Shown here piece after piece: positions 1-64,000 of a stretch of 64,000 nucleotides of DNA. The stretch is taken from NCBI RefSeq assembly GCF_000152945.2, contig NC_020830.1, forward strand, positions 1,560,501 to 1,624,500, in the 5' to 3' direction. How positions within the stretch are numbered: the first letter of the stretch is position 1; each line of letters opens with the position of its first letter. Source of the stretch: Polaribacter sp. MED152 (GTDB taxonomy: Bacteria > Bacteroidota > Bacteroidia > Flavobacteriales > Flavobacteriaceae). The notes beneath the pieces are model-generated. The model saw only the letters and a program-made list of their open reading frames with translations, was not told the origin of the DNA and did no database searches. A program made the translations under genes and the position numbers.

Positions 1-1
1 A

Positions 2-688
2 AACGCACAGGCAATTTTATTGGATATAACCAATGAAAAGAGCATTGAGGACAATATCAAAAACATTATTTCTGAACACGTAAAAATTGATGTTTTAGTC
101 AACAATGCAGGGGTGGGATTTGTTGGAGCAGTTGAAGAAACATCATTAAAGGAGGTTAGAACTGTCTTTGAACCTAACTTTTTTGGAACTCTAAAAATGA
201 CACAGTCTGTTTTACCATATATGCGTAAAGAAAAGAGCGGAAACATTGTTCAGATTTCTTCTCACGGAGGAATTAAGGCTTTCGCAGGTTTTGGTATTTA
301 CAACGCCAGCAAATTTGCTTTAGAAGGCTTTAGCGAGGCAATGGCACAAGAAGTTGCACCTTTGGGTATAAAGGTTTCTATAGTTGAGCCAGGACCATTC
401 CGAACAAATTTCGCAGGAAATGGACTTGGACAAGCGGAAAATGTAATTGACGACTATTCCAATACTGCAGGAGCATTTAGAACTAAATTAAAAAGTGTTG
501 ACGGAAAACAAGAAGGCGACCCAATAAAAGCATCTAAAGCAATTATAGACTTGGTAAATTCCGAAAATCCAACGCTTCGTTTACCTCTTGGAAAAGTTGC
601 ATTAATGACAATCGGAATGAAATTAGACAGCGTAAAATCGGACTTGGAAATAAACCGAAAAACCTCTGAAGACGCTGTGTACGGATAA
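2..688 (+). CDS. SDR-family oxidoreductase, 5' end cut by window
   Basis: Short-chain dehydrogenase/reductase, expected to oxidise or reduce a small substrate with NAD(P). The reading frame is open to the left edge, so the N-terminal glycine-rich cofactor motif lies outside the window. Visible hallmarks are an Asp-Ile-Thr after the third strand, the NNAG motif about 34 residues into the visible part, a Ser in ISS, and the catalytic Tyr-x3-Lys (YNASK) about residue 100, followed by the PGPFRTNF segment usual in classical SDRs. A TTG at 20 would give a shorter frame but would remove conserved sequence, so it is not the start. The gene is followed within 5 bases by a structured intergenic element. 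Substrate unknown. Confidence 0.9.
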   Translation, partial: NAQAILLDITNEKSIEDNIKNIISEHVKIDVLVNNAGVGFVGAVEETSLKEVRTVFEPNFFGTLKMTQSVLPYMRKEKSGNIVQISSHGGIKAFAGFGIYNASKFALEGFSEAMAQEVAPLGIKVSIVEPGPFRTNFAGNGLGQAENVIDDYSNTAGAFRTKLKSVDGKQEGDPIKASKAIIDLVNSENPTLRLPLGKVALMTIGMKLDSVKSDLEINRKTSEDAVYG

Positions 689-691
689 AAA

Positions 692-845
692 CGTGCCACA
701 ACAACGTATATAAAAAATAGCGGTTTAGGTGCTTACCTGAACCGCTATTGTATTTAATTAAGTATCTTGCTTTACGAAAAGTTAGTGCTTATAATTCCGC
801 TACTTTTCCTATACCAGACCGTTGAAAGCAATTGCCTACGGCACG
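692..845 (+). repeat. Structured intergenic element I (hairpins and inverted repeats)
   Basis: It begins 4 bases after the SDR stop. Outer arms CGTGCC (692-697) and GGCACG (840-845) are inverted. Inside them CAACG (702-706) pairs with CGTTG (820-824), and GTATA (706-710) with TATAC (810-814). A strong hairpin AATAGCGGTT / AACCGCTATT lies near 717-748. The opening (ACAACGTATATAA then AATAGCGG) resembles the opening of the element at 7262. It is read here as a cassette-boundary-like element of the same family as the later copies. Function unknown. Confidence 0.6.
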
Positions 846-892
846 CAGAAATCGAGTTTTAACAAACTCTTCCTTTTCTGCTAATTCCTTTC

Positions 893-1055
893 AACAGCCC
901 ATGTTAATTGCGCAAGCCGAATACATTGATTATAATAGAGATATCTGCGTCTACGACATACGAAACTTCTATCAACTAAATGTATCGTGAATAAGGCGCA
1001 ATTATCGACTCCGTAAGGCGCGCCTTACTACACGATACACATGGGCTGTTAGGCA
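893..1055 (+). repeat. Structured element ending in GTTAGGC (attC-like geometry)
   Basis: AACAGCCCATGT (893-904) is a perfect 12-base inverted repeat of ACATGGGCTGTT (1039-1050). Inside, TAATTGCGC (905-913) mirrors GCGCAATTA (996-1004), GTATCGTG (982-989) mirrors CACGATAC (1031-1038), and GTAAGGCGCGCCTTAC (1013-1028) is a 16-base palindrome. The right edge reads GTTAGGC (1048-1054), which fits the GTTRRRY core of integron attC sites, and the next gene begins 65 bases later. The left edge has AAC but not a full RYYYAAC. No integrase is in the window, so a recombination role is inference. Confidence 0.55.
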
Positions 1056-1070
1056 AAAGCTAAAAAAACA

Positions 1071-1101
1071 TTGTAACACCAATTAAAAATTTGCATCTAA
1101 A
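1071..1101 (+). promoter_or_regulatory. ECF-type promoter of the sigma gene (autoregulation)
   Basis: TTGTAACACC (1071-1080), 14 bases, then ATCTAAA (1095-1101). The same pair recurs at 2052 and 2622 with 14-15 base spacing. GTAAC-type -35 boxes are known for ECF sigma factors. Because the -10 overlaps the ATG at 1101, translation must begin downstream, at 1119. Confidence 0.75.
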
Positions 1102-1118
1102 TGATAAACGATAGTAAG

Positions 1119-1991
1119 ATGCACAATCCACTCGAAAATATTCACTCAAAAAGTGCGGACTTTGATTTAGTAAAAAAGTCTTTGAACGGAAATCGAATAG
1201 CACTGGACAAACTGATAAAAAAACACCAACCTTTTATCTATAACGTTGCTTGGAAAATGTCTCACAATCCAAATGATGCAAAGGACTTAACGCAAGAAGT
1301 ACTAATAAAAGTAATAACCAACCTTTCGAAATTTTCCTTTAAAAGTACATTTACAACTTGGTTGTATAGAATAGTAGTAAATGAATTCTTACAAGCTAAA
1401 AGGAAAAATAAAAATCAACAATTTACTTCTTTTGAGCAATACGGAAAACAACTCGATGAAATACCCAATCTTGAATTAAATAAAGAAGAAGAAATTGAAT
1501 ATGCAGAACTGTCAAAAGAAATGCAGATTAGCTGTATGTCTGGAATGTTAATGTGTCTCAATAAAGAACAACGGCTTATTTATATATTGGGCGACACATT
1601 TTGTATTGACCACAACTTGGGAGCAGAAGTTTTTGACATTTCACCACAAAATTTTAGAGTAAAGTTACACAGAGCAAGAAAAGAACTTTATAATTTTATG
1701 AATAACAAATGTGGTTTAGTAAAGACCTCAAATCCTTGTCGTTGTCCAAAGAAAACAAAAGCACTTAAAAAAGGTGGTTATTTAAAAGAGGATGAAATGC
1801 TTTTCAATATTAATACCACTAAAAAAATAAAAAATTACGTTACCGAAAATCATTCGGATTTAAAAGGAACAATTGATGATAAATACACACACCTATTTAG
1901 AAACCATCCTGCTAAAGAAGATTTTGGAAAAGAAACAATTATAGACGAACTATTAAATGATAATGAACTAATGAAACACTTACGAAATTAG
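1119..1991 (+). CDS. ECF-type RNA polymerase sigma factor with Cys-rich C-terminal extension
   Basis: Alternative sigma factor directing RNA polymerase to TTGTAACACC/ATCTAAA promoters (inferred from its own promoter and two neighbouring ones). Region 2 is at about residues 30-100 (DAKDLTQEVLIKV and TWLYRIVVNEFL) and region 4 at about 150-190 (SPQNFRVKLHRARKEL). A long tail follows with C-G-L ... NPCRC and Lys-rich sequence, which could bind metal or sense redox state. There is no anti-sigma gene next to it, so the tail may carry the sensing. The ATG at 1119 is chosen, giving 290 residues, since the upstream ATG at 1101 lies inside the -10. A terminator at 2013 ends the transcript, so the neighbours form a regulon rather than an operon. 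Confidence 0.88.
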   Translation: MHNPLENIHSKSADFDLVKKSLNGNRIALDKLIKKHQPFIYNVAWKMSHNPNDAKDLTQEVLIKVITNLSKFSFKSTFTTWLYRIVVNEFLQAKRKNKNQQFTSFEQYGKQLDEIPNLELNKEEEIEYAELSKEMQISCMSGMLMCLNKEQRLIYILGDTFCIDHNLGAEVFDISPQNFRVKLHRARKELYNFMNNKCGLVKTSNPCRCPKKTKALKKGGYLKEDEMLFNINTTKKIKNYVTENHSDLKGTIDDKYTHLFRNHPAKEDFGKETIIDELLNDNELMKHLRN

Positions 1992-2012
1992 TTTTATTAA
2001 ATCTATCTTATT

Positions 2013-2047
2013 AAAAGCCTTTTGAGTTTGTCTCAAAAGGCTTTTTT
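2013..2047 (+). terminator. Rho-independent terminator of the sigma gene
   Basis: 14-base stem AAAAGCCTTTTGAG / CTCAAAAGGCTTTT with loop TTTGT and a T run. It ends 5 bases before the next ECF promoter. Confidence 0.9.
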
Positions 2048-2051
2048 CGTT

Positions 2052-2082
2052 TTGTAACACCATTTGATTTTCTGTATCTAAA
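2052..2082 (+). promoter_or_regulatory. ECF-type promoter, second copy
   Basis: TTGTAACACC (2052-2061), 14 bases, ATCTAAA (2076-2082). It is identical in both boxes to the sigma gene promoter and sits between a terminator and the SRPBCC gene. The ATG at 2085 is only 3 bases after the -10 and so is unlikely to be the start. Confidence 0.75.
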
Positions 2083-2108
2083 CTATGAACTCTAAAAAAT
2101 TTAGAATA

Positions 2109-2618
2109 ATGGAAGTTAAAAAGGAAATTATAGTAAACAAATCAATAACAGAAGTCTGGGAAGTATTGGGCAATCAATACGGAGAAGCCTACAAATGGGC
2201 AAGAGGACTTTATCATTCAGAAGCTCACGGTCTACCAAAAATTAGTGGTGCAATATGCAGTAATCGCACCTGTGACACATCATTTGGGAAATTGCAGGAA
2301 GAAGTAAGAGTATTTAAGGCAAACGAACAATTATCGTATGAGGTCGTCAAAGGTTTTCCAAGTTTTATAGAAACTGGAGTCAACAATTGGTATCTGAACG
2401 AAATAGGTGCAAATAGAACAAAGGTTACAATGCATTTTGTGGGAAAAACAGAGGGTTTTATGGGAGTAATAATGGGTCCTATGATGAAAATGAATCTTAA
2501 AAAAGGATTAGGTCAGGCACTTTCAGATTTCAAGTTTTATGTAGAAAATGATAAACCTTCACCTGAAAAACTCAAAGACAATAAAAAGAATAGTAAAAAA
2601 TTGAAAGCAGTAGCTTAA
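2109..2618 (+). CDS. SRPBCC (START/polyketide-cyclase-like) cytoplasmic protein
   Basis: 169-residue SRPBCC-fold protein, a helix-grip fold that makes a hydrophobic pocket for a ligand. It starts MEVKKEIIVNKSITEVWEVL, the usual first strand and helix of the fold, and continues with PKISGAICSNRTC and a terminal amphipathic helix followed by a Lys-rich tail. No signal peptide. The start at 2109 is preferred over 2085 because of the promoter position. It belongs to the regulon of the sigma factor upstream and is separated by only 3 bases from the next ECF promoter. The secreted protein at 3052 has the same fold. Ligand unknown. Confidence 0.8.
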   Translation: MEVKKEIIVNKSITEVWEVLGNQYGEAYKWARGLYHSEAHGLPKISGAICSNRTCDTSFGKLQEEVRVFKANEQLSYEVVKGFPSFIETGVNNWYLNEIGANRTKVTMHFVGKTEGFMGVIMGPMMKMNLKKGLGQALSDFKFYVENDKPSPEKLKDNKKNSKKLKAVA

Positions 2619-2621
2619 GTT

Positions 2622-2653
2622 TTGTAACACCTTACTTAATTACTGTATCTAAA
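2622..2653 (+). promoter_or_regulatory. ECF-type promoter, third copy
   Basis: TTGTAACACC (2622-2631), 15 bases, ATCTAAA (2647-2653). It begins 3 bases after the preceding stop codon and is 25 bases from the ATG at 2678. Confidence 0.72.
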
Positions 2654-2677
2654 TTACAGAATTTAAAAATAATAATT

Positions 2678-3034
2678 ATGACTACAGAACAAATTACCGA
2701 AAGGCTTACCTCTTTATTGAAAGAAGGGAAATTCGAAGATATTTATGACACTTTGTTTGACCAAGAAAATGTCAAACATATTGAACCTCAATCACCATAT
2801 TTTCCAGATATAACTGGAGTGAAAGCCATTAAGGAAAAAGATAGTGTAATGGCGGGTAATATTTCTGAAGTACACACAATGGAAATAGGCAAAGCTATCA
2901 CAAGTAAAGACTTCATAGCCTTGCCCTACAGAATGTCCTTCACTATGAAAGATCGTAAGAAAGCAGAGCTTGACGAGCTTATAGTTTACCAAGTAAAAAA
3001 TGGAAAAATTATACTTGAACAATTCTTTTATTAA
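2678..3034 (+). CDS. SnoaL/NTF2-like small protein
   Basis: 118 residues. An N-terminal helix pair (EQITERLTSLLKEGKFEDIYDTLF) is followed by strands such as HTMEIGKAITSKDFIALPYRM and ending in LDELIVYQVKNGKIILEQFFY. This is the cone-shaped NTF2/SnoaL pattern, a fold used both for small-molecule catalysis and for ligand binding. Cytoplasmic, with no signal. It has its own ECF promoter and lies 17 bases upstream of the secreted SRPBCC gene, so the two are likely co-transcribed. Exact reaction unknown. Confidence 0.72.
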   Translation: MTTEQITERLTSLLKEGKFEDIYDTLFDQENVKHIEPQSPYFPDITGVKAIKEKDSVMAGNISEVHTMEIGKAITSKDFIALPYRMSFTMKDRKKAELDELIVYQVKNGKIILEQFFY

Positions 3035-3051
3035 TCTATAAATATTTAAAA

Positions 3052-3555
3052 ATGAAAAATTTAATCAAAACAATTACAGTAACCGCACTTTTAATCATTG
3101 GTAGTTTAAACGCAACCGCCCAAAATAACAAGGCAGATTTAAGCTACGTATCCACCGTTGAACTTTCCGCAGATAGCGTTTGGGAACAAATTAGAATAAT
3201 GGATAATATTGATAAATTATCATCTTTCGTGGGAGAAGTAGAATGGACAGGCCCAAAAGGCGTTGGTGGTAGTCGTTTATGTATTGCACCAGATGGACAA
3301 GGAAAATTCAGAGAAAATATTGTAGAGTTTGATGATGAGCAAAGAACATACACTTGGCAAATAGTTGAAGGTGTTCCTGCTAAAGTGAAAAATAGCTTTA
3401 AAGTGGTAGATTTAGGTTTAAATAAGTCTATGATTGTATGGACGTCGGATTATGATTTTATAGAAAACCCAAATATGACAGAAGAACAGTTTAAAGAATT
3501 TATGAAAAGTGCAATTACAGAATTGGTTGAGAATATAGTTAAAATGGCGAGCTAA
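3052..3555 (+). CDS. Secreted SRPBCC-family protein
   Basis: 167 residues. A Sec signal peptide (MKNLIKTITVTALLIIGSLN, cleavage after ATAQ, about residue 24) leads into an SRPBCC domain: VELSADSVWEQIRIMDNIDKL, then VEWTGPKGVGGSRLCI, then a long C-terminal helix. It is probably periplasmic. It forms a second transcription unit with the SnoaL-like gene 17 bases upstream and is the last gene before a terminator. Together with the cytoplasmic paralogue it suggests the sigma factor controls handling of a hydrophobic compound on both sides of the inner membrane (inference). Confidence 0.8.
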   Translation: MKNLIKTITVTALLIIGSLNATAQNNKADLSYVSTVELSADSVWEQIRIMDNIDKLSSFVGEVEWTGPKGVGGSRLCIAPDGQGKFRENIVEFDDEQRTYTWQIVEGVPAKVKNSFKVVDLGLNKSMIVWTSDYDFIENPNMTEEQFKEFMKSAITELVENIVKMAS

Positions 3556-3586
3556 AAGCCTGTGCCTAAAATAGTATAAAAACAAT

Positions 3587-3645
3587 AGGGCGATTTTCGT
3601 TTAACACAAGGTTCATTGCGTGTTTGCGAGGTCGCCCTTTTTTAT
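3587..3645 (+). terminator. Terminator-like inverted repeat after the regulon
   Basis: AGGGCGA (3587-3593) pairs with TCGCCCT (3632-3638), followed by a run of six T. The long interior may fold further. Confidence 0.6.
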
Positions 3646-3880
3646 CTTAAAATATTTTTATCAAAAGCAAAATAGACACCTTACTATTGGGAATGAAACG
3701 ATTAAAATTAATAATATACTCGGAAAAACCATTCGTTTGAATGAAGTTCAAATAATTGAAAAATATGCAGGAGATTATATTCTGAAAGTTAAAAAGAAGA
3801 ATCTAAAAATTGACACTACTATTATAGAAGCGAAGTCTCTCTCTGCTTTATCTTCTGAATTAAAAAAACTAAATGTATAA
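3620..3880 (+). pseudogene. Gene remnant: C-terminal part of a small protein, no proper start
   Basis: The open frame of 86 codons begins at a GTG inside the preceding terminator. Its first dozen residues are encoded by the terminator stem and T run, and there is no ATG in frame further on. From about residue 14 the sequence looks like the tail of a pleckstrin-like or membrane-adjacent beta domain (LTIGNETIKINNILGKTIRL, then LKIDTTIIEAKSLSALSSEL). It is best explained as a gene that lost its 5' part when the neighbouring DNA was joined. A functional short gene with a GTG start cannot be excluded. Confidence 0.5.
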
Positions 3881-3893
3881 TGGGAGTAAAACT

Positions 3894-4022
3894 TTTTACA
3901 ACAACATATAATATTAATTGCTTGTTTTCGCCTTCTTACTAAAATCCTCACGGACTTTCTATCTTTGATTTATTTGCTAAATTTAGTACATAAACAAAGT
4001 AACTAAGATTATACAAACCCAT
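3894..4022 (+). repeat. Cassette-boundary-like element A
   Basis: The opening ACAACAACATATAA is followed by a hairpin AAAATCC / GGACTTT (3941-3958) and the core GATTTATTTGCTAAATTTAG (3967-3986). The tail then reads AACAAAGTAACTAAG and ACAAACCC. It lies 14 bases after the remnant's stop codon and is collinear with copies at 5699, 8498, 9600, 10650, 12390, 21228 and 22233. Confidence 0.75.
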
Positions 4023-4050
4023 TTTCTATAATATGATACACTCCTACTCC

Positions 4051-4968
4051 TTACAGAATTGTAAATGACTCACTTGAACAATCAAGAAATAAAATTTCAC
4101 TTCTAAATGAATTGTTTCCAATCATTCCTTCCATTCCTGACACAGAGAACAATAGTTTTATGAACCACGGAAAACCCTCTATATAAGTTACATTATGCAA
4201 TGCTATTTTTTTACCAGCAATGGTCATCTTACTTTCTGTATCTGCAGTAAAAATCTTAAGTTTTCTGCCCATTTGATTCCCTTCACTTTCTTGAATAATG
4301 GCATTATTTTTTTTTAATTTTTTAAAATCACTTTTTGAAGTAATTAAATCAAAGGCGCTAGCTCCAGAATCCCACATAACTGTTCTTTTGTTACCATTTA
4401 TTTCAACATCAATATAAATTCTTCGATTTTCAAAATTGAAAGAATTCATTTCTTTATTTGATAAATAATTTGGAGTTTCAATAAACAGATTCAAAATTGA
4501 ATTTTTATAATCAACACGTAATTTTGTCCTCTCTAATAAATCAGTTCCTAGTGTACCAATTATAATATTATTTTTTTGCTCAATGTCATTTATATTTTGA
4601 CCATAATTTGCAACTTTTATAGTTTCAAAATTTGCTTCTAGCTTTCCTATAAACAGTTCAAACTTAGATGTTGGTTGGTTAATATTTAAACTTTTTAGCG
4701 TTTTACCATACAAGAAGGAATATGGAGCACCCATATCCAATTGCATCCAATACCGCTCTTTAGATTGGTTTGATAGTTTTACTGGTATTAACAAAGCATT
4801 TCTATCACTAAAGTCATTTTTTTCCCAACCTATATTTATTTCACCTGAGTCATTTTTAACAGTTACGGTATTTAAAGGTGGTTTAAATAGGTTTTGTAAA
4901 TAAAAATAACTTCCAAAAAGAAGCAAACCTAAACTAATAAGAACCGAATAAATAATTGTTTTTCGCAT
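4051..4968 (-). CDS. Membrane-anchored aspartyl-protease-like protein
   Basis: 305 residues with one N-terminal transmembrane helix (MRKTIIYSVLISLGLLLFGS), the rest probably periplasmic. Two retropepsin-like halves can be seen: one with LDMGAPYSFLYG, where the Asp is kept but the usual DTG or DSG is DMG, and one with MWDSGASAFDLI, a canonical DSGA. GTLGTDLLE and GNNSFRSEILFLD are the strand signatures that follow in this fold. ATG at 4968 is used. The longer frame from a TTG at 4986 would begin inside a -7-like box (TCAATTTG, 4984-4991). The gene is downstream of an XRE regulator with membrane segments and on the same strand. Proteolytic activity is plausible but unproven because of the altered first motif. 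Confidence 0.72.
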   Translation of the reverse strand: MRKTIIYSVLISLGLLLFGSYFYLQNLFKPPLNTVTVKNDSGEINIGWEKNDFSDRNALLIPVKLSNQSKERYWMQLDMGAPYSFLYGKTLKSLNINQPTSKFELFIGKLEANFETIKVANYGQNINDIEQKNNIIIGTLGTDLLERTKLRVDYKNSILNLFIETPNYLSNKEMNSFNFENRRIYIDVEINGNKRTVMWDSGASAFDLITSKSDFKKLKKNNAIIQESEGNQMGRKLKIFTADTESKMTIAGKKIALHNVTYIEGFPWFIKLLFSVSGMEGMIGNNSFRSEILFLDCSSESFTIL

Positions 4969-5068
4969 AATATAATTTTTATGCAAATTGAACCCTTAAT
5001 GGTAAAAGACACAAGGTATTTTCTAGGACACTTTCAGGACATTTTGTGGTATTTCACAAAAAATGTGT

Positions 5069-5665
5069 TTAAAATACATTGGGTAGCTTTTCTATAAAGC
5101 GAAAGTCTTCTTTTGATAACTGCAATGCAATTTTAATTGTAATACTTAAATTTAAAAACCAGAAAAGTAAATACGTAAACAAAATACTTCCAAAGGATGT
5201 TATAAACACTATATTTAAACTAACCCTAATAAAAGGAGCCAATATTAAGAACAAAGCTGTAATGATACTCCATATTAATTGAAAACTTACAATCCTACTT
5301 CCATATTTTTGAACCAAGTATAAGCGCTTATACTTAGTGAAGTAAAGTATTGGAAAAAAAAGATTTGTCAAAGGAATAACAATCATAACCAAAACTGATA
5401 AGTTCATTTTTTTTAATTCATCAATTCCAGTTTCATTCAATTGATCTATTGAATTTAATTGCTTAAAAGAATTGGTTAATATTTCAATATCTATATCAAG
5501 AGCATCTGCTATTTTTTGAAGCGTGAATCCTCGTGGATTAGTTAAATCATTTTCTAAACGTTGTATAGTTTTTGCAGATACTCCACTTCTATGTGATAAT
5601 TCTTCGATTGAATATCCCTTACTTATTCTTTTTGCCTTTATTATTTTCCCAACATTTGAAATCAT
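5069..5665 (-). CDS. XRE-family HTH regulator with C-terminal membrane domain
   Basis: 198 residues. Residues 5-60 are a Cro/C1-type helix-turn-helix (IIKAKRISKGYSIEELSHRS, then SAKTIQRLENDLTNPRG). From about residue 88 there are three or four hydrophobic segments, a DUF4870-like arrangement, so the DNA-binding domain is tethered to the inner membrane. It is the first gene of a minus-strand pair with the aspartyl-protease-like gene, 100 bases further along to the start used here. Membrane-bound XRE proteins in Bacteroidota are common but their signals are mostly unknown. The pair is bracketed by two elements of the repeat family. Confidence 0.82.
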   Translation of the reverse strand: MISNVGKIIKAKRISKGYSIEELSHRSGVSAKTIQRLENDLTNPRGFTLQKIADALDIDIEILTNSFKQLNSIDQLNETGIDELKKMNLSVLVMIVIPLTNLFFPILYFTKYKRLYLVQKYGSRIVSFQLIWSIITALFLILAPFIRVSLNIVFITSFGSILFTYLLFWFLNLSITIKIALQLSKEDFRFIEKLPNVF

Positions 5666-5698
5666 AACATCAAAAATAATTATTATAAATAAAAAATA

Positions 5699-5831
5699 TT
5701 GGCAACGCCGTGTAAAAAAAATTGCTGTAAAAGCTCACTTGCAAAAATCCTCTCGGATTTTCTTTGTCAGTAAATATTTATTAAATTTATGTCTTAAATC
5801 ATCTAACTAGCATTGTAACAATACGTTATCA
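5699..5831 (+). repeat. Cassette-boundary-like element B
   Basis: The opening is TTGGCAACGCCGTGTAA, then a perfect stem AAAATCC / GGATTTT (5744-5761) with loop TCTC. The diverged core ends TATTTATTAAATTTAT (5775-5790), and the tail reads AATCATCTAACTAG then ACGTTATCA. It is in the same orientation as element A although the two intervening genes are on the other strand. Confidence 0.65.
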
Positions 5832-5849
5832 AACATAAAAACAAACAAA

Positions 5850-6821
5850 ATGAAAAGAACATTCACAATTTTATTAATAGTGCTTGGACAAACATTTTAC
5901 ATAAATGCACAAAGCACTATTGATATTATAAGAGCTTCAAACTATTACACCAAAGCAGTTGATAATTATGTTAATAATAGTTTTTCGTCATCATTAAGTA
6001 ACTTAAAAAAATCTGAAGAAAACTTAAAAGGAAAAACAAATAAAGACTTGGAGTATCTTAAAATAATGTCTAATTATAAACTTAAAAACTACAAAGTTTC
6101 TTATGATTTATTGGTCAAATATTTTAATGAAGATTATAAAAATAATTCCGTTTATTATAAAAATATCAAAACCTATAGAGAGATATACAAAACCAATTAT
6201 TCTGAAGAATTGACTAAAATTTTTGTTACACTAGAAGACAAATACAATATTATTAAAAACAATAAAGGCGGTGATAAAATTATAGATAATATTGTATTAA
6301 GAATTAAAAATAAAGTTAACAATTACAATAACAGTTTTGAAATATTAGTGTTTAATAAGCTAGATTACTCTAAAAAGGACAGTTATTACATGGACGGTGA
6401 AGGTTTTTACAGAAGTCCAAAAATAACTATTAGTAAAAATAGATTTGTTAAAACATTTAGTGGATATGATGTCTATTATAAAACATCTAGTTTTGTTGGA
6501 CTCAAAAATTTAACAGAATATAAAAACTCATCTCTGAAAATTAATTTCAAAAAGCAAACTTCATTGTCTAAATATTCTTATTCCTTCTTTTATTATGAAA
6601 GTAGTAGAAAACCGAAGTTTTATAATTTTCCAGTATTTGAGAAAAAAAATGGTTTATACACGAGGTATAAAAATTTGAATTTATTTAAATCTACTAATTT
6701 TGGAGTAAAAAAATCAAGAAAGATAAGTGTGAGCTTTTCTTCTGAAGAGACAACTGTTTTAGAACAAAACGGCATATTAAACAAATTAAGAGACAGACTA
6801 AAAAAAGAAAAAATGCTGTAA
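5850..6821 (+). CDS. Secreted protein of unknown function
   Basis: 323 residues with a clear signal peptide (MKRTFTILLIVLGQTFYINA, cut before QS). Residues 30-130 are helical and Lys/Asn-rich and read like two TPR-type hairpins (NSFSSSLSNLKKSEENLKGK, then YLKIMSNYKLKNYKVSYDLL). The C-terminal half is rich in Tyr, Phe, Ser and Lys and beta-prone, with no family recognised. It lies 13 bases upstream of another small secreted unknown, so they are probably co-transcribed. The pair occupies one segment between elements B and J. Confidence 0.6.
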   Translation: MKRTFTILLIVLGQTFYINAQSTIDIIRASNYYTKAVDNYVNNSFSSSLSNLKKSEENLKGKTNKDLEYLKIMSNYKLKNYKVSYDLLVKYFNEDYKNNSVYYKNIKTYREIYKTNYSEELTKIFVTLEDKYNIIKNNKGGDKIIDNIVLRIKNKVNNYNNSFEILVFNKLDYSKKDSYYMDGEGFYRSPKITISKNRFVKTFSGYDVYYKTSSFVGLKNLTEYKNSSLKINFKKQTSLSKYSYSFFYYESSRKPKFYNFPVFEKKNGLYTRYKNLNLFKSTNFGVKKSRKISVSFSSEETTVLEQNGILNKLRDRLKKEKML

Positions 6822-6834
6822 ATTAAAATCAATC

Positions 6835-7251
6835 ATGAAACAATTTCAATTACCACTAAGATTCGCCCTATGCGCGGCATTGTTTACTTTTATGTTCAAC
6901 GAATTACAAGCCCAAAAGATTGTAAGGTTTAGCCAGTACAAAATCTATAAAAACGATTACGGTTCAACAAAAATTAAAATCCAGCCTCATACTAGAAGCA
7001 CAAATGTAGGTGAAGACGAATCTAAATATCAGCGTAGTTTTAACGTCTATGGAGTATTAATATGCTATACCCTAGATGGTAAAAGAAAAGCTTTACGTCA
7101 AGACATGACTTACAAACTTAAAAACAACGACTATTATGAAGTTACGCTTGCATATAGCGCTAAGTCCGACGTTAGCTCCGTAAATGTCACTTACTTTAAT
7201 ATGGTAGACGACCCAAAAACCAGTTGGCCTAAAAAGGACGATTGTTTTTAA
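6835..7251 (+). CDS. Small secreted protein of unknown function
   Basis: 138 residues with a signal peptide of about 27 residues ending ELQAQ. The mature part is short, beta-rich and polar, with Lys/Tyr-rich stretches and a single C-terminal Cys next to the end (KKDDCF). No family recognised. It follows the preceding secreted gene by 13 bases. An inverted-repeat element begins 11 bases after the stop. Confidence 0.55.
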   Translation: MKQFQLPLRFALCAALFTFMFNELQAQKIVRFSQYKIYKNDYGSTKIKIQPHTRSTNVGEDESKYQRSFNVYGVLICYTLDGKRKALRQDMTYKLKNNDYYEVTLAYSAKSDVSSVNVTYFNMVDDPKTSWPKKDDCF

Positions 7252-7261
7252 ATAATACGTT

Positions 7262-7370
7262 TGCTACCAATGTATAAGAATAATAGCGGTTTTAATTGCT
7301 AAAACAAAAGAAAATAAAATCTGTGTTTATGCGCAAATTAATATGCAAATTCAGCTACTATTCTTATAAG
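7262..7370 (+). repeat. Cassette-boundary-like element J (inverted repeat)
   Basis: TATAAGAATAATAGC (7273-7287) mirrors GCTACTATTCTTATA (7354-7368) with one mismatch. The opening CTACCAATGTATAA plus AATAGCGGTTT matches that of element I at 701. It lacks the GATTTATTTGCTAA core, so it may be a second subfamily. Confidence 0.55.
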
Positions 7371-7429
7371 AGACCGAAAGGCTTCCAACTATTTTTTTGA
7401 TTATATTGTAACCTTTATTTTTTAATTAC

Positions 7430-8494
7430 ATGAATAAGTTTTGCGTTTTACTTTTTTTATGTTTTGGCATTCAATGCATGACTTTTGGCCAAAATGATAT
7501 CTTAAAATTAAAAAACAATGATATCATTGTAGGAGACTTAAAAAATATGGACAGAGGTATTGTAACAATAGAACCTCCCTACTCAGATGTTGACTTTAAA
7601 ATTAAATGGGAAGAAATTCTAGAAGTCACCACGTTTCAGCGCTATTTAATTACACTAACCAATGGAAGTAGAATTAACGGTAGTTTCAAAAGTGAGGCAC
7701 CTGGAAAGATATTTATAGACAATGAAGAAGGTGAAGACCTAACCGTTAATCAAGATGACATTGTAAACATTAATAGTGTAGATAGAGGGTTTTTAAGCCG
7801 TTTATCAGCAAATATAGATTTTGGTTTTTCACTTACCAAAGCCAATAATCAGAGGCAATTGAATAGTAATTTGAGAATAGACTATTTAGCAGACAGGTGG
7901 TCCACAAACCTATATTACAATACCTTAGTTACAAATCAGGATGATGTTGATCGAATACGAAGAATTGATGGAGGCCTTGGCTATAGGTATTTCCTTCCTA
8001 AAGATTGGAATCTAGGAGTAGATTTAACCTTTCTTTCCAACACAGAGCAGTCTTTAGATTTAAGGACCTCAGCGAAACTAGGTTTAGGTAAATTTGTAAA
8101 AAGAAGTAATGCTTTGTACTGGCTTATTGCAGTTGGTGCAGCATACACTAGTGAAACTCATTCATCAGTTCTAAATTCGAATAACGATTTATCTTCACAG
8201 ATCCCAGATCGAAATTCTATGGAAGGCTATTTAGGAACATCGTTAAACCTATATGATATTGGCGATATAAATTTGATCGCTAATCTCAATTTATATCCAA
8301 CTATTATTGCTGATGATTCTGTTGAATCTGGTCGTTTTAGAACCGACTTTAGGTTCGATGCAAAATACGATGATTTCGTTTTAAAAGATTTTTATATAAG
8401 GGCTGGCTTTACCTTAAACTACGACAACAGACCTGTTGAAGCTGGTAAAGAAGTAGATTACATTTTTACCACTGGTTTTGGGTGGAGTTGGTAA
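7430..8494 (+). CDS. DUF481 outer-membrane beta-barrel protein
   Basis: 354 residues. The signal peptide (about 20 residues, ending MTFGQ) is followed by two small SH3-like or LSm-like repeats at about 25-115 (LKLKNNDIIVGDLKNMDRGI, then ITLTNGSRINGSFKSEAPGK). From about 125 to the end is a DUF481-type barrel (FGFSLTKANNQRQLNSNLRI, then GGLGYRYFLPKDWNL) finishing in an aromatic residue, GFGWSW, the usual barrel end. DUF481 proteins resemble E. coli YdiY. Function unknown. It stands alone between elements J and C. Confidence 0.82.
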   Translation: MNKFCVLLFLCFGIQCMTFGQNDILKLKNNDIIVGDLKNMDRGIVTIEPPYSDVDFKIKWEEILEVTTFQRYLITLTNGSRINGSFKSEAPGKIFIDNEEGEDLTVNQDDIVNINSVDRGFLSRLSANIDFGFSLTKANNQRQLNSNLRIDYLADRWSTNLYYNTLVTNQDDVDRIRRIDGGLGYRYFLPKDWNLGVDLTFLSNTEQSLDLRTSAKLGLGKFVKRSNALYWLIAVGAAYTSETHSSVLNSNNDLSSQIPDRNSMEGYLGTSLNLYDIGDINLIANLNLYPTIIADDSVESGRFRTDFRFDAKYDDFVLKDFYIRAGFTLNYDNRPVEAGKEVDYIFTTGFGWSW

Positions 8495-8497
8495 GAA

Positions 8498-8582
8498 AAC
8501 AAAAGTAGTGTAAGACTTTCTAACTGTGATTTATTTGCTAACTTTAGTTCTTAAATCACGTAACTAATCTCACACAAACCCT
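8498..8582 (+). repeat. Cassette-boundary-like element C (short)
   Basis: It begins 4 bases after the DUF481 stop. The core GATTTATTTGCTAACTTTAG is at 8528-8547, followed by TTCTTAAATCACGTAACTAA and CACAAACCC. The left arm is shortened compared with elements A and D. Confidence 0.72.
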
Positions 8583-8609
8583 TTGACTGCAATTAAATTA
8601 AAACTAAAA

Positions 8610-9596
8610 ATGAAAGAAATATTCAAACTATCTTATCTAATCGCAATTGTTCTTTTTTTGACGATCAGCTGCAAAGATGAAAGAAAAAAGACAGAAAAAG
8701 TTTTAACCCAAGAGGCTACTGAAGAATTTAATGTAATAGGTAATTACGTTTCTGAAGATTATTCAAAAAGAAGCGAAGGGTATGATTGGGTGTCTGTTGC
8801 GATTACTGAAGCAAATAATAATCAATTGAATATTTCAATACGCTCTCGAGCAGACAAGAAAAAACCCACTTGTACATTCGATGCAGTTGCTAAAAAAGTA
8901 GATGACAAAGTTTACCAAACTCAAATTAATGGGAAATCCATTCTGTTTGAATTTACTAATGCACAAATCAGTATATCTGCAGAAAAAGAAGAACACGAAA
9001 GCTTACTTTATTTTTATTGCTCTGGTGGAGCAAGTATTGCTGGAACTTACCAGAAAATAAATGAACAAATGGATCAAAATCAAATTGACAAAACAAAATT
9101 CAATAGCGTACTTAATTTACAAGACGTTGGCTTTAGTGTTTCTTCAATAGAAAAAGATGGCAAAAACACCCTCACAATTTCCACATTTGGCTTACAAGAA
9201 AGTGAATACAACCAAACATTTATTATTGACGGTAAAGAAGTTACCAACGCAGAAGTTGAAGACCTTAATTCTGATGGCTCACCAGAACTTTTTGTTTTTA
9301 CCCGATCTGTTGGAAGTGGAAGTTACGGAAAGGTATACGCATTTTCCGTTAACAATAAGAAATCAATGAGTGAGATCTATTTTCAGCCAACATCAGAAAA
9401 CAGCGTGATAAATAAAGGTTATATGGGCCATGATGAATTTTCTCTCGTTGAAAATACTTTAGGTCAACGATTTCCAATCTATAAAGAAGGTGATACAAAC
9501 GCTGCACCAACTGGAGGAACAAGACAAGTTTCTTACAAACTAGTTGATGGAGAAGCCATGAGAAAACTTAAAGTTGATAAAATCACCGAATATTAA
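8610..9596 (+). CDS. Lipoprotein with PliI-type lysozyme-inhibitor domain
   Basis: 328 residues. Lipobox LTISC is followed by K-D-E, the kind of charge after Cys that in Bacteroidota marks export to the cell surface. Residues about 40-160 form an unassigned domain with two Cys (KPTCTF, FYCSGG). Residues about 180-328 match PliI inhibitors of invertebrate-type lysozyme: VEDLNSDGSPELFVFTRS, the conserved SGSYG loop that plugs the lysozyme active site, GYMGHDEF, FPIYKEGDTNAAPTGGTRQ and YKLVDGEA. It is likely to protect the envelope from animal or grazer lysozyme. ATG at 8610 is used, as an upstream TTG at 8583 only adds residues before the signal peptide. Confidence 0.85.
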   Translation: MKEIFKLSYLIAIVLFLTISCKDERKKTEKVLTQEATEEFNVIGNYVSEDYSKRSEGYDWVSVAITEANNNQLNISIRSRADKKKPTCTFDAVAKKVDDKVYQTQINGKSILFEFTNAQISISAEKEEHESLLYFYCSGGASIAGTYQKINEQMDQNQIDKTKFNSVLNLQDVGFSVSSIEKDGKNTLTISTFGLQESEYNQTFIIDGKEVTNAEVEDLNSDGSPELFVFTRSVGSGSYGKVYAFSVNNKKSMSEIYFQPTSENSVINKGYMGHDEFSLVENTLGQRFPIYKEGDTNAAPTGGTRQVSYKLVDGEAMRKLKVDKITEY

Positions 9597-9599
9597 AAA

Positions 9600-9729
9600 C
9601 TACCGCCAACAATGGCTAAAAGTAATTACTAGTTCTAGCCTTCTTACAAAAGTCTTGGCAGAATTTCTATCTATGATTTATTTGCTAAATTTAATTCCTA
9701 AATAAGGCAACTTTCTTTATCACAATTAC
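9600..9729 (+). repeat. Cassette-boundary-like element D
   Basis: The opening is CCGCCAACAATGGCTAAAAG, followed by CTTCTTACAAAAGTC and the core GATTTATTTGCTAAATTTAA (9675-9694), then CCTAAATAAGGCAACTTTC. It begins 3 bases after the PliI stop. Confidence 0.72.
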
Positions 9730-9747
9730 ACAGCTAAAACGTTAAAA

Positions 9748-10644
9748 ATGACACGTAACTTCATAGTAATTTTCGCATGTATTGCTCTTTTGGTTTCATG
9801 CAAAGAAAAACCAAGTTTTTCTGAGTTCACGTATCCTAATGGAAAAACAAAGGCATTAATATTGAGTTATGATGATGGAACTATTCAAGATATAGAACTC
9901 GCTAATTTGTTTGATAAATACAATCTTGTTGGAACATTCAATTTAAATTCAAAATACTTAGGAGTAACGAGAGGATGGCCACAAGAAAATGGCGATACTA
10001 TTTATCAACGCTATGTTCCAAAAGATTCTTTACTCATTATTTATAAAAACCATGAAATTGCAGCACACGGAGCATTACATAAAAATTTTACCGCAATTTC
10101 AAAAGAAGAAGTTCTTGAAGAAATTAATACAGATTTAGCTATTTTAGAAAAGCTTACCAATAGAAAAATTATCAGTATGGCCTATCCATTTGGTAGCACA
10201 AATGATAGCATTGCCAATTTAATAGCTTCTACTGGAATTAAAAACGGAAGAACTGTAAATGATACGTACACATTTAATTTTCCAAAAAACTACATGACAT
10301 GGCATCCAACTTGTCATGATAGTAAGGCGCTCGATTATCTCGATTCTTATTTGGCATTAAATCAGCAACAATTATCTGTATTTTATGTGTGGGGGCACTC
10401 ATGGGAATTCGGAGATAGGAAAAGATGGGACAACATGGTTACTTTTTGCGAGAAAATTGCAAAATCTAAGGATATCTGGTCTGTAGGCCATGGAGAACTT
10501 ACCAATTATTTACTAGCAATACAAGATGTTGAAATAGCCAATAATCAAATTCTAAATCCTATAGGTAATCAACCTGTATGGATAAAACTTTCGAACGGCA
10601 TTCAAAAGCTCAATGCAGGAGAATCTATTAAAATTAAACAATAA
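9748..10644 (+). CDS. Polysaccharide deacetylase (CE4-like) lipoprotein
   Basis: 298 residues, lipobox LLVSC followed by K-E. NodB-type motifs: SYDDG (catalytic base and metal Asp, about residue 41), HGALH (metal-binding His pair, about 110) and AYPFGS (about 146). A late VWGHSWEFG provides the His of the last motif. It should remove acetyl groups from an extracellular or peptidoglycan-like glycan, or may act as a related hydrolase on another substrate. The C-terminal 40 residues form a small beta extension. It stands alone between elements D and E. Next to a lysozyme inhibitor, a role in lysozyme resistance is tempting but unproven. Confidence 0.82.
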   Translation: MTRNFIVIFACIALLVSCKEKPSFSEFTYPNGKTKALILSYDDGTIQDIELANLFDKYNLVGTFNLNSKYLGVTRGWPQENGDTIYQRYVPKDSLLIIYKNHEIAAHGALHKNFTAISKEEVLEEINTDLAILEKLTNRKIISMAYPFGSTNDSIANLIASTGIKNGRTVNDTYTFNFPKNYMTWHPTCHDSKALDYLDSYLALNQQQLSVFYVWGHSWEFGDRKRWDNMVTFCEKIAKSKDIWSVGHGELTNYLLAIQDVEIANNQILNPIGNQPVWIKLSNGIQKLNAGESIKIKQ

Positions 10645-10649
10645 CTCAC

Positions 10650-10775
10650 AAGTTAGATAACAAACTACTTATTTCAAGCTACTTATAAAAGTCTTTTCCG
10701 GCTTTTCATTCGATTTTTATTTATTAAATTAGGTGATTGAAACTCGTAACCAAGCGTAAATAGAAAGGTTAGCCC
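10650..10775 (+). repeat. Cassette-boundary-like element E
   Basis: A diverged copy: AAAAGTC ... GGCTTTT stem (10687-10706), core GATTTTTATTTATTAAATTAG split as 10712-10732, then GAAACTCGTAACCAAGCG. It lies just after the deacetylase stop. Confidence 0.55.
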
Positions 10776-10811
10776 TAAACTAAAAATCAAATTAAAATAT
10801 CGTAATTTCTT

Positions 10812-11651
10812 ATGCAGTGGCTGAACTCACCCTATCCTTTATTGCAAAATGCTAAATATAAGTGGTTATTTGCCTTATGCTCTGGCATTTTTGTATTTAC
10901 ATTTTTAATTGTTTTTGAACCTTATGGCTCAAGCCGTTTAACAATTGATAAATATTTGTTCTTAGCTGGTTTCGGAGTTGCTGTCTTTTTAGGGGTTTGT
11001 GTAACCTATTTTATCCTACCCAAATTATTGCCATGGTTCTTTCGTTCAGAAAGATGGACCATAGGAAGAGAAATACTGTTACAATCCTCTTGTATCTTAA
11101 TCATAAGTGCTTTTAACGCACTGCATAATTTCTTTTGGTGGGATGATTTAATTCTATTTAACACCTTTCTTAATTTTTTAAAAATAACAATTTCTATAGG
11201 GATTTTTCCAATTATAGGTTTAATCTTTTTTACTGAGCGTGCGCTTTCTAAACGTAATGTCGAAAAAGCACAATTACTTTCTAATCAACTAACTCCGTCA
11301 ACTGTAGAAAAAACGTCTGCCGTAAAAATACAAGAAGAAAGTGTAAAAGCACCGCCAATTGTAATGCCTATAACCGAGTTTCTATATGCCCAATCAGAGG
11401 GGAATTATGTAACAATATTTCATTTAAAAGATGATGAACTTAGGCATAAACTCATTCGATTATCTTTAAAACAGCTTGAAATACAATTGGGAGATTTTTC
11501 TCAAATAAAACGTTGCCATCGTTCCTACCTCATCAATAGGCAGCATATAAAATCTGTTGATGGCAATGCAAGGTCACTTACCATACAACTAGATCATATT
11601 GCTACGAATATTCCAGTTTCTAGGGCTTTTTCAAAAGCAGACTTTCACTAG
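10812..11651 (+). CDS. Membrane-bound LytTR-family regulator
   Basis: 279 residues. Four hydrophobic segments lie between about 18 and 140 (KWLFALCSGIFVFTFLIVF, FLAGFGVAVFLGVCVTYFIL and two more). A linker leads to a LytTR DNA-binding domain at about 180-279 (EFLYAQSEGNYVTIF, QLEIQLGDFSQIKRCHRSYL and INRQHIKSVDG). LytTR domains bind tandem direct repeats near promoters. A membrane-tethered form without a receiver domain senses its signal directly or through a partner. The next gene, 98 bases on, encodes a DinB-like protein and may be its target. Confidence 0.85.
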   Translation: MQWLNSPYPLLQNAKYKWLFALCSGIFVFTFLIVFEPYGSSRLTIDKYLFLAGFGVAVFLGVCVTYFILPKLLPWFFRSERWTIGREILLQSSCILIISAFNALHNFFWWDDLILFNTFLNFLKITISIGIFPIIGLIFFTERALSKRNVEKAQLLSNQLTPSTVEKTSAVKIQEESVKAPPIVMPITEFLYAQSEGNYVTIFHLKDDELRHKLIRLSLKQLEIQLGDFSQIKRCHRSYLINRQHIKSVDGNARSLTIQLDHIATNIPVSRAFSKADFH

Positions 11652-11749
11652 CTTTCCCATTCATCACAAAAGCGACACAGCCATACCAATTCTTTCTAGC
11701 ACACCGCTTATAAGCCTATTTTTGAAGCGTAAAATTTAAAAACAAACTC

Positions 11750-12295
11750 ATGAAAAATCGTATTCACATCATTTTAATCTTAATAGTAGGTACCTTATTA
11801 TTAAGCAGCGCTGCAAGTTTAAAATCAGACGAAAGAAATTCTACGCTCACATTAAAACTTAATGAAGTAGCATCCTACAGTAATGTTCGAGATACAATAA
11901 ATGGAAAAGTGTCAGAAGCTTCTGTTGCTTGGCATATGGACCACATTTATTTAATGGTAAATCAGTTACATAAAGCCCTAAAGTATTCTGATGAAACTAA
12001 TTATATAGCGGAATCGAGTACAACACGTGACTATGTCTTTAATTCTAATACGCTGCCTAGAGGAAGAGTTACTGCTCCAGAAATTGTAAGTCCACCAAAA
12101 AATGTAACTATCAATACGTTACAGATGCATTATGATGAAGCCCTTGCTACAGCCGAAAAAATGCCTTTACTTGCAGAAAATAAGCACTTTAAACATCCTA
12201 TTCTGGGCACTATGAATAGAGACGAAACTATTCAATTTCTTAATATTCATACCGAACATCATTTAAAAATTATCCGTGATATTTTAGAGAAGTAA
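11750..12295 (+). CDS. DinB-like (DUF1569-type) protein with N-terminal membrane anchor
   Basis: 181 residues. An N-terminal hydrophobic segment (RIHIILILIVGTLLLSSAA) serves as signal or anchor. The mature part has the DinB four-helix pattern with metal-type His in matching places: SVAWHMDHIYLMVNQLHKAL (about residue 62) and FLNIHTEHHLKIIRDIL near the end. Cytosolic DinB-like proteins are thiol-linked metal enzymes. Export of one is unusual. It is preceded by the LytTR regulator. Confidence 0.65.
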   Translation: MKNRIHIILILIVGTLLLSSAASLKSDERNSTLTLKLNEVASYSNVRDTINGKVSEASVAWHMDHIYLMVNQLHKALKYSDETNYIAESSTTRDYVFNSNTLPRGRVTAPEIVSPPKNVTINTLQMHYDEALATAEKMPLLAENKHFKHPILGTMNRDETIQFLNIHTEHHLKIIRDILEK

Positions 12296-12389
12296 TAACA
12301 TCGTGCAGCATGAATTTACAATCTGAACCAATTGCATTTATTAAGAAAACCATAGAGTAGAAATCACTAGTACTATCAAATATACCTAA

Positions 12390-12500
12390 TGGATAGTTCT
12401 CTACTATTTCCCAAAATACGCACTGGTTTTCTTAATCTGTAAATATTTAGTAAATTGTTTACTTAAACTAGGCAATTAAACGTGCAGAAATATGCTACAG
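12390..12500 (+). repeat. Cassette-boundary-like element F (diverged)
   Basis: TAAATATTTAGTAAATTG (about 12440-12457) stands in place of the core, followed by TTACTTAAACTAGGCAATTAA. It lies in the 221-base gap after the DinB-like gene. Similarity is weaker than for elements A, C, D, G and H. Confidence 0.45.
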
Positions 12501-12516
12501 GTAATTTAAGATTGAT

Positions 12517-12945
12517 ATGAAAATTGACCTTCTAAAAAAAGCTGACATAAATCCATCGATACAAAATCAAATATCAGATTTGTTTAAACAACTAGGTGGA
12601 AACAAAAAACAAGTTCCCTTGAATGAATTGCTTGATGCGAATAACCCTATCACAATTTCCTATTGTAGTACAGACAACAAAATAATAGGCATTGCTCTAA
12701 TGTGTACCTACAAAGTAATATCAGGAAAAAAAGGGTGGATTGAGGACGTTGTTGTAGATTCAACACATAGAGGCAAAGGCATTGGAAGAAAAATGATGAA
12801 TAAATTACTTGAAGTCGGAAAAGAAAAAGGGCTATCAGAAATACTTCTTTTCACAGAAGACCATCGAAAACCTGCCATAAAACTTTATTCCGACTTGGGT
12901 TTCAGCTTCAAAAACAGTAAGATTTACACTAAAAAATCATCATAA
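12517..12945 (+). CDS. GNAT-family N-acetyltransferase
   Basis: 142 residues. Acetyl-CoA-binding motif A is clear at about 75-100: WIEDVVVDSTHRGKGIGRKM, where RGKGIG is the pyrophosphate loop. The C-terminal motif B (KPAIKLYSDLGF) follows at about 120. It transfers an acetyl group from acetyl-CoA to an amine of an unknown small molecule or protein. It is a single gene between elements, typical cassette cargo. Confidence 0.88.
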   Translation: MKIDLLKKADINPSIQNQISDLFKQLGGNKKQVPLNELLDANNPITISYCSTDNKIIGIALMCTYKVISGKKGWIEDVVVDSTHRGKGIGRKMMNKLLEVGKEKGLSEILLFTEDHRKPAIKLYSDLGFSFKNSKIYTKKSS

Positions 12946-13263
12946 AACTGAGCAACAACATAAAGTTTATGACTCACTTTTGTACTTAAACATACCCATT
13001 CATCCAAAGTATTGGTTATCAATCTTATCTCTAATTCAATATTGATTTCATAATTATCTTAAAATTTTTTTAATCTGTGTAATTTTTTTTACTACTTTAG
13101 AAATCTGAATTTATAACTAAATATATATCAGAAGATTAAAATCAACTAAAACCGAATTTAGACTAGGAATTATACGCTGGTTCATATCTCTAAAAGAAAG
13201 TTCAAAAATTTATGAACTATCAACAACAGCAATTCTTATTCTAATAATCTTTATGATTAGATA
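12946..13263 (+). other. AT-rich gap with a partial element opening
   Basis: GCAACAACATAAAG near 12953 matches the opening of the repeat family, but no core follows. The rest is AT-rich, with poly-T tracts near 13065-13095 and no open frame. It probably carries the promoter for the envelope gene run that starts at 13264, which I cannot place. Confidence 0.4.
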
Positions 13264-14496
13264 ATGAATAGAAAATGTCTTTTTGGATTGGTCATTTTTA
13301 TAGTAACCACCATCAGTCTCAATGCACAAAAATCAGAAAAAGATACATCAGGTAACAACTTCAAAGGCTTTAGAGACAAAATGTCTAGTAATGGAATATC
13401 ATTCCAACCTAGATTAACCCTGTTTCAGCAAAATTTTGTTAAAGGTACTAACTCAAATAATTCGGTATTTGCTGGTAAAGCAGATTTAAAAATATTTTTT
13501 AATGGTGCTAAAATTGGCCTAAAACGCTTAACACTAGTAACGCAATTAGAACAAAACTTTGGACAATCTTTGAATGGTTCTGGTGGTGTGGCCATACCTT
13601 TAAATACGGCAACTACTTTTCCTGGAATTAGTGGCGCTAATGCATTTGATGTTACAAGTTTGTATTTTATATATCAATTTGGTCAAAAAAATACATTGCT
13701 TTTTGGTAAAATTAACGTAATCGACTTAGCTGCATCTTCTCTTTATTCAGGAGGAGCAGGCATAACATCTTTTTGGAACATGAATTTTGCAGCGCCTGTA
13801 TCTGGTATAACACCAGCCTATATTTTTGGAACGGTAGCTTCTATTCACACCAAAGCATTCAAATATACTTTTATGGTATATGATCCTGTAAGTGCTGTAA
13901 ATACATCAGGTTTAGAAAATCCTTTTTCTCAAGGCATTACTTTTTCTGCAGCTATTGAGAAAAAAGTTCAAATTGGTGGCTTGCCAGGATCGCATGCTTT
14001 AAAAGCATCTTACAGTACACAAGATGGGACTGACCTCTATGATTTAGGTGATATTTTTTTTCCAACTCCTGGCAGCACCGCAAACTTAGAAGACAGTCGC
14101 TATTATTTCAGCTATAGATTTACGCAACAATTAGGCAAAATTTCCAATTCAGATAAAGGTTGGGGTTTATTCGGTCAAATAGGTGTTTCAGACGGAAATC
14201 CTAATCCTGTCGATTTTGGTGCCCTAATGGGTATAGGAGGTAACAGTTTTTTTAAATCTCGCTCTGAAGATAAATGGGGCTTAGGTATTTATTATTATTC
14301 CTTTAGTAAGCCAGTCGATGAATTTTCGGAAGCAAACGGCATACCGTTAAGAAATGAAACTGGTATTGAAATGTTCTACGAATTTCAAATCAATAAATGG
14401 CTTTCTCTAGGTGGAAATACACAATATATTGTTCCTTTAGTAAAAAATAATGAAAACGCGATATTCCTTGGTTTAAGAAGTAGTATAGCATTATAA
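13264..14496 (+). CDS. Outer-membrane porin, OprB-like
   Basis: 410 residues. A signal peptide (ending SLNAQ, about residue 21) is followed by a large barrel with alternating strands (FQPRLTLFQQNFVKG, KADLKIFFNGAKIGLKRLTL and later SRYYFSYRFTQQLG). It ends in Leu after a beta strand (GLRSSIAL). FSQGITFSAAIEKKVQIGG and GWGLFGQIGVSDGNPNP resemble carbohydrate-selective OprB porins. First gene of a same-strand run with gaps of 17-29 bases through 19758, which suggests one transcript; the next gene is the amidohydrolase. Confidence 0.7.
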   Translation: MNRKCLFGLVIFIVTTISLNAQKSEKDTSGNNFKGFRDKMSSNGISFQPRLTLFQQNFVKGTNSNNSVFAGKADLKIFFNGAKIGLKRLTLVTQLEQNFGQSLNGSGGVAIPLNTATTFPGISGANAFDVTSLYFIYQFGQKNTLLFGKINVIDLAASSLYSGGAGITSFWNMNFAAPVSGITPAYIFGTVASIHTKAFKYTFMVYDPVSAVNTSGLENPFSQGITFSAAIEKKVQIGGLPGSHALKASYSTQDGTDLYDLGDIFFPTPGSTANLEDSRYYFSYRFTQQLGKISNSDKGWGLFGQIGVSDGNPNPVDFGALMGIGGNSFFKSRSEDKWGLGIYYYSFSKPVDEFSEANGIPLRNETGIEMFYEFQINKWLSLGGNTQYIVPLVKNNENAIFLGLRSSIAL

Positions 14497-14525
14497 CTCA
14501 ATTTGTATAAATAAAAGATGAAAAA

Positions 14526-16988
14526 ATGAAAAAACAAATAATAACCCTAGGTCTTCTGCTAGTAGCACTTTTTATTGGTTGTGATAGTAAGAAAAACAAC
14601 TCTGTTACCAATAATAATACTGCAACTATTTATCACAATGGAGATATCATTACCATGGATGGTGAAAAACCAGTTTATGTGGATGCTTTGGTAGAAAATG
14701 AAGGTAAAATTGCTTTTATTGGCAGTTATGAAGACGCTTTGGAAAACTATGGAAGTGATACTCAAAAAATTAACTTGAATGGTAAAACGCTTTTACCTGG
14801 GTTTATTGATGGTCATGGGCATATTTATAATACAGGTATGCTAGGTATGGCAGCCAATATATTACCTGCACCAGATGGCCCTGGTACTGATTTTGATAGC
14901 CTTGTTGAGGCCGTGAAAGAATGGACCGAAACAGAAAACGGAAAGTTTATGACTACTAAAATTGGTTGGATCATGGGTAATGGCTATGATGACTCCCAAC
15001 TAAAAGAAAAAACGCATCCTACTAGAGAAGTATTAGACAAGATTTCAACTACAGAGCCTGTCATAGTTATCCATCAATCAGGGCATATTGCTTGTGTAAA
15101 TACCAAAGCACTAGAGGTTATAGGTTACACCAAAGATTCAAAAGAAATAGAAGGCGGAGTTATTCGAAGAGATAAAAACGGAATGCCTAATGGTGTTTTA
15201 GAGGAAGCCGCATTTTTTAATGCACTTCTTCCAATTATTGCAGCGAATTCAGATCAAGAATTGCAATTAAAATCTGTTGAAAAAGGCCAAGAGGCTTATG
15301 CCAAATACGGCTATACCACTGCTCAAGATGGTAGAAGTACTCCAGATGTTACAGCAGCATTTAAAGAGGCTGTAGCTCAAAACAAATTTTTTATAGATGT
15401 TGTTGCCTACCCAGATATTATTTGGAACAAGGAAGCAGTTACACCAGAATTTTACAAGGAAGACAGAAGCTACACCAATCATTATCGTATTGGAGGTGTA
15501 AAACTTACCTTAGATGGTTCACCACAAGGTAAAACAGCTTGGCTTTCTAAATGCTACCATGTAAATCCAGAAGGTCAAGAAGGATGCTATACAGGTTATC
15601 CAATAATGCCAGATGAAAAAGCCATAGAATATGTAACAACTGCCTTTGAAAACAAATGGCAAATTATGGCTCATACAAACGGAGATGCAGCCATCGATCA
15701 ATTTATCAAAGCCATAGATGCAGCCATTAAGACAAACGGTTACGAAGATCATAGAAGTGTTATGATACATGGACAAACACTTCAAAAAGAACAAATACCA
15801 GAATTGACTCGTTTAGATATATATCCTTCGCTCTTTCCTATGCATACCTTTTATTGGGGAGATTGGCATAGAGAATCTGTTTTAGGAGAAGAACGAGCTG
15901 CCTATATTTCACCAACTCGAGATGTAGTAGATGCAGGAATGACCATTACATCTCATCATGATGCACCAGTAACATTCCCAAATTCATTGCGCGTTTTAGA
16001 TGCTACCGTAAACCGAGTTACACGTAGTGGATTTATACTAGGTCCAGATCAAAGATTAACTGCTTACGAAGGACTAAAAACATTAACAGAGTGGGCTGCC
16101 ATTCAACATTTTGAGGAAGATTATAAGGGAACCTTAGCCGTTGGAAAATTAGCAGATTTCGTGATATTGGATAAAAATCCTTTAAAAGTAGATCCACTCA
16201 CCATCAATACAATTCAAGTTCTAGAAACAATCAAAGAAGGAAAAATGGTATATCAAAAAGAAAACATGTCTGGAAACTGGAATCAGACTGCTATTGAAGA
16301 TGATGTGCAAGAAGCATTAAATTTTGCCATTCAACAAATTAATCCCAATGCAAAATTAAAAGAGATTATAAGTGCAAAAAAGCAGGTAGTTAAAGGCTTG
16401 AACTACGATTTTAGGTTTACTTTAGATAATGGCGAGACCTGGAACGCTTTAGTTTATAGAGACCTTGATAGCAATTTAAAGCTAAATAAAAAAAGTAAAA
16501 TCGCCCTTGCTGGAGGATGGTCTGATGTTAGTATCGAAAATGATGTGCAAGAAGCATTAAATTTTGCCATCCAAGAAATTAATACTAACGCCAGTCTAAA
16601 AAAGGTTATTAGTGCCAAAAAGCAAGTGGTTAAAGGTTTGAATTACGACCTTAAATTCATGCTAAACAATGGAGAAATTTGGTCGGTACTTGTTTACAGA
16701 GATCTTGATGGAAATTTAAGCATCACAGAAAAAGCAAAAACAACTATGCCTGGAGGATGGTCTGATACAGAAATTACAGACGATGTAAAAGCAGCTACAA
16801 ATTACGTACTTTCTAAAATGAACAATGCTTCTGCTCTTAAAGAAATAGTATCAGCTAAAAGCCAAGTGGTAAAAGGCATCAATTATAAAGTAACTTTTAG
16901 CCTGGAAAACAACACGGTTTGGACGGCTACTGTAAATCGTGATCTTGATGGAAAATATGCAATTATTCAAGAAGCAAAAAAGCAATAA
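14526..16988 (+). CDS. Amidohydrolase (YtcJ-like) lipoprotein fused to three cystatin-like domains
   Basis: 820 residues, lipobox LFIGC. Residues about 35-575 are a metal-dependent amidohydrolase of the YtcJ type: PGFIDGHGHIYN (metal-binding HxH), LTLDGSPQGKTAWLSKCY, MAHTNGDAAID, MIHGQTL, SHHDAPV and the closing GKLADFVILDKNPL. Residues about 580-820 are three tandem units of 80 residues, each with a helix, the cystatin signature Q-V-V-K-G (about 620, 700 and 780), NYD/NYK, and VYRDLDGN. Cystatins block papain-type cysteine proteases. Units one and two share 30 identical bases at 16301 and 16541, exactly 240 bases apart, so they arose by recent duplication. The third unit is more diverged. 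Substrate unknown. Confidence 0.85.
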   Translation: MKKQIITLGLLLVALFIGCDSKKNNSVTNNNTATIYHNGDIITMDGEKPVYVDALVENEGKIAFIGSYEDALENYGSDTQKINLNGKTLLPGFIDGHGHIYNTGMLGMAANILPAPDGPGTDFDSLVEAVKEWTETENGKFMTTKIGWIMGNGYDDSQLKEKTHPTREVLDKISTTEPVIVIHQSGHIACVNTKALEVIGYTKDSKEIEGGVIRRDKNGMPNGVLEEAAFFNALLPIIAANSDQELQLKSVEKGQEAYAKYGYTTAQDGRSTPDVTAAFKEAVAQNKFFIDVVAYPDIIWNKEAVTPEFYKEDRSYTNHYRIGGVKLTLDGSPQGKTAWLSKCYHVNPEGQEGCYTGYPIMPDEKAIEYVTTAFENKWQIMAHTNGDAAIDQFIKAIDAAIKTNGYEDHRSVMIHGQTLQKEQIPELTRLDIYPSLFPMHTFYWGDWHRESVLGEERAAYISPTRDVVDAGMTITSHHDAPVTFPNSLRVLDATVNRVTRSGFILGPDQRLTAYEGLKTLTEWAAIQHFEEDYKGTLAVGKLADFVILDKNPLKVDPLTINTIQVLETIKEGKMVYQKENMSGNWNQTAIEDDVQEALNFAIQQINPNAKLKEIISAKKQVVKGLNYDFRFTLDNGETWNALVYRDLDSNLKLNKKSKIALAGGWSDVSIENDVQEALNFAIQEINTNASLKKVISAKKQVVKGLNYDLKFMLNNGEIWSVLVYRDLDGNLSITEKAKTTMPGGWSDTEITDDVKAATNYVLSKMNNASALKEIVSAKSQVVKGINYKVTFSLENNTVWTATVNRDLDGKYAIIQEAKKQ
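16290..16985 (+). repeat. Three in-frame 240-base repeats encoding cystatin-like units
   Basis: An identical 30-base stretch starts at 16301 and 16541 (period 240). The third unit begins near 16780 and keeps the protein pattern more than the DNA. Each unit contains the Q-V-V-K-G motif. Confidence 0.8.
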
Positions 16989-17009
16989 AATAATTAAAAC
17001 ATACAACCA

Positions 17010-17723
17010 ATGCTTAAGAAAATAATACTATTCGTATGTTTAATAGGTGCTTCTGTCTCATTTGCTCAGACAGAAGATACTGTAGAAATTGATCCATCAA
17101 AACCTACCAACTTATATACACAAATTAATACGTTAGGTGAGTTAAATGCTTACGATGGGTTTAACACCTATGGTACAAGAATCAATTTTCAATATGCGTT
17201 CAATCCCGATAATCTTGTTTTGGCTGAAGTTCCGTTATTGTATAATGATGCTACCAGCAAATTTGGTCTTTCAGACATTAGAGTAAGGTATTTTAGGGCA
17301 GTTAAAAGAAATATTTCAAAATCAATTATCGCTATTGCACCTTTTGCAGATATAACGATACCCACAGGTTCAGCACAAAATGGTCTTGGTTCTGATACTT
17401 GGTCTATAGCTGCAGGTGCTGTAGTTGGAATTGTATTAAATGAAAAACTTTCTCTTTTTCCAGGGGCTAACTACGTGTATTTGACAGCGTCTAAAGAAAG
17501 TGGATTGGGCTTACAAACCAATATGAGTTTAAAATTTAACAAACGAACATTTATGTTTGTAAATCCTATGGTTACTTTTTTTGATTTTGAAACCGTTTGG
17601 CAAGGTGAATTAAACTTAAATTATATTGTTACACCTAGCAAATTTAAAGTCAATTTAGGTTGGGTTCCAAATTTTACTTATGACATAAATACCATAAGGA
17701 TTGGTGCTACATTTTTTATATAA
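17010..17723 (+). CDS. Outer-membrane beta-barrel protein
   Basis: 237 residues with a signal peptide ending SFAQ (about residue 20). The mature part alternates polar and hydrophobic residues in strands, with IAPFADITIPTGSAQNGLGS resembling the MetA-pathway outer-membrane (phenol degradation) family, and ends in a terminal strand (IRIGATFFI). It is 21 bases after the amidohydrolase-cystatin gene and 17 bases before the META lipoprotein, so it is likely in the same transcript. Substrate unknown. Confidence 0.65.
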   Translation: MLKKIILFVCLIGASVSFAQTEDTVEIDPSKPTNLYTQINTLGELNAYDGFNTYGTRINFQYAFNPDNLVLAEVPLLYNDATSKFGLSDIRVRYFRAVKRNISKSIIAIAPFADITIPTGSAQNGLGSDTWSIAAGAVVGIVLNEKLSLFPGANYVYLTASKESGLGLQTNMSLKFNKRTFMFVNPMVTFFDFETVWQGELNLNYIVTPSKFKVNLGWVPNFTYDINTIRIGATFFI

Positions 17724-17740
17724 TTAGATAAATTTTTAAA

Positions 17741-18754
17741 ATGCTAAAAATTAAACTTTTATCAATCGTATTAATTCTATTCATTAATTGCCAATCAAAT
17801 ACTAAAGAGACCATACTTTGGGTAAATAGTAACAAAGTGAGTTGTGGCACTGAAAACGACAAATGTCTACAGATTCAAAAAGGTGAAAATTTTCAAAATG
17901 GTGAATGGGAAAATTTTAAATCAAAAATTACAGGTTTTGATTATCAAGAGGGATTCATCTATAAATTAAGAGTCAAGGAAACGCCAGTAGAAAATTCATC
18001 ATCAGAGGCATCTAAAAAAAAATATACTTTAGTTGAAACTATTTTGAAAAAGGAAGATCAAAAATTAAAGTTAAATGGAAACTGGGAAGCATTTAAAATT
18101 AATGGTTCTATTATAAAACAGCGACGTATAGTTGGTGCAGGAGGTATTCCTCAATTGCACATCGATATTGAACAAATGAAAATTAGAGGTAATGATAATT
18201 GCAATAATTTTAGAGGTACAATAAAAAAACTCAATGAAACTGAAATTGAATGGGGCCCTATGGCCACTACCCTAAAAATGTGCGCTGACATGTCTATACC
18301 AAAAAGGTTTAACCCTGCAATGGAAGCTGTAAAAAAATATAAATTTAAAGGTGATAACCTGATTTTAACAGATGAAAATGGCAATGAATTATTCGAGTTC
18401 ATAAGGCTTGCTGATACAAAAATGCGGTTAAATGATCTTTGGGCTTTAGAAGCGATAGAGGGTAAATCTATTTTGGATACAAAAGCGCCAACTATTGAAA
18501 TTCAAAGTAAAAAAATGCGTTTGATGGGGAATGATGGTTGTAATAATTTTTCAGGAGAAATTACAACTTTAACTAACACTGAATTTACTGTAGGAAGATT
18601 ACGATCAACTAAAAAAATGTGTGAAGATATGACGCTTTCCAACAGATTTAACCATCTCCTAAATAGCGTTAGAAGTTATAGATTATCAGAACTAAAACTC
18701 TCATTAATTGATGAGTTAGGCAATGTCGTTTTAGTATTCAAAAAAATAGATTAA
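17741..18754 (+). CDS. Lipoprotein with DUF4377 and two META/HslJ domains
   Basis: 337 residues, lipobox LFINC. Residues about 24-105 are DUF4377-like (LWVNSNKVSCGTENDKCLQI, then GFDYQEGFIYKLRVKE). Two META domains follow at about 113-220 and 227-337, each with a G-N-D-x-C-N-N-F-x-G turn and a matching K-M-C-x-D-M later, so each probably has one disulfide. META domains occur in HslJ, a heat-inducible outer-membrane protein linked to novobiocin resistance in E. coli. The tandem duplication is the odd feature. It lies in the run of envelope genes. Confidence 0.8.
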   Translation: MLKIKLLSIVLILFINCQSNTKETILWVNSNKVSCGTENDKCLQIQKGENFQNGEWENFKSKITGFDYQEGFIYKLRVKETPVENSSSEASKKKYTLVETILKKEDQKLKLNGNWEAFKINGSIIKQRRIVGAGGIPQLHIDIEQMKIRGNDNCNNFRGTIKKLNETEIEWGPMATTLKMCADMSIPKRFNPAMEAVKKYKFKGDNLILTDENGNELFEFIRLADTKMRLNDLWALEAIEGKSILDTKAPTIEIQSKKMRLMGNDGCNNFSGEITTLTNTEFTVGRLRSTKKMCEDMTLSNRFNHLLNSVRSYRLSELKLSLIDELGNVVLVFKKID

Positions 18755-18779
18755 GCATCTATATAAATTCAACATAAAT

Positions 18780-19202
18780 ATGAAAAAAACAACCATTTTA
18801 ATTGCAACCTTCATTCTTTTAGTTTCTAGTTATTCTTTTGGACAAGATGAAGATAATGGATGGGTATTACTCTCTACAAAAAAGGTTTCATATAAAGCAG
18901 AAACTGATAAAGTAAATATGCTTACAAAGGTTAAAAATTTATCGAAAATTAAACTAAAATGTACGCAAGGAACTTTTAAACTAAAACAAATCCGAGTGGA
19001 AATGTCAGATGGTACCAAAAAAGAATTTAAACCCAAAGGATTAGGAGTACTTACTAAAGGTACATCTTCATTTACTTATGATCTTCCAGGTGACGATCTA
19101 AAGTTAAAAGCATTGGAAATAGATTATGGTTCTTATGGAAGCATGCTAATTACCAAGCGAGGGATAGTGGAAATTTGGGGTAAGAAACGCAATGAAAAAT
19201 AA
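18780..19202 (+). CDS. Secreted DUF2541-like protein
   Basis: 140 residues. The signal peptide ends SYSFGQ (about residue 22). The mature 118 residues form one beta domain: WVLLSTKKVSYKAETDKVNM, then KIKLKCTQGTFKLKQIRVEM, then KGTSSFTYDLPGDDLKLKAL. This matches the layout of DUF2541 proteins such as E. coli YaaI in the periplasm. Function unknown. It is 25 bases after the META lipoprotein and 25 before the DUF4136 lipoprotein. Confidence 0.6.
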   Translation: MKKTTILIATFILLVSSYSFGQDEDNGWVLLSTKKVSYKAETDKVNMLTKVKNLSKIKLKCTQGTFKLKQIRVEMSDGTKKEFKPKGLGVLTKGTSSFTYDLPGDDLKLKALEIDYGSYGSMLITKRGIVEIWGKKRNEK

Positions 19203-19227
19203 AACTCATTTAATTAATTAAAAAATT

Positions 19228-19758
19228 ATGGCTAAAACAAAACTTGTTATTTTAAGTTTAATTATCATTTTAGTGTCTTCTTGCGGTTCCGTAAAAACAG
19301 CTTCAGACTTCGATAGCAGTGTTGATTTTACAAAATTTAAAACATTTGGTTTTGCAAAAGAATCCAACAATTTAAAAATTAATGATATAGTAAAAGGTCG
19401 GATAACTAAAGCTATATCTCAAAATCTAGAAAATAAAGGACTTATTGCATCTTTAAATCCAGATATACTTATTGACTTAAATGTACAAACCAAAGAGAAA
19501 AAGAACTACATAACCAATCAAATTGGTATTAGTGGCTCTATTGGAAGACGTTGGAGAATTGGATCAAATATGAGTACATCCAATACACAGCAAATAAATC
19601 AAACAGAAGGTACACTTACTATTAATTTAGTGGATGCTGCTCAGAAACAATTAATTTGGATGGGTTCTGCTACAAGTATTGTCAATCAAAAAAGTACAAA
19701 CCAAGAGAATTTGACAAAAACGATTAATGAAATACTGATCAATTTTCCGCCTAAATAA
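19228..19758 (+). CDS. DUF4136 lipoprotein
   Basis: 176 residues, lipobox LVSSC. DUF4136 pattern: DFDSSVDFTKFKTFGF after the lipobox, a helix IVKGRITKAISQNLENKGL, then DILIDLNVQTKEKK, a Ser/Gly/Asn-rich loop, and TLTINLVDAAQKQLIWMGSA. These proteins are small envelope lipoproteins of unknown role. It belongs to the same run. Confidence 0.82.
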   Translation: MAKTKLVILSLIIILVSSCGSVKTASDFDSSVDFTKFKTFGFAKESNNLKINDIVKGRITKAISQNLENKGLIASLNPDILIDLNVQTKEKKNYITNQIGISGSIGRRWRIGSNMSTSNTQQINQTEGTLTINLVDAAQKQLIWMGSATSIVNQKSTNQENLTKTINEILINFPPK

Positions 19759-19872
19759 AAATGCATTTCATTGTAGTAGAAAAAAGATTCGAAATTTCGT
19801 TTATAAACCCTATATAGCAAAACACCTAGCAAAACATAATTTTTATAAAGTTCAGTTTAAAAATAATAAACC

Positions 19873-21021
19873 ATGTTTAAAAAAAGTTTTTTCTTATATC
19901 TAATACTTTTTATTATAGTCTTATCTATAAGTTCATGCTCTTTAATTAAAATTGAAAGTGACCAAAAGCCTCTAGGTACAAAAGAACTGAATACAAGGCT
20001 ATTAACACAGAACTTCGCAAAAGAAGCTATGGATCGTGTAGAAATGGCTGCCGACAGTATTTATAGTTTAGCCACCAATGAGAAAAACATACAGCTAAAT
20101 ACATTACAATGGAAAATTCAAACTTCTCAGGAGTTAGGTAAATTTAGCTTTCAAACAGAACCACGAATTGCATTAATGGATACTTGGGCCTATTTTTTAG
20201 AAGTCAAAAATTCATTGGAAAACCCAAAATTGTTAAAGCTATTTGGAACTTATAAAAATGTAGCGCTTGATGCTGTAAATACAAATATAGAAGGTATTCA
20301 AAAAGTTGCTACTAATGTACTTACAAAAGATGAGTATCATAAAATCAAGAGTTTTGTAGAAGATTACGCTAATAATTTTTCACTATTATCCCAGGAAGAA
20401 TTCAAACATAAGTCTATTAGACAATCCTATTTAGAATTCAAAAATATACCTGATAGTCTTGCCATTCAAACTGTGGGTACATTATCTGAAGTAGTAGCTG
20501 ATGCTACTAATCGCTTTGGGTATTATTCAGAGGCTTCTGGAAAACGCATCAACTGGAAAACAAAAATGCTTTTACGAGAAAAAGGATTAGATTCATTAAA
20601 TCTCGAGGCTAAAATGGCAGAAATAGATAGGCAGTTTAATCGATTACTTGAGGTTGCCGAAAACTCTCCTGAAACCATAGAACAAGCTATCAAAGAATTT
20701 AGAGAAAATATGGGCCCTCTTGTCAGCAGTCTTAATTATGAAATAGGATCGGCTATGGAGAGCTTTTCGTCGGATGTTCTGTTAGTTGATGGTATGATTC
20801 GTAGGGAAAGAGTTGCTTTAGATTCTATCATAAAACGAGAGCGCCTGGCCTTAACAGCTAAAGCAGATTCTTTAGTAGAAACTGGTATTGAAAGTGCCTT
20901 TGATAGCATTGGCAAAACCTTAAGAAATTTAATAATATACTTCATATTGCTTTTTGTTGTTGTATTAGGGCTACCTTTTTACTTGGGTTATTTTATAGGT
21001 AAACGAAAATCAAAATCTTAA
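19873..21021 (+). CDS. Helical lipoprotein with C-terminal membrane helix, unknown function
   Basis: 382 residues. The N-terminus is LSISSCSLIKI after a hydrophobic stretch, probably a lipobox. The body is largely helical and acidic/basic (FAKEAMDRVEMAADSIYSLA, then IDRQFNRLLEVAENSPETIE), consistent with long coiled helices. A C-terminal transmembrane helix (NLIIYFILLFVVVLGLPFYL) ends in a basic tail. Having both a lipid anchor and a C-terminal helix is unusual and would tether both ends to membranes. Last gene of the same-strand series, 114 bases after the DUF4136 gene, so it may have its own promoter. Not recognised. Confidence 0.55.
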   Translation: MFKKSFFLYLILFIIVLSISSCSLIKIESDQKPLGTKELNTRLLTQNFAKEAMDRVEMAADSIYSLATNEKNIQLNTLQWKIQTSQELGKFSFQTEPRIALMDTWAYFLEVKNSLENPKLLKLFGTYKNVALDAVNTNIEGIQKVATNVLTKDEYHKIKSFVEDYANNFSLLSQEEFKHKSIRQSYLEFKNIPDSLAIQTVGTLSEVVADATNRFGYYSEASGKRINWKTKMLLREKGLDSLNLEAKMAEIDRQFNRLLEVAENSPETIEQAIKEFRENMGPLVSSLNYEIGSAMESFSSDVLLVDGMIRRERVALDSIIKRERLALTAKADSLVETGIESAFDSIGKTLRNLIIYFILLFVVVLGLPFYLGYFIGKRKSKS

Positions 21022-21227
21022 TGTATTCTGAGCATACGTTCCTATTATTTTATAGCGACATCGCTTTTTGATTCATAGATGAATCACCCATTTCTTAATG
21101 TCTGTTTTTCAAACCCATAATATTTGATTGTTTATTTATGGTTTAAATGAAACCTCAAGGAAGGGTAGATAACAAATTCATCAAGAAAAAAAACAGAATA
21201 AACTACTGGCAATTCAGAATATACTGA
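21022..21227 (+). other. Gap after the envelope gene run
   Basis: It contains a small hairpin AGCGACATCGCT followed by T (21054-21069), a possible weak terminator. Nothing else recognised before element G. Confidence 0.4.
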
Positions 21228-21332
21228 ATGGGTAGTTCTCGGTTACCTACAAAAGTACTGCCCAACCTTCTATCTGCGATTTATTTGCTAACTTTAGTAA
21301 TTAAATGCACAACCAACCTTTCACAAAGAAGT
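21228..21332 (+). repeat. Cassette-boundary-like element G
   Basis: The core GATTTATTTGCTAACTTTAG (21278-21297) is preceded by ACCTACAAAAGTAC and followed by AATTAAATGCACAACCAACC and TTCACAAAG. The open frame of the following hydrolase reads into it, but that part is not coding. Confidence 0.75.
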
Positions 21333-21335
21333 TGT

Positions 21336-22226
21336 ATGACATCTAAAAAAAGAATGACAGGAAACTTTGTAGATAACTTGAGATATTATTTCAAGCATAA
21401 TAATACCAATTTGAAAAGCAATTATTCTTACATTTCAACTGATTTTGGAAAAGTAAGGGTTTTTGATACAAAAGGTAAAAAGCCTGTAATAATTTCGGTA
21501 CCTGATGGACCAAATGTCATTGAACATCATGAAAACTTGATTTCGGAACTTTCAAGAGACTTTAGAATTGTTTGCTTTGAGTTTTTTGGAATTGGAAAAT
21601 CATACCCTAATTCAAAATTTAATTATTCGTTAAATAAGGCATCTAGCTTAATAATAAACATAATGGACATTTTAAGAATTGACAGAGCAATTCTTTGTTT
21701 TTCTTGTTCCAATGGTTTGTATGCTATAAAAACTGCGGAACTATTTCCCAATCGAATTGTACATTTATTCTTGTCACAAACACCATCAATGAACGCAATG
21801 GTAAAATGGACTGATATGAACATTCCAAAAATATTGCGATATCCCGTAATCGGACAAATAGTAAATTCAGTTACAGAAAAAAAACTAACGAAAATATGGT
21901 ACAAACAAGCCTTGCCTAAGGAGACTGATAAAACTAATTATGTAAAAACTGCAATATCATCATTAGAAAATGGCGGTTGTTTTTGTCTCTCTGGGCTAGT
22001 GCAAGGCCTCGAAAAGGAAAAGAAAACAAAAATGAACGTCTTGGAAGTACCTTCAACAATAATTTGGGGAACAAAAGATTATACGCATAGAAAAACAGAT
22101 AATAAATCAATTATCGAACACTTACCGAACTGCGAAATAATCGAATTCGAAAATTGCGGACATTTTCCTGAACTAGAAGATTCAAAAAGATATGTAAAGC
22201 TAATAAATGAAAAGCTAAAACGATAA
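21336..22226 (+). CDS. Alpha/beta-hydrolase fold protein
   Basis: 296 residues. Signatures: oxyanion region after strand 3 (VIISVPDGPNVIEHHENLI), nucleophile elbow C-F-S-C-S-N-G (about residue 125, where the usual G-x-S-x-G starts with Ser), acid IIWGTKDYTH and catalytic His ENCGHFPELE. It is a possible esterase, thioesterase or C-C hydrolase. An upstream start at 21228 would translate the repeat element, so ATG at 21336 is used. ATG at 21354 is also possible. It is a single gene between elements G and H. Confidence 0.8.
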   Translation: MTSKKRMTGNFVDNLRYYFKHNNTNLKSNYSYISTDFGKVRVFDTKGKKPVIISVPDGPNVIEHHENLISELSRDFRIVCFEFFGIGKSYPNSKFNYSLNKASSLIINIMDILRIDRAILCFSCSNGLYAIKTAELFPNRIVHLFLSQTPSMNAMVKWTDMNIPKILRYPVIGQIVNSVTEKKLTKIWYKQALPKETDKTNYVKTAISSLENGGCFCLSGLVQGLEKEKKTKMNVLEVPSTIIWGTKDYTHRKTDNKSIIEHLPNCEIIEFENCGHFPELEDSKRYVKLINEKLKR

Positions 22227-22232
22227 GAAACA

Positions 22233-22360
22233 CCTAGTATAACAACGTGTATAATTCATCCTACTTCCCTCCTACTTAAAACTCCTGACCGACTTTCTAT
22301 CTGTTATTTATTTGCTAACTTAGTACTTGAACATACGACTAACCTTTCAAAAATTCGTTA
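22233..22360 (+). repeat. Cassette-boundary-like element H
   Basis: The opening ACAACGTGTATAATTCATCC (22248-22267) is followed by CTTAAAACTCCTGACCGACT, the core TTATTTATTTGCTAACTTAG (about 22304-22323), then ATACGACTAACCTTTC and CGTTAGCG at the right end. It begins 7 bases after the hydrolase stop. The outer AACAACG and CGTTAG can pair. Confidence 0.75.
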
Positions 22361-22394
22361 GCGATAATTGAAGCAACGTACTAAAAACTAAAAT

Positions 22395-23582
22395 TTGAGC
22401 ATACCTAAATTGGAATACAAACAGAGAATAAACGCGGTTAAAGAAAGGATAAAAAAGGAAAACCTTGACACCTTAATCATTTCAGAAGAAGAAGATATTT
22501 ATTATTTAACGGGTTTAACTTACAAAAGCCTTGAACGGTTATTTTTACTGATAATTACAGAAAGCACAGTCAGTTTTATTGTACCGAAAATGGAACTTGC
22601 GCATTTAAAAAAGGTCGATCATGTAGATACCATAAAAAGTTATTGGGAATATCCTGCTCAAAAACCAGAACGTTGGAAAGATGTACTTCTTGACACCCTA
22701 AAAAACAGTACACTTATTGGTATTGGCGCTAAAACACCTTTCGAAATTTCCGCTTTTTTACATTCGGTTCAGCTTAATGTTGTAGAAAATGCAATACTAG
22801 AAGAACAACGTTGGGTAAAAAGTAAAACTGAAATTGAGCTCATTAAACAAGCATCTAAATACTGTGATCTTAGTATTCAAAATTTAAATAAAAATGCCTA
22901 TTTCGGAATGTCTGAACTTGAAGTTTTTTCAATAGGACGTGCTATTCAACAAAAAGTAATTAAAGAAACAGCATTTGACTATTTAGCCACAAATATCTTA
23001 GTTGCAGCCTGGCCTAGTAGAATTTCTTATCAGCCTCATGGAATACCAAAAGTATCTGATGTATTAGTAGAAGGTTCACATATTAGCCTAGCTTTTTTAA
23101 GAGTAAATGGTTATTCAGCAGAATTAGAAAGAACATTTTTTACCAGTAAACCAACCAAAGAACAAGAAGAGGCATTTGAATTAATGATGGAAGCTAGAAG
23201 AAGAAGTTATGCTGTATTAAAGGCTGGTGTTATTGCAGAAGATGTAGATTTAGCAGCCAAACAATTTTTAATTGACCAAGGATTAAAAGAAAACTTAATG
23301 CATAGAACAGGGCATGGTATAGGTTTAGGAAATCATGAAGGTCCTTATTTGGCAGAAGGAGACAAAACAGTGCTAAAAGAGAATATGGTGGTTAGTATTG
23401 AACCCGGAATTTATATTGAAGGCGTTGGTGGTTTTAGGCACTCAGACACGGTATTAATAACTAAAAATGGTTATGAAATACTAACCAACTGTCCTGATGA
23501 TATAAAAAGTTTAACTTTTACAAACCAAAAACCACTTCAAAAATTAAAAGGCACTATTATCAAGAAAATGTATCGGATATAA
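22395..23582 (+). CDS. M24-family (pita-bread) protein with a degenerate metal site, creatinase-like
   Basis: 395 residues. An N-terminal creatinase-like domain (about 8-135) is followed by the pita-bread domain (150-385). H307 (TGHGIG) and E336 (SIEPG) of the M24 metal site are kept, but the first Asp is Leu232, the second Asp is Glu243 (ELERTFF) and the last Glu is Ser350 (FRHSD). This resembles creatinase, where the fold works without metals, rather than Xaa-Pro aminopeptidase. TTG at 22395 is taken as the start because no ATG occurs before conserved sequence. It may act on an amidine or a compatible-solute amide, and is probably not a prolidase. Confidence 0.75.
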   Translation: MSIPKLEYKQRINAVKERIKKENLDTLIISEEEDIYYLTGLTYKSLERLFLLIITESTVSFIVPKMELAHLKKVDHVDTIKSYWEYPAQKPERWKDVLLDTLKNSTLIGIGAKTPFEISAFLHSVQLNVVENAILEEQRWVKSKTEIELIKQASKYCDLSIQNLNKNAYFGMSELEVFSIGRAIQQKVIKETAFDYLATNILVAAWPSRISYQPHGIPKVSDVLVEGSHISLAFLRVNGYSAELERTFFTSKPTKEQEEAFELMMEARRRSYAVLKAGVIAEDVDLAAKQFLIDQGLKENLMHRTGHGIGLGNHEGPYLAEGDKTVLKENMVVSIEPGIYIEGVGGFRHSDTVLITKNGYEILTNCPDDIKSLTFTNQKPLQKLKGTIIKKMYRI

Positions 23583-23657
23583 GTAATGATTTACACCGTA
23601 TACAATTCCCGTAATTGCAATTACAAATACAAGCAACTAACTTACCAACTTATAAAA

Positions 23658-24413
23658 TCATGGAAAAAGCGCATCTCCTAAATTCAATTGTTGGGCATAA
23701 GGCACCTTGTCTAAAATAGAAGGTCTATCGCTTATTTTTTTAGAAGAAAACACATCTGTAGATACAGCATAACTCACCAATTCTTGTTGGGTAAAACTGT
23801 CTAATACCGTTTTTACCTCAGCTGTGGTGGTTGCCATCAACCAGGTTTCGTAAGTACTAGGATCTAAAATTAACGGCATTCTATAACTGCCTAGAGCATT
23901 GGGTTTGTTGTGTATGGCCTTAAAAAAGTCATTGGCCTCAGTAGTAATAATAGAGGCAGCATAGGTAGTGCTATTATTTTCAATAACTTTTGAGTAAATA
24001 CCAGCAAACGCAAACAACTCATGGTTTTTTTCTTTAAAAAAATAGGGTATTTTCTTTTGAACACCTGCTGCTTCATGAGGTTCAAAAAAGCCATCTGCAT
24101 AAATAATACAACGTTGCCCTTCTATAAACTGACTGTACAAATCACTTTCAAACAAGCGTTCTCTAGTGGCATTTAGCGTATTGGTTTTCGCTAAGAAATC
24201 GGTTCTATAGCTTACATCATAGTGGGTAGGCAATACACCCCATTTGGCAAAGGCTATTTGGGTAGATGCCTCTTGTGTGGTAATGGCCAAGTTTTTAGAC
24301 TCCCAACCATTAAAGTGAAAATAAGGCTGAAACAACTGCGGAGTTGTAAACTCTTTTTTAGTCTTTTTTTCAATGGCCTTGGCCGATTTTGTTAAGGAAG
24401 TGTGTACGCACAT
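23658..24413 (-). CDS. SRAP-family protein (YedK/HMCES-like), abasic-site shield
   Basis: 251 residues. SRAP proteins crosslink to abasic sites in single-stranded DNA through a Cys at position 2. Here the protein begins M-C-V-H, so the Cys is exactly placed. Other family positions: RCIIYADGFFEPHE (active Glu, about 108), FAGIYSKV, and KAIHNKPNALGSYRMPLIL with the conserved His. Full length for the family. It is convergent with the M24 gene and a single gene on its strand. Confidence 0.9.
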   Translation of the reverse strand: MCVHTSLTKSAKAIEKKTKKEFTTPQLFQPYFHFNGWESKNLAITTQEASTQIAFAKWGVLPTHYDVSYRTDFLAKTNTLNATRERLFESDLYSQFIEGQRCIIYADGFFEPHEAAGVQKKIPYFFKEKNHELFAFAGIYSKVIENNSTTYAASIITTEANDFFKAIHNKPNALGSYRMPLILDPSTYETWLMATTTAEVKTVLDSFTQQELVSYAVSTDVFSSKKISDRPSILDKVPYAQQLNLGDALFP

Positions 24414-24570
24414 AATATATAAAGATATAAAAGTTTGCTGTTTTTTAAAAAAGATGCAAAGGTTTGTATTTAATGCTTACTAACTTTCTAAAAAAACCTT
24501 ACCACCTTTTTGTATAAAGCTTACTAGGTTTTTTAATTTTCTTACTAGCTTTTGATGCTAAGTAAAGGGC

Positions 24571-24603
24571 AAAAAAAATCCTCAATAGCAAAAGCTATTG
24601 AGG
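24571..24603 (-). terminator. Rho-independent terminator of the HU-like gene
   Basis: Perfect 10-base stem CCTCAATAGC / GCTATTGAGG with loop AAAA. Read on the minus strand it is followed by a run of eight T. Confidence 0.88.
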
Positions 24604-24625
24604 TTTGTAAAAAAACTACTAAAAA

Positions 24626-25018
24626 TTATGCGCTCTGCACAATTGTAAAATCTACAGTTTTAATATTCAAAGAATTTTTCATTCTCTTATCGGGTCTAAA
24701 TTTAATACGTACGTTATTTACCAAATTTGCAGACACCTCTTCTGGTGTATCTACGGCTTCAGAATTAATACCTATTTGAAAAGAACCCAGCTTATCTAAC
24801 TTTACGATTCTACCTTGCTTTAACTCGTCTACTACATTATGTAATAGCGATAATATTACAGCATAGCAATCGGCTTCTCTTACCGTACTTTGGTTCGAAA
24901 CCAAATAGGCTAATCTTTCAAGATCTGTTTTACCTGTTGCTACTACTTGAGCATAATATTTATTATCCGCAGCTCTATCCTGAGGATTTGATTTACTAAC
25001 ACTTTTTAATTGGACCAT
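24626..25018 (-). CDS. HU-like DNA-binding protein (Bacteroidota type)
   Basis: 130 residues. HU/IHF-like with an N-terminal extension. The helical part DLERLAYLVSNQSTVREADC and AVILSLLHNVVDELKQGRIV precedes LGSFQIGINSEAVDTPEEV and the beta arm NVRIKFRPDKRMKNSL. It belongs to the Bacteroidota histone-like group whose best-known members are involved in nucleoid organisation. A terminator follows 23 bases downstream. Confidence 0.85.
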   Translation of the reverse strand: MVQLKSVSKSNPQDRAADNKYYAQVVATGKTDLERLAYLVSNQSTVREADCYAVILSLLHNVVDELKQGRIVKLDKLGSFQIGINSEAVDTPEEVSANLVNNVRIKFRPDKRMKNSLNIKTVDFTIVQSA

Positions 25019-25325
25019 CTTTTTCTGTTTTTTAAGATGTTCTATTGCTTTATACGAGGCAGCAATACAAAAACCTCTTTGGATACGCTTTAAAAACTCT
25101 GCACAAATAGACCCAACCTTATACGTTTTTATAAAGTTTAACTGATAGTATATGAAACACTTACAGGAGTTTTAACTAGAAAAATTAAGTCATAAGTTTA
25201 CCAATGCAGTATGTGGACTGCTTTTAAAAATTACTATTTAAAATTTGGTAAACGATAAGAAGAATTGTAATTTTATAGTTCGAAAATGAAACTACGCACT
25301 TCTTAAAGTGTTACCGTTTTAAAAA

Positions 25326-25357
25326 AGTCTTAAAGCACATCTTTAAGGCTTTTTTGT
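25326..25357 (+). terminator. Orphan terminator-like hairpin
   Basis: AGTCTTAAAG / CTTTAAGGCT with one G-T pair and loop about CACAT, followed by TTTTT. There is no gene immediately upstream on the plus strand, so it could end a small RNA. Confidence 0.55.
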
Positions 25358-25833
25358 TTTGTAAATATAAAAGGTTGGTTTTGTAAAATAGTTAACAATT
25401 GTTAACTCGTTGCCTTTATTTTACAAACCGTTTCTCATAACCTATTTGGATATGCCCTTTTTCTTTACAAGGGTAAAACTATAAATCATTTTGGATCTTT
25501 TGGAGGTAAATTCTTAAAATGTTTAGCAAACTTATCAACAAATTATTGCGTTTTTTAAGGGTTTTAACCGCTTAAAACACTATAAATCAAAAGGTTAAAC
25601 CTTAATTTCACCAAAAACGAATGCGAACATAGGTATTTCTGCCTATTTTAATATCAAAATACAGTCCGTCAAAACCTAGTGCATGTATTTTGTAAAGTAA
25701 GTGCTGCCACATATAGATTGTTTTTTTGTGAGATGTTTAATCTAAAATAGACTATCATCTGGTAAATGATGAATATCCATTCACACTACAAGATAATTAA
25801 AAATACCGACTTTATCAATTGGTGAACTCTTTG

Positions 25834-25841
25834 TAAATTTG
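25834..25841 (+). promoter_or_regulatory. -7 box of the hydroxylase gene
   Basis: TAAATTTG matches the Bacteroidota consensus TAnnTTTG. The TTG at 25839, which could be taken as a start codon, is part of this box. Confidence 0.55.
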
Positions 25842-25847
25842 CAATCT

Positions 25848-26735
25848 GTGGAGAAATATATAGACATTATAAAAAATTCATATTCCGGCTACTGGAACTA
25901 CCTGAAAAACTCAGTTTTGTTTGAGTTAAATTGGGAGAATTATTTCTATGCCCTAATTATAATTTCTTTAGTGGTTTGGGGTTTAGAAAGCTTGTTTCCT
26001 TGGCGTAAAAATCAATCTTTGTTTCGTAAAGATTTTTGGTTAGATACCTTTTACATGTTCTTCAATTTTTTTCTATTGAACTTAATTGTACTTATTGCCC
26101 TTTCAAATACAGCCGCTGAATTATTTAATGATGTATTAGGGGTGGTTGGTTTAACTCTAAGTAATTTTCAGTTGTTAGATTTAAATAGCTTGCCTTTTGC
26201 CTTGCGTATTTTCATCTTTTTTATTGTGGTTGACTTCACCCAGTGGTGGACACACAGACTATTGCATAGAGTGGAGTTTCTATGGAACTTTCACAAAGTA
26301 CATCACTCTGTAAAAGAAATGGGATTTGCTGCCCATTTACGTTATCATTGGATGGAACCTGTAGTGTACAATTCTTTACGATACATACCTTTAGCCATTA
26401 TAGGCGGATTTTCTGCACAAGATGTGGCTATTGTTCATTTCTTTAATATCACGATTGGTCATTTAAATCATGCCAATATTAATTGGGATTATGGTTGGTT
26501 GAAATACATTTTTAACAATCCTAAAATGCACATCTGGCATCACTCTAAAGAATTGCCAGAAGAACGCAAGTATGGTGTAAATTTCGGACTAACCTTAAGC
26601 ATTTGGGATTACCTTTTTAAAACGAATTACATTCCGTATTCTGGAAGAGATATTGAGTTAGGCTTTGAAGGTGATGACCGTTTTCCTAAAAGTTTTGTGC
26701 AACAAGAATTGTATCCTTTAGGCAAAAAAGACTGA
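25848..26735 (+). CDS. Sterol desaturase / fatty-acid hydroxylase-like membrane protein
   Basis: 295 residues, integral membrane di-iron enzyme of the FA-hydroxylase superfamily. The His clusters that bind iron are present: HRLLHRVEF (HxxxH), WNFHKVHHSV (HxxHH), IGHLNH and MHIWHHSKE (HxxHH). About four hydrophobic segments come before and between them. The family hydroxylates or desaturates lipids such as sterols, fatty acids or carotenoids; the substrate here is not known. GTG at 25848 is preferred, since an upstream TTG falls in the promoter. Confidence 0.85.
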   Translation: MEKYIDIIKNSYSGYWNYLKNSVLFELNWENYFYALIIISLVVWGLESLFPWRKNQSLFRKDFWLDTFYMFFNFFLLNLIVLIALSNTAAELFNDVLGVVGLTLSNFQLLDLNSLPFALRIFIFFIVVDFTQWWTHRLLHRVEFLWNFHKVHHSVKEMGFAAHLRYHWMEPVVYNSLRYIPLAIIGGFSAQDVAIVHFFNITIGHLNHANINWDYGWLKYIFNNPKMHIWHHSKELPEERKYGVNFGLTLSIWDYLFKTNYIPYSGRDIELGFEGDDRFPKSFVQQELYPLGKKD

Positions 26736-26780
26736 CATATATCCTCTTTTTTCTTGTCATTCTAATTTTAAAGTAATCAC

Positions 26781-26809
26781 TTTCTTTTTTCCATTGATGA
26801 AAAAAGAAA
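26781..26809. terminator. Bidirectional hairpin between convergent genes
   Basis: Perfect 11-base inverted repeat TTTCTTTTTTC / GAAAAAAGAAA with a 7-base loop, located between the converging hydroxylase and phosphoesterase genes. The stem is AT-only except two G-C pairs, so terminator strength is uncertain. Confidence 0.4.
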
Positions 26810-27028
26810 CAAAAAAATCTAGACTTATTTTACTATTCTCAAATTCTACTTTTTAATCCATTCACCTGTCCAGACCGCAAAGCTTTTTGGACACTTACCA
26901 TTCCTTAAAAATTGAATTTTATCGAATACTAAAAGTATGTCGATTGCCAAGTAATTAAATTAGCTGCTTTAAGTAACAAGTTTAAATTTTGAAAATAAAA
27001 AGTAAATATAATTTAAGAAATGAAAGAA

Positions 27029-27760
27029 CTATTTATTCCTCCCTTTTTCGTTAGGATACAAAGTAGGTAAAGCATCACTTTGATAAAATGCTTTTGTTTC
27101 AATGTTTAGCGCAGTTACTTTCCCTTTAAAAGCAGCACCTGTATCTACATTCCAAATATTGGCAGCATTCATAGGGAACTCTTCATTATAGTTTGTAGTT
27201 GGTGTATGCCCAATATAAATTTCGTGATAATGTTGTAATCTTTTTGGGTAATTATTCGCAGTTACCTCAATCTTTTTATCTAAGGCTAACGCCATTTCCC
27301 ATAACGTTCTATCTGTACAAAATTTATGTGGGTAACTCTCTTTTTCAACACCATGCATAGAGGTAAAACCTGCATGTAAAAACAAACGGTTTTCATCATC
27401 TAAATGATACATCTGTAACGCTTGGAAAAACGCCAAATGTTCTTGTTTCTCTTCCTTAGAAAAGGCTGCATAACTATCTATGGTTTCTTTTCCTCCATGC
27501 ATAAACCAAGAAGGATTTACATCATTTTCATCTTTTAGCCAATTTTCGCACCAAACATCATGATTTCCTTTAATGAATATACAGTTAAACTTTTTTGAAA
27601 AATCGATAAGAAAATCGATTACCTGAGCAGCTTCACTCCATCCATCAACATAATCACCCATAAAAACTAAGTGATCTTCTTCTTTAAGTTCAAGTTGATT
27701 TAAAACTTGAATTAGTGCTTTAAAACCTCCATGTATATCACCAATAGCAAACGTTCTCAT
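27029..27760 (-). CDS. Calcineurin-like metallophosphoesterase (PPP type)
   Basis: 243 residues. Metal-site motifs in order: GDIHGG (residue 7), GDYVDGW (about 35), GNHDVW (about 64), then LHAGF and IGHTPT, the layout of bacterial PPP-family Ser/Thr phosphatases such as PrpA and of related diadenosine polyphosphatases. Cytoplasmic. A single gene with its own promoter box just upstream. The substrate could be phosphoprotein or nucleotide. Confidence 0.88.
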   Translation of the reverse strand: MRTFAIGDIHGGFKALIQVLNQLELKEEDHLVFMGDYVDGWSEAAQVIDFLIDFSKKFNCIFIKGNHDVWCENWLKDENDVNPSWFMHGGKETIDSYAAFSKEEKQEHLAFFQALQMYHLDDENRLFLHAGFTSMHGVEKESYPHKFCTDRTLWEMALALDKKIEVTANNYPKRLQHYHEIYIGHTPTTNYNEEFPMNAANIWNVDTGAAFKGKVTALNIETKAFYQSDALPTLYPNEKGRNK

Positions 27761-27778
27761 TTCTAGTATTCTTTTTTA

Positions 27779-27786
27779 CAAAGCTA
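27779..27786 (-). promoter_or_regulatory. -7 box of the phosphoesterase gene
   Basis: Read on the minus strand TAGCTTTG matches TAnnTTTG, 19 bases from the start codon. A TTG lies 22 bases further upstream. Confidence 0.5.
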
Positions 27787-27872
27787 ACAATTCTCTTAAC
27801 TTTAAATGCAAGTTAAAGTTATTATAAAATTAATATTTGTAAACTTCTACAACTTATGTATCTTTCAAAAAT

Positions 27873-28985
27873 ATGAAACCTGTAGATAGTTTTTTACTCA
27901 TTTTACTCGCAGCTGGGGCTATTCAAGGTCTCATTTATGGTTTTATATTACTCAAAAAAAACGCAAAAAATAAAAGTGCAAATCTCTTTTTAGCTACTAT
28001 TTTATTTTTCTTTTCTTATCGACTAATAGTTGAAATTTGCAAACTTTTTGGATATGGTTTTTACGATTTTTGGTATCACGTTTTCATTGAATTCAATTGG
28101 ATTTATGGTGCGTTAATCTACTTTTTTGTTAAAGCGAGTGTTACACCAAAATTTAAAATTAATTTTAAAAAAGATTGGATACACTTTCTCCCGGTTTTCA
28201 TCGAATTTCTTTGGAGTAACTTCATAAAATCTCAAAACTTTTATTGGGATGGTACACAAGAAAGCCTTTCTTGGTTGGGCTATTATGGATACATTGTTTG
28301 GATGCACTACCCTACAATGTTTATCATTTCCGGCCTTTTAATTATATTTTATGCGTATAAATCTTCTCAAATTTTGAAACAAAAAAGAGATGAACATCTT
28401 ATTTATATTGATAAAGTACAATGGATTAAAAGAGTGCTTTTTGTATTGAAATATTATGCTATTTTCTTAATTGTAATGGTTTTAGTTGATGTACTGTTTT
28501 TTGATTATGCCTTCAGAAAATACTATAGTTACCCTTTATTTATTGGTATGGCCATAGTTACCTATTGGTTAGGATTAGAGGGTTTTAACAGAAGAAATAA
28601 TGACGTGATTAAAACGCAAAATATCATACCAGACAAAGAAAAACAACAACTAGAACAAATTGCTAAAGCTTTAAAAAAATTGATGGAAGAAGATGAGATT
28701 TATACAAACCCGGATTTGAATTTGGCCATATTATCAGAAAAATTAAATGTAAAACCGTATCAAACATCAAAATGTTTGAATGTTATTTTTGGGAAAAAGT
28801 TCAATGATTTCGTAAACGAATATAGAATTAAAGCGCTTAAAGACATTCTGAAAAATCCGAAAAATGAAAAATTTACATTATTAAGTTTGGCTTTTGATGT
28901 AGGCTTTAACTCAAAATCTTCTTTTAATAGAGCAGTGAAAAAAATCACAGGGAAATCTCCTAAAGACTTAAAATCAAGTAACTAA
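27873..28985 (+). CDS. AraC-family regulator with N-terminal membrane domain
   Basis: 370 residues. About seven hydrophobic segments (residues 5-240) lead to a short linker and an AraC helix-turn-helix pair at about 270-365 (LNLAILSEKLNVKPYQTSKC, then LLSLAFDVGFNSKSSFNRAV, then KITGKSPKDL). Membrane-embedded AraC proteins of this kind are common in Bacteroidota and probably sense a ligand at the membrane. The lipoprotein and YceI genes start 124 bases downstream on the same strand and may be targets. Confidence 0.88.
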   Translation: MKPVDSFLLILLAAGAIQGLIYGFILLKKNAKNKSANLFLATILFFFSYRLIVEICKLFGYGFYDFWYHVFIEFNWIYGALIYFFVKASVTPKFKINFKKDWIHFLPVFIEFLWSNFIKSQNFYWDGTQESLSWLGYYGYIVWMHYPTMFIISGLLIIFYAYKSSQILKQKRDEHLIYIDKVQWIKRVLFVLKYYAIFLIVMVLVDVLFFDYAFRKYYSYPLFIGMAIVTYWLGLEGFNRRNNDVIKTQNIIPDKEKQQLEQIAKALKKLMEEDEIYTNPDLNLAILSEKLNVKPYQTSKCLNVIFGKKFNDFVNEYRIKALKDILKNPKNEKFTLLSLAFDVGFNSKSSFNRAVKKITGKSPKDLKSSN

Positions 28986-29108
28986 ACGTTTCATTTTTTT
29001 AATTGATACTTTTTTCAAATTTTAAATTCGTCTCAATTCTAAAATAGAGACGACCAACATCCTTATAAATTTCATATTTGCAGTGTTATTCATTTAAAAC
29101 TAAAAATT

Positions 29109-29600
29109 ATGAAATTTATAATCTCTTCTTTGTTAATTTTCTTTCTAAGTGTTTCGTGCCATTCACAAATTAAATATGGCACGCCTACTGAAAAAGATAT
29201 TCCTGAGAAATTGCAAAACATCCCTAAAAAAATAATCGTTAAGAATTTTCCAGTAGTGGTAGATCCTATAAAAATTAATGATAGATATTACTGGAAACAC
29301 AATACTTTAATTTTCTGTAAAGAAAGCAAGATAACCATAACAGAATATGGTGCGTACTTGTTTTACAATGGAAAATGGAATTTAAGAAAATCATATCCGT
29401 TAAAAGACCTCAACAAAAAATTTGGCACTAAAAAACAAGTGTTACAACAAGCCCAACCTTACACTTGGAATAACAATTGGAGAAGCGACAATCGTTTATT
29501 TGGTGGTTGGGCAATGTGGTATTTTATTGGCACTACTGACGCTGGTGAAACTGTTTGCGGCTATGAAATGATACACACAACTAATAATTTAATACACTAA
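29109..29600 (+). CDS. Lipoprotein of unknown function
   Basis: 163 residues with lipobox SVSC at about residue 17 (the alternative is a Sec cleavage after HSQ). The mature part is Trp/Tyr-rich (YYWKHNTLIFCKESK, then YTWNNNWRSDNRLFGGWAMW), with Cys in FCKES and ETVCGYE. No family recognised. It is 5 bases upstream of the yceI-like gene, so the two are probably co-transcribed. Confidence 0.6.
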   Translation: MKFIISSLLIFFLSVSCHSQIKYGTPTEKDIPEKLQNIPKKIIVKNFPVVVDPIKINDRYYWKHNTLIFCKESKITITEYGAYLFYNGKWNLRKSYPLKDLNKKFGTKKQVLQQAQPYTWNNNWRSDNRLFGGWAMWYFIGTTDAGETVCGYEMIHTTNNLIH

Positions 29601-29605
29601 ATACA

Positions 29606-30166
29606 ATGAAAAAATTACAACTTTTTACAGCAATTTCACTTTTTATATCGATGAGTATTTCTGCACAGAAATTCAATCTAGAAAGCAAAAACTCAAACAT
29701 TTCTTGGACTGGAAAAGCTGCTTTTAATGCCTATGCTTTAACTGGAAGTTTGAAAGCAAAATCAGGAGAAATCTTGATAGAGAATGATTCAATTAAAAAA
29801 TTGGAAGTGATTATAGATATGAAATCGCTCGATCATTCAAATAAAGATTTAAAAAAACATTTACGAAATAAAGATTTTTTCGAAGTAAAAAAATATCAAA
29901 CTGCCACTTTTAAACTATTAAATTCTGTAAAATTGGTTAAAGGAAAAATTCTTTTAGTTGGAAATATGACTATTAAAAACATTACTAAAAAAGAAGAGAT
30001 AGAAGTTGAAATTCATAAAAATGAAAACATCAATCTACAATTTACTACCAATTTAGACAGAACTAAATATGGCGTAAAATTCAACTCACCAAGTTTTTTT
30101 AAAAAAATGAAAGAAAATGCAATTGCGGATGAATTTGTGTTAAAAAGCGAATTGACTTTTAACTAA
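29606..30166 (+). CDS. YceI-family periplasmic lipid-binding protein
   Basis: 186 residues. The signal peptide ends SISAQ (about residue 20). The YceI lipocalin-like barrel follows: FNLESKNSNISWTGKAAFNA, then KKLEVIIDMKSLDHSNKDLK, KHLRNKDFFEVKKYQTATFK, and LVGNMTIKNITKKEEIEVEI. YceI proteins carry long isoprenoid or lipid molecules in the periplasm. The gene follows an unknown lipoprotein and its stop overlaps by 4 bases the stop of the convergent Omp85-like gene. Confidence 0.9.
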   Translation: MKKLQLFTAISLFISMSISAQKFNLESKNSNISWTGKAAFNAYALTGSLKAKSGEILIENDSIKKLEVIIDMKSLDHSNKDLKKHLRNKDFFEVKKYQTATFKLLNSVKLVKGKILLVGNMTIKNITKKEEIEVEIHKNENINLQFTTNLDRTKYGVKFNSPSFFKKMKENAIADEFVLKSELTFN

Positions 30167-31440
30167 AAATACTGGCCAATACCAAATACGAGTCCGGCTT
30201 TAGACGTGTTAGACTGCCCTACAATTCGAAATCCGTAGTCTATTCGAAACGTAGCATTGTATACTTTTTTGCTGATAAAACGCAAACCTATACCAGAATA
30301 AACACGAAGGTTTTCTTCCTGAAAAAAGTCATTCAGTTCACCTCCAGGATTTCTCCAAGAACCAAAATCGGTAAAGACGTTGGTTTGTATGGCTAGCCAT
30401 TTTTTATCGTAAATAGTATGCCTGTATTCTGTATTGAGTACAAAACTACCTGTACCCCTATCTACCAAAATACCTACCCCTCTTAAATTTACATTATTAT
30501 CTAAAGCAAAAGGTGCAAAGGGTGTGTTTTCATTAGAAGACAAACCAAATCGTAATCTGTTGGCCCAATTGCCTTTTTCACCTATTCTTTTGTAATAGAA
30601 AAAGTCGTTCCAAAAAATGTAAAAATCATTCTGATAATCATTTTCTGTAAGCACATATTGTGCATAAAGCACACTCTTAAATCCGCTTACATATTGGTAG
30701 TAATAATCTAAATTGGTATAACCATAAACCAGCTTAAACAATGCTTTTTGTAGGTCGAGCTGCTGTGGAATTTCTGGTGCAGTTATTCCAGACAAGTATT
30801 GATATTTCTCTGTAAAGAAATTTACCCCAAAATTCACTTCATTGTTTACATCAATTTGATAGAGTGCCAAAGCCTCAAAAGAAATGTTATTGTATAAATA
30901 ATTGGCAGATTGATCATTAAAATACAAAGGCTCTTCACTTTTCCAGTTTTGATGATTTAAGGCCACTCCCCATTTTCTAGAAAACAGGTTGGGTGCTCTA
31001 AAATTCAGGGCATAGGTATGAAACCCATTGTATTGGTAAAAGCCTCCAAAAGTGATGTTTCTACCTAGTAAATTGTAATCGTACAAACCCAATTTATAGG
31101 AAAATACATTGTTGGTGGTTGTCCAAAAATTAAGATCGGGCAATAATGTATAATTCTCTTCAATAGTGATGTCAATTGCGCATTCTTGAGCGCCAATTTC
31201 TTTCACTGTATAATAGGCATAGCTAATGGCTGGTAGGCGTTTTAAGCGTAAAATATCTTGATGCAATACAGTAGAATCTAGAGGTTGCCCCACTTGCGTT
31301 TCTAAAATTTTAGCAATAAAAGAAGGCTTTGTTTTTTGTGCACCTTTAATTGTAATAGATGCAATTTTGGTAGTTTGCGCTTGCCCTAAGAAAACACTGC
31401 ACAAACATAAAACTAAGACTATTTTTAATTTAGAAATCAT
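30163..31440 (-). CDS. Small Omp85-family outer-membrane protein (one POTRA plus barrel)
   Basis: 425 residues. The signal peptide ends GQAQ (about 20). One POTRA-like domain is at about 25-100 (KIASITIKGAQKTKPSFIAK, then LRLKRLPAISYAYYTVKEIG), followed by a 16-strand-type barrel with the family loop-6 motif N-L-R-G-V-G near residue 335, ending in F (GLVFGIGQYF). BamA has five POTRA domains, and single-POTRA Omp85 proteins of this size are of unknown specificity. Last gene of a minus-strand trio with a GH113-like lipoprotein and another barrel, gaps of 23-26 bases. Confidence 0.75.
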   Translation of the reverse strand: MISKLKIVLVLCLCSVFLGQAQTTKIASITIKGAQKTKPSFIAKILETQVGQPLDSTVLHQDILRLKRLPAISYAYYTVKEIGAQECAIDITIEENYTLLPDLNFWTTTNNVFSYKLGLYDYNLLGRNITFGGFYQYNGFHTYALNFRAPNLFSRKWGVALNHQNWKSEEPLYFNDQSANYLYNNISFEALALYQIDVNNEVNFGVNFFTEKYQYLSGITAPEIPQQLDLQKALFKLVYGYTNLDYYYQYVSGFKSVLYAQYVLTENDYQNDFYIFWNDFFYYKRIGEKGNWANRLRFGLSSNENTPFAPFALDNNVNLRGVGILVDRGTGSFVLNTEYRHTIYDKKWLAIQTNVFTDFGSWRNPGGELNDFFQEENLRVYSGIGLRFISKKVYNATFRIDYGFRIVGQSNTSKAGLVFGIGQYF

Positions 31441-31463
31441 TGTTGCAGTAAATATAAAACTTC

Positions 31464-32465
31464 TTATTGAGCATATAGCTTTTTAATAAGTTCTTCTGCT
31501 GGTTTATTTTGAGGGGTAAATCTGTTGTTGTTTTCTCCGCCAACTTTGTCATGCCTGTGAAACCATTTCCAAAGAAATCCGCCAGCAAACCAATCTTCAT
31601 CCCAAAATTGATTGTGTATGGCTTGCAAACCATTGGCTTGAGCTTGTAGATTTACACTGCCTTGAAGTCTATGAAACTCCCATGGTTTTTTAGCATTATA
31701 GTCTACACTTCTATACCCAAATTCTGTAAAAAGAATAGGCTTGTTAAACTTTTGCTGAATGCCTATAATTTCTTTTTTGTGTTTTGCCCAACCTTCTTCT
31801 AAATGCGCCACTGTTGGTGTTTTTACATCACTTAAAGGAAAATAGGCATCGATTCCAATAAAGTCGAGCTCGCTCCAAAAAGACAAACGTTTGTACTCAT
31901 CCCAATTGGCTGCATAGGTTAACTTACCTTTATAAATAGTTCTAATTTCTTTGATGAGTTGCACCCAATATTCTGGCCTATTCATCACAAATTCTTTTAA
32001 TTCTGTACCAATACAAAGTACCTCTGCATCTAAAGTTTCAGCAGCTCTTGCATAGGTAAGAATGTAGGCTTTGTAAGAATTTTCTAAAAGTTGCCAATGT
32101 TCTTCTGTGGTTGGTTTTAAATCACCTGTAAAACCACCTCTTCTTAACCATAAATGAGGTTTTACCATTATTTTAATACCCACTTTTTTAAACTCTTTGG
32201 CATATTGTAGTAACCCATTTTCGGTTTCGCCAAACCATTCTCTATTGGTATTAAATTCAATTTTTGGGTACTCTAGATTGCGAATAAAACTATAAGGCAT
32301 TAAAGCCACATAGTTACTTTTAGAATTTAAAACGGGTGTAATATGTTCTTGGCTAATAGAATCTCTAGAAGCCACAAAGCTTAATCCGTTAATTTTTTGG
32401 GGTTGACTTTTACAAGCGGTTTGTAAAAAAAGTACAGCAATTAAAAAGAGATATCTTGTTTTCAT
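31464..32465 (-). CDS. GH113-like glycoside hydrolase lipoprotein
   Basis: 333 residues, lipobox LQTAC followed by K-S. TIM barrel with family landmarks: acid/base Glu in VLCIGTELKEF (about residue 150) and nucleophile Glu in PILFTEFGYRS (about 245), plus DFIGIDAYFPLS and GGFLWKWFHRHD. GH113 enzymes are mostly beta-mannanases. It is probably on the outer membrane or cell surface. Partner genes are two outer-membrane barrels, which suggests a small glycan-processing unit, though no SusC/SusD pair is present. Confidence 0.78.
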   Translation of the reverse strand: MKTRYLFLIAVLFLQTACKSQPQKINGLSFVASRDSISQEHITPVLNSKSNYVALMPYSFIRNLEYPKIEFNTNREWFGETENGLLQYAKEFKKVGIKIMVKPHLWLRRGGFTGDLKPTTEEHWQLLENSYKAYILTYARAAETLDAEVLCIGTELKEFVMNRPEYWVQLIKEIRTIYKGKLTYAANWDEYKRLSFWSELDFIGIDAYFPLSDVKTPTVAHLEEGWAKHKKEIIGIQQKFNKPILFTEFGYRSVDYNAKKPWEFHRLQGSVNLQAQANGLQAIHNQFWDEDWFAGGFLWKWFHRHDKVGGENNNRFTPQNKPAEELIKKLYAQ

Positions 32466-32491
32466 AAATCTCTTAAAAATACTTCTTTTTC

Positions 32492-33367
32492 TTAAAACAA
32501 GGCTCTTAAACCTAAGTTAAAACTTTGCCCTAAACCAGTATCACTACCTCTTACAAACTTGCTGTATAAAACCTCTAAATTTAAGACAGGTGTAATTTGA
32601 TATTTACCTCCAAAACCTAAACTGGTAAAGTCTTGCGCAAAATCTCCTATTCTTTGGTAATGCTGTACAAAACCTAAAATAGTGGTTGCATCATTAGGAA
32701 AATAACTCATGAACAAACCTGGAGCTAATACAAAAGTATTGTTTGCAAAGCTATCTTCATCACCAAAATTATATTCGGTACTTAACTCTGTAAATAATTG
32801 CCAATCTCCACTTGGAAAGGTATAATCATAGAAAAATCGGTTTTGAAACATGTAAGCAGTTTGATCTAAAAACACCCCATTCGCATCTGATTCTTCATTG
32901 ATTAAAGGAATATGAAAAGCACTTTGAACAGAAAAATTACCCACATTGGATAATGGCTGCCATTTTAAGGCAGGTGCTAAAGAAGACAAACCATTTCTTG
33001 AGCTATTATCTGAAGGAAAACCTAAAACAGACGTAGCACTCTTACCATTAATTGCATTAGATCTGTACTCTAACAATAACCCTACATTTAAACGATTGTT
33101 TTCTGAAACTCCCGTAAAAATATCTAATGTAGAAGTAAAGTACGTTTCTCTTGCTTTATCTGCTTTTACGCCATTAAAAGTGGCTTCTGTTTCTGTATAT
33201 AGGTTGTTGAAAAATTTAATATCCCACTGCCCTTTGTTTAATAGTTTAGAAGGTGTGTAAGTCTGAATATTACTTTTTGTTGTAGTATCTGCATCTTGTG
33301 CAAAACTGCTTTCTACAAAAATGATGATAAGTAGTATTGCTAGATTTCTTAGGCTAATTTTATTCAT
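32492..33367 (-). CDS. Outer-membrane beta-barrel protein, unknown substrate
   Basis: 291 residues. The signal peptide ends SSFAQ (about 23). The mature protein has alternating strands (GQWDIKFFNNLYTETEATFN, then RLNVGLLLEYRSNAI, then VLNLEVLYSKFVRGSDTG) and a C-terminal F after a beta strand (FNLGLRALF), as barrels do. First gene of the minus-strand trio. Similar proteins are labelled as transporters, but no substrate can be inferred. Confidence 0.65.
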   Translation of the reverse strand: MNKISLRNLAILLIIIFVESSFAQDADTTTKSNIQTYTPSKLLNKGQWDIKFFNNLYTETEATFNGVKADKARETYFTSTLDIFTGVSENNRLNVGLLLEYRSNAINGKSATSVLGFPSDNSSRNGLSSLAPALKWQPLSNVGNFSVQSAFHIPLINEESDANGVFLDQTAYMFQNRFFYDYTFPSGDWQLFTELSTEYNFGDEDSFANNTFVLAPGLFMSYFPNDATTILGFVQHYQRIGDFAQDFTSLGFGGKYQITPVLNLEVLYSKFVRGSDTGLGQSFNLGLRALF

Positions 33368-33527
33368 TTGGTTGGTTTATTTGGATGAATTTAGAGGATA
33401 GTCTTAGAAGTTTTAAAATACTTACAGCCTCTAGAAAGTTTTTTATTTATACTTAATCTAAATTATAGGTATCTGTTAAGTTCTTAACTTTAGCTTCGAC
33501 AGAAAGTCAAGAATCAATCAATACATT

Positions 33528-34877
33528 ATGGAACACATTGTAATTATCGGAAATGGAATTTCTGGGGTTACAGCTGCAAGACATATCAGAAAAAACTCTG
33601 ATAAACAAATTACCATAGTCTCTGCTGAAACCAAATACTTTTTTTCTAGAACTGCACTCATGTATATTTATATGGGGCACATGAAGTTTGAACATACACA
33701 GCCTTATGAAAATTGGTTTTGGGATAAAAACAACATTAACCTAAAAGAAGGCTACGTTTCTAAAATAAATACAGCTACTAAAGAGCTATCGTTTAAAGAT
33801 GGTTCTGCCTTAACTTACGATAAGTTAATCATTGCAACTGGTTCTAAACCCAATAAATTTGGTTGGCCAGGTCAAGACTTAAAGGGCGTTTTGGGTATGT
33901 ACCATAAGCAAGATCTAGAAAATTTAGAACTGATTGCGCCTAATAATGACGTGTGTAAACGCGCTGTAATTGTAGGTGGTGGATTAATAGGAATTGAATT
34001 GGCAGAAATGCTTAGAAGTAGAGATATACCTGTTACTTTTTTGGTACGTGAAAGTAGTTTTTGGAATGGCGTTTTGCCTGCACAAGAATCTGAAATGATT
34101 AACAAACACATCAAAGAGCATCACATAGATTTGCGTTTAAGCACCAACTTAAAGAAAATAAAATCCGATGAAAATGGCCGTGTAAAATCCATTATCATTG
34201 AAGAAACAAGCGAAGAAATTGCCTGTAATGTTGTGGGTTTAACTGCTGGAGTTACACCTAATATTGACTTTTTAGAAGGTTCAGGAATTAAGACCAAAAA
34301 AGGAGTTTTGGTGAATAGAATGTTAGAAACCAATACAAAAGATGTGTATGCCATAGGTGATTGTGCAGAACAACATGAAGCAATTGGTTTACGTAGAAAT
34401 ATTGAAGCAGTTTGGTATACAGGAAGAATGATGGGTGAAGCTTTAGCGCAAACCATTTGTGGCAATTCAACTGAATACAAGCCTGGGCATTGGTTTAATT
34501 CGGCCAAGTTCTTAGACATTGAATACCAAACGTATGGTTGGGTATTTAGTGAGCGCAATAAGAAGGATTATGAAAGCTATTTTCAGTGGAAACACCCTTC
34601 AAAAGATATTTGTATCACCATTTCTTACCATAAAAAAACACAACAATTTTTAGGAATAAATACTTTCGGAATTCGAATGCGTCATGAAAAATTTGACCAA
34701 TGGTTAACCGAAAAACAATCCATACAACACGTCTTAAAGTATTTAAAGGATGCCAATTTTGATCCGGAGTTTTACAGCTTGTATGAAAAAGATATTGTTG
34801 CAAAATTCAATAGCGAACACAACACCCAAATAAAAGTACAAGATAAAAGCTGGAAACGCATATTCTCTAAAGCATAA
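33528..34877 (+). CDS. FAD/NAD(P)-dependent pyridine-nucleotide disulfide-type oxidoreductase
   Basis: 449 residues. FAD-binding Rossmann motif at the start (IVIIGNGISGVTAARHIRK), FAD loop IIATGSKPNKF (about 105), NAD(P)-binding G-G-G-L-I-G-I-E (about 149-156) and the second FAD motif VYAIGDCAEQ (about 275). No CxxxxC active-site disulfide, so this is closer to rubredoxin or nitrite-reductase-type FAD oxidoreductases than to thiol reductases. It leads an operon with a membrane polyferredoxin 62 bases downstream, suggesting that it feeds electrons to that protein. Confidence 0.9.
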   Translation: MEHIVIIGNGISGVTAARHIRKNSDKQITIVSAETKYFFSRTALMYIYMGHMKFEHTQPYENWFWDKNNINLKEGYVSKINTATKELSFKDGSALTYDKLIIATGSKPNKFGWPGQDLKGVLGMYHKQDLENLELIAPNNDVCKRAVIVGGGLIGIELAEMLRSRDIPVTFLVRESSFWNGVLPAQESEMINKHIKEHHIDLRLSTNLKKIKSDENGRVKSIIIEETSEEIACNVVGLTAGVTPNIDFLEGSGIKTKKGVLVNRMLETNTKDVYAIGDCAEQHEAIGLRRNIEAVWYTGRMMGEALAQTICGNSTEYKPGHWFNSAKFLDIEYQTYGWVFSERNKKDYESYFQWKHPSKDICITISYHKKTQQFLGINTFGIRMRHEKFDQWLTEKQSIQHVLKYLKDANFDPEFYSLYEKDIVAKFNSEHNTQIKVQDKSWKRIFSKA

Positions 34878-34939
34878 ATGCTTTGTAAGAGAAAGAATAA
34901 AGTAAATAAAATAGCAATCACACATCTAACAGCACCATT

Positions 34940-36562
34940 TTGAAAGCGATAAAAAATATAGGACTCGTCATTTTTTTAACAGGCTTAACACTATTTACAG
35001 CCACCATTTTTACAGGTAATTTTACATTTACCCAACAAGAATTTGATTCTTTTGTAGCAGAAAAAGGCTATAAAAGTGAGCTATTTGTGGAGGAACTCCA
35101 AAAAGCCTTGGTTACCGATGAAAACGTAAACATCTTTGAATTTTCTAAACGGGTTAGAAATGCGGTAGATGTAAACAACCAGTATTACAATGAGCTAATT
35201 GCGAAATACAATGCAGAGAAAAACTGGAAGAAAAAAGGAGCTCAATACCAATATAAAATCAACGGAAAACCACATACCATTAGTTTTAATATCGCTAAAA
35301 AAGCAGGTAGTGGTTTTGTAAAAGAGAATGCAGGCTTGGTGTGGTTTTTAACTTTTGGTTTGGGCATAATTGGGGCACTCCTTTTTATTTTACCAAACTT
35401 AATTTTATTAGGAAAACCAGGTATTAAAAACGATCACATCTATCAGCAATCTGCCACCAATAGAGGTTTTATAGCTTGGTTGGTTTTGGTGTATTTGGTT
35501 GCCTTTTATTTGGTGCTTTATTTTATGGCAGACTATGTTGTAAACTGGACGTTTATTCTAGATCCTATTAGTAAAGTATTAAATGGTGGTGATGCTTCAC
35601 AGTGGTTTGTATACGGTTTTCTATACTGTACAATTATGCTAACCATGGGTGTTCGAATGTATATAAAGTACAGACATAACAAATATCAAATTATAAGAAC
35701 TACATCTGTTTTATTTTTTCAAATTGTATTTGCCTTTTTAATTCCGGAGATTATGACCAGCTTAAATATGCCTGGTTACGATTTTAAAAATGCCTTTCCT
35801 TTAGATTATGATTTCTTTTTTGAATGGAATTTAAAAAGCTTAACCGAAAGTGGTGGTATTGGTATTTTTATATTGGTTTGGGGTATTGTTTTAACCCTAA
35901 TTATTGTACCTGTAATGGTTTACTTCTTCGGAAAAAGATGGTATTGTTCTTGGGTTTGTGGTTGTGGTGGCTTGGCTGAAACGCTTGGTGACCCTTACAG
36001 ACAGCACTCTAACAAAAGTTTGAATGCATGGAAATTAGAACGATGGCTAATACATTCGGTTCTAGTTTTTTCTTTAGTGATGACACTAGTAACCTTGTAT
36101 TGCTATTTTTCCGGCACTTCGTCGTTCTTAGGTATAAAATCACAATGGATTAAAGATACCTACAGCTTTTTAATCGGAGCTTGGTTTGCAGGTGTAATTG
36201 GTACTGGTTTCTACCCAATTTTTGGAAATAGAGTTTGGTGTAGATTTGGTTGCCCATTGGCTGCTTACTTAGGTTTAGTGCAACGTTTTAAATCGCGTTT
36301 TAGAATCACTACAAATGGTGGGCAATGTATTTCTTGTGGAAACTGTTCTACGTATTGTGAGCAAGGAATTGATGTAAGAGCTTATGCGCAAAAAGGAGAA
36401 AACATAGTTAGATCTAGTTGTGTAGGGTGTGGAATTTGTTCTGCTGTGTGTCCTAGAGGAGTTTTAAAATTAGAAAACGGCCCTGAAGAAGGTAGAATAA
36501 ATCCTACCGAAATTTTGTTAGGTAACGATGTTGATTTAATGCAACTGGTAAATAAGAAATAA
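34940..36562 (+). CDS. Membrane polyferredoxin (NapH/NosR-like 4Fe-4S protein)
   Basis: 540 residues. About six hydrophobic helices. Two membrane-side Cys clusters of the NapH/NosR type (CSWVCGCGG and CRFGCPLAAYLG) are followed near the end by two 4Fe-4S ferredoxin motifs (CISCGNCSTYCEQG and CVGCGICSAVCPRG). It should move electrons across or along the inner membrane. A TTG start at 34940 is needed. The stop overlaps the next ATG (TAATG), so the genes are translationally coupled. Unlike nap or nos loci, no reductase is present nearby. Confidence 0.85.
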   Translation: MKAIKNIGLVIFLTGLTLFTATIFTGNFTFTQQEFDSFVAEKGYKSELFVEELQKALVTDENVNIFEFSKRVRNAVDVNNQYYNELIAKYNAEKNWKKKGAQYQYKINGKPHTISFNIAKKAGSGFVKENAGLVWFLTFGLGIIGALLFILPNLILLGKPGIKNDHIYQQSATNRGFIAWLVLVYLVAFYLVLYFMADYVVNWTFILDPISKVLNGGDASQWFVYGFLYCTIMLTMGVRMYIKYRHNKYQIIRTTSVLFFQIVFAFLIPEIMTSLNMPGYDFKNAFPLDYDFFFEWNLKSLTESGGIGIFILVWGIVLTLIIVPVMVYFFGKRWYCSWVCGCGGLAETLGDPYRQHSNKSLNAWKLERWLIHSVLVFSLVMTLVTLYCYFSGTSSFLGIKSQWIKDTYSFLIGAWFAGVIGTGFYPIFGNRVWCRFGCPLAAYLGLVQRFKSRFRITTNGGQCISCGNCSTYCEQGIDVRAYAQKGENIVRSSCVGCGICSAVCPRGVLKLENGPEEGRINPTEILLGNDVDLMQLVNKK

Positions 36563-37038
36563 TGATTCATAAAGCACTGCTTGTATTTTTTCTTTACGTT
36601 GGTCTGTTCACCAATGAAAAAACCTATACCAAAATCTATCATACCAATGGAAACTTAAAAGCAGAAGGCTGGCTTTATAAGGGCGAAAAGGTAGATTATT
36701 GGAAAACGTATTACAAAAACGGCGTTTTAAAAGAAGAAGGTAGGTATAAAGAAGGGCAAAAAGTAAAATATTGGTACTTTTACACCAACAAAGCAACACT
36801 TCTACAAGAAGGGCATTATAACAATGGCGTTAAAGAAAATTGGTGGCTTTTTTACAATTCAAAAGGCGAGTTAATTCACAAGTGTCAGTTGAAGAATAAT
36901 AAAAAGAATGGGTATTGCTTAATTTATACAAATAAGAAATTGGTAAAAGCTTCTAAATTTGCAGCTGGAAAAAAAATAAAAGAATGGACAGATTTTTCTT
37001 CTTTTAAAAGAGAGAACAATCTAAATGATTTAAGATAA
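36562..37038 (+). CDS. MORN/YwqK-type repeat protein
   Basis: 158 residues, possible N-terminal hydrophobic segment (ALLVFFLYVGLFTNE). About five repeats of the YwqK/MORN kind, each with a YxNGxLKxEGxYKxG core (YHTNGNLKAEGWLYKGEKVD, then YKNGVLKEEGRYKEGQKVKY, then ATLLQEGHYNNGVKENWWLF). The repeats usually act as a binding or scaffolding surface. Its start overlaps the polyferredoxin stop by 1 base, and the GT2 gene starts right after its stop. Role in this operon unknown. Confidence 0.8.
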   Translation: MIHKALLVFFLYVGLFTNEKTYTKIYHTNGNLKAEGWLYKGEKVDYWKTYYKNGVLKEEGRYKEGQKVKYWYFYTNKATLLQEGHYNNGVKENWWLFYNSKGELIHKCQLKNNKKNGYCLIYTNKKLVKASKFAAGKKIKEWTDFSSFKRENNLNDLR

Positions 37039-37731
37039 ATGAACCCAATAATTAAAGTAATCATCCCTGCATATAATGAGCAAGATTCTATTGCACATGT
37101 TATAAAAGATATTCCTAAAATAGTGGATGAAGTTATTGTTATAAGTAACAATTCTACAGACAATACAGAACTTAATGCTCAAAAAGCAGGTGCAACTGTA
37201 TTGAAAGAAACCCAAAAAGGATATGGTTATGCTTGCTTAAAAGGCATGGATTATATTAAACAGCAAACTACAAAACCAGATATTGTTGTTTTTTTAGATG
37301 GCGATTATTCTGATTACCCTGAGCAATTGACTGAAATTATAGCACCAATAATCGAAGAGAATATTGATTTTGTGGTAGGTGCAAGAGTAGATGAATTTAG
37401 AGAACCTGGTGCAATGACACCTCAACAAGTATTTGGCAATTGGATAGCTACTTTTTTAATGAAGCTCTTTTTTAAAGCACGATTTACAGACTTAGGCCCT
37501 TTTAGAGGTATTAAATATGATAAACTACTGGCACTGAATATGGAAGACAAAACCTATGGTTGGACAGTAGAGATGCAATTAAAGGTATTAAAGCAAAAAA
37601 TGAGTTACAGAGAAATACCCGTGAAATATAGAAATAGAATAGGTGTCTCAAAAGTTTCAGGAACTGTAAAAGGTACTATATTTGCAGGAGTTAAAATTCT
37701 TGGTTGGATTTTTAAATATAGTTTTAAGTAA
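37039..37731 (+). CDS. Family 2 glycosyltransferase (dolichol-phosphate-mannose-synthase-like)
   Basis: 230 residues. GT2 fold: VIIPAYNEQDSIAHVIKDIP at the start, donor-binding motif FLDGDYSDYP (D-x-D, about residue 91) and the acceptor-side segment LGPFRGIKYDKLLAL. It resembles enzymes that make polyprenyl-phosphate sugars. No transmembrane anchor. It follows the MORN gene with no gap and overlaps the next gene by 1 base (TAATG). It may supply the lipid-linked sugar used by the multi-pass protein at 39221. Confidence 0.87.
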   Translation: MNPIIKVIIPAYNEQDSIAHVIKDIPKIVDEVIVISNNSTDNTELNAQKAGATVLKETQKGYGYACLKGMDYIKQQTTKPDIVVFLDGDYSDYPEQLTEIIAPIIEENIDFVVGARVDEFREPGAMTPQQVFGNWIATFLMKLFFKARFTDLGPFRGIKYDKLLALNMEDKTYGWTVEMQLKVLKQKMSYREIPVKYRNRIGVSKVSGTVKGTIFAGVKILGWIFKYSFK

Positions 37732-39221
37732 TGATTTTAGAGTACATAATCATATTCATATATACCATTTGTCTGTTGCTAATTTTTTTATATTCATTAG
37801 CACAATTAAACCTTCTTGTCAATTATCTAAAATATAGAAATAGAGAAGATAATTCTCCTAAATTCGACTTTACCCAGCCAGAAGAAATTCCGTTTGTAAC
37901 CATACAATTACCTGTGTATAACGAGTTGTATGTAATGAAGCGTTTGCTTAAAAACATTGCAAAAATAGACTACCCAATAGCTAAATTAGAAATTCAAGTT
38001 TTAGATGATTCTACAGATGAATCTGTAGCCATGACAGCCAAACATATAAAGAAAATTCAAGATTTAGGAATCGATATTCAACACATTCGTAGAACCAACA
38101 GACAAGGTTTTAAAGCAGGAGCTTTAAAAGAAGGTTTAAAAACAGCGAAAGGCGAGTTTATTGCCATTTTTGATGCCGATTTTTTACCCAAAAAAGATTG
38201 GTTGTATAAAACAGTGCCTTATTTTAAAGATGAAAACATAGGTGTAGTTCAAACGCGATGGAGCCATATCAATAGAAACTACTCTACCCTAACACGAATA
38301 CAAGCCTTTATGTTAGATGCACATTTTACCCTAGAACAAGTGGGTAGAAATAGCAAAGGGCATTTTATTAACTTTAATGGTACTGCTGGTATTTGGAGAA
38401 AAGAGTGCATTTATGATGCAGGCAATTGGCAAGGAGACACCCTTACAGAAGACATAGATTTAAGTTACAGAGCACAGCTAAATAAATGGAAATTTAAGTA
38501 TTTAGAAAATGTAGAAACACCTGCAGAATTACCTGTAATTATTAGTGCTGCAAGATCTCAACAATTTAGATGGAACAAAGGTGGAGCTGAGAACTTTCAG
38601 AAAATGATTAAAAGAATCATCACCAATAAAAGTGTTTCTTTTAAAACCAAAGTACATGGCTTATTGCATTTATTAAATAGCTCTATGTTTACATGTATCT
38701 TTTTGGTGGCAATTTTAAGCATACCTATGTTGTACATCAAAAATGAGTATGCACACTTAAAAAATTACTTTTATGTAATGAGCTTTTTTGTAATTAGCTC
38801 GCTAATTTTCTTTGTTTGTTATTGGCACATGTATAAGAATATATATGGAGGTGGATTTGTAAAATTCTTTAAATATATTGGCGCTTTTTTCACATTCTTT
38901 TCTGTAGCTATGGGCTTTTCGTTACACAATACAATTGCTGTTTTAGAAGGGCATTTGGGTAAGAAAAGTGAATTTGTAAGAACTCCGAAATTTAATATTA
39001 AAACGATTAAAGACGGATGGAAAAACAACAAATACATTAAGAAAAAACCATCAGTACATGTAATTCTAGAAGGCTTATTAGCCATTTATTTTGTTTTTGG
39101 TATGTATAGCGCATTTGTAGTTGGTGATCAAGGAGGAGATTTTGGATTATTCCCATTTCATTTAATGCTTTTTATAGGGTTTAGCTACGTGTTTTTTAAA
39201 TCGATATTTTCTAAAGCCTAA
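37731..39221 (+). CDS. Membrane family 2 glycosyltransferase, cellulose-synthase-like
   Basis: 496 residues. One N-terminal membrane helix, then a GT2 domain with VTIQLPVYNE, FDADFLPKKDW (D-x-D), GTAGIWRKECI, TEDIDLSYR and QQFRWNKG, the Q-x-x-R-W motif of processive glycosyltransferases. At least four C-terminal helices follow. It is likely to polymerise or transfer a sugar across the membrane. Start and stop both overlap their neighbours by 1 base, typical of tight coupling. Confidence 0.87.
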   Translation: MILEYIIIFIYTICLLLIFLYSLAQLNLLVNYLKYRNREDNSPKFDFTQPEEIPFVTIQLPVYNELYVMKRLLKNIAKIDYPIAKLEIQVLDDSTDESVAMTAKHIKKIQDLGIDIQHIRRTNRQGFKAGALKEGLKTAKGEFIAIFDADFLPKKDWLYKTVPYFKDENIGVVQTRWSHINRNYSTLTRIQAFMLDAHFTLEQVGRNSKGHFINFNGTAGIWRKECIYDAGNWQGDTLTEDIDLSYRAQLNKWKFKYLENVETPAELPVIISAARSQQFRWNKGGAENFQKMIKRIITNKSVSFKTKVHGLLHLLNSSMFTCIFLVAILSIPMLYIKNEYAHLKNYFYVMSFFVISSLIFFVCYWHMYKNIYGGGFVKFFKYIGAFFTFFSVAMGFSLHNTIAVLEGHLGKKSEFVRTPKFNIKTIKDGWKNNKYIKKKPSVHVILEGLLAIYFVFGMYSAFVVGDQGGDFGLFPFHLMLFIGFSYVFFKSIFSKA

Positions 39222-40588
39222 TGTCTGTATTATCAAAATACAAAGACATTGCACTTATCTTTATTAGTGCTTTACTTTATTTCCATATTGCTTACGCTTT
39301 AGACAGAACCAACTTTACAGTTTTGGCTTCTCTTTGGTTTGGCTTGTTTACCTGCTTTTATTTTTTAGTTCAAAAGCCCAAATTATCGTTTAACAATTTA
39401 GTAGGCATTGCATTTTTATTTCGACTGATTTTCCTTTTTTCAACACCAAATTTATCACAAGATTTTTATCGTTTTATTTGGGATGGACGCATGATTTTAG
39501 AAGGATTAAATCCGTATTTATCTTTACCAGAAACCTTTATTGAGCATATCAATTACCCTATTGCTGAAGCCAGAGAACTGTATGCAGGAATGGGTGAATT
39601 GAATGGAAGTCATTATACCAATTATCCGCCTTTAAATCAGTTGTGTTTTTTAATTCCAGCTCTTTTTGCCAGTAAAAGTATTTTTGGGAGTGTACTTGTT
39701 TTAAGAATGATTATTATTCTGGCTGAATTTGGAATTTTCTATTTTGGTAAGAAATTGCTTCAAGCGTTGCATTTGCCAAAACACAATATATTTTGGTATG
39801 TATTGAATCCGTTTATCATTATAGAACTTACAGGAAACCTCCATTTTGAATCTGTAATGCTCTTCTTTTTTATTTGGGGAATGTATGCATTGCAAAAACG
39901 CAATTGGATTTTAGCTGCTGTTTTAATAGGCTGCTCAATATCAGTTAAACTATTGCCCTTTTTCTTTTTACCCTTATTCTTTAAGGTTTTTGTTAATAAA
40001 AAATCAACCTTACCATTAGGTAAACAATGGCTGCAACTCATTTTATTTAACATTATGATTTTAGGTACAGTTGTTTTATTATTTCTACCTTTTTTATCAA
40101 GTACTTTAGTAGCCAATTATACAAACTCTGTGGGCTTGTGGTTTGGTAAATTCGAATTTAACGCAAGTTTTTACTATTTGTTCAGAGAAATAGGTTACTT
40201 GTTTAGAGGTTATAATGAAATAGGAATCATTACAAAGATAACACCTATTTTAACCATACTTTACCTCATCTACCTAACATTTTTTAGAAAAAACAATCAT
40301 CAGGTCATCCTACTGTCAAGCATGCTTTTTGGTTTGTTTTTTTATTATTTTACATCAACCACCATACATCCTTGGTATTTGGCAACCCCATTGTTAATTA
40401 GCGTATTTACCAAATATCGTTTTCCAGTTTTTTGGACCTTAGTCATTATTTTAAGTTATCAAGCCTATGCCAATACTCCTTGGCAAGAGAATTTATGGTT
40501 TGTTGCTGCAGAATATGTATTGCTATTTGCATTTATGATTATCGAATTTAAATCTCATAGGAGAAAAGACTCGATAATTTCTGCTTAA
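39221..40588 (+). CDS. Multi-pass mannosyltransferase-like protein (GT-C, DUF2029/GT87-type)
   Basis: 455 residues with about ten or eleven hydrophobic helices. The conserved early acidic loop of GT-C enzymes is seen as SQDFYRFIWDGRMILEGLNP (about residue 85), with NPY and TNYPPL following. The last helices include TTIHPWYLATPLL, the HPWY motif usual in the family. GT-C enzymes use polyprenyl-phosphate sugars. Last gene of the operon; the LacI-type gene is 51 bases on. Confidence 0.75.
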   Translation: MSVLSKYKDIALIFISALLYFHIAYALDRTNFTVLASLWFGLFTCFYFLVQKPKLSFNNLVGIAFLFRLIFLFSTPNLSQDFYRFIWDGRMILEGLNPYLSLPETFIEHINYPIAEARELYAGMGELNGSHYTNYPPLNQLCFLIPALFASKSIFGSVLVLRMIIILAEFGIFYFGKKLLQALHLPKHNIFWYVLNPFIIIELTGNLHFESVMLFFFIWGMYALQKRNWILAAVLIGCSISVKLLPFFFLPLFFKVFVNKKSTLPLGKQWLQLILFNIMILGTVVLLFLPFLSSTLVANYTNSVGLWFGKFEFNASFYYLFREIGYLFRGYNEIGIITKITPILTILYLIYLTFFRKNNHQVILLSSMLFGLFFYYFTSTTIHPWYLATPLLISVFTKYRFPVFWTLVIILSYQAYANTPWQENLWFVAAEYVLLFAFMIIEFKSHRRKDSIISA

Positions 40589-40639
40589 TTTTTACACCAT
40601 CGTTTATATTTTTATATCTTCGTAACTAAACGTTTTTAG

Positions 40640-41656
40640 ATGAAAAAGCTAACCATAAAAGATATTGCCAAAGAATTTAAAGTTTCTATTTCTACAGTAT
40701 CAAAAGCTTTGAATGATAGTTACGAAATTAGCCAAAGCACCAAAGAAAAAATTCAGAAATACGCAAAAGAAAACAACTACAAGCCTAACTTTAATGCGTT
40801 AAGTTTAAAAAATAGAAGTACAAAAACCATAGGGGTAATTATACCAACTATGTTAAACTATTTCTTTGCTCAGGTATTTAAAGGTATCGAAAAAACAGCC
40901 TTAGAAAAAGGGTATAAAGTAATTACCTGTATCTCTAATCAATCTTATGACAAAGAAGTAGAAATTATAGAAATGCTTTCTAATGGAAGTATAGATGGCT
41001 TTTTACTTTCTATGGCTAAAGAAACTGAACTAAGTAATAAATTTGATCATTTTAAAGAATCTATAGAAAACGGAACTCCGATTGTTATGTTTGATAGAGT
41101 TGCGCAATCGATTTCTTGTGATAAAGTGATTACAGATGATTTAGAAGGAGCCACAAAAACAGTGGAGTTTTTATACAAAAAAGGACATAAAAATATTGCT
41201 TTTGTTTCTACCATGAGTGATTTGCATATTGGTAAGCAACGTTTTGAAGGCTATAAGCAAGGTCTAAAAAATGTAGGTTTATCTTTAGATGAAAACCTAG
41301 TACTTAATATTGTTGAAAGAGATTATAAGAAATACAAAAACATTGTTAGGCCATTTATTAAGGCCAATAAAATAGATGCAGTAATTACTACAGGCGAATC
41401 TGTTGCTGTTTCTGTGATGAAAGCTGTAAAAAAGAACGATCAAAAAATACCAAAAGACGTTGCTGTAATTGCATTTTCTAACGGAATTTTATCAAGACAC
41501 TCTAGCCCAAAAATGACAACAATTAGTCAGCATGGTGAAAAAATGGGTTCTGCTGCTGCAGCCATTTTAATTGATAAGTTAGAAAACAAAACCAAAGAAA
41601 TTACTACAAAAGTGATTCAAACAGACCTTGTAATTAGAGATTCTACTCGTAAATAA
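40640..41656 (+). CDS. LacI-family transcriptional regulator
   Basis: 338 residues. N-terminal LacI helix-turn-helix (TIKDIAKEFKVSISTVSKAL, residues 4-23) with the hinge segment, then a periplasmic-binding-like sugar-sensing domain (IGVIIPTMLNYFFAQVFKGI, then TDDLEGATKTVEFLYKKGHK). Full length. It precedes a HAD phosphatase with 1-base overlap (TAATG), so the two form a unit. Operator and ligand not identifiable here. Confidence 0.92.
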   Translation: MKKLTIKDIAKEFKVSISTVSKALNDSYEISQSTKEKIQKYAKENNYKPNFNALSLKNRSTKTIGVIIPTMLNYFFAQVFKGIEKTALEKGYKVITCISNQSYDKEVEIIEMLSNGSIDGFLLSMAKETELSNKFDHFKESIENGTPIVMFDRVAQSISCDKVITDDLEGATKTVEFLYKKGHKNIAFVSTMSDLHIGKQRFEGYKQGLKNVGLSLDENLVLNIVERDYKKYKNIVRPFIKANKIDAVITTGESVAVSVMKAVKKNDQKIPKDVAVIAFSNGILSRHSSPKMTTISQHGEKMGSAAAAILIDKLENKTKEITTKVIQTDLVIRDSTRK

Positions 41657-42465
41657 TGAAAGACTTTGCTCAAGTAAAACTGGTAGTTTCTGATATGGAT
41701 GGTACACTCTTAAACTCTAAAGGAGCAGTGAGTGATGAGTTCTTTACCCTATTTGAACAACTAAAAAAAAAGAATATTACTTTTTGTGCAGCAAGTGGCA
41801 GACAGCACAATAGTATTGTATCTAAGCTCGATGCTATAAAAGATGAAATTTATGTTATTGCAGAAAATGGTGGCGTTGCAAAAAAGGGCACAGAAGTTTT
41901 ACTCTCTAACTTTTTAGCTACTGATAAAATTTTGCAGCTAATACCAATTCTAAGAACTATTGCAGGTGCAAATATGGTATTATGTTGTGATGGTGAAGCG
42001 TTTATAGAAAGCAAAGATCCACGTTTTATTAAGCATTTTCAAGAATACTATCATAGCTTTCAGCAAGTAGAAGACCTAATAGCTATAGCAAAAAACAAAC
42101 CTGCTTACAAAATAGCTGTGTACCATTTTGATTCTTCTGAAGAATTTATTTACCCAGTAATTGAACATTTAAAAGAAGAAGTACTACTTAAGGTTTCAGG
42201 AAAAAACTGGCTAGATATTTCTGACGAGAAAGCCAATAAAGGGCGTGCTTTAAAGCATTTACAAAAAGTACTTGATGTAAGTAAAGAAGAAACTCTTGTT
42301 TTTGGTGATTATCATAATGACATAGAAATGATGCAAGAAGCCAAGTATAGTTTTGCAATGGCAAATGCGCATGAAGATATTAAAGAGCTTGCTAAATATG
42401 GTACAGCAAGTAATGATAATAATGGTGTGGAAAAAGTAATTAAAGAGTTACTAGAAGTACTTTAA
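41656..42465 (+). CDS. HAD-superfamily Cof-type sugar phosphatase
   Basis: 269 residues. Motif I DMDGTLL (residue 13), motif II in ITFCAASGR, a C2-type cap, motif III Lys in KVSGKNWLDI/KANKGRALKHL, and motif IV GDYHNDIEMM. Cof-like enzymes hydrolyse sugar phosphates and related phosphates. It is translationally coupled to the LacI gene. The stop overlaps the convergent nitrilase stop by 4 bases. Confidence 0.9.
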   Translation: MKDFAQVKLVVSDMDGTLLNSKGAVSDEFFTLFEQLKKKNITFCAASGRQHNSIVSKLDAIKDEIYVIAENGGVAKKGTEVLLSNFLATDKILQLIPILRTIAGANMVLCCDGEAFIESKDPRFIKHFQEYYHSFQQVEDLIAIAKNKPAYKIAVYHFDSSEEFIYPVIEHLKEEVLLKVSGKNWLDISDEKANKGRALKHLQKVLDVSKEETLVFGDYHNDIEMMQEAKYSFAMANAHEDIKELAKYGTASNDNNGVEKVIKELLEVL

Positions 42466-43418
42466 TTTTTAAACTCAACAGTACTTTGTCTCTCTCTGTT
42501 TACCTGTAACTTGGTAACATCTGGTCTTGAATAATGCCCAACTACATCAAAGTTTTGACGCTCTTCTAAAACACGATTAAAATCTAAAGTTTCTATAATT
42601 AAACCTTCTTTTTCCAAGACTGGTTCTATAATCCATTCACCATCAGGCCCTGCAATACAAGAACCACCATTTGCCAATATTTCTGGGGCGTCCTTTACTA
42701 TTTTATCATAATGAGGCACATCTTTAGGAAAATCTGTTTTTGCCATTAAACTAGAAACAGAAATTACAAAAGAGCGTGATTCTCTTGCTATAAAACGTGT
42801 AATATCTTTGGTATTATGATCAGAACCAGGCCAAACTGCTATGTGTAAATTTTCGCCCAAACCATACAAGGCTGTTCTAGGTAAAGGCATCCAGTTTTCC
42901 CAACAATTTAAACCACCTACTGTAAAGTCTTTTAAAGGATGTACCTGTAAACCATTACCATCTCCAGGTGCCCAAGTTAAGCGCTCATCGAAAGTAGGTT
43001 GTAATTTACGATGTACAGATTTAATTTCTCCAGTTTCATTTATATACACCAAACTTGCATAAATGCTATGTCCTCCTCTATTTGCTGCACGTTCCATAAT
43101 ACCTAAATAGATTGCTATTTTATGCTTTTTGGCTAAAGCACAAACTGCATTTAATTCGCCTTTTTCAATGGTAATAGAATTGCGAATGTAATGAGCGTGA
43201 ATTTCTTTTTGTGTAGTTGAGTTCCAAGCAGCACCATTGGTTAAGGCAATCCAAAAAGGGTAGCCAGGTAATAACGCCTCACCAAAAACAATCAGCTCAC
43301 AATTTTCTTGAGCTGCGTTTACAATTGATTGTTCTATTTTCTCCAGCGTCTTTTCTTTGTTTAACCAAACAGGCGCTATTTGAGCTAAGGCAACTTTTAA
43401 TAGATTGTCGTTCATCAT
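42462..43418 (-). CDS. Nitrilase-family carbon-nitrogen hydrolase
   Basis: 318 residues. Catalytic triad: Glu in FGEALLPGYP (about 46), Lys in VHRKLQPTFDE (about 133) and Cys in GLNCWENWMPL (about 170). The CWENxMPL context and the length are those of true aliphatic nitrilases and related amidases rather than N-carbamoylases. It hydrolyses a nitrile or amide to acid and ammonia. Two adjacent ATGs are possible at the start. It directly follows DUF2797, with no gap, so co-expression is likely. Confidence 0.88.
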   Translation of the reverse strand: MMNDNLLKVALAQIAPVWLNKEKTLEKIEQSIVNAAQENCELIVFGEALLPGYPFWIALTNGAAWNSTTQKEIHAHYIRNSITIEKGELNAVCALAKKHKIAIYLGIMERAANRGGHSIYASLVYINETGEIKSVHRKLQPTFDERLTWAPGDGNGLQVHPLKDFTVGGLNCWENWMPLPRTALYGLGENLHIAVWPGSDHNTKDITRFIARESRSFVISVSSLMAKTDFPKDVPHYDKIVKDAPEILANGGSCIAGPDGEWIIEPVLEKEGLIIETLDFNRVLEERQNFDVVGHYSRPDVTKLQVNRERQSTVEFKN

Positions 43419-44210
43419 TTAAATTTCGATATTCACTACTAAACCTTCATTAGATCTTACATTAAAAACAGTTTCGTCTTCAAAAATTAAATACTGACCT
43501 TTTATACCCACTAATTTACCTGTATAAGTGGGTGTTTTAATTAGGTTTAAACTTTTAGGTTTTGCAGGGTATTGCGTAACTGGAAAGTTAATATTGGTTT
43601 CTGTATTGCTTTCAATAAAATAAGCACTGGCTTCCTCTGGAATGTATTGTTTTAACTTTTCTCTCCATTCTACTAAGTCTACATCTTCAATATCATTTTT
43701 TAGCATTTTACGCCAATTGGTTTTATCTGCTACATGTTCTTTTAAAGCTACCTCTGTAATTCCTGCTAAATATCTGTTGGGTACTTCTACAATTTCTATG
43801 GCTTCATGTGCACCTTGATCAATCCATCTTGTAGGCACTTGCTGCTTTCTTGTAACCCCTACTTTTACATTGCTAGAATTTGCTAAATAAACAATATGTG
43901 GTTGTAATTGCACACGCTTTTCATAGGCTAAATCTCTGTCCTCTTCATCTAAATGTGCCTTACTAAGTTCGGGCCTCATAATCCAATCTGCAGCTTGTGG
44001 AATATCAAAAAAACAAGATTGGCAATACCCTTGCCTGTATATTTTTTTTTCTAGATGACAGTTTAAACATTCGTAGGTAACAAAAGAAAGTTTTATTTCT
44101 TTAGATATCAGCTGATTCATGTTTAGAAAATCGGTTTTCATATCTAAATAATATTGAACCTCATCTCCAATTTCGGTCATCATTTTTCTTAATACTCCTT
44201 GATACTGCAT
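43419..44210 (-). CDS. DUF2797 family protein with zinc-finger-like Cys cluster
   Basis: 263 residues. A Cys cluster C-L-N-C ... C-Q-S-C (about residues 48-66) suggests a zinc finger. NSSNVKVGVTRKQQVPTRWI and DQGAHEAIEIVEVPNRY are the GIY-YIG-like segments described for DUF2797. Function not established. It is upstream of the nitrilase gene, whose start is immediately after its stop. The GH3 gene is divergent, 59 bases away. Confidence 0.85.
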   Translation of the reverse strand: MQYQGVLRKMMTEIGDEVQYYLDMKTDFLNMNQLISKEIKLSFVTYECLNCHLEKKIYRQGYCQSCFFDIPQAADWIMRPELSKAHLDEEDRDLAYEKRVQLQPHIVYLANSSNVKVGVTRKQQVPTRWIDQGAHEAIEIVEVPNRYLAGITEVALKEHVADKTNWRKMLKNDIEDVDLVEWREKLKQYIPEEASAYFIESNTETNINFPVTQYPAKPKSLNLIKTPTYTGKLVGIKGQYLIFEDETVFNVRSNEGLVVNIEI

Positions 44211-44269
44211 AAATAAATTTTGTTATTTTTAGCTTATCAACAAACTTACAAAAAAAACGAATTTCATTT

Positions 44270-45778
44270 ATGCCTTATCCTATTGTTAATTCAATTATTT
44301 CTTGGTTTTTAAAGAAAAGAATTCATCAAATAGAATTGTTTTTAAAATACCCAACAGATGTGCAAAATGAACTTTTATTGAAGTTAACAAGTGCTTCAAA
44401 ACGCACAGAATTTGGTAAAAAACACAATTTTTCATCCATAAAAAGTTATACCGATTTTGCAATGCAAGTGCCTATTCAGAAATATGAAAGTATAGAGCCA
44501 CTGATAGAGCGTTGTAGAAAGGGCGAACAAAATTTATTTTGGCATACACCTATTAAGTGGTTTGCGAAAAGTAGTGGTACTACCAATGCAAAAAGTAAGT
44601 TTATACCTGTTAGTGATGAGGCTTTAGAATATTGCCACATGAAAGCTGGTAAAGATATGTTGTGCTTGTACATACACAATAATGAAGAGACTAAATTATT
44701 TACAGGTAAGGGTTTAAAATTAGGTGGAAGCTCAGATATTTACGAAGACAATAACTCGTATTTTGGAGATTTATCTGCAATTATTACAGAGAATTTACCT
44801 TTTTGGGCAGATTACAGTTCTGCACCAAGTCAAGAAGTTTCGATGATGTCTGAATGGGAAACCAAGATGGAAGCCATTATTGATGAAACCATAAATGAAA
44901 ATATTACGAGTTTGGTGGGTGTACCTAGTTGGATGCTGGTTTTATTGAATCGTGTTTTAGAACGTACAGGAAAAAATCATATTCTAGAAGTTTGGCCTAA
45001 TTTGGAAGTATACTTTCATGGAGGAGTAAACTTTAATCCCTACAGAGAGCAATACAAAAAGCTTATTCCTAAGCAAGATTTTCAATATTATGAAACTTAC
45101 AATGCCTCTGAGGGCTTTTTTGCAATTCAGGATGAAAATGGTTCTAAGGAATTGTTACTCATGCTAGACTATGGAATTTTTTATGAGTTTATAGACATGA
45201 AAAATTACAAAGGTGAAAGCTCAGAAACCATTCCGCTTTCTGAAGTAGAAAAGAATGTTGATTATGCTTTAGTTATTACAACCAATAGTGGTTTATGGCG
45301 TTATTTAATTGGAGATACCATTCGTTTTACTTCTTTGCAACCTTATCGCATTAAAATTACAGGAAGAACTAAACATTACATCAATGTGTTTGGAGAAGAG
45401 TTAAATATAGAGAATGTAGAAGATGCTCTAAAACTAACCTGCGAAAAAACAGATGCTTTAATTAAAGAATACACTGCTGGCCCAATTTTTATGAAAGATA
45501 AAAAAAGTGGTGGTCATGAATGGGTCATTGAGTTTACCAAAAAGCCAGAAAGTATGGATTATTTTACAGAAATATTAGACAATTCATTAAAAGCAATTAA
45601 CTCTGATTACGAAGCAAAACGTTACAACTCTATGACGTTAGCCATGCCAAAAATTCATGTAGCTAAAGAAGGTTTATTTTATGAATGGCTAAAAAAGAAA
45701 GACAAATTAGGAGGGCAACATAAAGTACCAAGGTTGTCTAACTCAAGAGATTTTGTAGAGGAGTTGTTAGAATTGTAG
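44270..45778 (+). CDS. GH3-family acyl-acid amido synthetase-like protein
   Basis: 502 residues. GH3 auxin-responsive-promoter family, an adenylate-forming enzyme that activates a carboxylic acid and joins it to an amine. The ATP-binding motif is KSSGTTNAKSKFIPVS (about 100), the second motif is YETYNASEGFFAIQ (about 280), and the third is LWRYLIGDTIRFTS (about 343). Full length for bacterial members. It is convergent with the polyprenyl synthetase gene 2 bases away. Acceptor and donor in bacteria are largely unknown. Confidence 0.88.
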   Translation: MPYPIVNSIISWFLKKRIHQIELFLKYPTDVQNELLLKLTSASKRTEFGKKHNFSSIKSYTDFAMQVPIQKYESIEPLIERCRKGEQNLFWHTPIKWFAKSSGTTNAKSKFIPVSDEALEYCHMKAGKDMLCLYIHNNEETKLFTGKGLKLGGSSDIYEDNNSYFGDLSAIITENLPFWADYSSAPSQEVSMMSEWETKMEAIIDETINENITSLVGVPSWMLVLLNRVLERTGKNHILEVWPNLEVYFHGGVNFNPYREQYKKLIPKQDFQYYETYNASEGFFAIQDENGSKELLLMLDYGIFYEFIDMKNYKGESSETIPLSEVEKNVDYALVITTNSGLWRYLIGDTIRFTSLQPYRIKITGRTKHYINVFGEELNIENVEDALKLTCEKTDALIKEYTAGPIFMKDKKSGGHEWVIEFTKKPESMDYFTEILDNSLKAINSDYEAKRYNSMTLAMPKIHVAKEGLFYEWLKKKDKLGGQHKVPRLSNSRDFVEELLEL

Positions 45779-45779
45779 C

Positions 45780-46757
45780 CTAAATTTTACGCTCTACAAC
45801 ATAATCAATCATTTGAAGTAAAGAGGCTTTGTAGGGCGATTCTGAATAGTTATTTAATATAGCGATGGCTTTGCTTTTATAGGCATTCATTTGTGAAATG
45901 GTATAATCTATACCACCATTCTCTTTTACAAAAGCAATCAATTCTTTTACACGAACTTTGTTTTTATTATGCTTTTTAACGGTATTAATAATCCAAGCTT
46001 TTTCTTTTGCAGAGCAATTATTTAGCGTGTGTATTAAAGGCAAAGTCATTTTTTGTTCTTTAATATCTATGCCTGTTGGTTTCCCTATTTTTTCATCTGA
46101 ATAATCAAACAAGTCATCTTTTATTTGAAAAGCGATACCAATATATTCTCCAAACTTTCGCATTTGTTGCACAGTATCTTGGTTTGCACCAACAGAGGCA
46201 GCTCCAATACCACAACAAGCAGCAATTAATGTGGCTGTTTTTTGACGAATAATATCAAAATAAATGTCTTCTGTAATGTCTAACTTTCTAGCTTTTTCAA
46301 TTTGCAACAATTCGCCTTCACTCATTTCACGAACAGCAATCGAAATCAATTTCAGTAAATCAAAATCTTCATTATCTATAGAAAGTAACAATCCTTTAGA
46401 AAGTAGAAAATCGCCTACTAAAACTGCAATCTTATTTTTCCAAAGGGCATTTATAGAGAAAAAACCACGTCTTCTGTTGGAATCGTCTACAACATCATCA
46501 TGCACCAAAGTTGCAGTATGAATTAACTCGACTACGGATGCTCCTCTATACGTACGTTCATCAAAACCACCATTAGAAACCATTTTTGCAACTAGAAAAA
46601 CAAACATTGGTCTCATTTGTTTACCTTTTCTACGTACAATATAATAGGTAATTCTGTTTAATAAAGGCACTTTAGAAAGCATGGAATCTTTGAACTTTTT
46701 TTCGAAAAGTTCCATTTCTTTCTTAATAGGCAATTTTATAAGTTCTACTGGTTTCAT
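45780..46757 (-). CDS. Trans-polyprenyl diphosphate synthase
   Basis: 325 residues. First Asp-rich motif HDDVVDDSNRRRG and second DDLFDYSDEKIGKPTG, with EMSEGELLQIEKA between. It makes an all-trans polyprenyl diphosphate chain (for example for menaquinone) from IPP and an allylic primer. ATG at 46757 is used. A TTG at 46790 belongs to the promoter -7 box. Full length. Confidence 0.9.
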   Translation of the reverse strand: MKPVELIKLPIKKEMELFEKKFKDSMLSKVPLLNRITYYIVRRKGKQMRPMFVFLVAKMVSNGGFDERTYRGASVVELIHTATLVHDDVVDDSNRRRGFFSINALWKNKIAVLVGDFLLSKGLLLSIDNEDFDLLKLISIAVREMSEGELLQIEKARKLDITEDIYFDIIRQKTATLIAACCGIGAASVGANQDTVQQMRKFGEYIGIAFQIKDDLFDYSDEKIGKPTGIDIKEQKMTLPLIHTLNNCSAKEKAWIINTVKKHNKNKVRVKELIAFVKENGGIDYTISQMNAYKSKAIAILNNYSESPYKASLLQMIDYVVERKI

Positions 46758-46787
46758 GTAACGTGAACTAAATACAGAATTTGACTG

Positions 46788-46795
46788 CAAAAATA
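46788..46795 (-). promoter_or_regulatory. -7 box of the polyprenyl synthase gene
   Basis: Minus-strand TATTTTTG fits TAnnTTTG, 31 bases before the ATG at 46757. Its TTG mimics a start codon. Confidence 0.55.
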
Positions 46796-46850
46796 CGAAA
46801 TATAAACAAGAAGAAGGGTTGTTGGTAAAGCAAGAGTTCTTACTAAAATA

Positions 46851-47888
46851 TTAAGCTTTATTTGCTAATTGGCCACAAGCTGCATCTATATCTTTACCTC
46901 TACTTCTTCTTACATTTACAGTAATATCATGCATTTCTAAATTAGAGATGTAATTGTTTAAGGCTGCATTACTAGCTTGTTGAAATTGACCATCGTCTAT
47001 TGGATTGTATTCAATTAAGTTTACTTTGCAGGGCACATATTTACAGAATTGTACCAAAGCTGCAATGTCTTCTTTTTTATCATTAATACCTTCCCAAACC
47101 ACATACTCATACGTAATTGCTCTTTTGGTTTTTTCATACCAATATTCTAAAGATTCTTTTAAATCTTTTAAAGGAAAAGTAGTGTTAAAAGGCATTATTG
47201 ATGTTCTAACCTCATCTATTGCAGAATGTAGAGAAACCGCTAAATTAAATTTTACTTCTTCATCTGCCATTTTTTTAATCATTTTTGGCACACCAGAAGT
47301 AGACACTGTAATTCTTTTTGATGACATTCCTAATCCTTCTGGAGAGGTAATCATCTCTATAGATTTTAATACGTTTTTATAGTTCATTAAGGGCTCACCC
47401 ATTCCCATAAAAACAATATTGGTTAATTTATGATTGTGATATAACCTGCTTTGTTTATCGATTACAACAACTTGATCGTAAATTTCATCTGGATTTAAAT
47501 TACGCATTCTTTTTAAACGAGCAGTTGCACAGAACTTGCAATCTAGACTACAACCAACTTGACTAGAAACACATGCTGTTGTTCTTTTTGGTGTAGGAAT
47601 CAATACAGACTCTACTACTAAGCCATCATGTAATTTAATTCCGTTTTTTATAGTACCATCTGCACTTTTTTGCATAGAATCTACTTTGATATGGTTGATA
47701 ACAAAGTGCTCTTCTAACATCTCTCTTGTTTTTTTAGAGATATTTGTCATGTCTTCGAAAGTGTGCAAAGACTTGCTCCATAACCATTCATATACCTGAT
47801 TTCCACGAAAAGCCTTGTCGCCATTTTCTACGAAAAAATCACGCAATTGTTCTTTGGTTAAAGCTCTTATGTCTTTCTTTTTAATCAA
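46851..47888 (-). CDS. rlmN: 23S rRNA A2503 and tRNA A37 methyltransferase RlmN
   Basis: 345 residues, radical-SAM enzyme that methylates C2 of A2503 in 23S rRNA and A37 of some tRNAs. The Cys motif CSLDCKFC (about 108-115) binds the 4Fe-4S cluster. VFMGMGEPLMNY, the substrate-side KITVSTSGVP and the second catalytic Cys in DAACGQL near the C-terminus are all present. Full length. It is downstream of its own -7 box and sits 94 bases upstream of the polyprenyl synthase gene. Confidence 0.95.
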   Translation of the reverse strand: MIKKKDIRALTKEQLRDFFVENGDKAFRGNQVYEWLWSKSLHTFEDMTNISKKTREMLEEHFVINHIKVDSMQKSADGTIKNGIKLHDGLVVESVLIPTPKRTTACVSSQVGCSLDCKFCATARLKRMRNLNPDEIYDQVVVIDKQSRLYHNHKLTNIVFMGMGEPLMNYKNVLKSIEMITSPEGLGMSSKRITVSTSGVPKMIKKMADEEVKFNLAVSLHSAIDEVRTSIMPFNTTFPLKDLKESLEYWYEKTKRAITYEYVVWEGINDKKEDIAALVQFCKYVPCKVNLIEYNPIDDGQFQQASNAALNNYISNLEMHDITVNVRRSRGKDIDAACGQLANKA

Positions 47889-47923
47889 TGGTTCTTATTT
47901 TTTAAATGCTATTATTCTGATTG

Positions 47924-47931
47924 CAAAAATA
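47924..47931 (-). promoter_or_regulatory. -7 box of rlmN
   Basis: Minus-strand TATTTTTG (TAnnTTTG), 36 bases before the ATG. No clear -33 TTG. Confidence 0.5.
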
Positions 47932-48100
47932 CACTAATATTTTAAGGTAAACTTTAAGTTTTGTCTTTGGTTGTTTTTGTGATTAGGCTTACTAATTTTT
48001 TCTATTGACTTCTATGTTATCCAACCTTTTCTGTCATGCTAATTCTTGAGTTAAAAAAGATAAACAATTGAGCACCGTCAATAATAAATATCTAAAAGAA

Positions 48101-48134
48101 AAAACTGATAATTCTATGCAGAATTATCAGTTTT
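48101..48134 (-). terminator. Terminator of queA
   Basis: Perfect 15-base stem AAAACTGATAATTCT / AGAATTATCAGTTTT with loop ATGC, followed on the minus strand by a T-rich stretch. It lies 20 bases past the queA stop. Confidence 0.85.
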
Positions 48135-48154
48135 AAAAATGATTTATTTCTTTA

Positions 48155-49204
48155 TTAGATGATGATCATCGCATCTCCATAAGTAGAGAATTTATAACCT
48201 TCTTTTACTGCTGTTTTATACGCTTCCATTAAAAAATCATAACCCGCGAATGCTGCAGCTTGCATCATTAACGTAGATTTTGGAGGATGAAAGTTTGTAA
48301 TCATTGAATTTGCAATGCTAAATTCGTAAGGAGGAAAAATGAATTTGTTCGTCCAACCTTCAAAAGGATTTAATTGTGCATTAGAAGAAACCGAAGATTC
48401 TACAGTTCTCATAACTGTTGTACCTACTGCACAAACTCTTCTTTTTTCTGCTTTTGCTTTGTTAATTTTATCTGCTGCATTTGCAGGAATCACAATTTGC
48501 TCAGAATCCATTTTATGCTTAGATAAATCTTCTACCTCAACAGGACTAAAAGTTCCTAAACCAACATGTAATGTCATTTCTGCAAAATCTACTCCTTTAA
48601 TTTCCAAACGCTTCAATAAGTGTTTAGAAAAGTGCAAACCTGCAGTTGGTGCAGCCACAGCCCCTTCGTTTTTAGCAAAAATAGTTTGGTAACGTTCTTC
48701 ATCTAACTCTTCAACTTCTCTGTTTACAGATCTTGGTAAAGGTGTTTCACCTAGTTCTAATAATTTCTCTCTAAAAGCTTCGTAACTACCATCAAATAAG
48801 AAACGTAAAGTTCTACCTCTAGATGTAGTATTGTCTATTACTTCTGCAACTAAACTATCATCTTCTCCAAAAAATAATTTGTTTCCAATTCTTATTTTTC
48901 TTGCAGGATCTACTAAAACATCCCACAATCTATTTTCTGCATTTAGTTCTCTTAATAAGAAAACCTCAATTCTTGCTCCTGTTTTTTCTTTATTTCCATA
49001 CATTCTTGCAGGAAATACTTTGGTATTGTTTAGCATTAAAACATCGCCTTCATCGAAATAATTAATTACATCTTTAAAGGTTTTGTGCTCTATGGTTTGC
49101 TCTTTTCTGTTTAATACCATTAAACGAGACTCATCTCTATGTTCTGCAGGATATTTTGCCAACAATTCTTCTGGCAATTCAAAATCGAAGTTTGATAATT
49201 TCAT
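48155..49204 (-). CDS. queA: S-adenosylmethionine:tRNA ribosyltransferase-isomerase QueA
   Basis: 349 residues. It adds the ribosyl part of S-adenosylmethionine to preQ1 in tRNA to make epoxyqueuosine. Family signatures: [20 protein letters not shown] and DESRLMVL at the N-terminus, [49 protein letters not shown]. Full length. The gene has its own promoter (TATATTTG at 49228) and a strong terminator. Confidence 0.95.
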
Positions 49205-49227
49205 AAGTGTATTTTACTATAAAGATG

Positions 49228-49235
49228 CAAATATA
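49228..49235 (-). promoter_or_regulatory. -7 box of queA
   Basis: Minus-strand TATATTTG (TAnnTTTG) with TTG 21 bases upstream, 23 bases before the ATG. Confidence 0.6.
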
Positions 49236-49277
49236 CGATATGAGAATAGGCGTTGTCAAGTGTTTGACACTTTATCT

Positions 49278-50507
49278 TTACAAACGAGTAATATTAATAC
49301 CAATCTGCTCAATATCATTCCAGAATTTTTGGTAAGATTTTGTAACTACTTCAGCATCATTTATTTTAATAGAAACCTTTAAAGCCAAAGGCGCAAAAGC
49401 CATTGCCATTCTATGATCATTATAGGTATCAATAGCTACATTGCTGTTGATTGAAGTAGCAGTTTCTACTTGTAACGTTTCGTTTGTAATAATTACTTTT
49501 GCTCCAAGCTTCGTTAACTCATCATGCAAGGCAACTAATCTATCAGTCTCTTTAATTTTTAAGGTATGTAAACCAGACAAGTTACAAGCAATACCTTCTG
49601 CAAAACAAGTAACAGCAATAGTCTGTGCAATATCTGGAGCGTCTTTTAAGTTTCTAACTAAAGTTTCTCTTTTGGTGTTTTTCTCTTTAGTGAGCGTAAT
49701 ACAATCTTCGCCAAAAGTAGTTGCAACTCCGAAATGTTTGTAAATTTCTGCCAAGCAAGAATCACCTTGAAGGCTTTCTTTTTTATAAGCAGACAATTTT
49801 ACAGATGAACCCAATTCAGATAAAGCTACAATTGAGTAAAAATAACTTGCTGATGACCAATCTGACTCTACAACAACAGTTTGCGTTTCTATAGATTCTT
49901 TAGGAAATACTTTAATGATATTATCTTCAAAACTACTTTCTATGCCAATTTGAGAAAGCAAGCTTAATGTCATATTGATATAAGGAACCGAAGTTATTTT
50001 ACCTGTCAATTCTATTTCTAAACCATTATCTAGTTTAGAAGCAATTAATAATAATGATGAAATATATTGGCTACTTACATTACCATTAATTTGTACTTTA
50101 TCTTTAGTTAGTTCTTTACCTTTAATTTTTAATGGAGGATAACCTTCTTTTACAGCATAGGTAATATCTGCACCTAAATCTCTAAGTGCATTTACCAAAA
50201 TTTCAATAGGTCTGTTTTGCATGCGCTCAGAACCTGTTAAAAAAACCTCTCTACCTCTGTTTACTGCAAAGTAAGAAGTTAAAAAACGCATTGCAGTACC
50301 TGCATGACCAATGTCTACCAATAAATCTTCTGTGGTTAAGGCATGATGCATGTGTACAGAATCATCTGAATCTGATAAATTATCAATAGTAATTTCAGGA
50401 AAAAGCTTTTGTAGAATTAGTAATCTATTCGACTCGCTTTTAGAACCAGAGATTGTTATTTCTTCTTGTATTCTTCTATCCTCTAAAACATTTAACAATA
50501 TGTCCAT
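49278..50507 (-). CDS. aroA: 3-phosphoshikimate 1-carboxyvinyltransferase (EPSP synthase)
   Basis: 409 residues. Catalyses the sixth step of the shikimate pathway. Signatures: SGSKSESNRLLILQ, DIGHAGTAMRFLTSYFA (the LFLGNAGTAMRPL equivalent), MQNRPIEILVNALRDLGAD, LKIKETDRLVALHDELTKLG and TYNDHRMAMAFAPLAL. It is slightly shorter than E. coli AroA, as is common in Bacteroidota. Upstream of queA on the same strand with a 73-base gap. Confidence 0.94.
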   Translation of the reverse strand: MDILLNVLEDRRIQEEITISGSKSESNRLLILQKLFPEITIDNLSDSDDSVHMHHALTTEDLLVDIGHAGTAMRFLTSYFAVNRGREVFLTGSERMQNRPIEILVNALRDLGADITYAVKEGYPPLKIKGKELTKDKVQINGNVSSQYISSLLLIASKLDNGLEIELTGKITSVPYINMTLSLLSQIGIESSFEDNIIKVFPKESIETQTVVVESDWSSASYFYSIVALSELGSSVKLSAYKKESLQGDSCLAEIYKHFGVATTFGEDCITLTKEKNTKRETLVRNLKDAPDIAQTIAVTCFAEGIACNLSGLHTLKIKETDRLVALHDELTKLGAKVIITNETLQVETATSINSNVAIDTYNDHRMAMAFAPLALKVSIKINDAEVVTKSYQKFWNDIEQIGINITRL

Positions 50508-50562
50508 TCTAAAAACTGATTTAATTTCTTACTTTTAAATTCTAAATTTACAACTAACCAAC

Positions 50563-53500
50563 ATGAAAAAAATACTTTTTCTGGCTGTTTGCATCTTCTT
50601 TTCTGCAAATGCCAAAGTTAATGCACAAAAAAAAGTTACCCAAGTTTCTAACGATAATTTTAGCGCTGTAAAATGGAGAAATATTGGTCCCTTTAGAGGT
50701 GGTAGAAGTGCTGCTGTAACAGGAGTTGCTGATAAAGCCAATCTTTTTTATATGGGTTCTACAGGAGGTGGAGTTTGGAAAACAACAGATGCTGGAGGTA
50801 CTTGGCAAAATATTTCAGACGGATTTTTTGGAGGTTCTGTAGGTGCTGTAGCTGTTTCTGAATCAGACAATAACGTAATGTATGTTGGAATGGGAGAAAA
50901 AACCGTTCGTGGAAACGTATCTTCTGGAGATGGTGTTTGGAAATCTGAAAATGCTGGTAAAACATGGAGACATGTGGGATTAAGCAACTCAAGACATATA
51001 CCTAGAATGCGCATTCATCCTAAAAATTCTGATATTGTTTTTGCAGGAGTTATGGGTGATTTATACAAACCAACACAAGACAGAGGAGTTTACAAAACAA
51101 CAGATGGAGGTGAAACTTGGCGCAAAGTTTTGTTCTCTAATGAAAATGCTGGTGTAGTAGATTTAATAATCGATCCAAACAACCCAAGAGTTTTGTATGC
51201 CACAACTTGGAATGTAAGAAGAACACCTTATAGTTTATCTTCTGGGGGAGATGGTTCTGCTCTTTGGAAAAGTACAGACGAAGGTGAAACTTGGACAAAC
51301 ATTTCTACCAACAAAGGTTTACCTGGTGGTATTTGGGGTATTGCAGGCGTAACAGTTTCACCTGTAAATTCTGATATTGTTTATGCTTTAATTGAAAACA
51401 AAAAAGGAGGCGTTTACAAATCTACAGATGCAGGAGAAACATGGAGATTAATTAACGCTGAAAGAAAATTAAGACAAAGAGCTTGGTATTACACACGTTT
51501 GTATGCAGATACGCAAGATGAAGATATTTTATACGTTTTAAATGTTCGTTATCATAAATCTACAGATGGTGGTAGAACTTACAAAACCTATAATGCACCT
51601 CATGGAGATCATCATGATTTATGGATAGCACCAGAAGACAACCAAAGAATGATTATTGGTGATGATGGTGGAGCACAAATTTCTTTTGATGCTGGTGAGA
51701 ATTGGAGTACTTATATGAATCAGCCAACCTCTCAGTTTTACAGAGTAACTACAGACAATCATTTTCCTTACCGAATTTTAGCTGCACAGCAAGACAATTC
51801 TACTGTTCGAATTTCTCATAGAACAGATGGTCGTTTTATAACTGAATCTGATTGGTCTTCTACAGCTGGTGGAGAAAGTGCGCATATTGCTGTAGATCCT
51901 TTAAATGATGACATTGTTTATGGAGGTAGTTATGGTGGATTTTTAACAAGAGTAAATCATAAAACTGGAGATACTAGAGCTATTAATGTTTGGCCAGATG
52001 ACCCAATGGGTCATGGTGCTGAAGATTTTAAATATCGTTTTCAATGGAATTTCCCAATCTTCTTTTCACCTAATAATAAAAAGCGTTTATATGCAGCTTC
52101 TAATCATTTACATGCTACTGATAATGAAGGACAAAGTTGGAAATTAATTAGTCCTGATTTAACTAGAAATGATCCTAAAACACTAGGTCCTTCAGGTGGG
52201 CCAATTACCAAAGATAATACTGGAGTAGAATATTATGGAACTATTTTCGCTGCTACAGAATCTGCTTACGAACCTGGTTTAATTTACACTGGTTCTGATG
52301 ATGGTTTAGTGCATGTTACCAAAAATAATGGCGAAACTTGGGAGAATATTACTCCTAAAAAAATGCCTGAATGGATGATGATTAACTGCATAGAAGTTGA
52401 TCCTTTTACCAAAGGAGGTGCCTATATTGTTGGTACAAAATACAAATCTGGAGATTACAAACCTTACATCTACAAAACAGAAAATTATGGTAAATCTTGG
52501 GAGTTAATTGTAAACGGAATTGGCAATGAAGATTTTACACGTGCACTAAGAGCAGACCCAAAACGTAAAGGTTTATTATATGCAGGTACAGAAAGAGGTA
52601 TGTACATGTCTTTTGACGATGGTAAAAACTGGCAAAGCATGCAATTGAATTTACCTATTGTACCTATTACAGATTTAGCCATTAAAGAAGATAATTTAAT
52701 TGCGGCTACTCAAGGACGTTCTCTTTGGATTATTGATGATTTAACTGTATTTCATCAATTAGATAAATATGTAGCCAAAAAAGAGATGTTCTTATACAAG
52801 CCAAAAGATGCCTATAATTTATCTGGTGGTAGAGGAAGAACTTCTAGAACTGCAGGTACAAACCATTCTGGAGGTGTAAACATGTATTATTACCTAAAAG
52901 ATTTAGAGGATAAAGATGTGGTTTCAATTACCATTTCTGATGCTAATGACAATGTAATTAAAACCTTTTCTACCAAACCAAATAAAGATTTAAAAGAAGG
53001 CAAATTAAACGCTAAAGAAGGCAATAATATATTTAATTGGAACATGATGTACGATGGTGCTGAATCTGTGAAAGGCATGATTTTATGGTGGGCTTCTTTA
53101 TCTGGGCCAATGGCATTGCCTGGCACTTACAAAGCCACTTTAAAATTAAACGATGCACAACAATCTCAGCAATTTACTATTTTGAAAAATCCGGTTTCTG
53201 AAGCCACTGAAAGTGATATGAAAGCACAGTTTGACTTTATTAATGACATTAATACTAAAATGACTGAAATTCATAAAGCATTAAAAAATGTAAAGAAAGT
53301 AAGAAGTCAGGTTGGTCTGCTAAAAAAATCTATTGCTGATAAAGAAGCTAACAAAGATTTGATAGATTTTGCAGATAAATTAGTAAAAGATATGACCACC
53401 ATTGAAGAAACTTTGTATCAAACAAAATCGAAAAGTGGTCAAGATCCGTTAAACTTTCCCATACGTTTAAACAACAAATTGGCACATTTAAACTCATTGA

Positions 53501-53670
53501 CAAGGGTGGGTAATTATGCACCAACAGATCAAGCAATAGCCTTTAAAAATGAAATTACAGCTACTATAGATGTAGAATTGGCAAAACTATATCAATTGTT
53601 TGATAATGAAGTAAAAACCTTAAATCAAAAAGTAAAAGAAAGTAACATCAATTTAATTCAAATCGATTAA
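50563..53670 (+). CDS. Large secreted BNR/sortilin-like beta-propeller protein
   Basis: 1035 residues. The signal peptide ends KVNAQ (about 22). The mature part has many BNR-type repeats of the VPS10/sortilin kind, marked by GGVWKTTDAGGTWQNIS, SENAGKTWRHVG, TTDGGETWRKV and similar, making one or two propellers through about residue 720. The rest is a beta domain with GTNHSGGVNMYYYLKD and a Lys-rich helical C-terminus (about 900-1035). Such proteins are often annotated as glycosyl hydrolases, but no catalytic residues are evident. There is no T9SS sorting tail. Confidence 0.85.
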   Translation: MKKILFLAVCIFFSANAKVNAQKKVTQVSNDNFSAVKWRNIGPFRGGRSAAVTGVADKANLFYMGSTGGGVWKTTDAGGTWQNISDGFFGGSVGAVAVSESDNNVMYVGMGEKTVRGNVSSGDGVWKSENAGKTWRHVGLSNSRHIPRMRIHPKNSDIVFAGVMGDLYKPTQDRGVYKTTDGGETWRKVLFSNENAGVVDLIIDPNNPRVLYATTWNVRRTPYSLSSGGDGSALWKSTDEGETWTNISTNKGLPGGIWGIAGVTVSPVNSDIVYALIENKKGGVYKSTDAGETWRLINAERKLRQRAWYYTRLYADTQDEDILYVLNVRYHKSTDGGRTYKTYNAPHGDHHDLWIAPEDNQRMIIGDDGGAQISFDAGENWSTYMNQPTSQFYRVTTDNHFPYRILAAQQDNSTVRISHRTDGRFITESDWSSTAGGESAHIAVDPLNDDIVYGGSYGGFLTRVNHKTGDTRAINVWPDDPMGHGAEDFKYRFQWNFPIFFSPNNKKRLYAASNHLHATDNEGQSWKLISPDLTRNDPKTLGPSGGPITKDNTGVEYYGTIFAATESAYEPGLIYTGSDDGLVHVTKNNGETWENITPKKMPEWMMINCIEVDPFTKGGAYIVGTKYKSGDYKPYIYKTENYGKSWELIVNGIGNEDFTRALRADPKRKGLLYAGTERGMYMSFDDGKNWQSMQLNLPIVPITDLAIKEDNLIAATQGRSLWIIDDLTVFHQLDKYVAKKEMFLYKPKDAYNLSGGRGRTSRTAGTNHSGGVNMYYYLKDLEDKDVVSITISDANDNVIKTFSTKPNKDLKEGKLNAKEGNNIFNWNMMYDGAESVKGMILWWASLSGPMALPGTYKATLKLNDAQQSQQFTILKNPVSEATESDMKAQFDFINDINTKMTEIHKALKNVKKVRSQVGLLKKSIADKEANKDLIDFADKLVKDMTTIEETLYQTKSKSGQDPLNFPIRLNNKLAHLNSLTRVGNYAPTDQAIAFKNEITATIDVELAKLYQLFDNEVKTLNQKVKESNINLIQID

Positions 53671-53687
53671 ACTTATATTTTACAGCA

Positions 53688-53720
53688 TAAAAAAAGCGAC
53701 TTTAAAAAGTCGCTTTTTTT
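53688..53720. terminator. Bidirectional terminator
   Basis: Stem GCGACTTT / AAAGTCGC (53696-53713) with A and T runs on either side, placed between convergent genes. Confidence 0.88.
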
Positions 53721-53968
53721 TATTTCATATTCTTATTGGTTATCCACAAACCGTAAATAATACTTATTACAATTTTCATACCCCAAAACGCAGCCCATTT
53801 TCCGTTTGTAAAATTTTGTTCTGCAATTGCCATAAAATCACCAGAAATTATTGCACTCCAACTATTAATGAATAGAGAAATAATAGTTACGAAAAAGAAA
53901 AAAGGAATGGCAACTTTTAAAAAGTTAGACCAAAATAAAGGGTTATTAATATTTTTTTTGAATGACAT
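53720..53968 (-). CDS. Small two-helix membrane protein, unknown
   Basis: 82 residues. Two hydrophobic segments (FLKVAIPFFFFVTIISLFIN and FWGMKIVISIIYGLWIT). It ends in N-K-N-M-K, with no recognised family. A bidirectional terminator overlaps its 3' end. It is divergent from the PilJ-N-like pair. Confidence 0.6.
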   Translation of the reverse strand: MSFKKNINNPLFWSNFLKVAIPFFFFVTIISLFINSWSAIISGDFMAIAEQNFTNGKWAAFWGMKIVISIIYGLWITNKNMK

Positions 53969-54050
53969 ATTACTAGTTTTTAATACTTTACAAAATAAAT
54001 TAAGAGATTTTAACTATATTTAAACATACTTTCTTTAGCCCTCAAATCTA

Positions 54051-54644
54051 TGAAAAGAAAAATTAGTTTATTCTTTTATTACCTTATTTATATTATTATA
54101 CATTAATAAATACCTTTTATTTACAGATGTAAAACATCAAGACAATAATGTAAAAGTTGTAAATATTGCTGGTATGCAAAGAATGTACGTGCAAAAAATT
54201 ACAAAGCTGGCTTTGTACTATGAGTTGCATAGTACTCCAGAATTGGTAAACATTAGTGGTTTACAAGAAACGTATGATTTATTTGAAGATAACCACAATA
54301 ATTTAAAAACAAACTACATTACAAATTACAATGATTTTGTTTTAGAAGAATTATTTAATGAGTTAGAGCCTTATCAAACCAAAATAGAAAATAGCTCTAA
54401 AGGATTAATTGCTAATTTTAAAAACTACAACACTGCTAAAGAATTTGTTACCATTATAAAAAATAACGAATCTAAATTCTTAAAAATAATGAATGCTATT
54501 GTATTAAGATATGAGGAATTAGCACAGCAAAGAATTGACGAAGTAAAAACTAGAGAAATTACTTTCAACACCTCTTATGCTCTGATATTCATATACATAC
54601 TACTCTTCATTTTTATCCCTTTTCAAAAAGTTCGTGTTAAATAA
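54051..54644 (+). CDS. PilJ-N-type membrane sensor-like protein, first of a tandem pair
   Basis: 197 residues, longer than a start at the internal ATG 54174 would give. ATG 54051 opens an uninterrupted frame and encodes a first membrane helix (LVYSFITLFILLYINKYLL). Residues about 38-170 form a helical bundle with NIAGMQRMYVQKITKLALYY, the signature of type-IV-pili methyl-accepting chemotaxis N-terminal (PilJ-N) domains. A second membrane helix (SYALIFIYILLFIFIPF) is at the end. There is no HAMP or signalling domain, so it is a receptor-like module alone. It is paralogous to 54797. Confidence 0.72.
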
Positions 54645-54796
54645 AAATGTTAAAAAAATAGTTTTGCCGCTTTTTTTTACTAAATTGAAGCAGTTTTCCC
54701 CAACATAATTTCTATCATTTTACTATAACAACTAAAGTAGATTATATTTTTAGTTTTTATAGTAAACCATTAATTGTATCACTAATACAGAATGAT

Positions 54797-55420
54797 ATGA
54801 AAGTAAGGTTAATATATGGCTTGGTTATCTTTATTATCGTTTATTCTATTGAACGCTATATAGATCATCAAAACCGAGAAAAACTGTTTACAAATATTGA
54901 GCTGGTAAATATTGCTGGTAAACAACGTATGTACAGTCAGAAAATTACCAAATTAGCACTCTATGCTAATGAAAGTCCGTTTAAATTACTGGTAATTAAC
55001 AAGGAGTTAGAAGACGCTTATCATCAATTTTCGACAACTCATAATAAGCTTAGTGAACAAAGGAAAAAGGGCAAAAGCGATGTTTACTTAGATGAATTGT
55101 TCACGAATCTGGAATCTTATTATCAAGAAATAATGATTAATACCATTGTTTTAATAGAAAACACTAGAAATGGCGTTAGTTCCAATAATGAGAGAACAGA
55201 AGAAGCAATTGAAACCATTAAAAAGAACGAAAATCAGTTTTTACATTTAATGGATAAAATTGTAAATCAATATGAGAAAGAAGGTAAAGCAATCATTGAG
55301 GTAAGTGCTGCAAGAGAATCTACTTTTAATATTATTTTTATTGCACTTTTAGCTTACATTGTGTTTTTTGTATTATTACCCGATCACAGTAAAAAAGGGG
55401 GTAATGTATTTAATTTTTAG
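54797..55420 (+). CDS. PilJ-N-type membrane sensor-like protein, second of a tandem pair
   Basis: 207 residues. Same plan as its neighbour: N-terminal helix (LIYGLVIFIIVYSIERYI), domain starting NIAGKQRMYSQKITKLALYA, helical linker with IETIKKNENQFLHLMDKIVN, second helix (NIIFIALLAYIVFFVLLP) and a short polar tail. In PilJ/NarX-type sensors this domain reads small ligands or membrane state. Here no output domain is attached and no chemotaxis gene is nearby. The gap of 152 bases to the first copy contains no clear promoter. Confidence 0.72.
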   Translation: MKVRLIYGLVIFIIVYSIERYIDHQNREKLFTNIELVNIAGKQRMYSQKITKLALYANESPFKLLVINKELEDAYHQFSTTHNKLSEQRKKGKSDVYLDELFTNLESYYQEIMINTIVLIENTRNGVSSNNERTEEAIETIKKNENQFLHLMDKIVNQYEKEGKAIIEVSAARESTFNIIFIALLAYIVFFVLLPDHSKKGGNVFNF

Positions 55421-55444
55421 AGTAAACAATAAAAGTAAAACTTA

Positions 55445-55771
55445 TTATTTCAGTTTTTGATTGTTGTGATGACGATCATGATCTCTTTTTGTTTTGATGT
55501 CTAACTTTTTTTCAAAAGCATTTTGCAAATCTATTCCTGTTTGATTCGCCAAACACAAAACCACAAATAATACATCTGCTAGCTCTTCACCTAAGTCTTT
55601 GTTTTTATCGGATTCTTTTTCACTTTGCTCTCCATATCTTCTTGCAATAATTCTTGCAACCTCACCAACCTCTTCTGTTAATTGCGCCATATTTGTTAGT
55701 TCATTAAAATAACGAACTCCATGATTTTTAATCCAATCATCAACCTGTTTCTGTGCGTTTTCTATGTTCAT
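55445..55771 (-). CDS. MazG-like nucleotide pyrophosphohydrolase
   Basis: 108 residues. All-alpha NTP pyrophosphohydrolase fold with metal-binding residues in AQLTEEVGEVARIIAR (ExxE) and GEELADVLFVVLCLANQ (ExxxD). It hydrolyses non-canonical or excess nucleoside triphosphates. ATG at 55771 is used. A TTG at 55795 would add 8 residues, with no support. It follows the alpha/beta hydrolase in the same direction and ends next to the convergent PilJ-N gene. Confidence 0.88.
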   Translation of the reverse strand: MNIENAQKQVDDWIKNHGVRYFNELTNMAQLTEEVGEVARIIARRYGEQSEKESDKNKDLGEELADVLFVVLCLANQTGIDLQNAFEKKLDIKTKRDHDRHHNNQKLK

Positions 55772-55797
55772 AGTTCTTGTTTTATGGCTCCTCAATG

Positions 55798-56562
55798 TTA
55801 TTGTAAAAATTCACAAACTTCTTTGTAAAAATCTTTCGGATTTTCAGCATGTAACCAATGCCCAGCATTTTTTATGGTTACAACTTTATGATTTGGAAAA
55901 TGATTGTTGATAATCATTTGTTCTTCAGGAATAATATAACCCGATTTTTCTCCTCTTAAAAACAACGTCGGTTTAGAAAAAGTAGCGTTTGCAGGCAAAG
56001 CTTTACCTACTTCTGGGTTATTTTCTGTTAACGATTGTAAATTAAATCTAAAGTCTAACACTCCTTTTTCTTTCCAATAAACATTCTTTAGTAAAAATTG
56101 TCTAACTCCGAATTCTGGAATGTATTCAGACAATTGTTTATCTACTTTACCTCTTGTATTTTGCAGAGTAAAATCAATAGAATTTAAACCCGCTAAAATT
56201 GCATTATGATGAGGATCGTAAGCTTTTGGTGAAATATCTACAATAATTAATTTGGCTACCAATTCTGGATATTTAGAGGCGAATAACATCGCTGTTTTTC
56301 CGCCCATAGAATGCCCAATTAAATACACATCATCTAACTGATGAAAATCTATGTAATTGTAAATATCTTCTGCCAACAAATCATAATTAAAAGCAGCTGT
56401 ATGAAAGCTTCTACCATGATTTCTTTGATCTATTAAATGCACTTGAAAGTCCTCAGAAAATTGATTACCCAAAGTTTTCCAGTTATCAGACATTCCGAAA
56501 TAACCATGTAAAACCAGTAATGGTTTCCCTTCTCCTAGAATCTGTGAGTGTAAAATATCCAT
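55798..56562 (-). CDS. Alpha/beta hydrolase (YbfF-like esterase)
   Basis: 254 residues. Oxyanion motif LLVLHGYFGMSDNW, nucleophile IGHSMGGKTAM (GHSMG, about 90), acid DISPK and the C-terminal NAGHWLHAENP His. Resembles YbfF and other small esterases. ATG overlaps the pdxJ stop by 1 base, so the two are coupled. A shared gene pair with pdxJ recurs in flavobacteria from memory. Substrate unknown. Confidence 0.87.
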   Translation of the reverse strand: MDILHSQILGEGKPLLVLHGYFGMSDNWKTLGNQFSEDFQVHLIDQRNHGRSFHTAAFNYDLLAEDIYNYIDFHQLDDVYLIGHSMGGKTAMLFASKYPELVAKLIIVDISPKAYDPHHNAILAGLNSIDFTLQNTRGKVDKQLSEYIPEFGVRQFLLKNVYWKEKGVLDFRFNLQSLTENNPEVGKALPANATFSKPTLFLRGEKSGYIIPEEQMIINNHFPNHKVVTIKNAGHWLHAENPKDFYKEVCEFLQ

Positions 56563-57275
56563 TATTGCAACCTATGTAAATACATATTTACCACATTTTC
56601 TAGGCCCAAGTATAAACTTTCTGCTATTAAGGCATGCCCTATTGAAACCTCTGCTAAATTAGGAATGTTTTGCTTAAAAAACTGAATGTTGTCTAAACTT
56701 AAATCGTGCCCAGCATTAATTCCTAAACCTAAATCATGAGCTAAAATAGCTGCTTCAGTATAAGGTTTTACAGCATCTTTATTACCTTTATCAAATTGGC
56801 TTGCAAACTCTTCTGTGTACAATTCAATTCTGTCTGTTCCTGTTTTTGCAGCAGCTTCAATAAGCTTTGCATCAGTATCAATAAAAATAGAAGTTCTTAT
56901 TCCATTTTGTTGAAACTCGGCTATCACTTCCTTTAAAAAAGATTGATGTGTAATGGTATCCCAACCAGCATTAGACGTAATTGCATCTACAGCATCTGGC
57001 ACTAAAGTAACTTGCGTTGGCTTTGTTTCTAAAACCAAATCCATAAAAGATTGTATAGGATTGCCCTCTATATTGAATTCTGTAGTTACAACACCCTTTA
57101 AATCTCTTGCATCTTGATAACGAATATGTCTTTCATCTGGTCTTGGATGAATGGTAATACCCTGTGCACCAAAACCTTCAATATCTGTGGCTACTTTTAA
57201 TAAATTTGGCACATTACCACCTCTAGAATTACGTAAAGTTGCTATTTTGTTAATATTTACACTTAACTTTGTCAT
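56562..57275 (-). CDS. pdxJ: Pyridoxine 5'-phosphate synthase
   Basis: 237 residues, TIM barrel that condenses 3-amino-2-oxopropyl phosphate with deoxyxylulose phosphate to pyridoxine 5'-phosphate. Signatures: [65 protein letters not shown] and [12 protein letters not shown]. Full length, with its own -7 box upstream, then the hydrolase and MazG-like genes in line. Confidence 0.95.
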
Positions 57276-57292
57276 GGTCTAAAATTAGACTA

Positions 57293-57300
57293 CAAAGATA
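57293..57300 (-). promoter_or_regulatory. -7 box of pdxJ
   Basis: Minus-strand TATCTTTG (TAnnTTTG), 18 bases before the ATG. Confidence 0.5.
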
Positions 57301-57321
57301 ATTTATTAAATCATTTTATCC

Positions 57322-57329
57322 TATATTCG
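57322..57329 (+). promoter_or_regulatory. -7-like box of the CBS gene
   Basis: TATATTCG, one mismatch to TAnnTTTG, 7 bases before the ATG. It is divergent to the pdxJ box. Confidence 0.4.
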
Positions 57330-57335
57330 TAAAGC

Positions 57336-57995
57336 ATGAATATTAACGATTACATCTTAAAAGAAATAAAAGCGTTTCATTTAAAAGACACTGTAAAAAA
57401 GGCGCAAAGACTCTTTAAAAATTACCCTATAACACATTTTCCAGTGGTAGAAAATAATAAATTGTTGGGTTCTTTTTCAGAAGATGATATTCAAACTTTA
57501 GAAAACAAAGAAGAAGAATTAGTTGCACATTCTTATCTACTAAATTCGTTTTTTGCAGATGAAAAAGCCACAGTTTTAGAGTTATTAAAGATTTTTGCAG
57601 ACAATAACACTACTATAATTCCTGTTTTGAATAAGGATAAAAATTACATGGGTTATTATGATTTGTGTGATGTGTTAGACGTGTTTTCTACAAGCCCTTT
57701 TATGATTGAAGAAAGCGAAACCTTAATTGTAGAAAAACTAGAGATGGATTATTCTATGGGTGAAGTTTCTCAAATTGTAGAAGCGAATGGTGGTAAGCTA
57801 CTTGGTGTTTATATTTCAGAAAAATCGAACGATTTTGTGCAAGTTACCTTAAAATTTGTTTCAGATGAAATTAACGAAATCATACAAACGTTTAGAAGGT
57901 ATGACTATAAAATAGTTTCGAATCATGAAAATGATATTTATTTAGAAGACCTGAAAAACAGATCTGATTATTTACAGAAATATCTAGAAATGTAA
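57336..57995 (+). CDS. CBS-domain pair protein
   Basis: 219 residues. Two CBS motifs at about 1-120 (KAQRLFKNYPITHFPVVENN, then FADNNTTIIPVLNKDKNYMG), forming one Bateman module, then a C-terminal ACT-like domain (about 130-219; VEKLEMDYSMGEVSQIVEAN). CBS pairs bind adenosine ligands. It lies 32 bases upstream of nadK and is probably transcribed with it. Confidence 0.85.
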   Translation: MNINDYILKEIKAFHLKDTVKKAQRLFKNYPITHFPVVENNKLLGSFSEDDIQTLENKEEELVAHSYLLNSFFADEKATVLELLKIFADNNTTIIPVLNKDKNYMGYYDLCDVLDVFSTSPFMIEESETLIVEKLEMDYSMGEVSQIVEANGGKLLGVYISEKSNDFVQVTLKFVSDEINEIIQTFRRYDYKIVSNHENDIYLEDLKNRSDYLQKYLEM

Positions 57996-58027
57996 ATTTT
58001 ATATTTAAAATTTTAAAACAAACTAAA

Positions 58028-58927
58028 GTGAAAAAAGTTGCTATTTACGGTCAATCTTACTCCATTTCTGCAGAGAAAGAGATTCAGATTTTATTAAAAG
58101 TATTGCAACAACACAACATTGTATCTTTTATAGAAAAAAAGTTTTATGATTTACTAGTTCAAGGAAATATCTTAGATAAAAAATACCCAACATTTTCTCA
58201 CTTTTCCGATTTAAACTCATCTTTTGATGTACTATTTACTTTAGGTGGAGATGGAACAATTTTAAGAGCAGTAACTTATATTAGAGATTTAGACATTCCT
58301 ATTTTAGGAATTAATACAGGTAGATTGGGCTTTTTAGCAACCATAAATAAAACTGCCATTGAAGAAAGTGTCAACCTAATATTAAATGGAGATTATTCTA
58401 TTCAAGAAAGAACTTTATTAAGCGTAAAAACGAGTCCAGAAACAACCACTTTTTCCGAATTAAATTTTGCCTTGAATGAAGTAACTATTGCTAGGAAAAA
58501 CACGACTTCTATGATTGGTGTAAAAACCTGTTTAAATGAAGAATACCTTACCAATTATTGGGCAGATGGTTTAATAATAGCAACACCTACAGGCTCTACA
58601 GGCTATTCATTAAGTTGTAATGGCCCTGTAATTTCGCCAGATTCTAAAAACCTGGTAATTACACCTATTGCACCTCATAATTTAAATGCAAGGCCCATGG
58701 TTATTGCAGATGATACTCAAATTAAATTAACGATAGATTCAAGAGAAAAAGACTTTTTAATATCTTTAGATTCACGCATAACAACAGTAGCAAAAAACAC
58801 TGTAGTTTATATAGAAAAAGCATCTTTTACCATAAAAAGTATCATCCCTAAAAATCAATCTTTTTTACAAACTTTGAGAACTAAATTACTTTGGGGAGAA
58901 GATACCAGGAACGAAACCAATCTTTAA
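58028..58927 (+). CDS. nadK: NAD kinase
   Basis: 299 residues, ATP-dependent phosphorylation of NAD to NADP. Signatures: FTLGGDGTILRAVTYI (GGDGT, about 75), INTGRLGFLATI, LNEVTIARKN, ADGLIIATPTGSTGYSLSCNGP. Start is GTG at 58028. Full length. It follows the CBS gene in the conserved cluster. Confidence 0.95.
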   Translation: MKKVAIYGQSYSISAEKEIQILLKVLQQHNIVSFIEKKFYDLLVQGNILDKKYPTFSHFSDLNSSFDVLFTLGGDGTILRAVTYIRDLDIPILGINTGRLGFLATINKTAIEESVNLILNGDYSIQERTLLSVKTSPETTTFSELNFALNEVTIARKNTTSMIGVKTCLNEEYLTNYWADGLIIATPTGSTGYSLSCNGPVISPDSKNLVITPIAPHNLNARPMVIADDTQIKLTIDSREKDFLISLDSRITTVAKNTVVYIEKASFTIKSIIPKNQSFLQTLRTKLLWGEDTRNETNL

Positions 58928-59009
58928 CCCTTTAGCAACAATAAATTACTTAATTTTTAGTTATTCAGAAAAGACTGAATATTAACTTTATTAAGCAAAT
59001 TGAAATCCC

Positions 59010-59017
59010 TATATTTG
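59010..59017 (+). promoter_or_regulatory. -7 box of the porG-uppS-bamA group
   Basis: TATATTTG matches TAnnTTTG exactly, 17 bases before the ATG at 59034. Confidence 0.55.
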
Positions 59018-59033
59018 CTCGCTATTTTTACGG

Positions 59034-59711
59034 ATGAAAAAAAGTATATTATTAATCATTTTTGTAAGCCTGTCTAATGTTTTAGTAAGTCAGGTATATG
59101 AAGCAGGAGTATTTATTGGTGGTTCCAACTATGTTGGAGACATTGGAAGAACCAACTACATTTACCCCAATAAAATTGCAGGAGCTGCATTTTTTAAGTA
59201 CAATTGGAATCCTAAAATAGCACTAAGAGCAACCTATAGTTATTTGCCTATTGAAGCAGATGATTTAGATGCAGATACAGATTTTAAAAGAGATAGAGGG
59301 TTAAGTTTTTCTAATACCATACATGAGTTAGCCATTGGTTTAGAATACAATTTTTACGAGTATGATTTATCATCATCAGATAAAACTTGGACACCTTACA
59401 TCTTGTTAGAATTAGCTGGTTTTAATTACCAATATGTAGTATCTGAACCAAGACCACAAGAATTTATTTTTGATTCTAAAAACGGTTTTGCAGTTCCTTT
59501 TGGAGTTGGTTTTAAATCTAAATTAGTTGGTGATTTAGCATTTGCTGTAGAAGCAAAATTTAGATATACTTTTGATGATGATATCGATTATACTTCATCA
59601 AACGTACCTAGATTAGATATTGGAGATAATAATAGTGATTGGTATATGTTTACAGGAATTTCTTTAACCTATACCTTTGGAAGACCAGCTTGTTATAAAA
59701 ACGGACTGTAA
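59034..59711 (+). CDS. DUF6089 outer-membrane protein (PorG-like)
   Basis: 225 residues. The signal peptide ends VLVSQ (about 20), then an eight-strand-type barrel: YEAGVFIGGSNYVGDIGRTN, AAFFKYNWNPKIALRATYSY, HELAIGLEYNFYEYDLSS, and a closing SLTYTFGRPACYKNGL. The GGSNYVGDIG motif is typical of flavobacterial homologues of the type IX secretion protein PorG. It is located between nadK and uppS, the usual place in Flavobacteriia. Three bases separate its stop from the uppS ATG. Confidence 0.78.
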   Translation: MKKSILLIIFVSLSNVLVSQVYEAGVFIGGSNYVGDIGRTNYIYPNKIAGAAFFKYNWNPKIALRATYSYLPIEADDLDADTDFKRDRGLSFSNTIHELAIGLEYNFYEYDLSSSDKTWTPYILLELAGFNYQYVVSEPRPQEFIFDSKNGFAVPFGVGFKSKLVGDLAFAVEAKFRYTFDDDIDYTSSNVPRLDIGDNNSDWYMFTGISLTYTFGRPACYKNGL

Positions 59712-59714
59712 AAT

Positions 59715-60458
59715 ATGGATAAAAAACTACACATTGATTTACTGAAAACACCAAAGCATGTTGCCATAATTATGGATGGTAATGGACGTTGGGCAAAAGG
59801 TAAAGGAATGAATAGAATTTTTGGTCATAGAAATGCATTAACTGCTGTAAGAGAATCTGTAAAAGCAGCCTCACAAGTTAATGTAGAAGCCATTACTTTA
59901 TACGCATTTTCTACAGAAAACTGGAACAGACCCAAACTAGAAGTAGATGCTTTAATGAGTTTATTAATAAACTCATTAAAAAAAGAACTACCCGAATTTA
60001 TGAAACAAGGAGTTAAAGTTAACTCAATTGGTTCTATAGATAATTTACCCAGTAAGGCACAAAAAGTTTTAAAAGATGTTATTTTTGAAACCAGAAATAA
60101 CACAGATATTGTATTAACCTTTGCACTAAGCTATGGCTCTAGAGAAGAAATTGTTAATGCAATCAAAAACATATCTAAAAAAGTTGTTAATAAAGAACTT
60201 AATTTAGAAAAAATAGATGAAAATACTATAAATAATCATTTATATACATTTAATTTGCCCGATGTTGATTTAATGATAAGAACTAGTGGAGAACAACGCA
60301 TTAGTAACTTTTTATTATGGCAAATGGCATATGCTGAACTATATTTTACAAATGTACTTTGGCCAGATTTTAGACAAGAACATTTCTATGATGCCATCAT
60401 AGAATATCAGAACAGAGAAAGACGATTTGGAAAAACAAGCGAACAAATTACAGAGTAA
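59715..60458 (+). CDS. uppS: Undecaprenyl diphosphate synthase (cis-prenyltransferase)
   Basis: 247 residues. MDGNGRWAKGKG (catalytic Asp, residue 22), FSTENWNRP, LSYGSREEIVNAI, LMIRTSGEQRISNF and YFTNVLWPDF are the five conserved regions. It makes the lipid carrier for peptidoglycan and O-antigen. Its 3' end overlaps the bamA start by 32 bases. Full length. Confidence 0.95.
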   Translation: MDKKLHIDLLKTPKHVAIIMDGNGRWAKGKGMNRIFGHRNALTAVRESVKAASQVNVEAITLYAFSTENWNRPKLEVDALMSLLINSLKKELPEFMKQGVKVNSIGSIDNLPSKAQKVLKDVIFETRNNTDIVLTFALSYGSREEIVNAIKNISKKVVNKELNLEKIDENTINNHLYTFNLPDVDLMIRTSGEQRISNFLLWQMAYAELYFTNVLWPDFRQEHFYDAIIEYQNRERRFGKTSEQITE

Positions 60459-62997
60459 ATTTTACACAAAATTATTTTCTGTTGCACTAGTGCTATTTGC
60501 ACTATTTTTTGGTTTTAGTGCTAATGCACAAACACAAAATGATTCTATAGCTAAGAATAATACTGCCTTTGAAAAAGGTAAAGAATATATTTTAGGAGGC
60601 ATTTCTGTAACTGGCCTAGTTAAATTTAGCGAAGAAACTGTAAAAGTATTTACAGGTTTAAGAAATGGCCAAACCATTAAGTTACCAGGAGACAAACTTA
60701 CAAGTGCCATTAAAAAACTTTACGAAAGTAAACAGTTTAGCAATGTAGATGTTTACTTGGCAAAATTAGATGGCAATACAGTTTATTTACAGTTTGATGT
60801 ACAAGAACTACCAATGCTTAAAGATGTTTCTATTGTTGGTGTAAAAAAATCTAAAGCCAAAGAATTATTAAAAGAAGCTGAATTAAAAGAAGGTGCCATG
60901 GTTACAGACAACCTTGTGGTAACCACAAAAAACTACTTCACTAAAAAATATACAGATAAAGGATTTTTAAAAACCAAAGTAACTTTAGATACCAGAAAAG
61001 ACTCTTCAGACATTAATGTGGTAAACATGAATGTTTTTATTGATAAAGGCTCTAAAATCAAAATTAAAGACATCAACTTTACTGGAAACGAAGCTTTATC
61101 AGATAAAAAATTAAAAAAGGCCATGAGCAATACCAAAGAGAAATTTTTGGGTCGTTTTTGGAAAGGATCTAAGTATATAGAAGATGAATATCAAGAAGAC
61201 TTAGAAAGCATTTTAGACAGATACAGCAGATTAGGATATAGAGATGCCAGAATTTTAAGTGAAGGTATTTCTTGGAACGATGACAACACTATAGATATTA
61301 ATATTGAGTTAGAAGAAGGTAAACAATACAGATTCTCAGAAATTGTTTTTGTTGGTAACAAAGAATATACTGATGATGAATTGATGAAAGTGCTAAGAAT
61401 TGACAAAGGTGATGTTTACAATGGTGCTGTTTTAAAAGAAAGAGTAAAAGGTGATGGTTCACCAACATCAGAAGATCTATCTACACTTTACCAAGATAGT
61501 GGTTTTCTTTTCTCTCAAGTAAATGCTGTTGAAACCAAAGTAGAAAACGATTCTATTACAGTAGAAATTAGAATTCGTGAAGATGAAAAAGCACGTATTC
61601 GAAAGGTTACAGTTTCTGGAAATGACAAAACAAACGATCATGTTATCTTTAGAGAGCTAAGAGTAAAACCAGGCGATTTATTTAGTAGAAGTAACATTAT
61701 ACGTTCTATTCGTGAAATTGGTCAGTTAGGTTTCTTTGACCAAAATGTAACTCCAGATGTTGTTCCAGATTACACTAATAAAACTGCAGATATTAACTTT
61801 AACGTAGTAGAAAAAGGTGGTAGCCAAATTGAATTGCAAGGTGGTTATGGTGGTGGTTCCTTTATAGGTACTTTAGGGTTATCATTCAACAATTTCTCCA
61901 TTAAAAATATCTTTAAAAAAGAAGCATACACTCCTTTACCAATGGGAGATGGTCAAAGCTTATCTTTACGTTTACAATCAAGTAGAACGTTTAATACTTA
62001 TAGTTTCTCATTTACAGAACCTTGGTTAGGTGGTAGAAAACCAAAATCATTATCATTCTCTGTTTATTCATCAAATCAATTTCAATTAGATCCTCAAACT
62101 TTTCAAGTTGATAGAGATCGTAGTTTAGGGATTATTGGTGCATCTATTGGTTTAGGACAACGTTTAAAATGGCCAGATGATTATTTTCAACTTTCACAAA
62201 CCATCAGTTACCAAAGTTTTAACTTAGATAACTACGGCTTTAGAGTTGGTGCTAATGTACTAGATAATGGTACTTTAAATAACTTATCTTATAGTGCAAC
62301 CATATCTAGAAACTCTGCAGGACCAAGTTTAATTTTCCCAACTTATGGATCTGAATTCTCTTTTGGTGTAAAAGCAACTTTTCCTTACTCATTAGTAAAT
62401 AATAAAGATTATTCTATTGATAGTGGGTTGAGCCAAGAAGAAACAAATGCACAAATTGCAGAAAAATACAAGTGGTTAGAATACTATAAATTAAGTGCTA
62501 AAGGTAAATGGTACACTTCATTTACAGACAAATTAGTGTTAATGACAAATGCAGAAATGGGCTTCCTAGGTTACTATAATTCTGATGTAGGTTTATCACC
62601 ATTTGAAAGATACTTTGTGGGTGGAGATGGTATTGCCGTTTTTCAATTAGATGGTAGAGAAGTTGTAGGTTTAAGAGGTTATGAAAACAACCAATTATCT
62701 CCATTAGAAGGTGGTTCTATTTATAACAAATTTCAATTAGAATTAAGATATTCTATAACAGATGCACCTTCTGCCTCTATTTATACTTTAGGATTTGTAG
62801 AAGCTGGTAATTCTTACGACAATTTTCAGTCATTTAATCCGTTTGAATTAAAACGTTCAGCAGGAGTTGGTATAAGAATCTTTATGCCTGCCTTTGGTCT
62901 ATTAGGTATAGACTTTGCGCATGGATTTGATCCTTTACCAGGTTTTACAGAAAAATCGGGCTGGCAAACGCATTTTATCATTGGAAGACAATTCTAA
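60427..62997 (+). CDS. bamA: Outer membrane protein assembly factor BamA
   Basis: 856 residues. Start TTG at 60427 is needed since no ATG is present before the signal peptide (FSVALVLFALFFGFSANAQ). POTRA domains fill about 50-430 (FSNVDVYLAKLDGNTVYLQF, then KIKDINFTGNEALSDKKLKK, then RKVTVSGNDKTNDHVIFREL). The 16-strand barrel has loop-6 motif GLRGYENNQLSP (about 745) and ends GRQF. It inserts barrel proteins into the outer membrane and is placed before its chaperone genes ompH/skp. Confidence 0.93.
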   Translation: MEKQANKLQSKFYTKLFSVALVLFALFFGFSANAQTQNDSIAKNNTAFEKGKEYILGGISVTGLVKFSEETVKVFTGLRNGQTIKLPGDKLTSAIKKLYESKQFSNVDVYLAKLDGNTVYLQFDVQELPMLKDVSIVGVKKSKAKELLKEAELKEGAMVTDNLVVTTKNYFTKKYTDKGFLKTKVTLDTRKDSSDINVVNMNVFIDKGSKIKIKDINFTGNEALSDKKLKKAMSNTKEKFLGRFWKGSKYIEDEYQEDLESILDRYSRLGYRDARILSEGISWNDDNTIDINIELEEGKQYRFSEIVFVGNKEYTDDELMKVLRIDKGDVYNGAVLKERVKGDGSPTSEDLSTLYQDSGFLFSQVNAVETKVENDSITVEIRIREDEKARIRKVTVSGNDKTNDHVIFRELRVKPGDLFSRSNIIRSIREIGQLGFFDQNVTPDVVPDYTNKTADINFNVVEKGGSQIELQGGYGGGSFIGTLGLSFNNFSIKNIFKKEAYTPLPMGDGQSLSLRLQSSRTFNTYSFSFTEPWLGGRKPKSLSFSVYSSNQFQLDPQTFQVDRDRSLGIIGASIGLGQRLKWPDDYFQLSQTISYQSFNLDNYGFRVGANVLDNGTLNNLSYSATISRNSAGPSLIFPTYGSEFSFGVKATFPYSLVNNKDYSIDSGLSQEETNAQIAEKYKWLEYYKLSAKGKWYTSFTDKLVLMTNAEMGFLGYYNSDVGLSPFERYFVGGDGIAVFQLDGREVVGLRGYENNQLSPLEGGSIYNKFQLELRYSITDAPSASIYTLGFVEAGNSYDNFQSFNPFELKRSAGVGIRIFMPAFGLLGIDFAHGFDPLPGFTEKSGWQTHFIIGRQF

Positions 62998-63062
62998 GAA
63001 AACAGTACATTTGTAATGTCGAAAGTTTTTTTGGCACGGTTTTTTCTAAATACATTATACAA

Positions 63063-63887
63063 ATGAAAAAAATATTTTTATTAGTCGTTCTTTTATTTAG
63101 TGTCTCTTCAATCTGGTCACAAAGAAATCAAATTATTGCTTATATGGATATGGAATACATTCTAGAAAATGTTCCAGAATACATTCAAGCGCAAAATACT
63201 TTAGATGCCAAAGTTGCCAAATGGAGAAAAAAATTAGATGATCAGGCAAGACATATAGAAGTATTAAAATCTGATTTGGCAAATGAAAAAGCCATTTTAA
63301 CCAAAGAGTTAATTGAAGAAAAGGAAGAAGAAATTTCAATTAAGCAAGTAGAATTAAGAAGGTTAGAATCGCTTTATTTCGGTCCAAATGGAGATTTATT
63401 TCTTGTAAGAAAACAATTGGTTAAGCCAATACAAGACCAAGTTTACAATGCTGTACAGAGTATTGCTAAGAGAAAAAACTACGATTTTGTTTTTGAAAAA
63501 TCTAGTGATTTAGTAATGCTATATTCGAATAAAAAATACGATATTAGCGAACTTGTTTTATCTACCATAGACAGAACAAGATTACAGGAGCAGAAAAAAG
63601 AAGAAAGAAACAAGAAAAAAGCTGCGCCTAAGAAAGAAGTAACCAAAGTTCAACAAGAAAAAATAGAACAAAAAGAAGCGTTACAAAACAAAAAAATTGA
63701 AGCTGTAGCTAAGAAAATAGCAGAACAAGAAGCTAAGAAAAAAGAAATAGCAGACAAGAGAAAAGCTTTAATGAAACAAAGAGAAGAAAAAAGAAAACTC
63801 TTAAGACAGAAAAAAGAAGAAGCTAGAAAAAAGAAAGAAGAGGAAAAAAAGGAAAAAGAGAAAGAGAAGAACAAAGAAGATAATTAA
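63063..63887 (+). CDS. OmpH/Skp-family periplasmic chaperone, long charged tail
   Basis: 274 residues. The signal peptide ends SIWSQ (about 19). An OmpH domain runs from about 25 to 165 (IAYMDMEYILENVPEYIQAQ, then helical EKEEEISIKQVELRRLESLY, then RKNYDFVFEKSSDL). The last 110 residues are nearly all Lys, Glu, Gln, Arg and Ala, a single charged coiled coil. Skp holds unfolded outer-membrane proteins for BamA. The tail is longer than in E. coli Skp. A second ompH gene begins 38 bases on. Confidence 0.9.
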   Translation: MKKIFLLVVLLFSVSSIWSQRNQIIAYMDMEYILENVPEYIQAQNTLDAKVAKWRKKLDDQARHIEVLKSDLANEKAILTKELIEEKEEEISIKQVELRRLESLYFGPNGDLFLVRKQLVKPIQDQVYNAVQSIAKRKNYDFVFEKSSDLVMLYSNKKYDISELVLSTIDRTRLQEQKKEERNKKKAAPKKEVTKVQQEKIEQKEALQNKKIEAVAKKIAEQEAKKKEIADKRKALMKQREEKRKLLRQKKEEARKKKEEEKKEKEKEKNKEDN

Positions 63888-63925
63888 TAACAAGAGACAA
63901 GAATAATAATTAAATTAAAACAAGA

Positions 63926-64000
63926 ATGAAAAATTTTAAATCGTTACTATTAATTGCTGTATTTACATTAGGGTTTGGTGGTGTTGCAAATGCACAAAAG
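63926..64000 (+). CDS. Second OmpH/Skp-family chaperone, cut by window end
   Basis: The first 25 codons only: M-K-N-F-K then a hydrophobic signal segment ending VANAQK. Position and signal peptide fit the usual second ompH gene of the bamA cluster. The domain itself lies outside the window, so the family call rests on context. Confidence 0.6.
   Translation, partial: MKNFKSLLLIAVFTLGFGGVANAQK

Follow-up and report, generated by a model that had tools for sequence, protein, structure and literature searches.

Repeats between accessory genes of Polaribacter sp. MED152 look like worn gene-capture sites of an integron-like system

A 64-kb stretch of the genome of Polaribacter sp. MED152 (the window) contains accessory genes separated by a repeated element, always in one orientation. 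One question then is whether this arrangement, which a sequence-only reading had likened to a gene-cassette array with no obvious attC consensus or integrase, belongs to a gene-capture system or to ordinary intergenic repeats. The window repeats look like worn remains of the gene-capture sites of an integron-like system, the recombinase of which lacks a part thought essential for gene capture, the IntI-specific additional domain (I2). With a probability of roughly four in five, they are attC-like sites of a platform consisting of a recombinase at the head, an attI and cassettes, in which folded strands would be captured without I2. Both an attC-like anatomy and a recombinase are present in the same genome, outside the window, and our literature search found no description of an I2-less cassette platform.

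Within the window, the core GATTTATTTGCTAAATTTAG has four matches with at most three mismatches, against 0.12 expected, and none of 100 shuffles got to four. A covariance model of the element (R1), built from 23 training sequences, identified ten places at E <=0.01, all on the plus strand (Table 1), four of them training members (3894, 5698, 9602 and 22235) and six outside the training set; the seven positions listed earlier, together with a weak one at 12390, are therefore confirmed, and the site at 694 is additional. The element is real, as had been claimed; it is about 115-137 nt long rather than 80-130, with the conserved core lying centrally. Midway through many elements a terminator-like hairpin and an A/T-rich core can be seen by eye, and the core is the best-surviving part in the window. 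At gathering scores Rfam gave no match in the window, nor did the integron-integrase model at E <=0.001.

Table 1. Elements, cassettes and genes discussed in the text (window positions, except for the recombinase gene)
Feature	Position	Strand	Remarks
attC-like element	694..829	+	R1 63.6 bits, non-training; right end CGTT (820-823) opens cassette 821-1050
ORF-less cassette (227 nt + next GTT)	821..1050	+	right half with a second, different hairpin site
attC-like element	3894..4029	+	R1 103.6 bits, training member; right end decayed, without GTT
attC-like element	5698..5833	+	R1 82.6 bits, training member
Weak, possible element remnant	7260..7384	+	R1 31.6 bits, E 0.0022
Element, left part gone, core retained	8476..8590	+	R1 36.4 bits, E 0.00025
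Accessory gene after element, PliI-like C-terminal match	8583..9596	+	Pfam PF16743 32.5 bits
attC-like element	9602..9738	+	R1 92.3 bits, training member
Accessory gene, polysaccharide deacetylase	9748..10644	+	Pfam PF01522 55.2 bits
Decayed attC-like element	10641..10776	+	R1 47.3 bits
Weak attC-like element ahead of GNAT gene	12369..12502	+	R1 29.6 bits, E 0.0056
GNAT gene	12517-12945		Pfam PF00583
attC-like element ahead of alpha/beta hydrolase gene	21205..21339	+	R1 48.9 bits
Alpha/beta hydrolase gene	ORF listed 21228-22226	+	Pfam PF00561; likelier ATG near 21337 (by eye)
attC-like element, opening ATAACAACGTGTATAA, end CGTTAGCG	22235..22365	+	R1 83.8 bits, training member
Accessory gene, M24 peptidase	22395..23582	+	Pfam PF00557
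Tyrosine recombinase gene of array B	G000:C1:241530-242687	minus	then attI, then co-directional cassettes

The window array appears to be a largely decayed, recombinase-free outpost, still reached at 821-1050. It resembles a CALIN in its single-orientation sites, its accessory genes and the lack of any recombinase nearby, and differs from one in having I2-less-type sites, most of them decayed. The element spacing would suit the CALIN rule (at least two attC within 4 kb, no integrase) except for a gap at 12.5-21.2 kb, but the sites are degenerate. Only two adjacent site pairs could be scored here, both poor (3 of 6 positions), and 821-1050 is the only window unit whose ends were checked successfully. 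The cassette-array geometry proposed earlier is supported for the element family, with mostly decayed sites in the window itself. For the site at 694, a 9/9 left-end match lies 1.5 kb to the left of the window inside the start of an open frame, and was left unused as ambiguous. The M24 peptidase had no match at E 1e-60 in any of the 39 other sampled genomes of the genus.

The opening and right end of one element had been suggested to pair with each other. As a rule they do not: the two halves of one site in place are complementary at 2.28 of 6 positions (n=198), against 2.20 on shuffling and 2.55 as the highest of 2000 shuffles; the element ends pair instead with the far ends of neighbouring cassettes. 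A cassette extends from GTTnnnnnn to the last base ahead of the next GTT, and its two ends are reverse complements over 9-10 nt, with a mean of 5.61 of 6 variable positions and 152 of 184 cassettes perfect, the cassettes coming mostly from relatives (one genome per species), and the count leaving out 15 of 214 sites whose two ends were not both located as well as pairs more than 5 kb apart. In an enlarged set with lengths of 200-5000 bp, 274 of 314 cassettes show end complementarity of 8/9 or better. The ends differ from cassette to cassette, complementarity being retained within each, and sites beside canonical IntI follow the same rule. The AAC/GTT boundaries and the complementary R arms of one cassette are as in integrons, for which the available text of PMC2727003 provides a yardstick of 9-11 nt of cassette-end complementarity.

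Precise breakpoints, the comparison of which had been proposed, point in the same direction, near-identical cassettes stopping at the predicted ends. The 230-nt unit at 821-1050 (plus strand) is identical at 230/230 positions to genome positions 227353-227582 (minus strand) in a second array of the same genome (array B), the identity breaking off at C|GTT on its left side and past GTT on its right, and only these two copies were found in the genome. Within array B, 762 bp are copied at 99.87%, the flanks agreeing at 25 and 21 of 60. In Polaribacter sp. BM10, 617 bp occur three times at 100% (flanks 19-31 of 60); genome G113 has 1226 bp copied at 100% (flanks 37 and 18 of 60), and in another, G014, a cassette of 557-560 bp is present four times, at 96.6-99.8%. 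One cassette is found across genera (G113 and G145) at 93.6% over 792 of 795. Some copied cassettes share a flank, as with a 795-bp pair in G113, the left flank of which agrees at 59/60 and the neighbour of which is also a copy. As judged from sequence, the cassettes are discrete units cut at GTT.

Ordinary intergenic repeats, made of terminator and promoter elements, would find some favour in the hairpin and A/T-rich core seen by eye and in the better survival of the core in the window; they are nonetheless scarcely credible in view of the unit breakpoints, the cassette-specific end pairing and an array content that changes between relatives by whole units. The same gene order and elements conserved everywhere, which had been named as an argument for such repeats, were not found: of 314 cassettes, no more than 20 are matched over their whole length, at the nucleotide level, in another of the arrays fetched.

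Array B, at 221-241 kb and 1.3 Mb from the window, comprises 21 detected sites on a single strand, well kept, mostly with one small gene between neighbouring sites and with a tyrosine recombinase at its head. As in integrons, the cassettes follow one another head to tail, all oriented alike and each gene trailed by a site. Among elements within 9 kb of 64 recombinase genes, 195 lie downstream on the same strand, 1 upstream on the same strand and 0 on the other strand, so that the tyrosine recombinase, whose co-occurrence had been in question, heads the arrays. An element is seen at 41 of 47 recombinase heads with at least 1 kb of sequence downstream, and at 6 there is none. A conserved chromosomal home of the recombinase found no support: its neighbours in array B, TonB and IMPDH, had no tblastn match in 16 stretches from 15 other genomes, a weak result, only 10 of these reaching 10 kb on that side.

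Likewise as in integrons, an attI adjoins the recombinase gene. In array B it (...ATATAACTA|GTT) lies 33 nt past the stop codon. Of 43 attI 9-mers predicted from cassette ends, 29 occur exactly within 150 nt of the recombinase end and 4 more with one mismatch, whereas ends taken from other arrays gave 6/2148; the remaining 10 are without a match of at least 8/9 within 150 nt. Several of the latter lie farther downstream, and the first site detected therefore need not be the first one present. If the gene units were instead non-autonomous transposons or MITEs, carrying individual terminal inverted repeats and moved by a transposase, this would also give 9-10 nt complementary ends on each unit and unit copies at several places. 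Such an origin is highly improbable, because the ends are unit-specific and the units abut at GTT, and because near the recombinase they have a single orientation and start from a fixed site beside a tyrosine recombinase.

The array B recombinase matches TIGR02249 at 219.9 bits, below the cut-off of 265, with the match split at 176|240. In the alignment an insertion of about 41 columns, present in 7/7 IntI rows, is absent from 28/28 cassette-recombinase rows; I2 is thus missing. Residues 87-366 have the domain make-up of Xer proteins (XerA, XerC/D), and the protein exceeds the cut-off of 220 for NF040815 (recomb_XerA_Arch) with 227.5 bits, while among six relatives without the N-terminal domain, scored over the matched stretch, one does so (223.7) and five reach 202-213. 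The best solved relatives are 4a8e and 5hxy, in a whole-model search in which residues 1-86 were barely tested. An additional N-terminal domain, some 85 residues long, is usually present in the enzyme, which is then co-oriented with the cassettes; modelling of this domain by itself, from a single sequence, gave a poor result (pLDDT 56.5). In a tree, cassette recombinases and IntI are grouped apart from Xer (100/100), the inner order being open and the root arbitrary. Unlike Xer acting on dif, the recombinase heads a cassette array, and two further Xer-type genes elsewhere in the genome are taken as XerC and XerD. An integron-like tyrosine recombinase subgroup has been described, the insertion-less members of which are, as far as the available text of PMC8138268 goes, not linked to cassette arrays or sites.

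The sites also resemble those of integrons in their AAC...GTT boundaries, unpaired spacer and variable tip. In MFE folds of isolated strands, the circle form is more stable than the in-place form in 264 of 273 cases, equal in 7 and less stable in 2, with mean energies of -26.29 and -21.44, respectively, and -21.40 for a random-end control; the bottom strand is predicted to be the more stable one. The bases between R and L are unpaired in the consensus structure, as in the central spacer of integron sites, and when bottom strands were force-folded one by one, the first loop was most often one-sided (0/3, in 133 of 237). Extrahelical bases on the R''-L'' arm, however, are where these sites depart from integrons: in predicted folds, with the R arm held paired, an R''-side extrahelical-type base occurs in 8 of 237 sites, against 18 of 22 sites (17 distinct; 4 arrays, out of 12 canonical regions fetched) beside canonical IntI, the count covering sites of 100-170 nt with ends matching 9/9. 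Bulges do occur to some extent, 42 of the 237 showing one of 1 nt on the opposite (R') arm. A fifth canonical region, L215, was left out; its two scorable sites are of the element type and without a bulge, and genome G212 has one element in the classical position beside canonical IntI, so that site type and enzyme type are imperfectly matched.

By comparison with integrons, the platform would work as follows. The ends of a free circular cassette would meet, and its single strand (the bottom one is predicted to be the more stable) would fold into a hairpin. This would comprise a 9-10 bp R arm, an L arm, a tip that varies and, between the two arms, about 3 + 6 unpaired spacer nucleotides. Lacking the I2 helix, and with no conserved extrahelical base to read, the recombinase would join the folded cassette to double-stranded attI at GTT; replication would then resolve the product, as happens in integrons. 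Once inserted, the cassette would have its R arm opposite another cassette's end, with a loss of about 4.9 kcal/mol, which would favour retention of the cassette over excision. With both I2 and the extrahelical base lacking, it would be the asymmetry of the spacer and the length of the R arm, perhaps together with the N-terminal domain, that determine which strand is used.

Alternatively, the sites of the cassette platform could be used double-stranded, as Xer uses dif, with crossover at GTT and with complementary ends serving otherwise. The Xer-like enzyme without I2 and the attI that are palindromes like dif (for example L128, L134 and L141) speak for this, and we regard it as unlikely while deserving of weight: the ends vary and yet stay complementary within each cassette, which a sequence-reading double-strand enzyme does not need, and the same end rule applies beside canonical IntI. 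It is very unlikely that these are ordinary integrons or CALINs whose canonical IntI acts from another place in the cell or was recently lost. Most attC rules are indeed common to these sites, one element (G212) lies beside canonical IntI, and other families of the phylum commonly have a canonical IntI (105 of 395 phylum genomes); against this, no IntI over the cut-off was found in 149 genomes of the family with an E 1e-80 query, which a match barely over the cut-off could escape, nor in the genome itself, the base read by I2 is mostly missing from the sites, and I2-less recombinases stand at array heads with fitting attI. Folded-strand capture by an I2-less recombinase thus remains our preferred reading, and on sequence grounds the platform would most fittingly be classed as a variant integron without I2. 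With the integron it shares a head recombinase, an adjoining attI and mostly single-gene cassettes.

The cassette system appears to be frequent in the family. Scanning genomes with a covariance model, as had been recommended, gave at least one element in 130 of the 149 family genomes sampled, so that a sizeable reservoir of gene capture may have escaped counting; across the phylum, 52 of 296 genomes had a match. Integron surveys define the integrase by the IntI-specific domain (PMC9668308 and PMC8352920, in their available text), and the accessible part of PMC9024848 reports that IntegronFinder 2.0 found one complete integron in Bacteroidetes proper, in Salinibacter. The Polaribacter phage P12002L has cassette-like attC sites, predicted with HattCI and Infernal, one of which was recombined by IntI1, and no I2-less recombinase is described in the available text (PMC9892861); a distant blastn search of phage records with one of our elements gave no match.

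We lean towards the wider proposition that a second kind of integron, widespread in the family, exists there and elsewhere in the phylum, which would capture folded single-stranded cassettes without I2 and without the R''-side extrahelical base. If so, it would be missed by surveys that look for I2 and by attC models whose training sites are of the I2 type, and it would be a surviving relation of the ancestor without I2 from which integron integrases have been proposed to descend, having either never had I2 or lost it; no phylogenetically inferred sequence of that ancestor is at hand (PMC7790495, in its available text). With I2 and the base that it reads missing together, a standing question becomes directly testable: whether I2 is what permits single-strand cassette recombination or is one solution only.

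Element and recombinase do not coincide everywhere. At E 1e-40 no recombinase was found in 32 of the 130 element-bearing genomes, and one was found in 5 of the 19 element-free genomes, of which G127 has weak elements. Apparent stops inside recombinases are often matches overrunning the real stop.

On the evidence of sequence, the repeated unit of these arrays is a cassette, which extends from a GTT to the last base before the next. The sequence-only reading had supposed that the two ends of one element pair with each other, and this supposition fails: over 198 sites a site's own ends agree at 2.28 of six variable positions, close to the shuffled value of 2.20. An ordinary inverted repeat is rejected because its own ends would pair. 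It is the left end of each cassette that is the reverse complement of its own right end (mean 5.61 of six, perfect in 152 of 184, highest shuffle 2.55). Base by base, in a set of 211 cassettes that overlaps this one, agreement of the ends stands at 87-92% over bases 4-9, falls to 67% for base 10 and 4% for base 11, rises again to 77-87% for bases 12-14 and is 10-24% beyond; the halves of one site agree at 27-37% over bases 5-10. The arrangement is the same in integron cassettes, in which, according to PMC2727003, the ends pair over 9-11 nt. Likewise, cassette chains with exactly complementary 9-base ends adjoin canonical IntI, the integrase with the IntI-specific insertion I2, in other Bacteroidota (regions L211, L213, L214 and L219, and a short chain at L215, of 12 regions).

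Among the 314 extracted cassettes, near-identical copies found at separate locations begin and stop exactly at the outermost bases of the predicted unit, so that a comparison of breakpoints, as the sequence-only reading had proposed, returns the predicted ends; together with the complementary ends and the recombinase at the array head this upholds its cassette-array geometry. A full-length match was found within the same array for 32 of the 314 and in another array of the set for 20. One cassette is common to two genera (genomes G113 and G145, 93.6% over 792 of 795 bp) and another to Tenacibaculum aquimarinum and array B, the second array of the source genome (89.3% over 559 of 562). A 795-bp pair in G113 agrees in the left flank too (59 of 60), because adjacent cassettes tend to be copies too; in this genome (G113:C1:204000-243999, stretches L081 and L082) a single cassette family, 422-458 bp long, is listed 17 times at 76-100% identity.

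Features and cassette copies, with agreement of flanking sequence
Feature	Location	Length	Identity or content	Flank agreement (of 60)
Window sites (covariance model)	window 694-22365, plus strand		ten sites	
ORF-less unit	window 821-1050; array B	230 nt	230/230	
Hairpin end of ORF-less unit	window 893-1050		AGCCCATGT...ACATGGGCT	
Array B	221-241 kb, minus strand	sites about 124-140 nt	21 sites	
Array B recombinase	G000:C1:241530-242687	385 residues	tyrosine recombinase	
ABC-3C system, three genes, one cassette	L010:5727-8713 = genome 237727-240713		MC5, CTD9, weak SMC_N match	
Cassette copy	array B	762 bp	99.87%	25 and 21
Three cassette copies	Polaribacter sp. BM10	617 bp	100%	19-31
Cassette copy	G113	1226 bp	100%	37 and 18
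Four cassette copies	G014	557-560 bp	96.6-99.8%	23-50
Plasmid stretch with an element downstream of a dihydrofolate-reductase-family gene	L221, plasmid NZ_CP092416.1 (Flagellimonas marinaquae), 6947-9813			

For the window, the most telling sign of movement to be read from the DNA is the ORF-less unit shared with array B, whose identity ends at the predicted boundaries and of which no further copies were found in the genome (a single contig of 2.96 Mb). The right-hand neighbour of this unit in array B has GTTGCCACA as its opening, complementary to the right end that comes next, and the unit thereby explains an array B junction that scored 2 of 6. In the window the unit has a hairpin of another kind at its end, immediately next to the R arms (the pairing of one cassette's two ends), and since the covariance model missed it, further site types exist. 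This model was trained on 19 array B and four window elements, and six of the ten window sites lie outside the training set; the conserved core, allowing three mismatches, has four matches in the window against 0.12 expected. A repeated element in a single orientation was thus correctly perceived. The window sites have the right orientation and type and mostly broken ends, the two neighbouring pairs that could be scored for end complementarity fit in neither case, and of 39 further genomes sampled from the genus none has a match, at E 1e-60, to the last gene of the array. That no integrase is obvious holds for the window, where the integron-integrase model has no match at E 0.001, but not for the genome, in which the same profile search gives four matches (49, 241, 535 and 1076 kb) and a recombinase heads array B. 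We read the window array as a decayed, recombinase-free array, which received, or gave, the ORF-less unit.

In array B mostly one small gene lies between sites. Of 20 scanned open frames 12 are without a Pfam match at E 0.001, and the others include WYL regulator, RDD, OmdA, DUF6090 and TPM proteins and a CusS-like match in two copies; the ABC-3C unit suggests that defence systems may travel in such cassettes.

Within the family 130 of 149 sampled genomes, our own included, carry at least one element (element counts are lower bounds, from no more than 22 scored candidates in each genome), and 103 a recombinase at E 1e-40. Tabulated by hand, 98 have both, 32 the element only, five the recombinase only and 14 neither. 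Context was examined in stretches around 74 of 120 recombinase matches. Within 9 kb of the 64 genes with an N-terminal domain, 195 elements lie downstream on the strand of the gene, one lies upstream, likewise on the gene's strand, and the opposite strand has none; an element follows 41 of the 47 such genes with at least 1 kb of downstream sequence. The ten genes without this domain have a co-oriented downstream array (four), a divergent array (three) or none (three). Arrays are divergent from recombinases without the domain at L151, L152, L153 and L220, as they are in classical integrons; L151, L152 and L153 group as a single clade of the recombinase tree.

The first site's right end predicts the first cassette's left end, and the 9-mer so predicted occurs exactly within 150 nt past the recombinase match end in 29 of 43 arrays, and with one mismatch in four more, against 6 of 2148 trials with ends from other arrays; among genes lacking the N-terminal domain, two of four have it exactly and one has it with a single mismatch. 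This attI site lies 33 nt past the recombinase stop codon in our genome. By eye, it is preceded by a conserved ATATAACNA in one group and by ATATAAACAA or a palindrome in others. In one recombinase group (L128, L134, L130, L140, L141, L094) it is, again by eye, a near-perfect palindrome directly before GTT, differing from the ATATAACNA type.

The array-head recombinase lacks I2, and the sites differ in a corresponding way. Bottom-strand folds were predicted with pairing of the R arm imposed; within 32 nt they show a one-base bulge confined to the R'' side at 18 of the 22 sites next to canonical IntI (4 of 4 arrays) versus 8 of 237 in I2-less arrays (5 of 39 arrays); on the other arm the counts are 1 of 22 and 42 of 237, and in top-strand folds 18 of 22 versus 12 of 237. 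The bulge predicted to be missing from the sites would match the missing I2. The circle form is predicted to be more stable than the array form in 264 of 273 sites (mean 4.9 kcal/mol), a gain that a random end does not give, and the bottom strand to be more stable than the top (-26.3 vs -22.6). A circular cassette would fold as a single strand in the cell, with one strand being chosen during recombination and the product resolved by replication; a ratchet could operate, and the N-terminal domain could have some role. Canonical IntI genes, too, have elements of this type nearby in a further two Bacteroidota genomes (L215, L209), and so the site type may be common to both kinds of enzyme; the two L215 sites, outside the 22-site set, resemble the elements described here, have no bulge and share the strand of the canonical IntI gene.

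The covariance-model scan of Bacteroidota, an earlier suggestion, places the element in 52 of 296 genomes drawn from the whole phylum; a recombinase match at E 1e-60 is present in 55 of 296. Among named carriers, those with the closest recombinases, at 65-71% identity, are Polaribacter, Tenacibaculum and Winogradskyella. In the open literature covered (most subscription papers and all preprints being outside its scope), neither arrays of this kind nor a cassette recombinase without I2 were found described; the texts considered include PMC9024848, PMC8618304, PMC9668308, PMC7790495, PMC9892861, PMC2727003, PMC8138268, PMC3414803, PMC2426708 and PMC8352920. A single element as query matches five plasmid records. 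The L221 plasmid is mobilizable, carries an erm(F) gene and a Tn3 transposase gene, and may represent a mobile form of the cassette platform; its divergently placed recombinase, annotated as 'site-specific tyrosine recombinase/integron integrase', is 41% identical to that of array B. A recombinase with 34% identity is present in a patescibacterial MAG (L168, Candidatus Moranbacteria).
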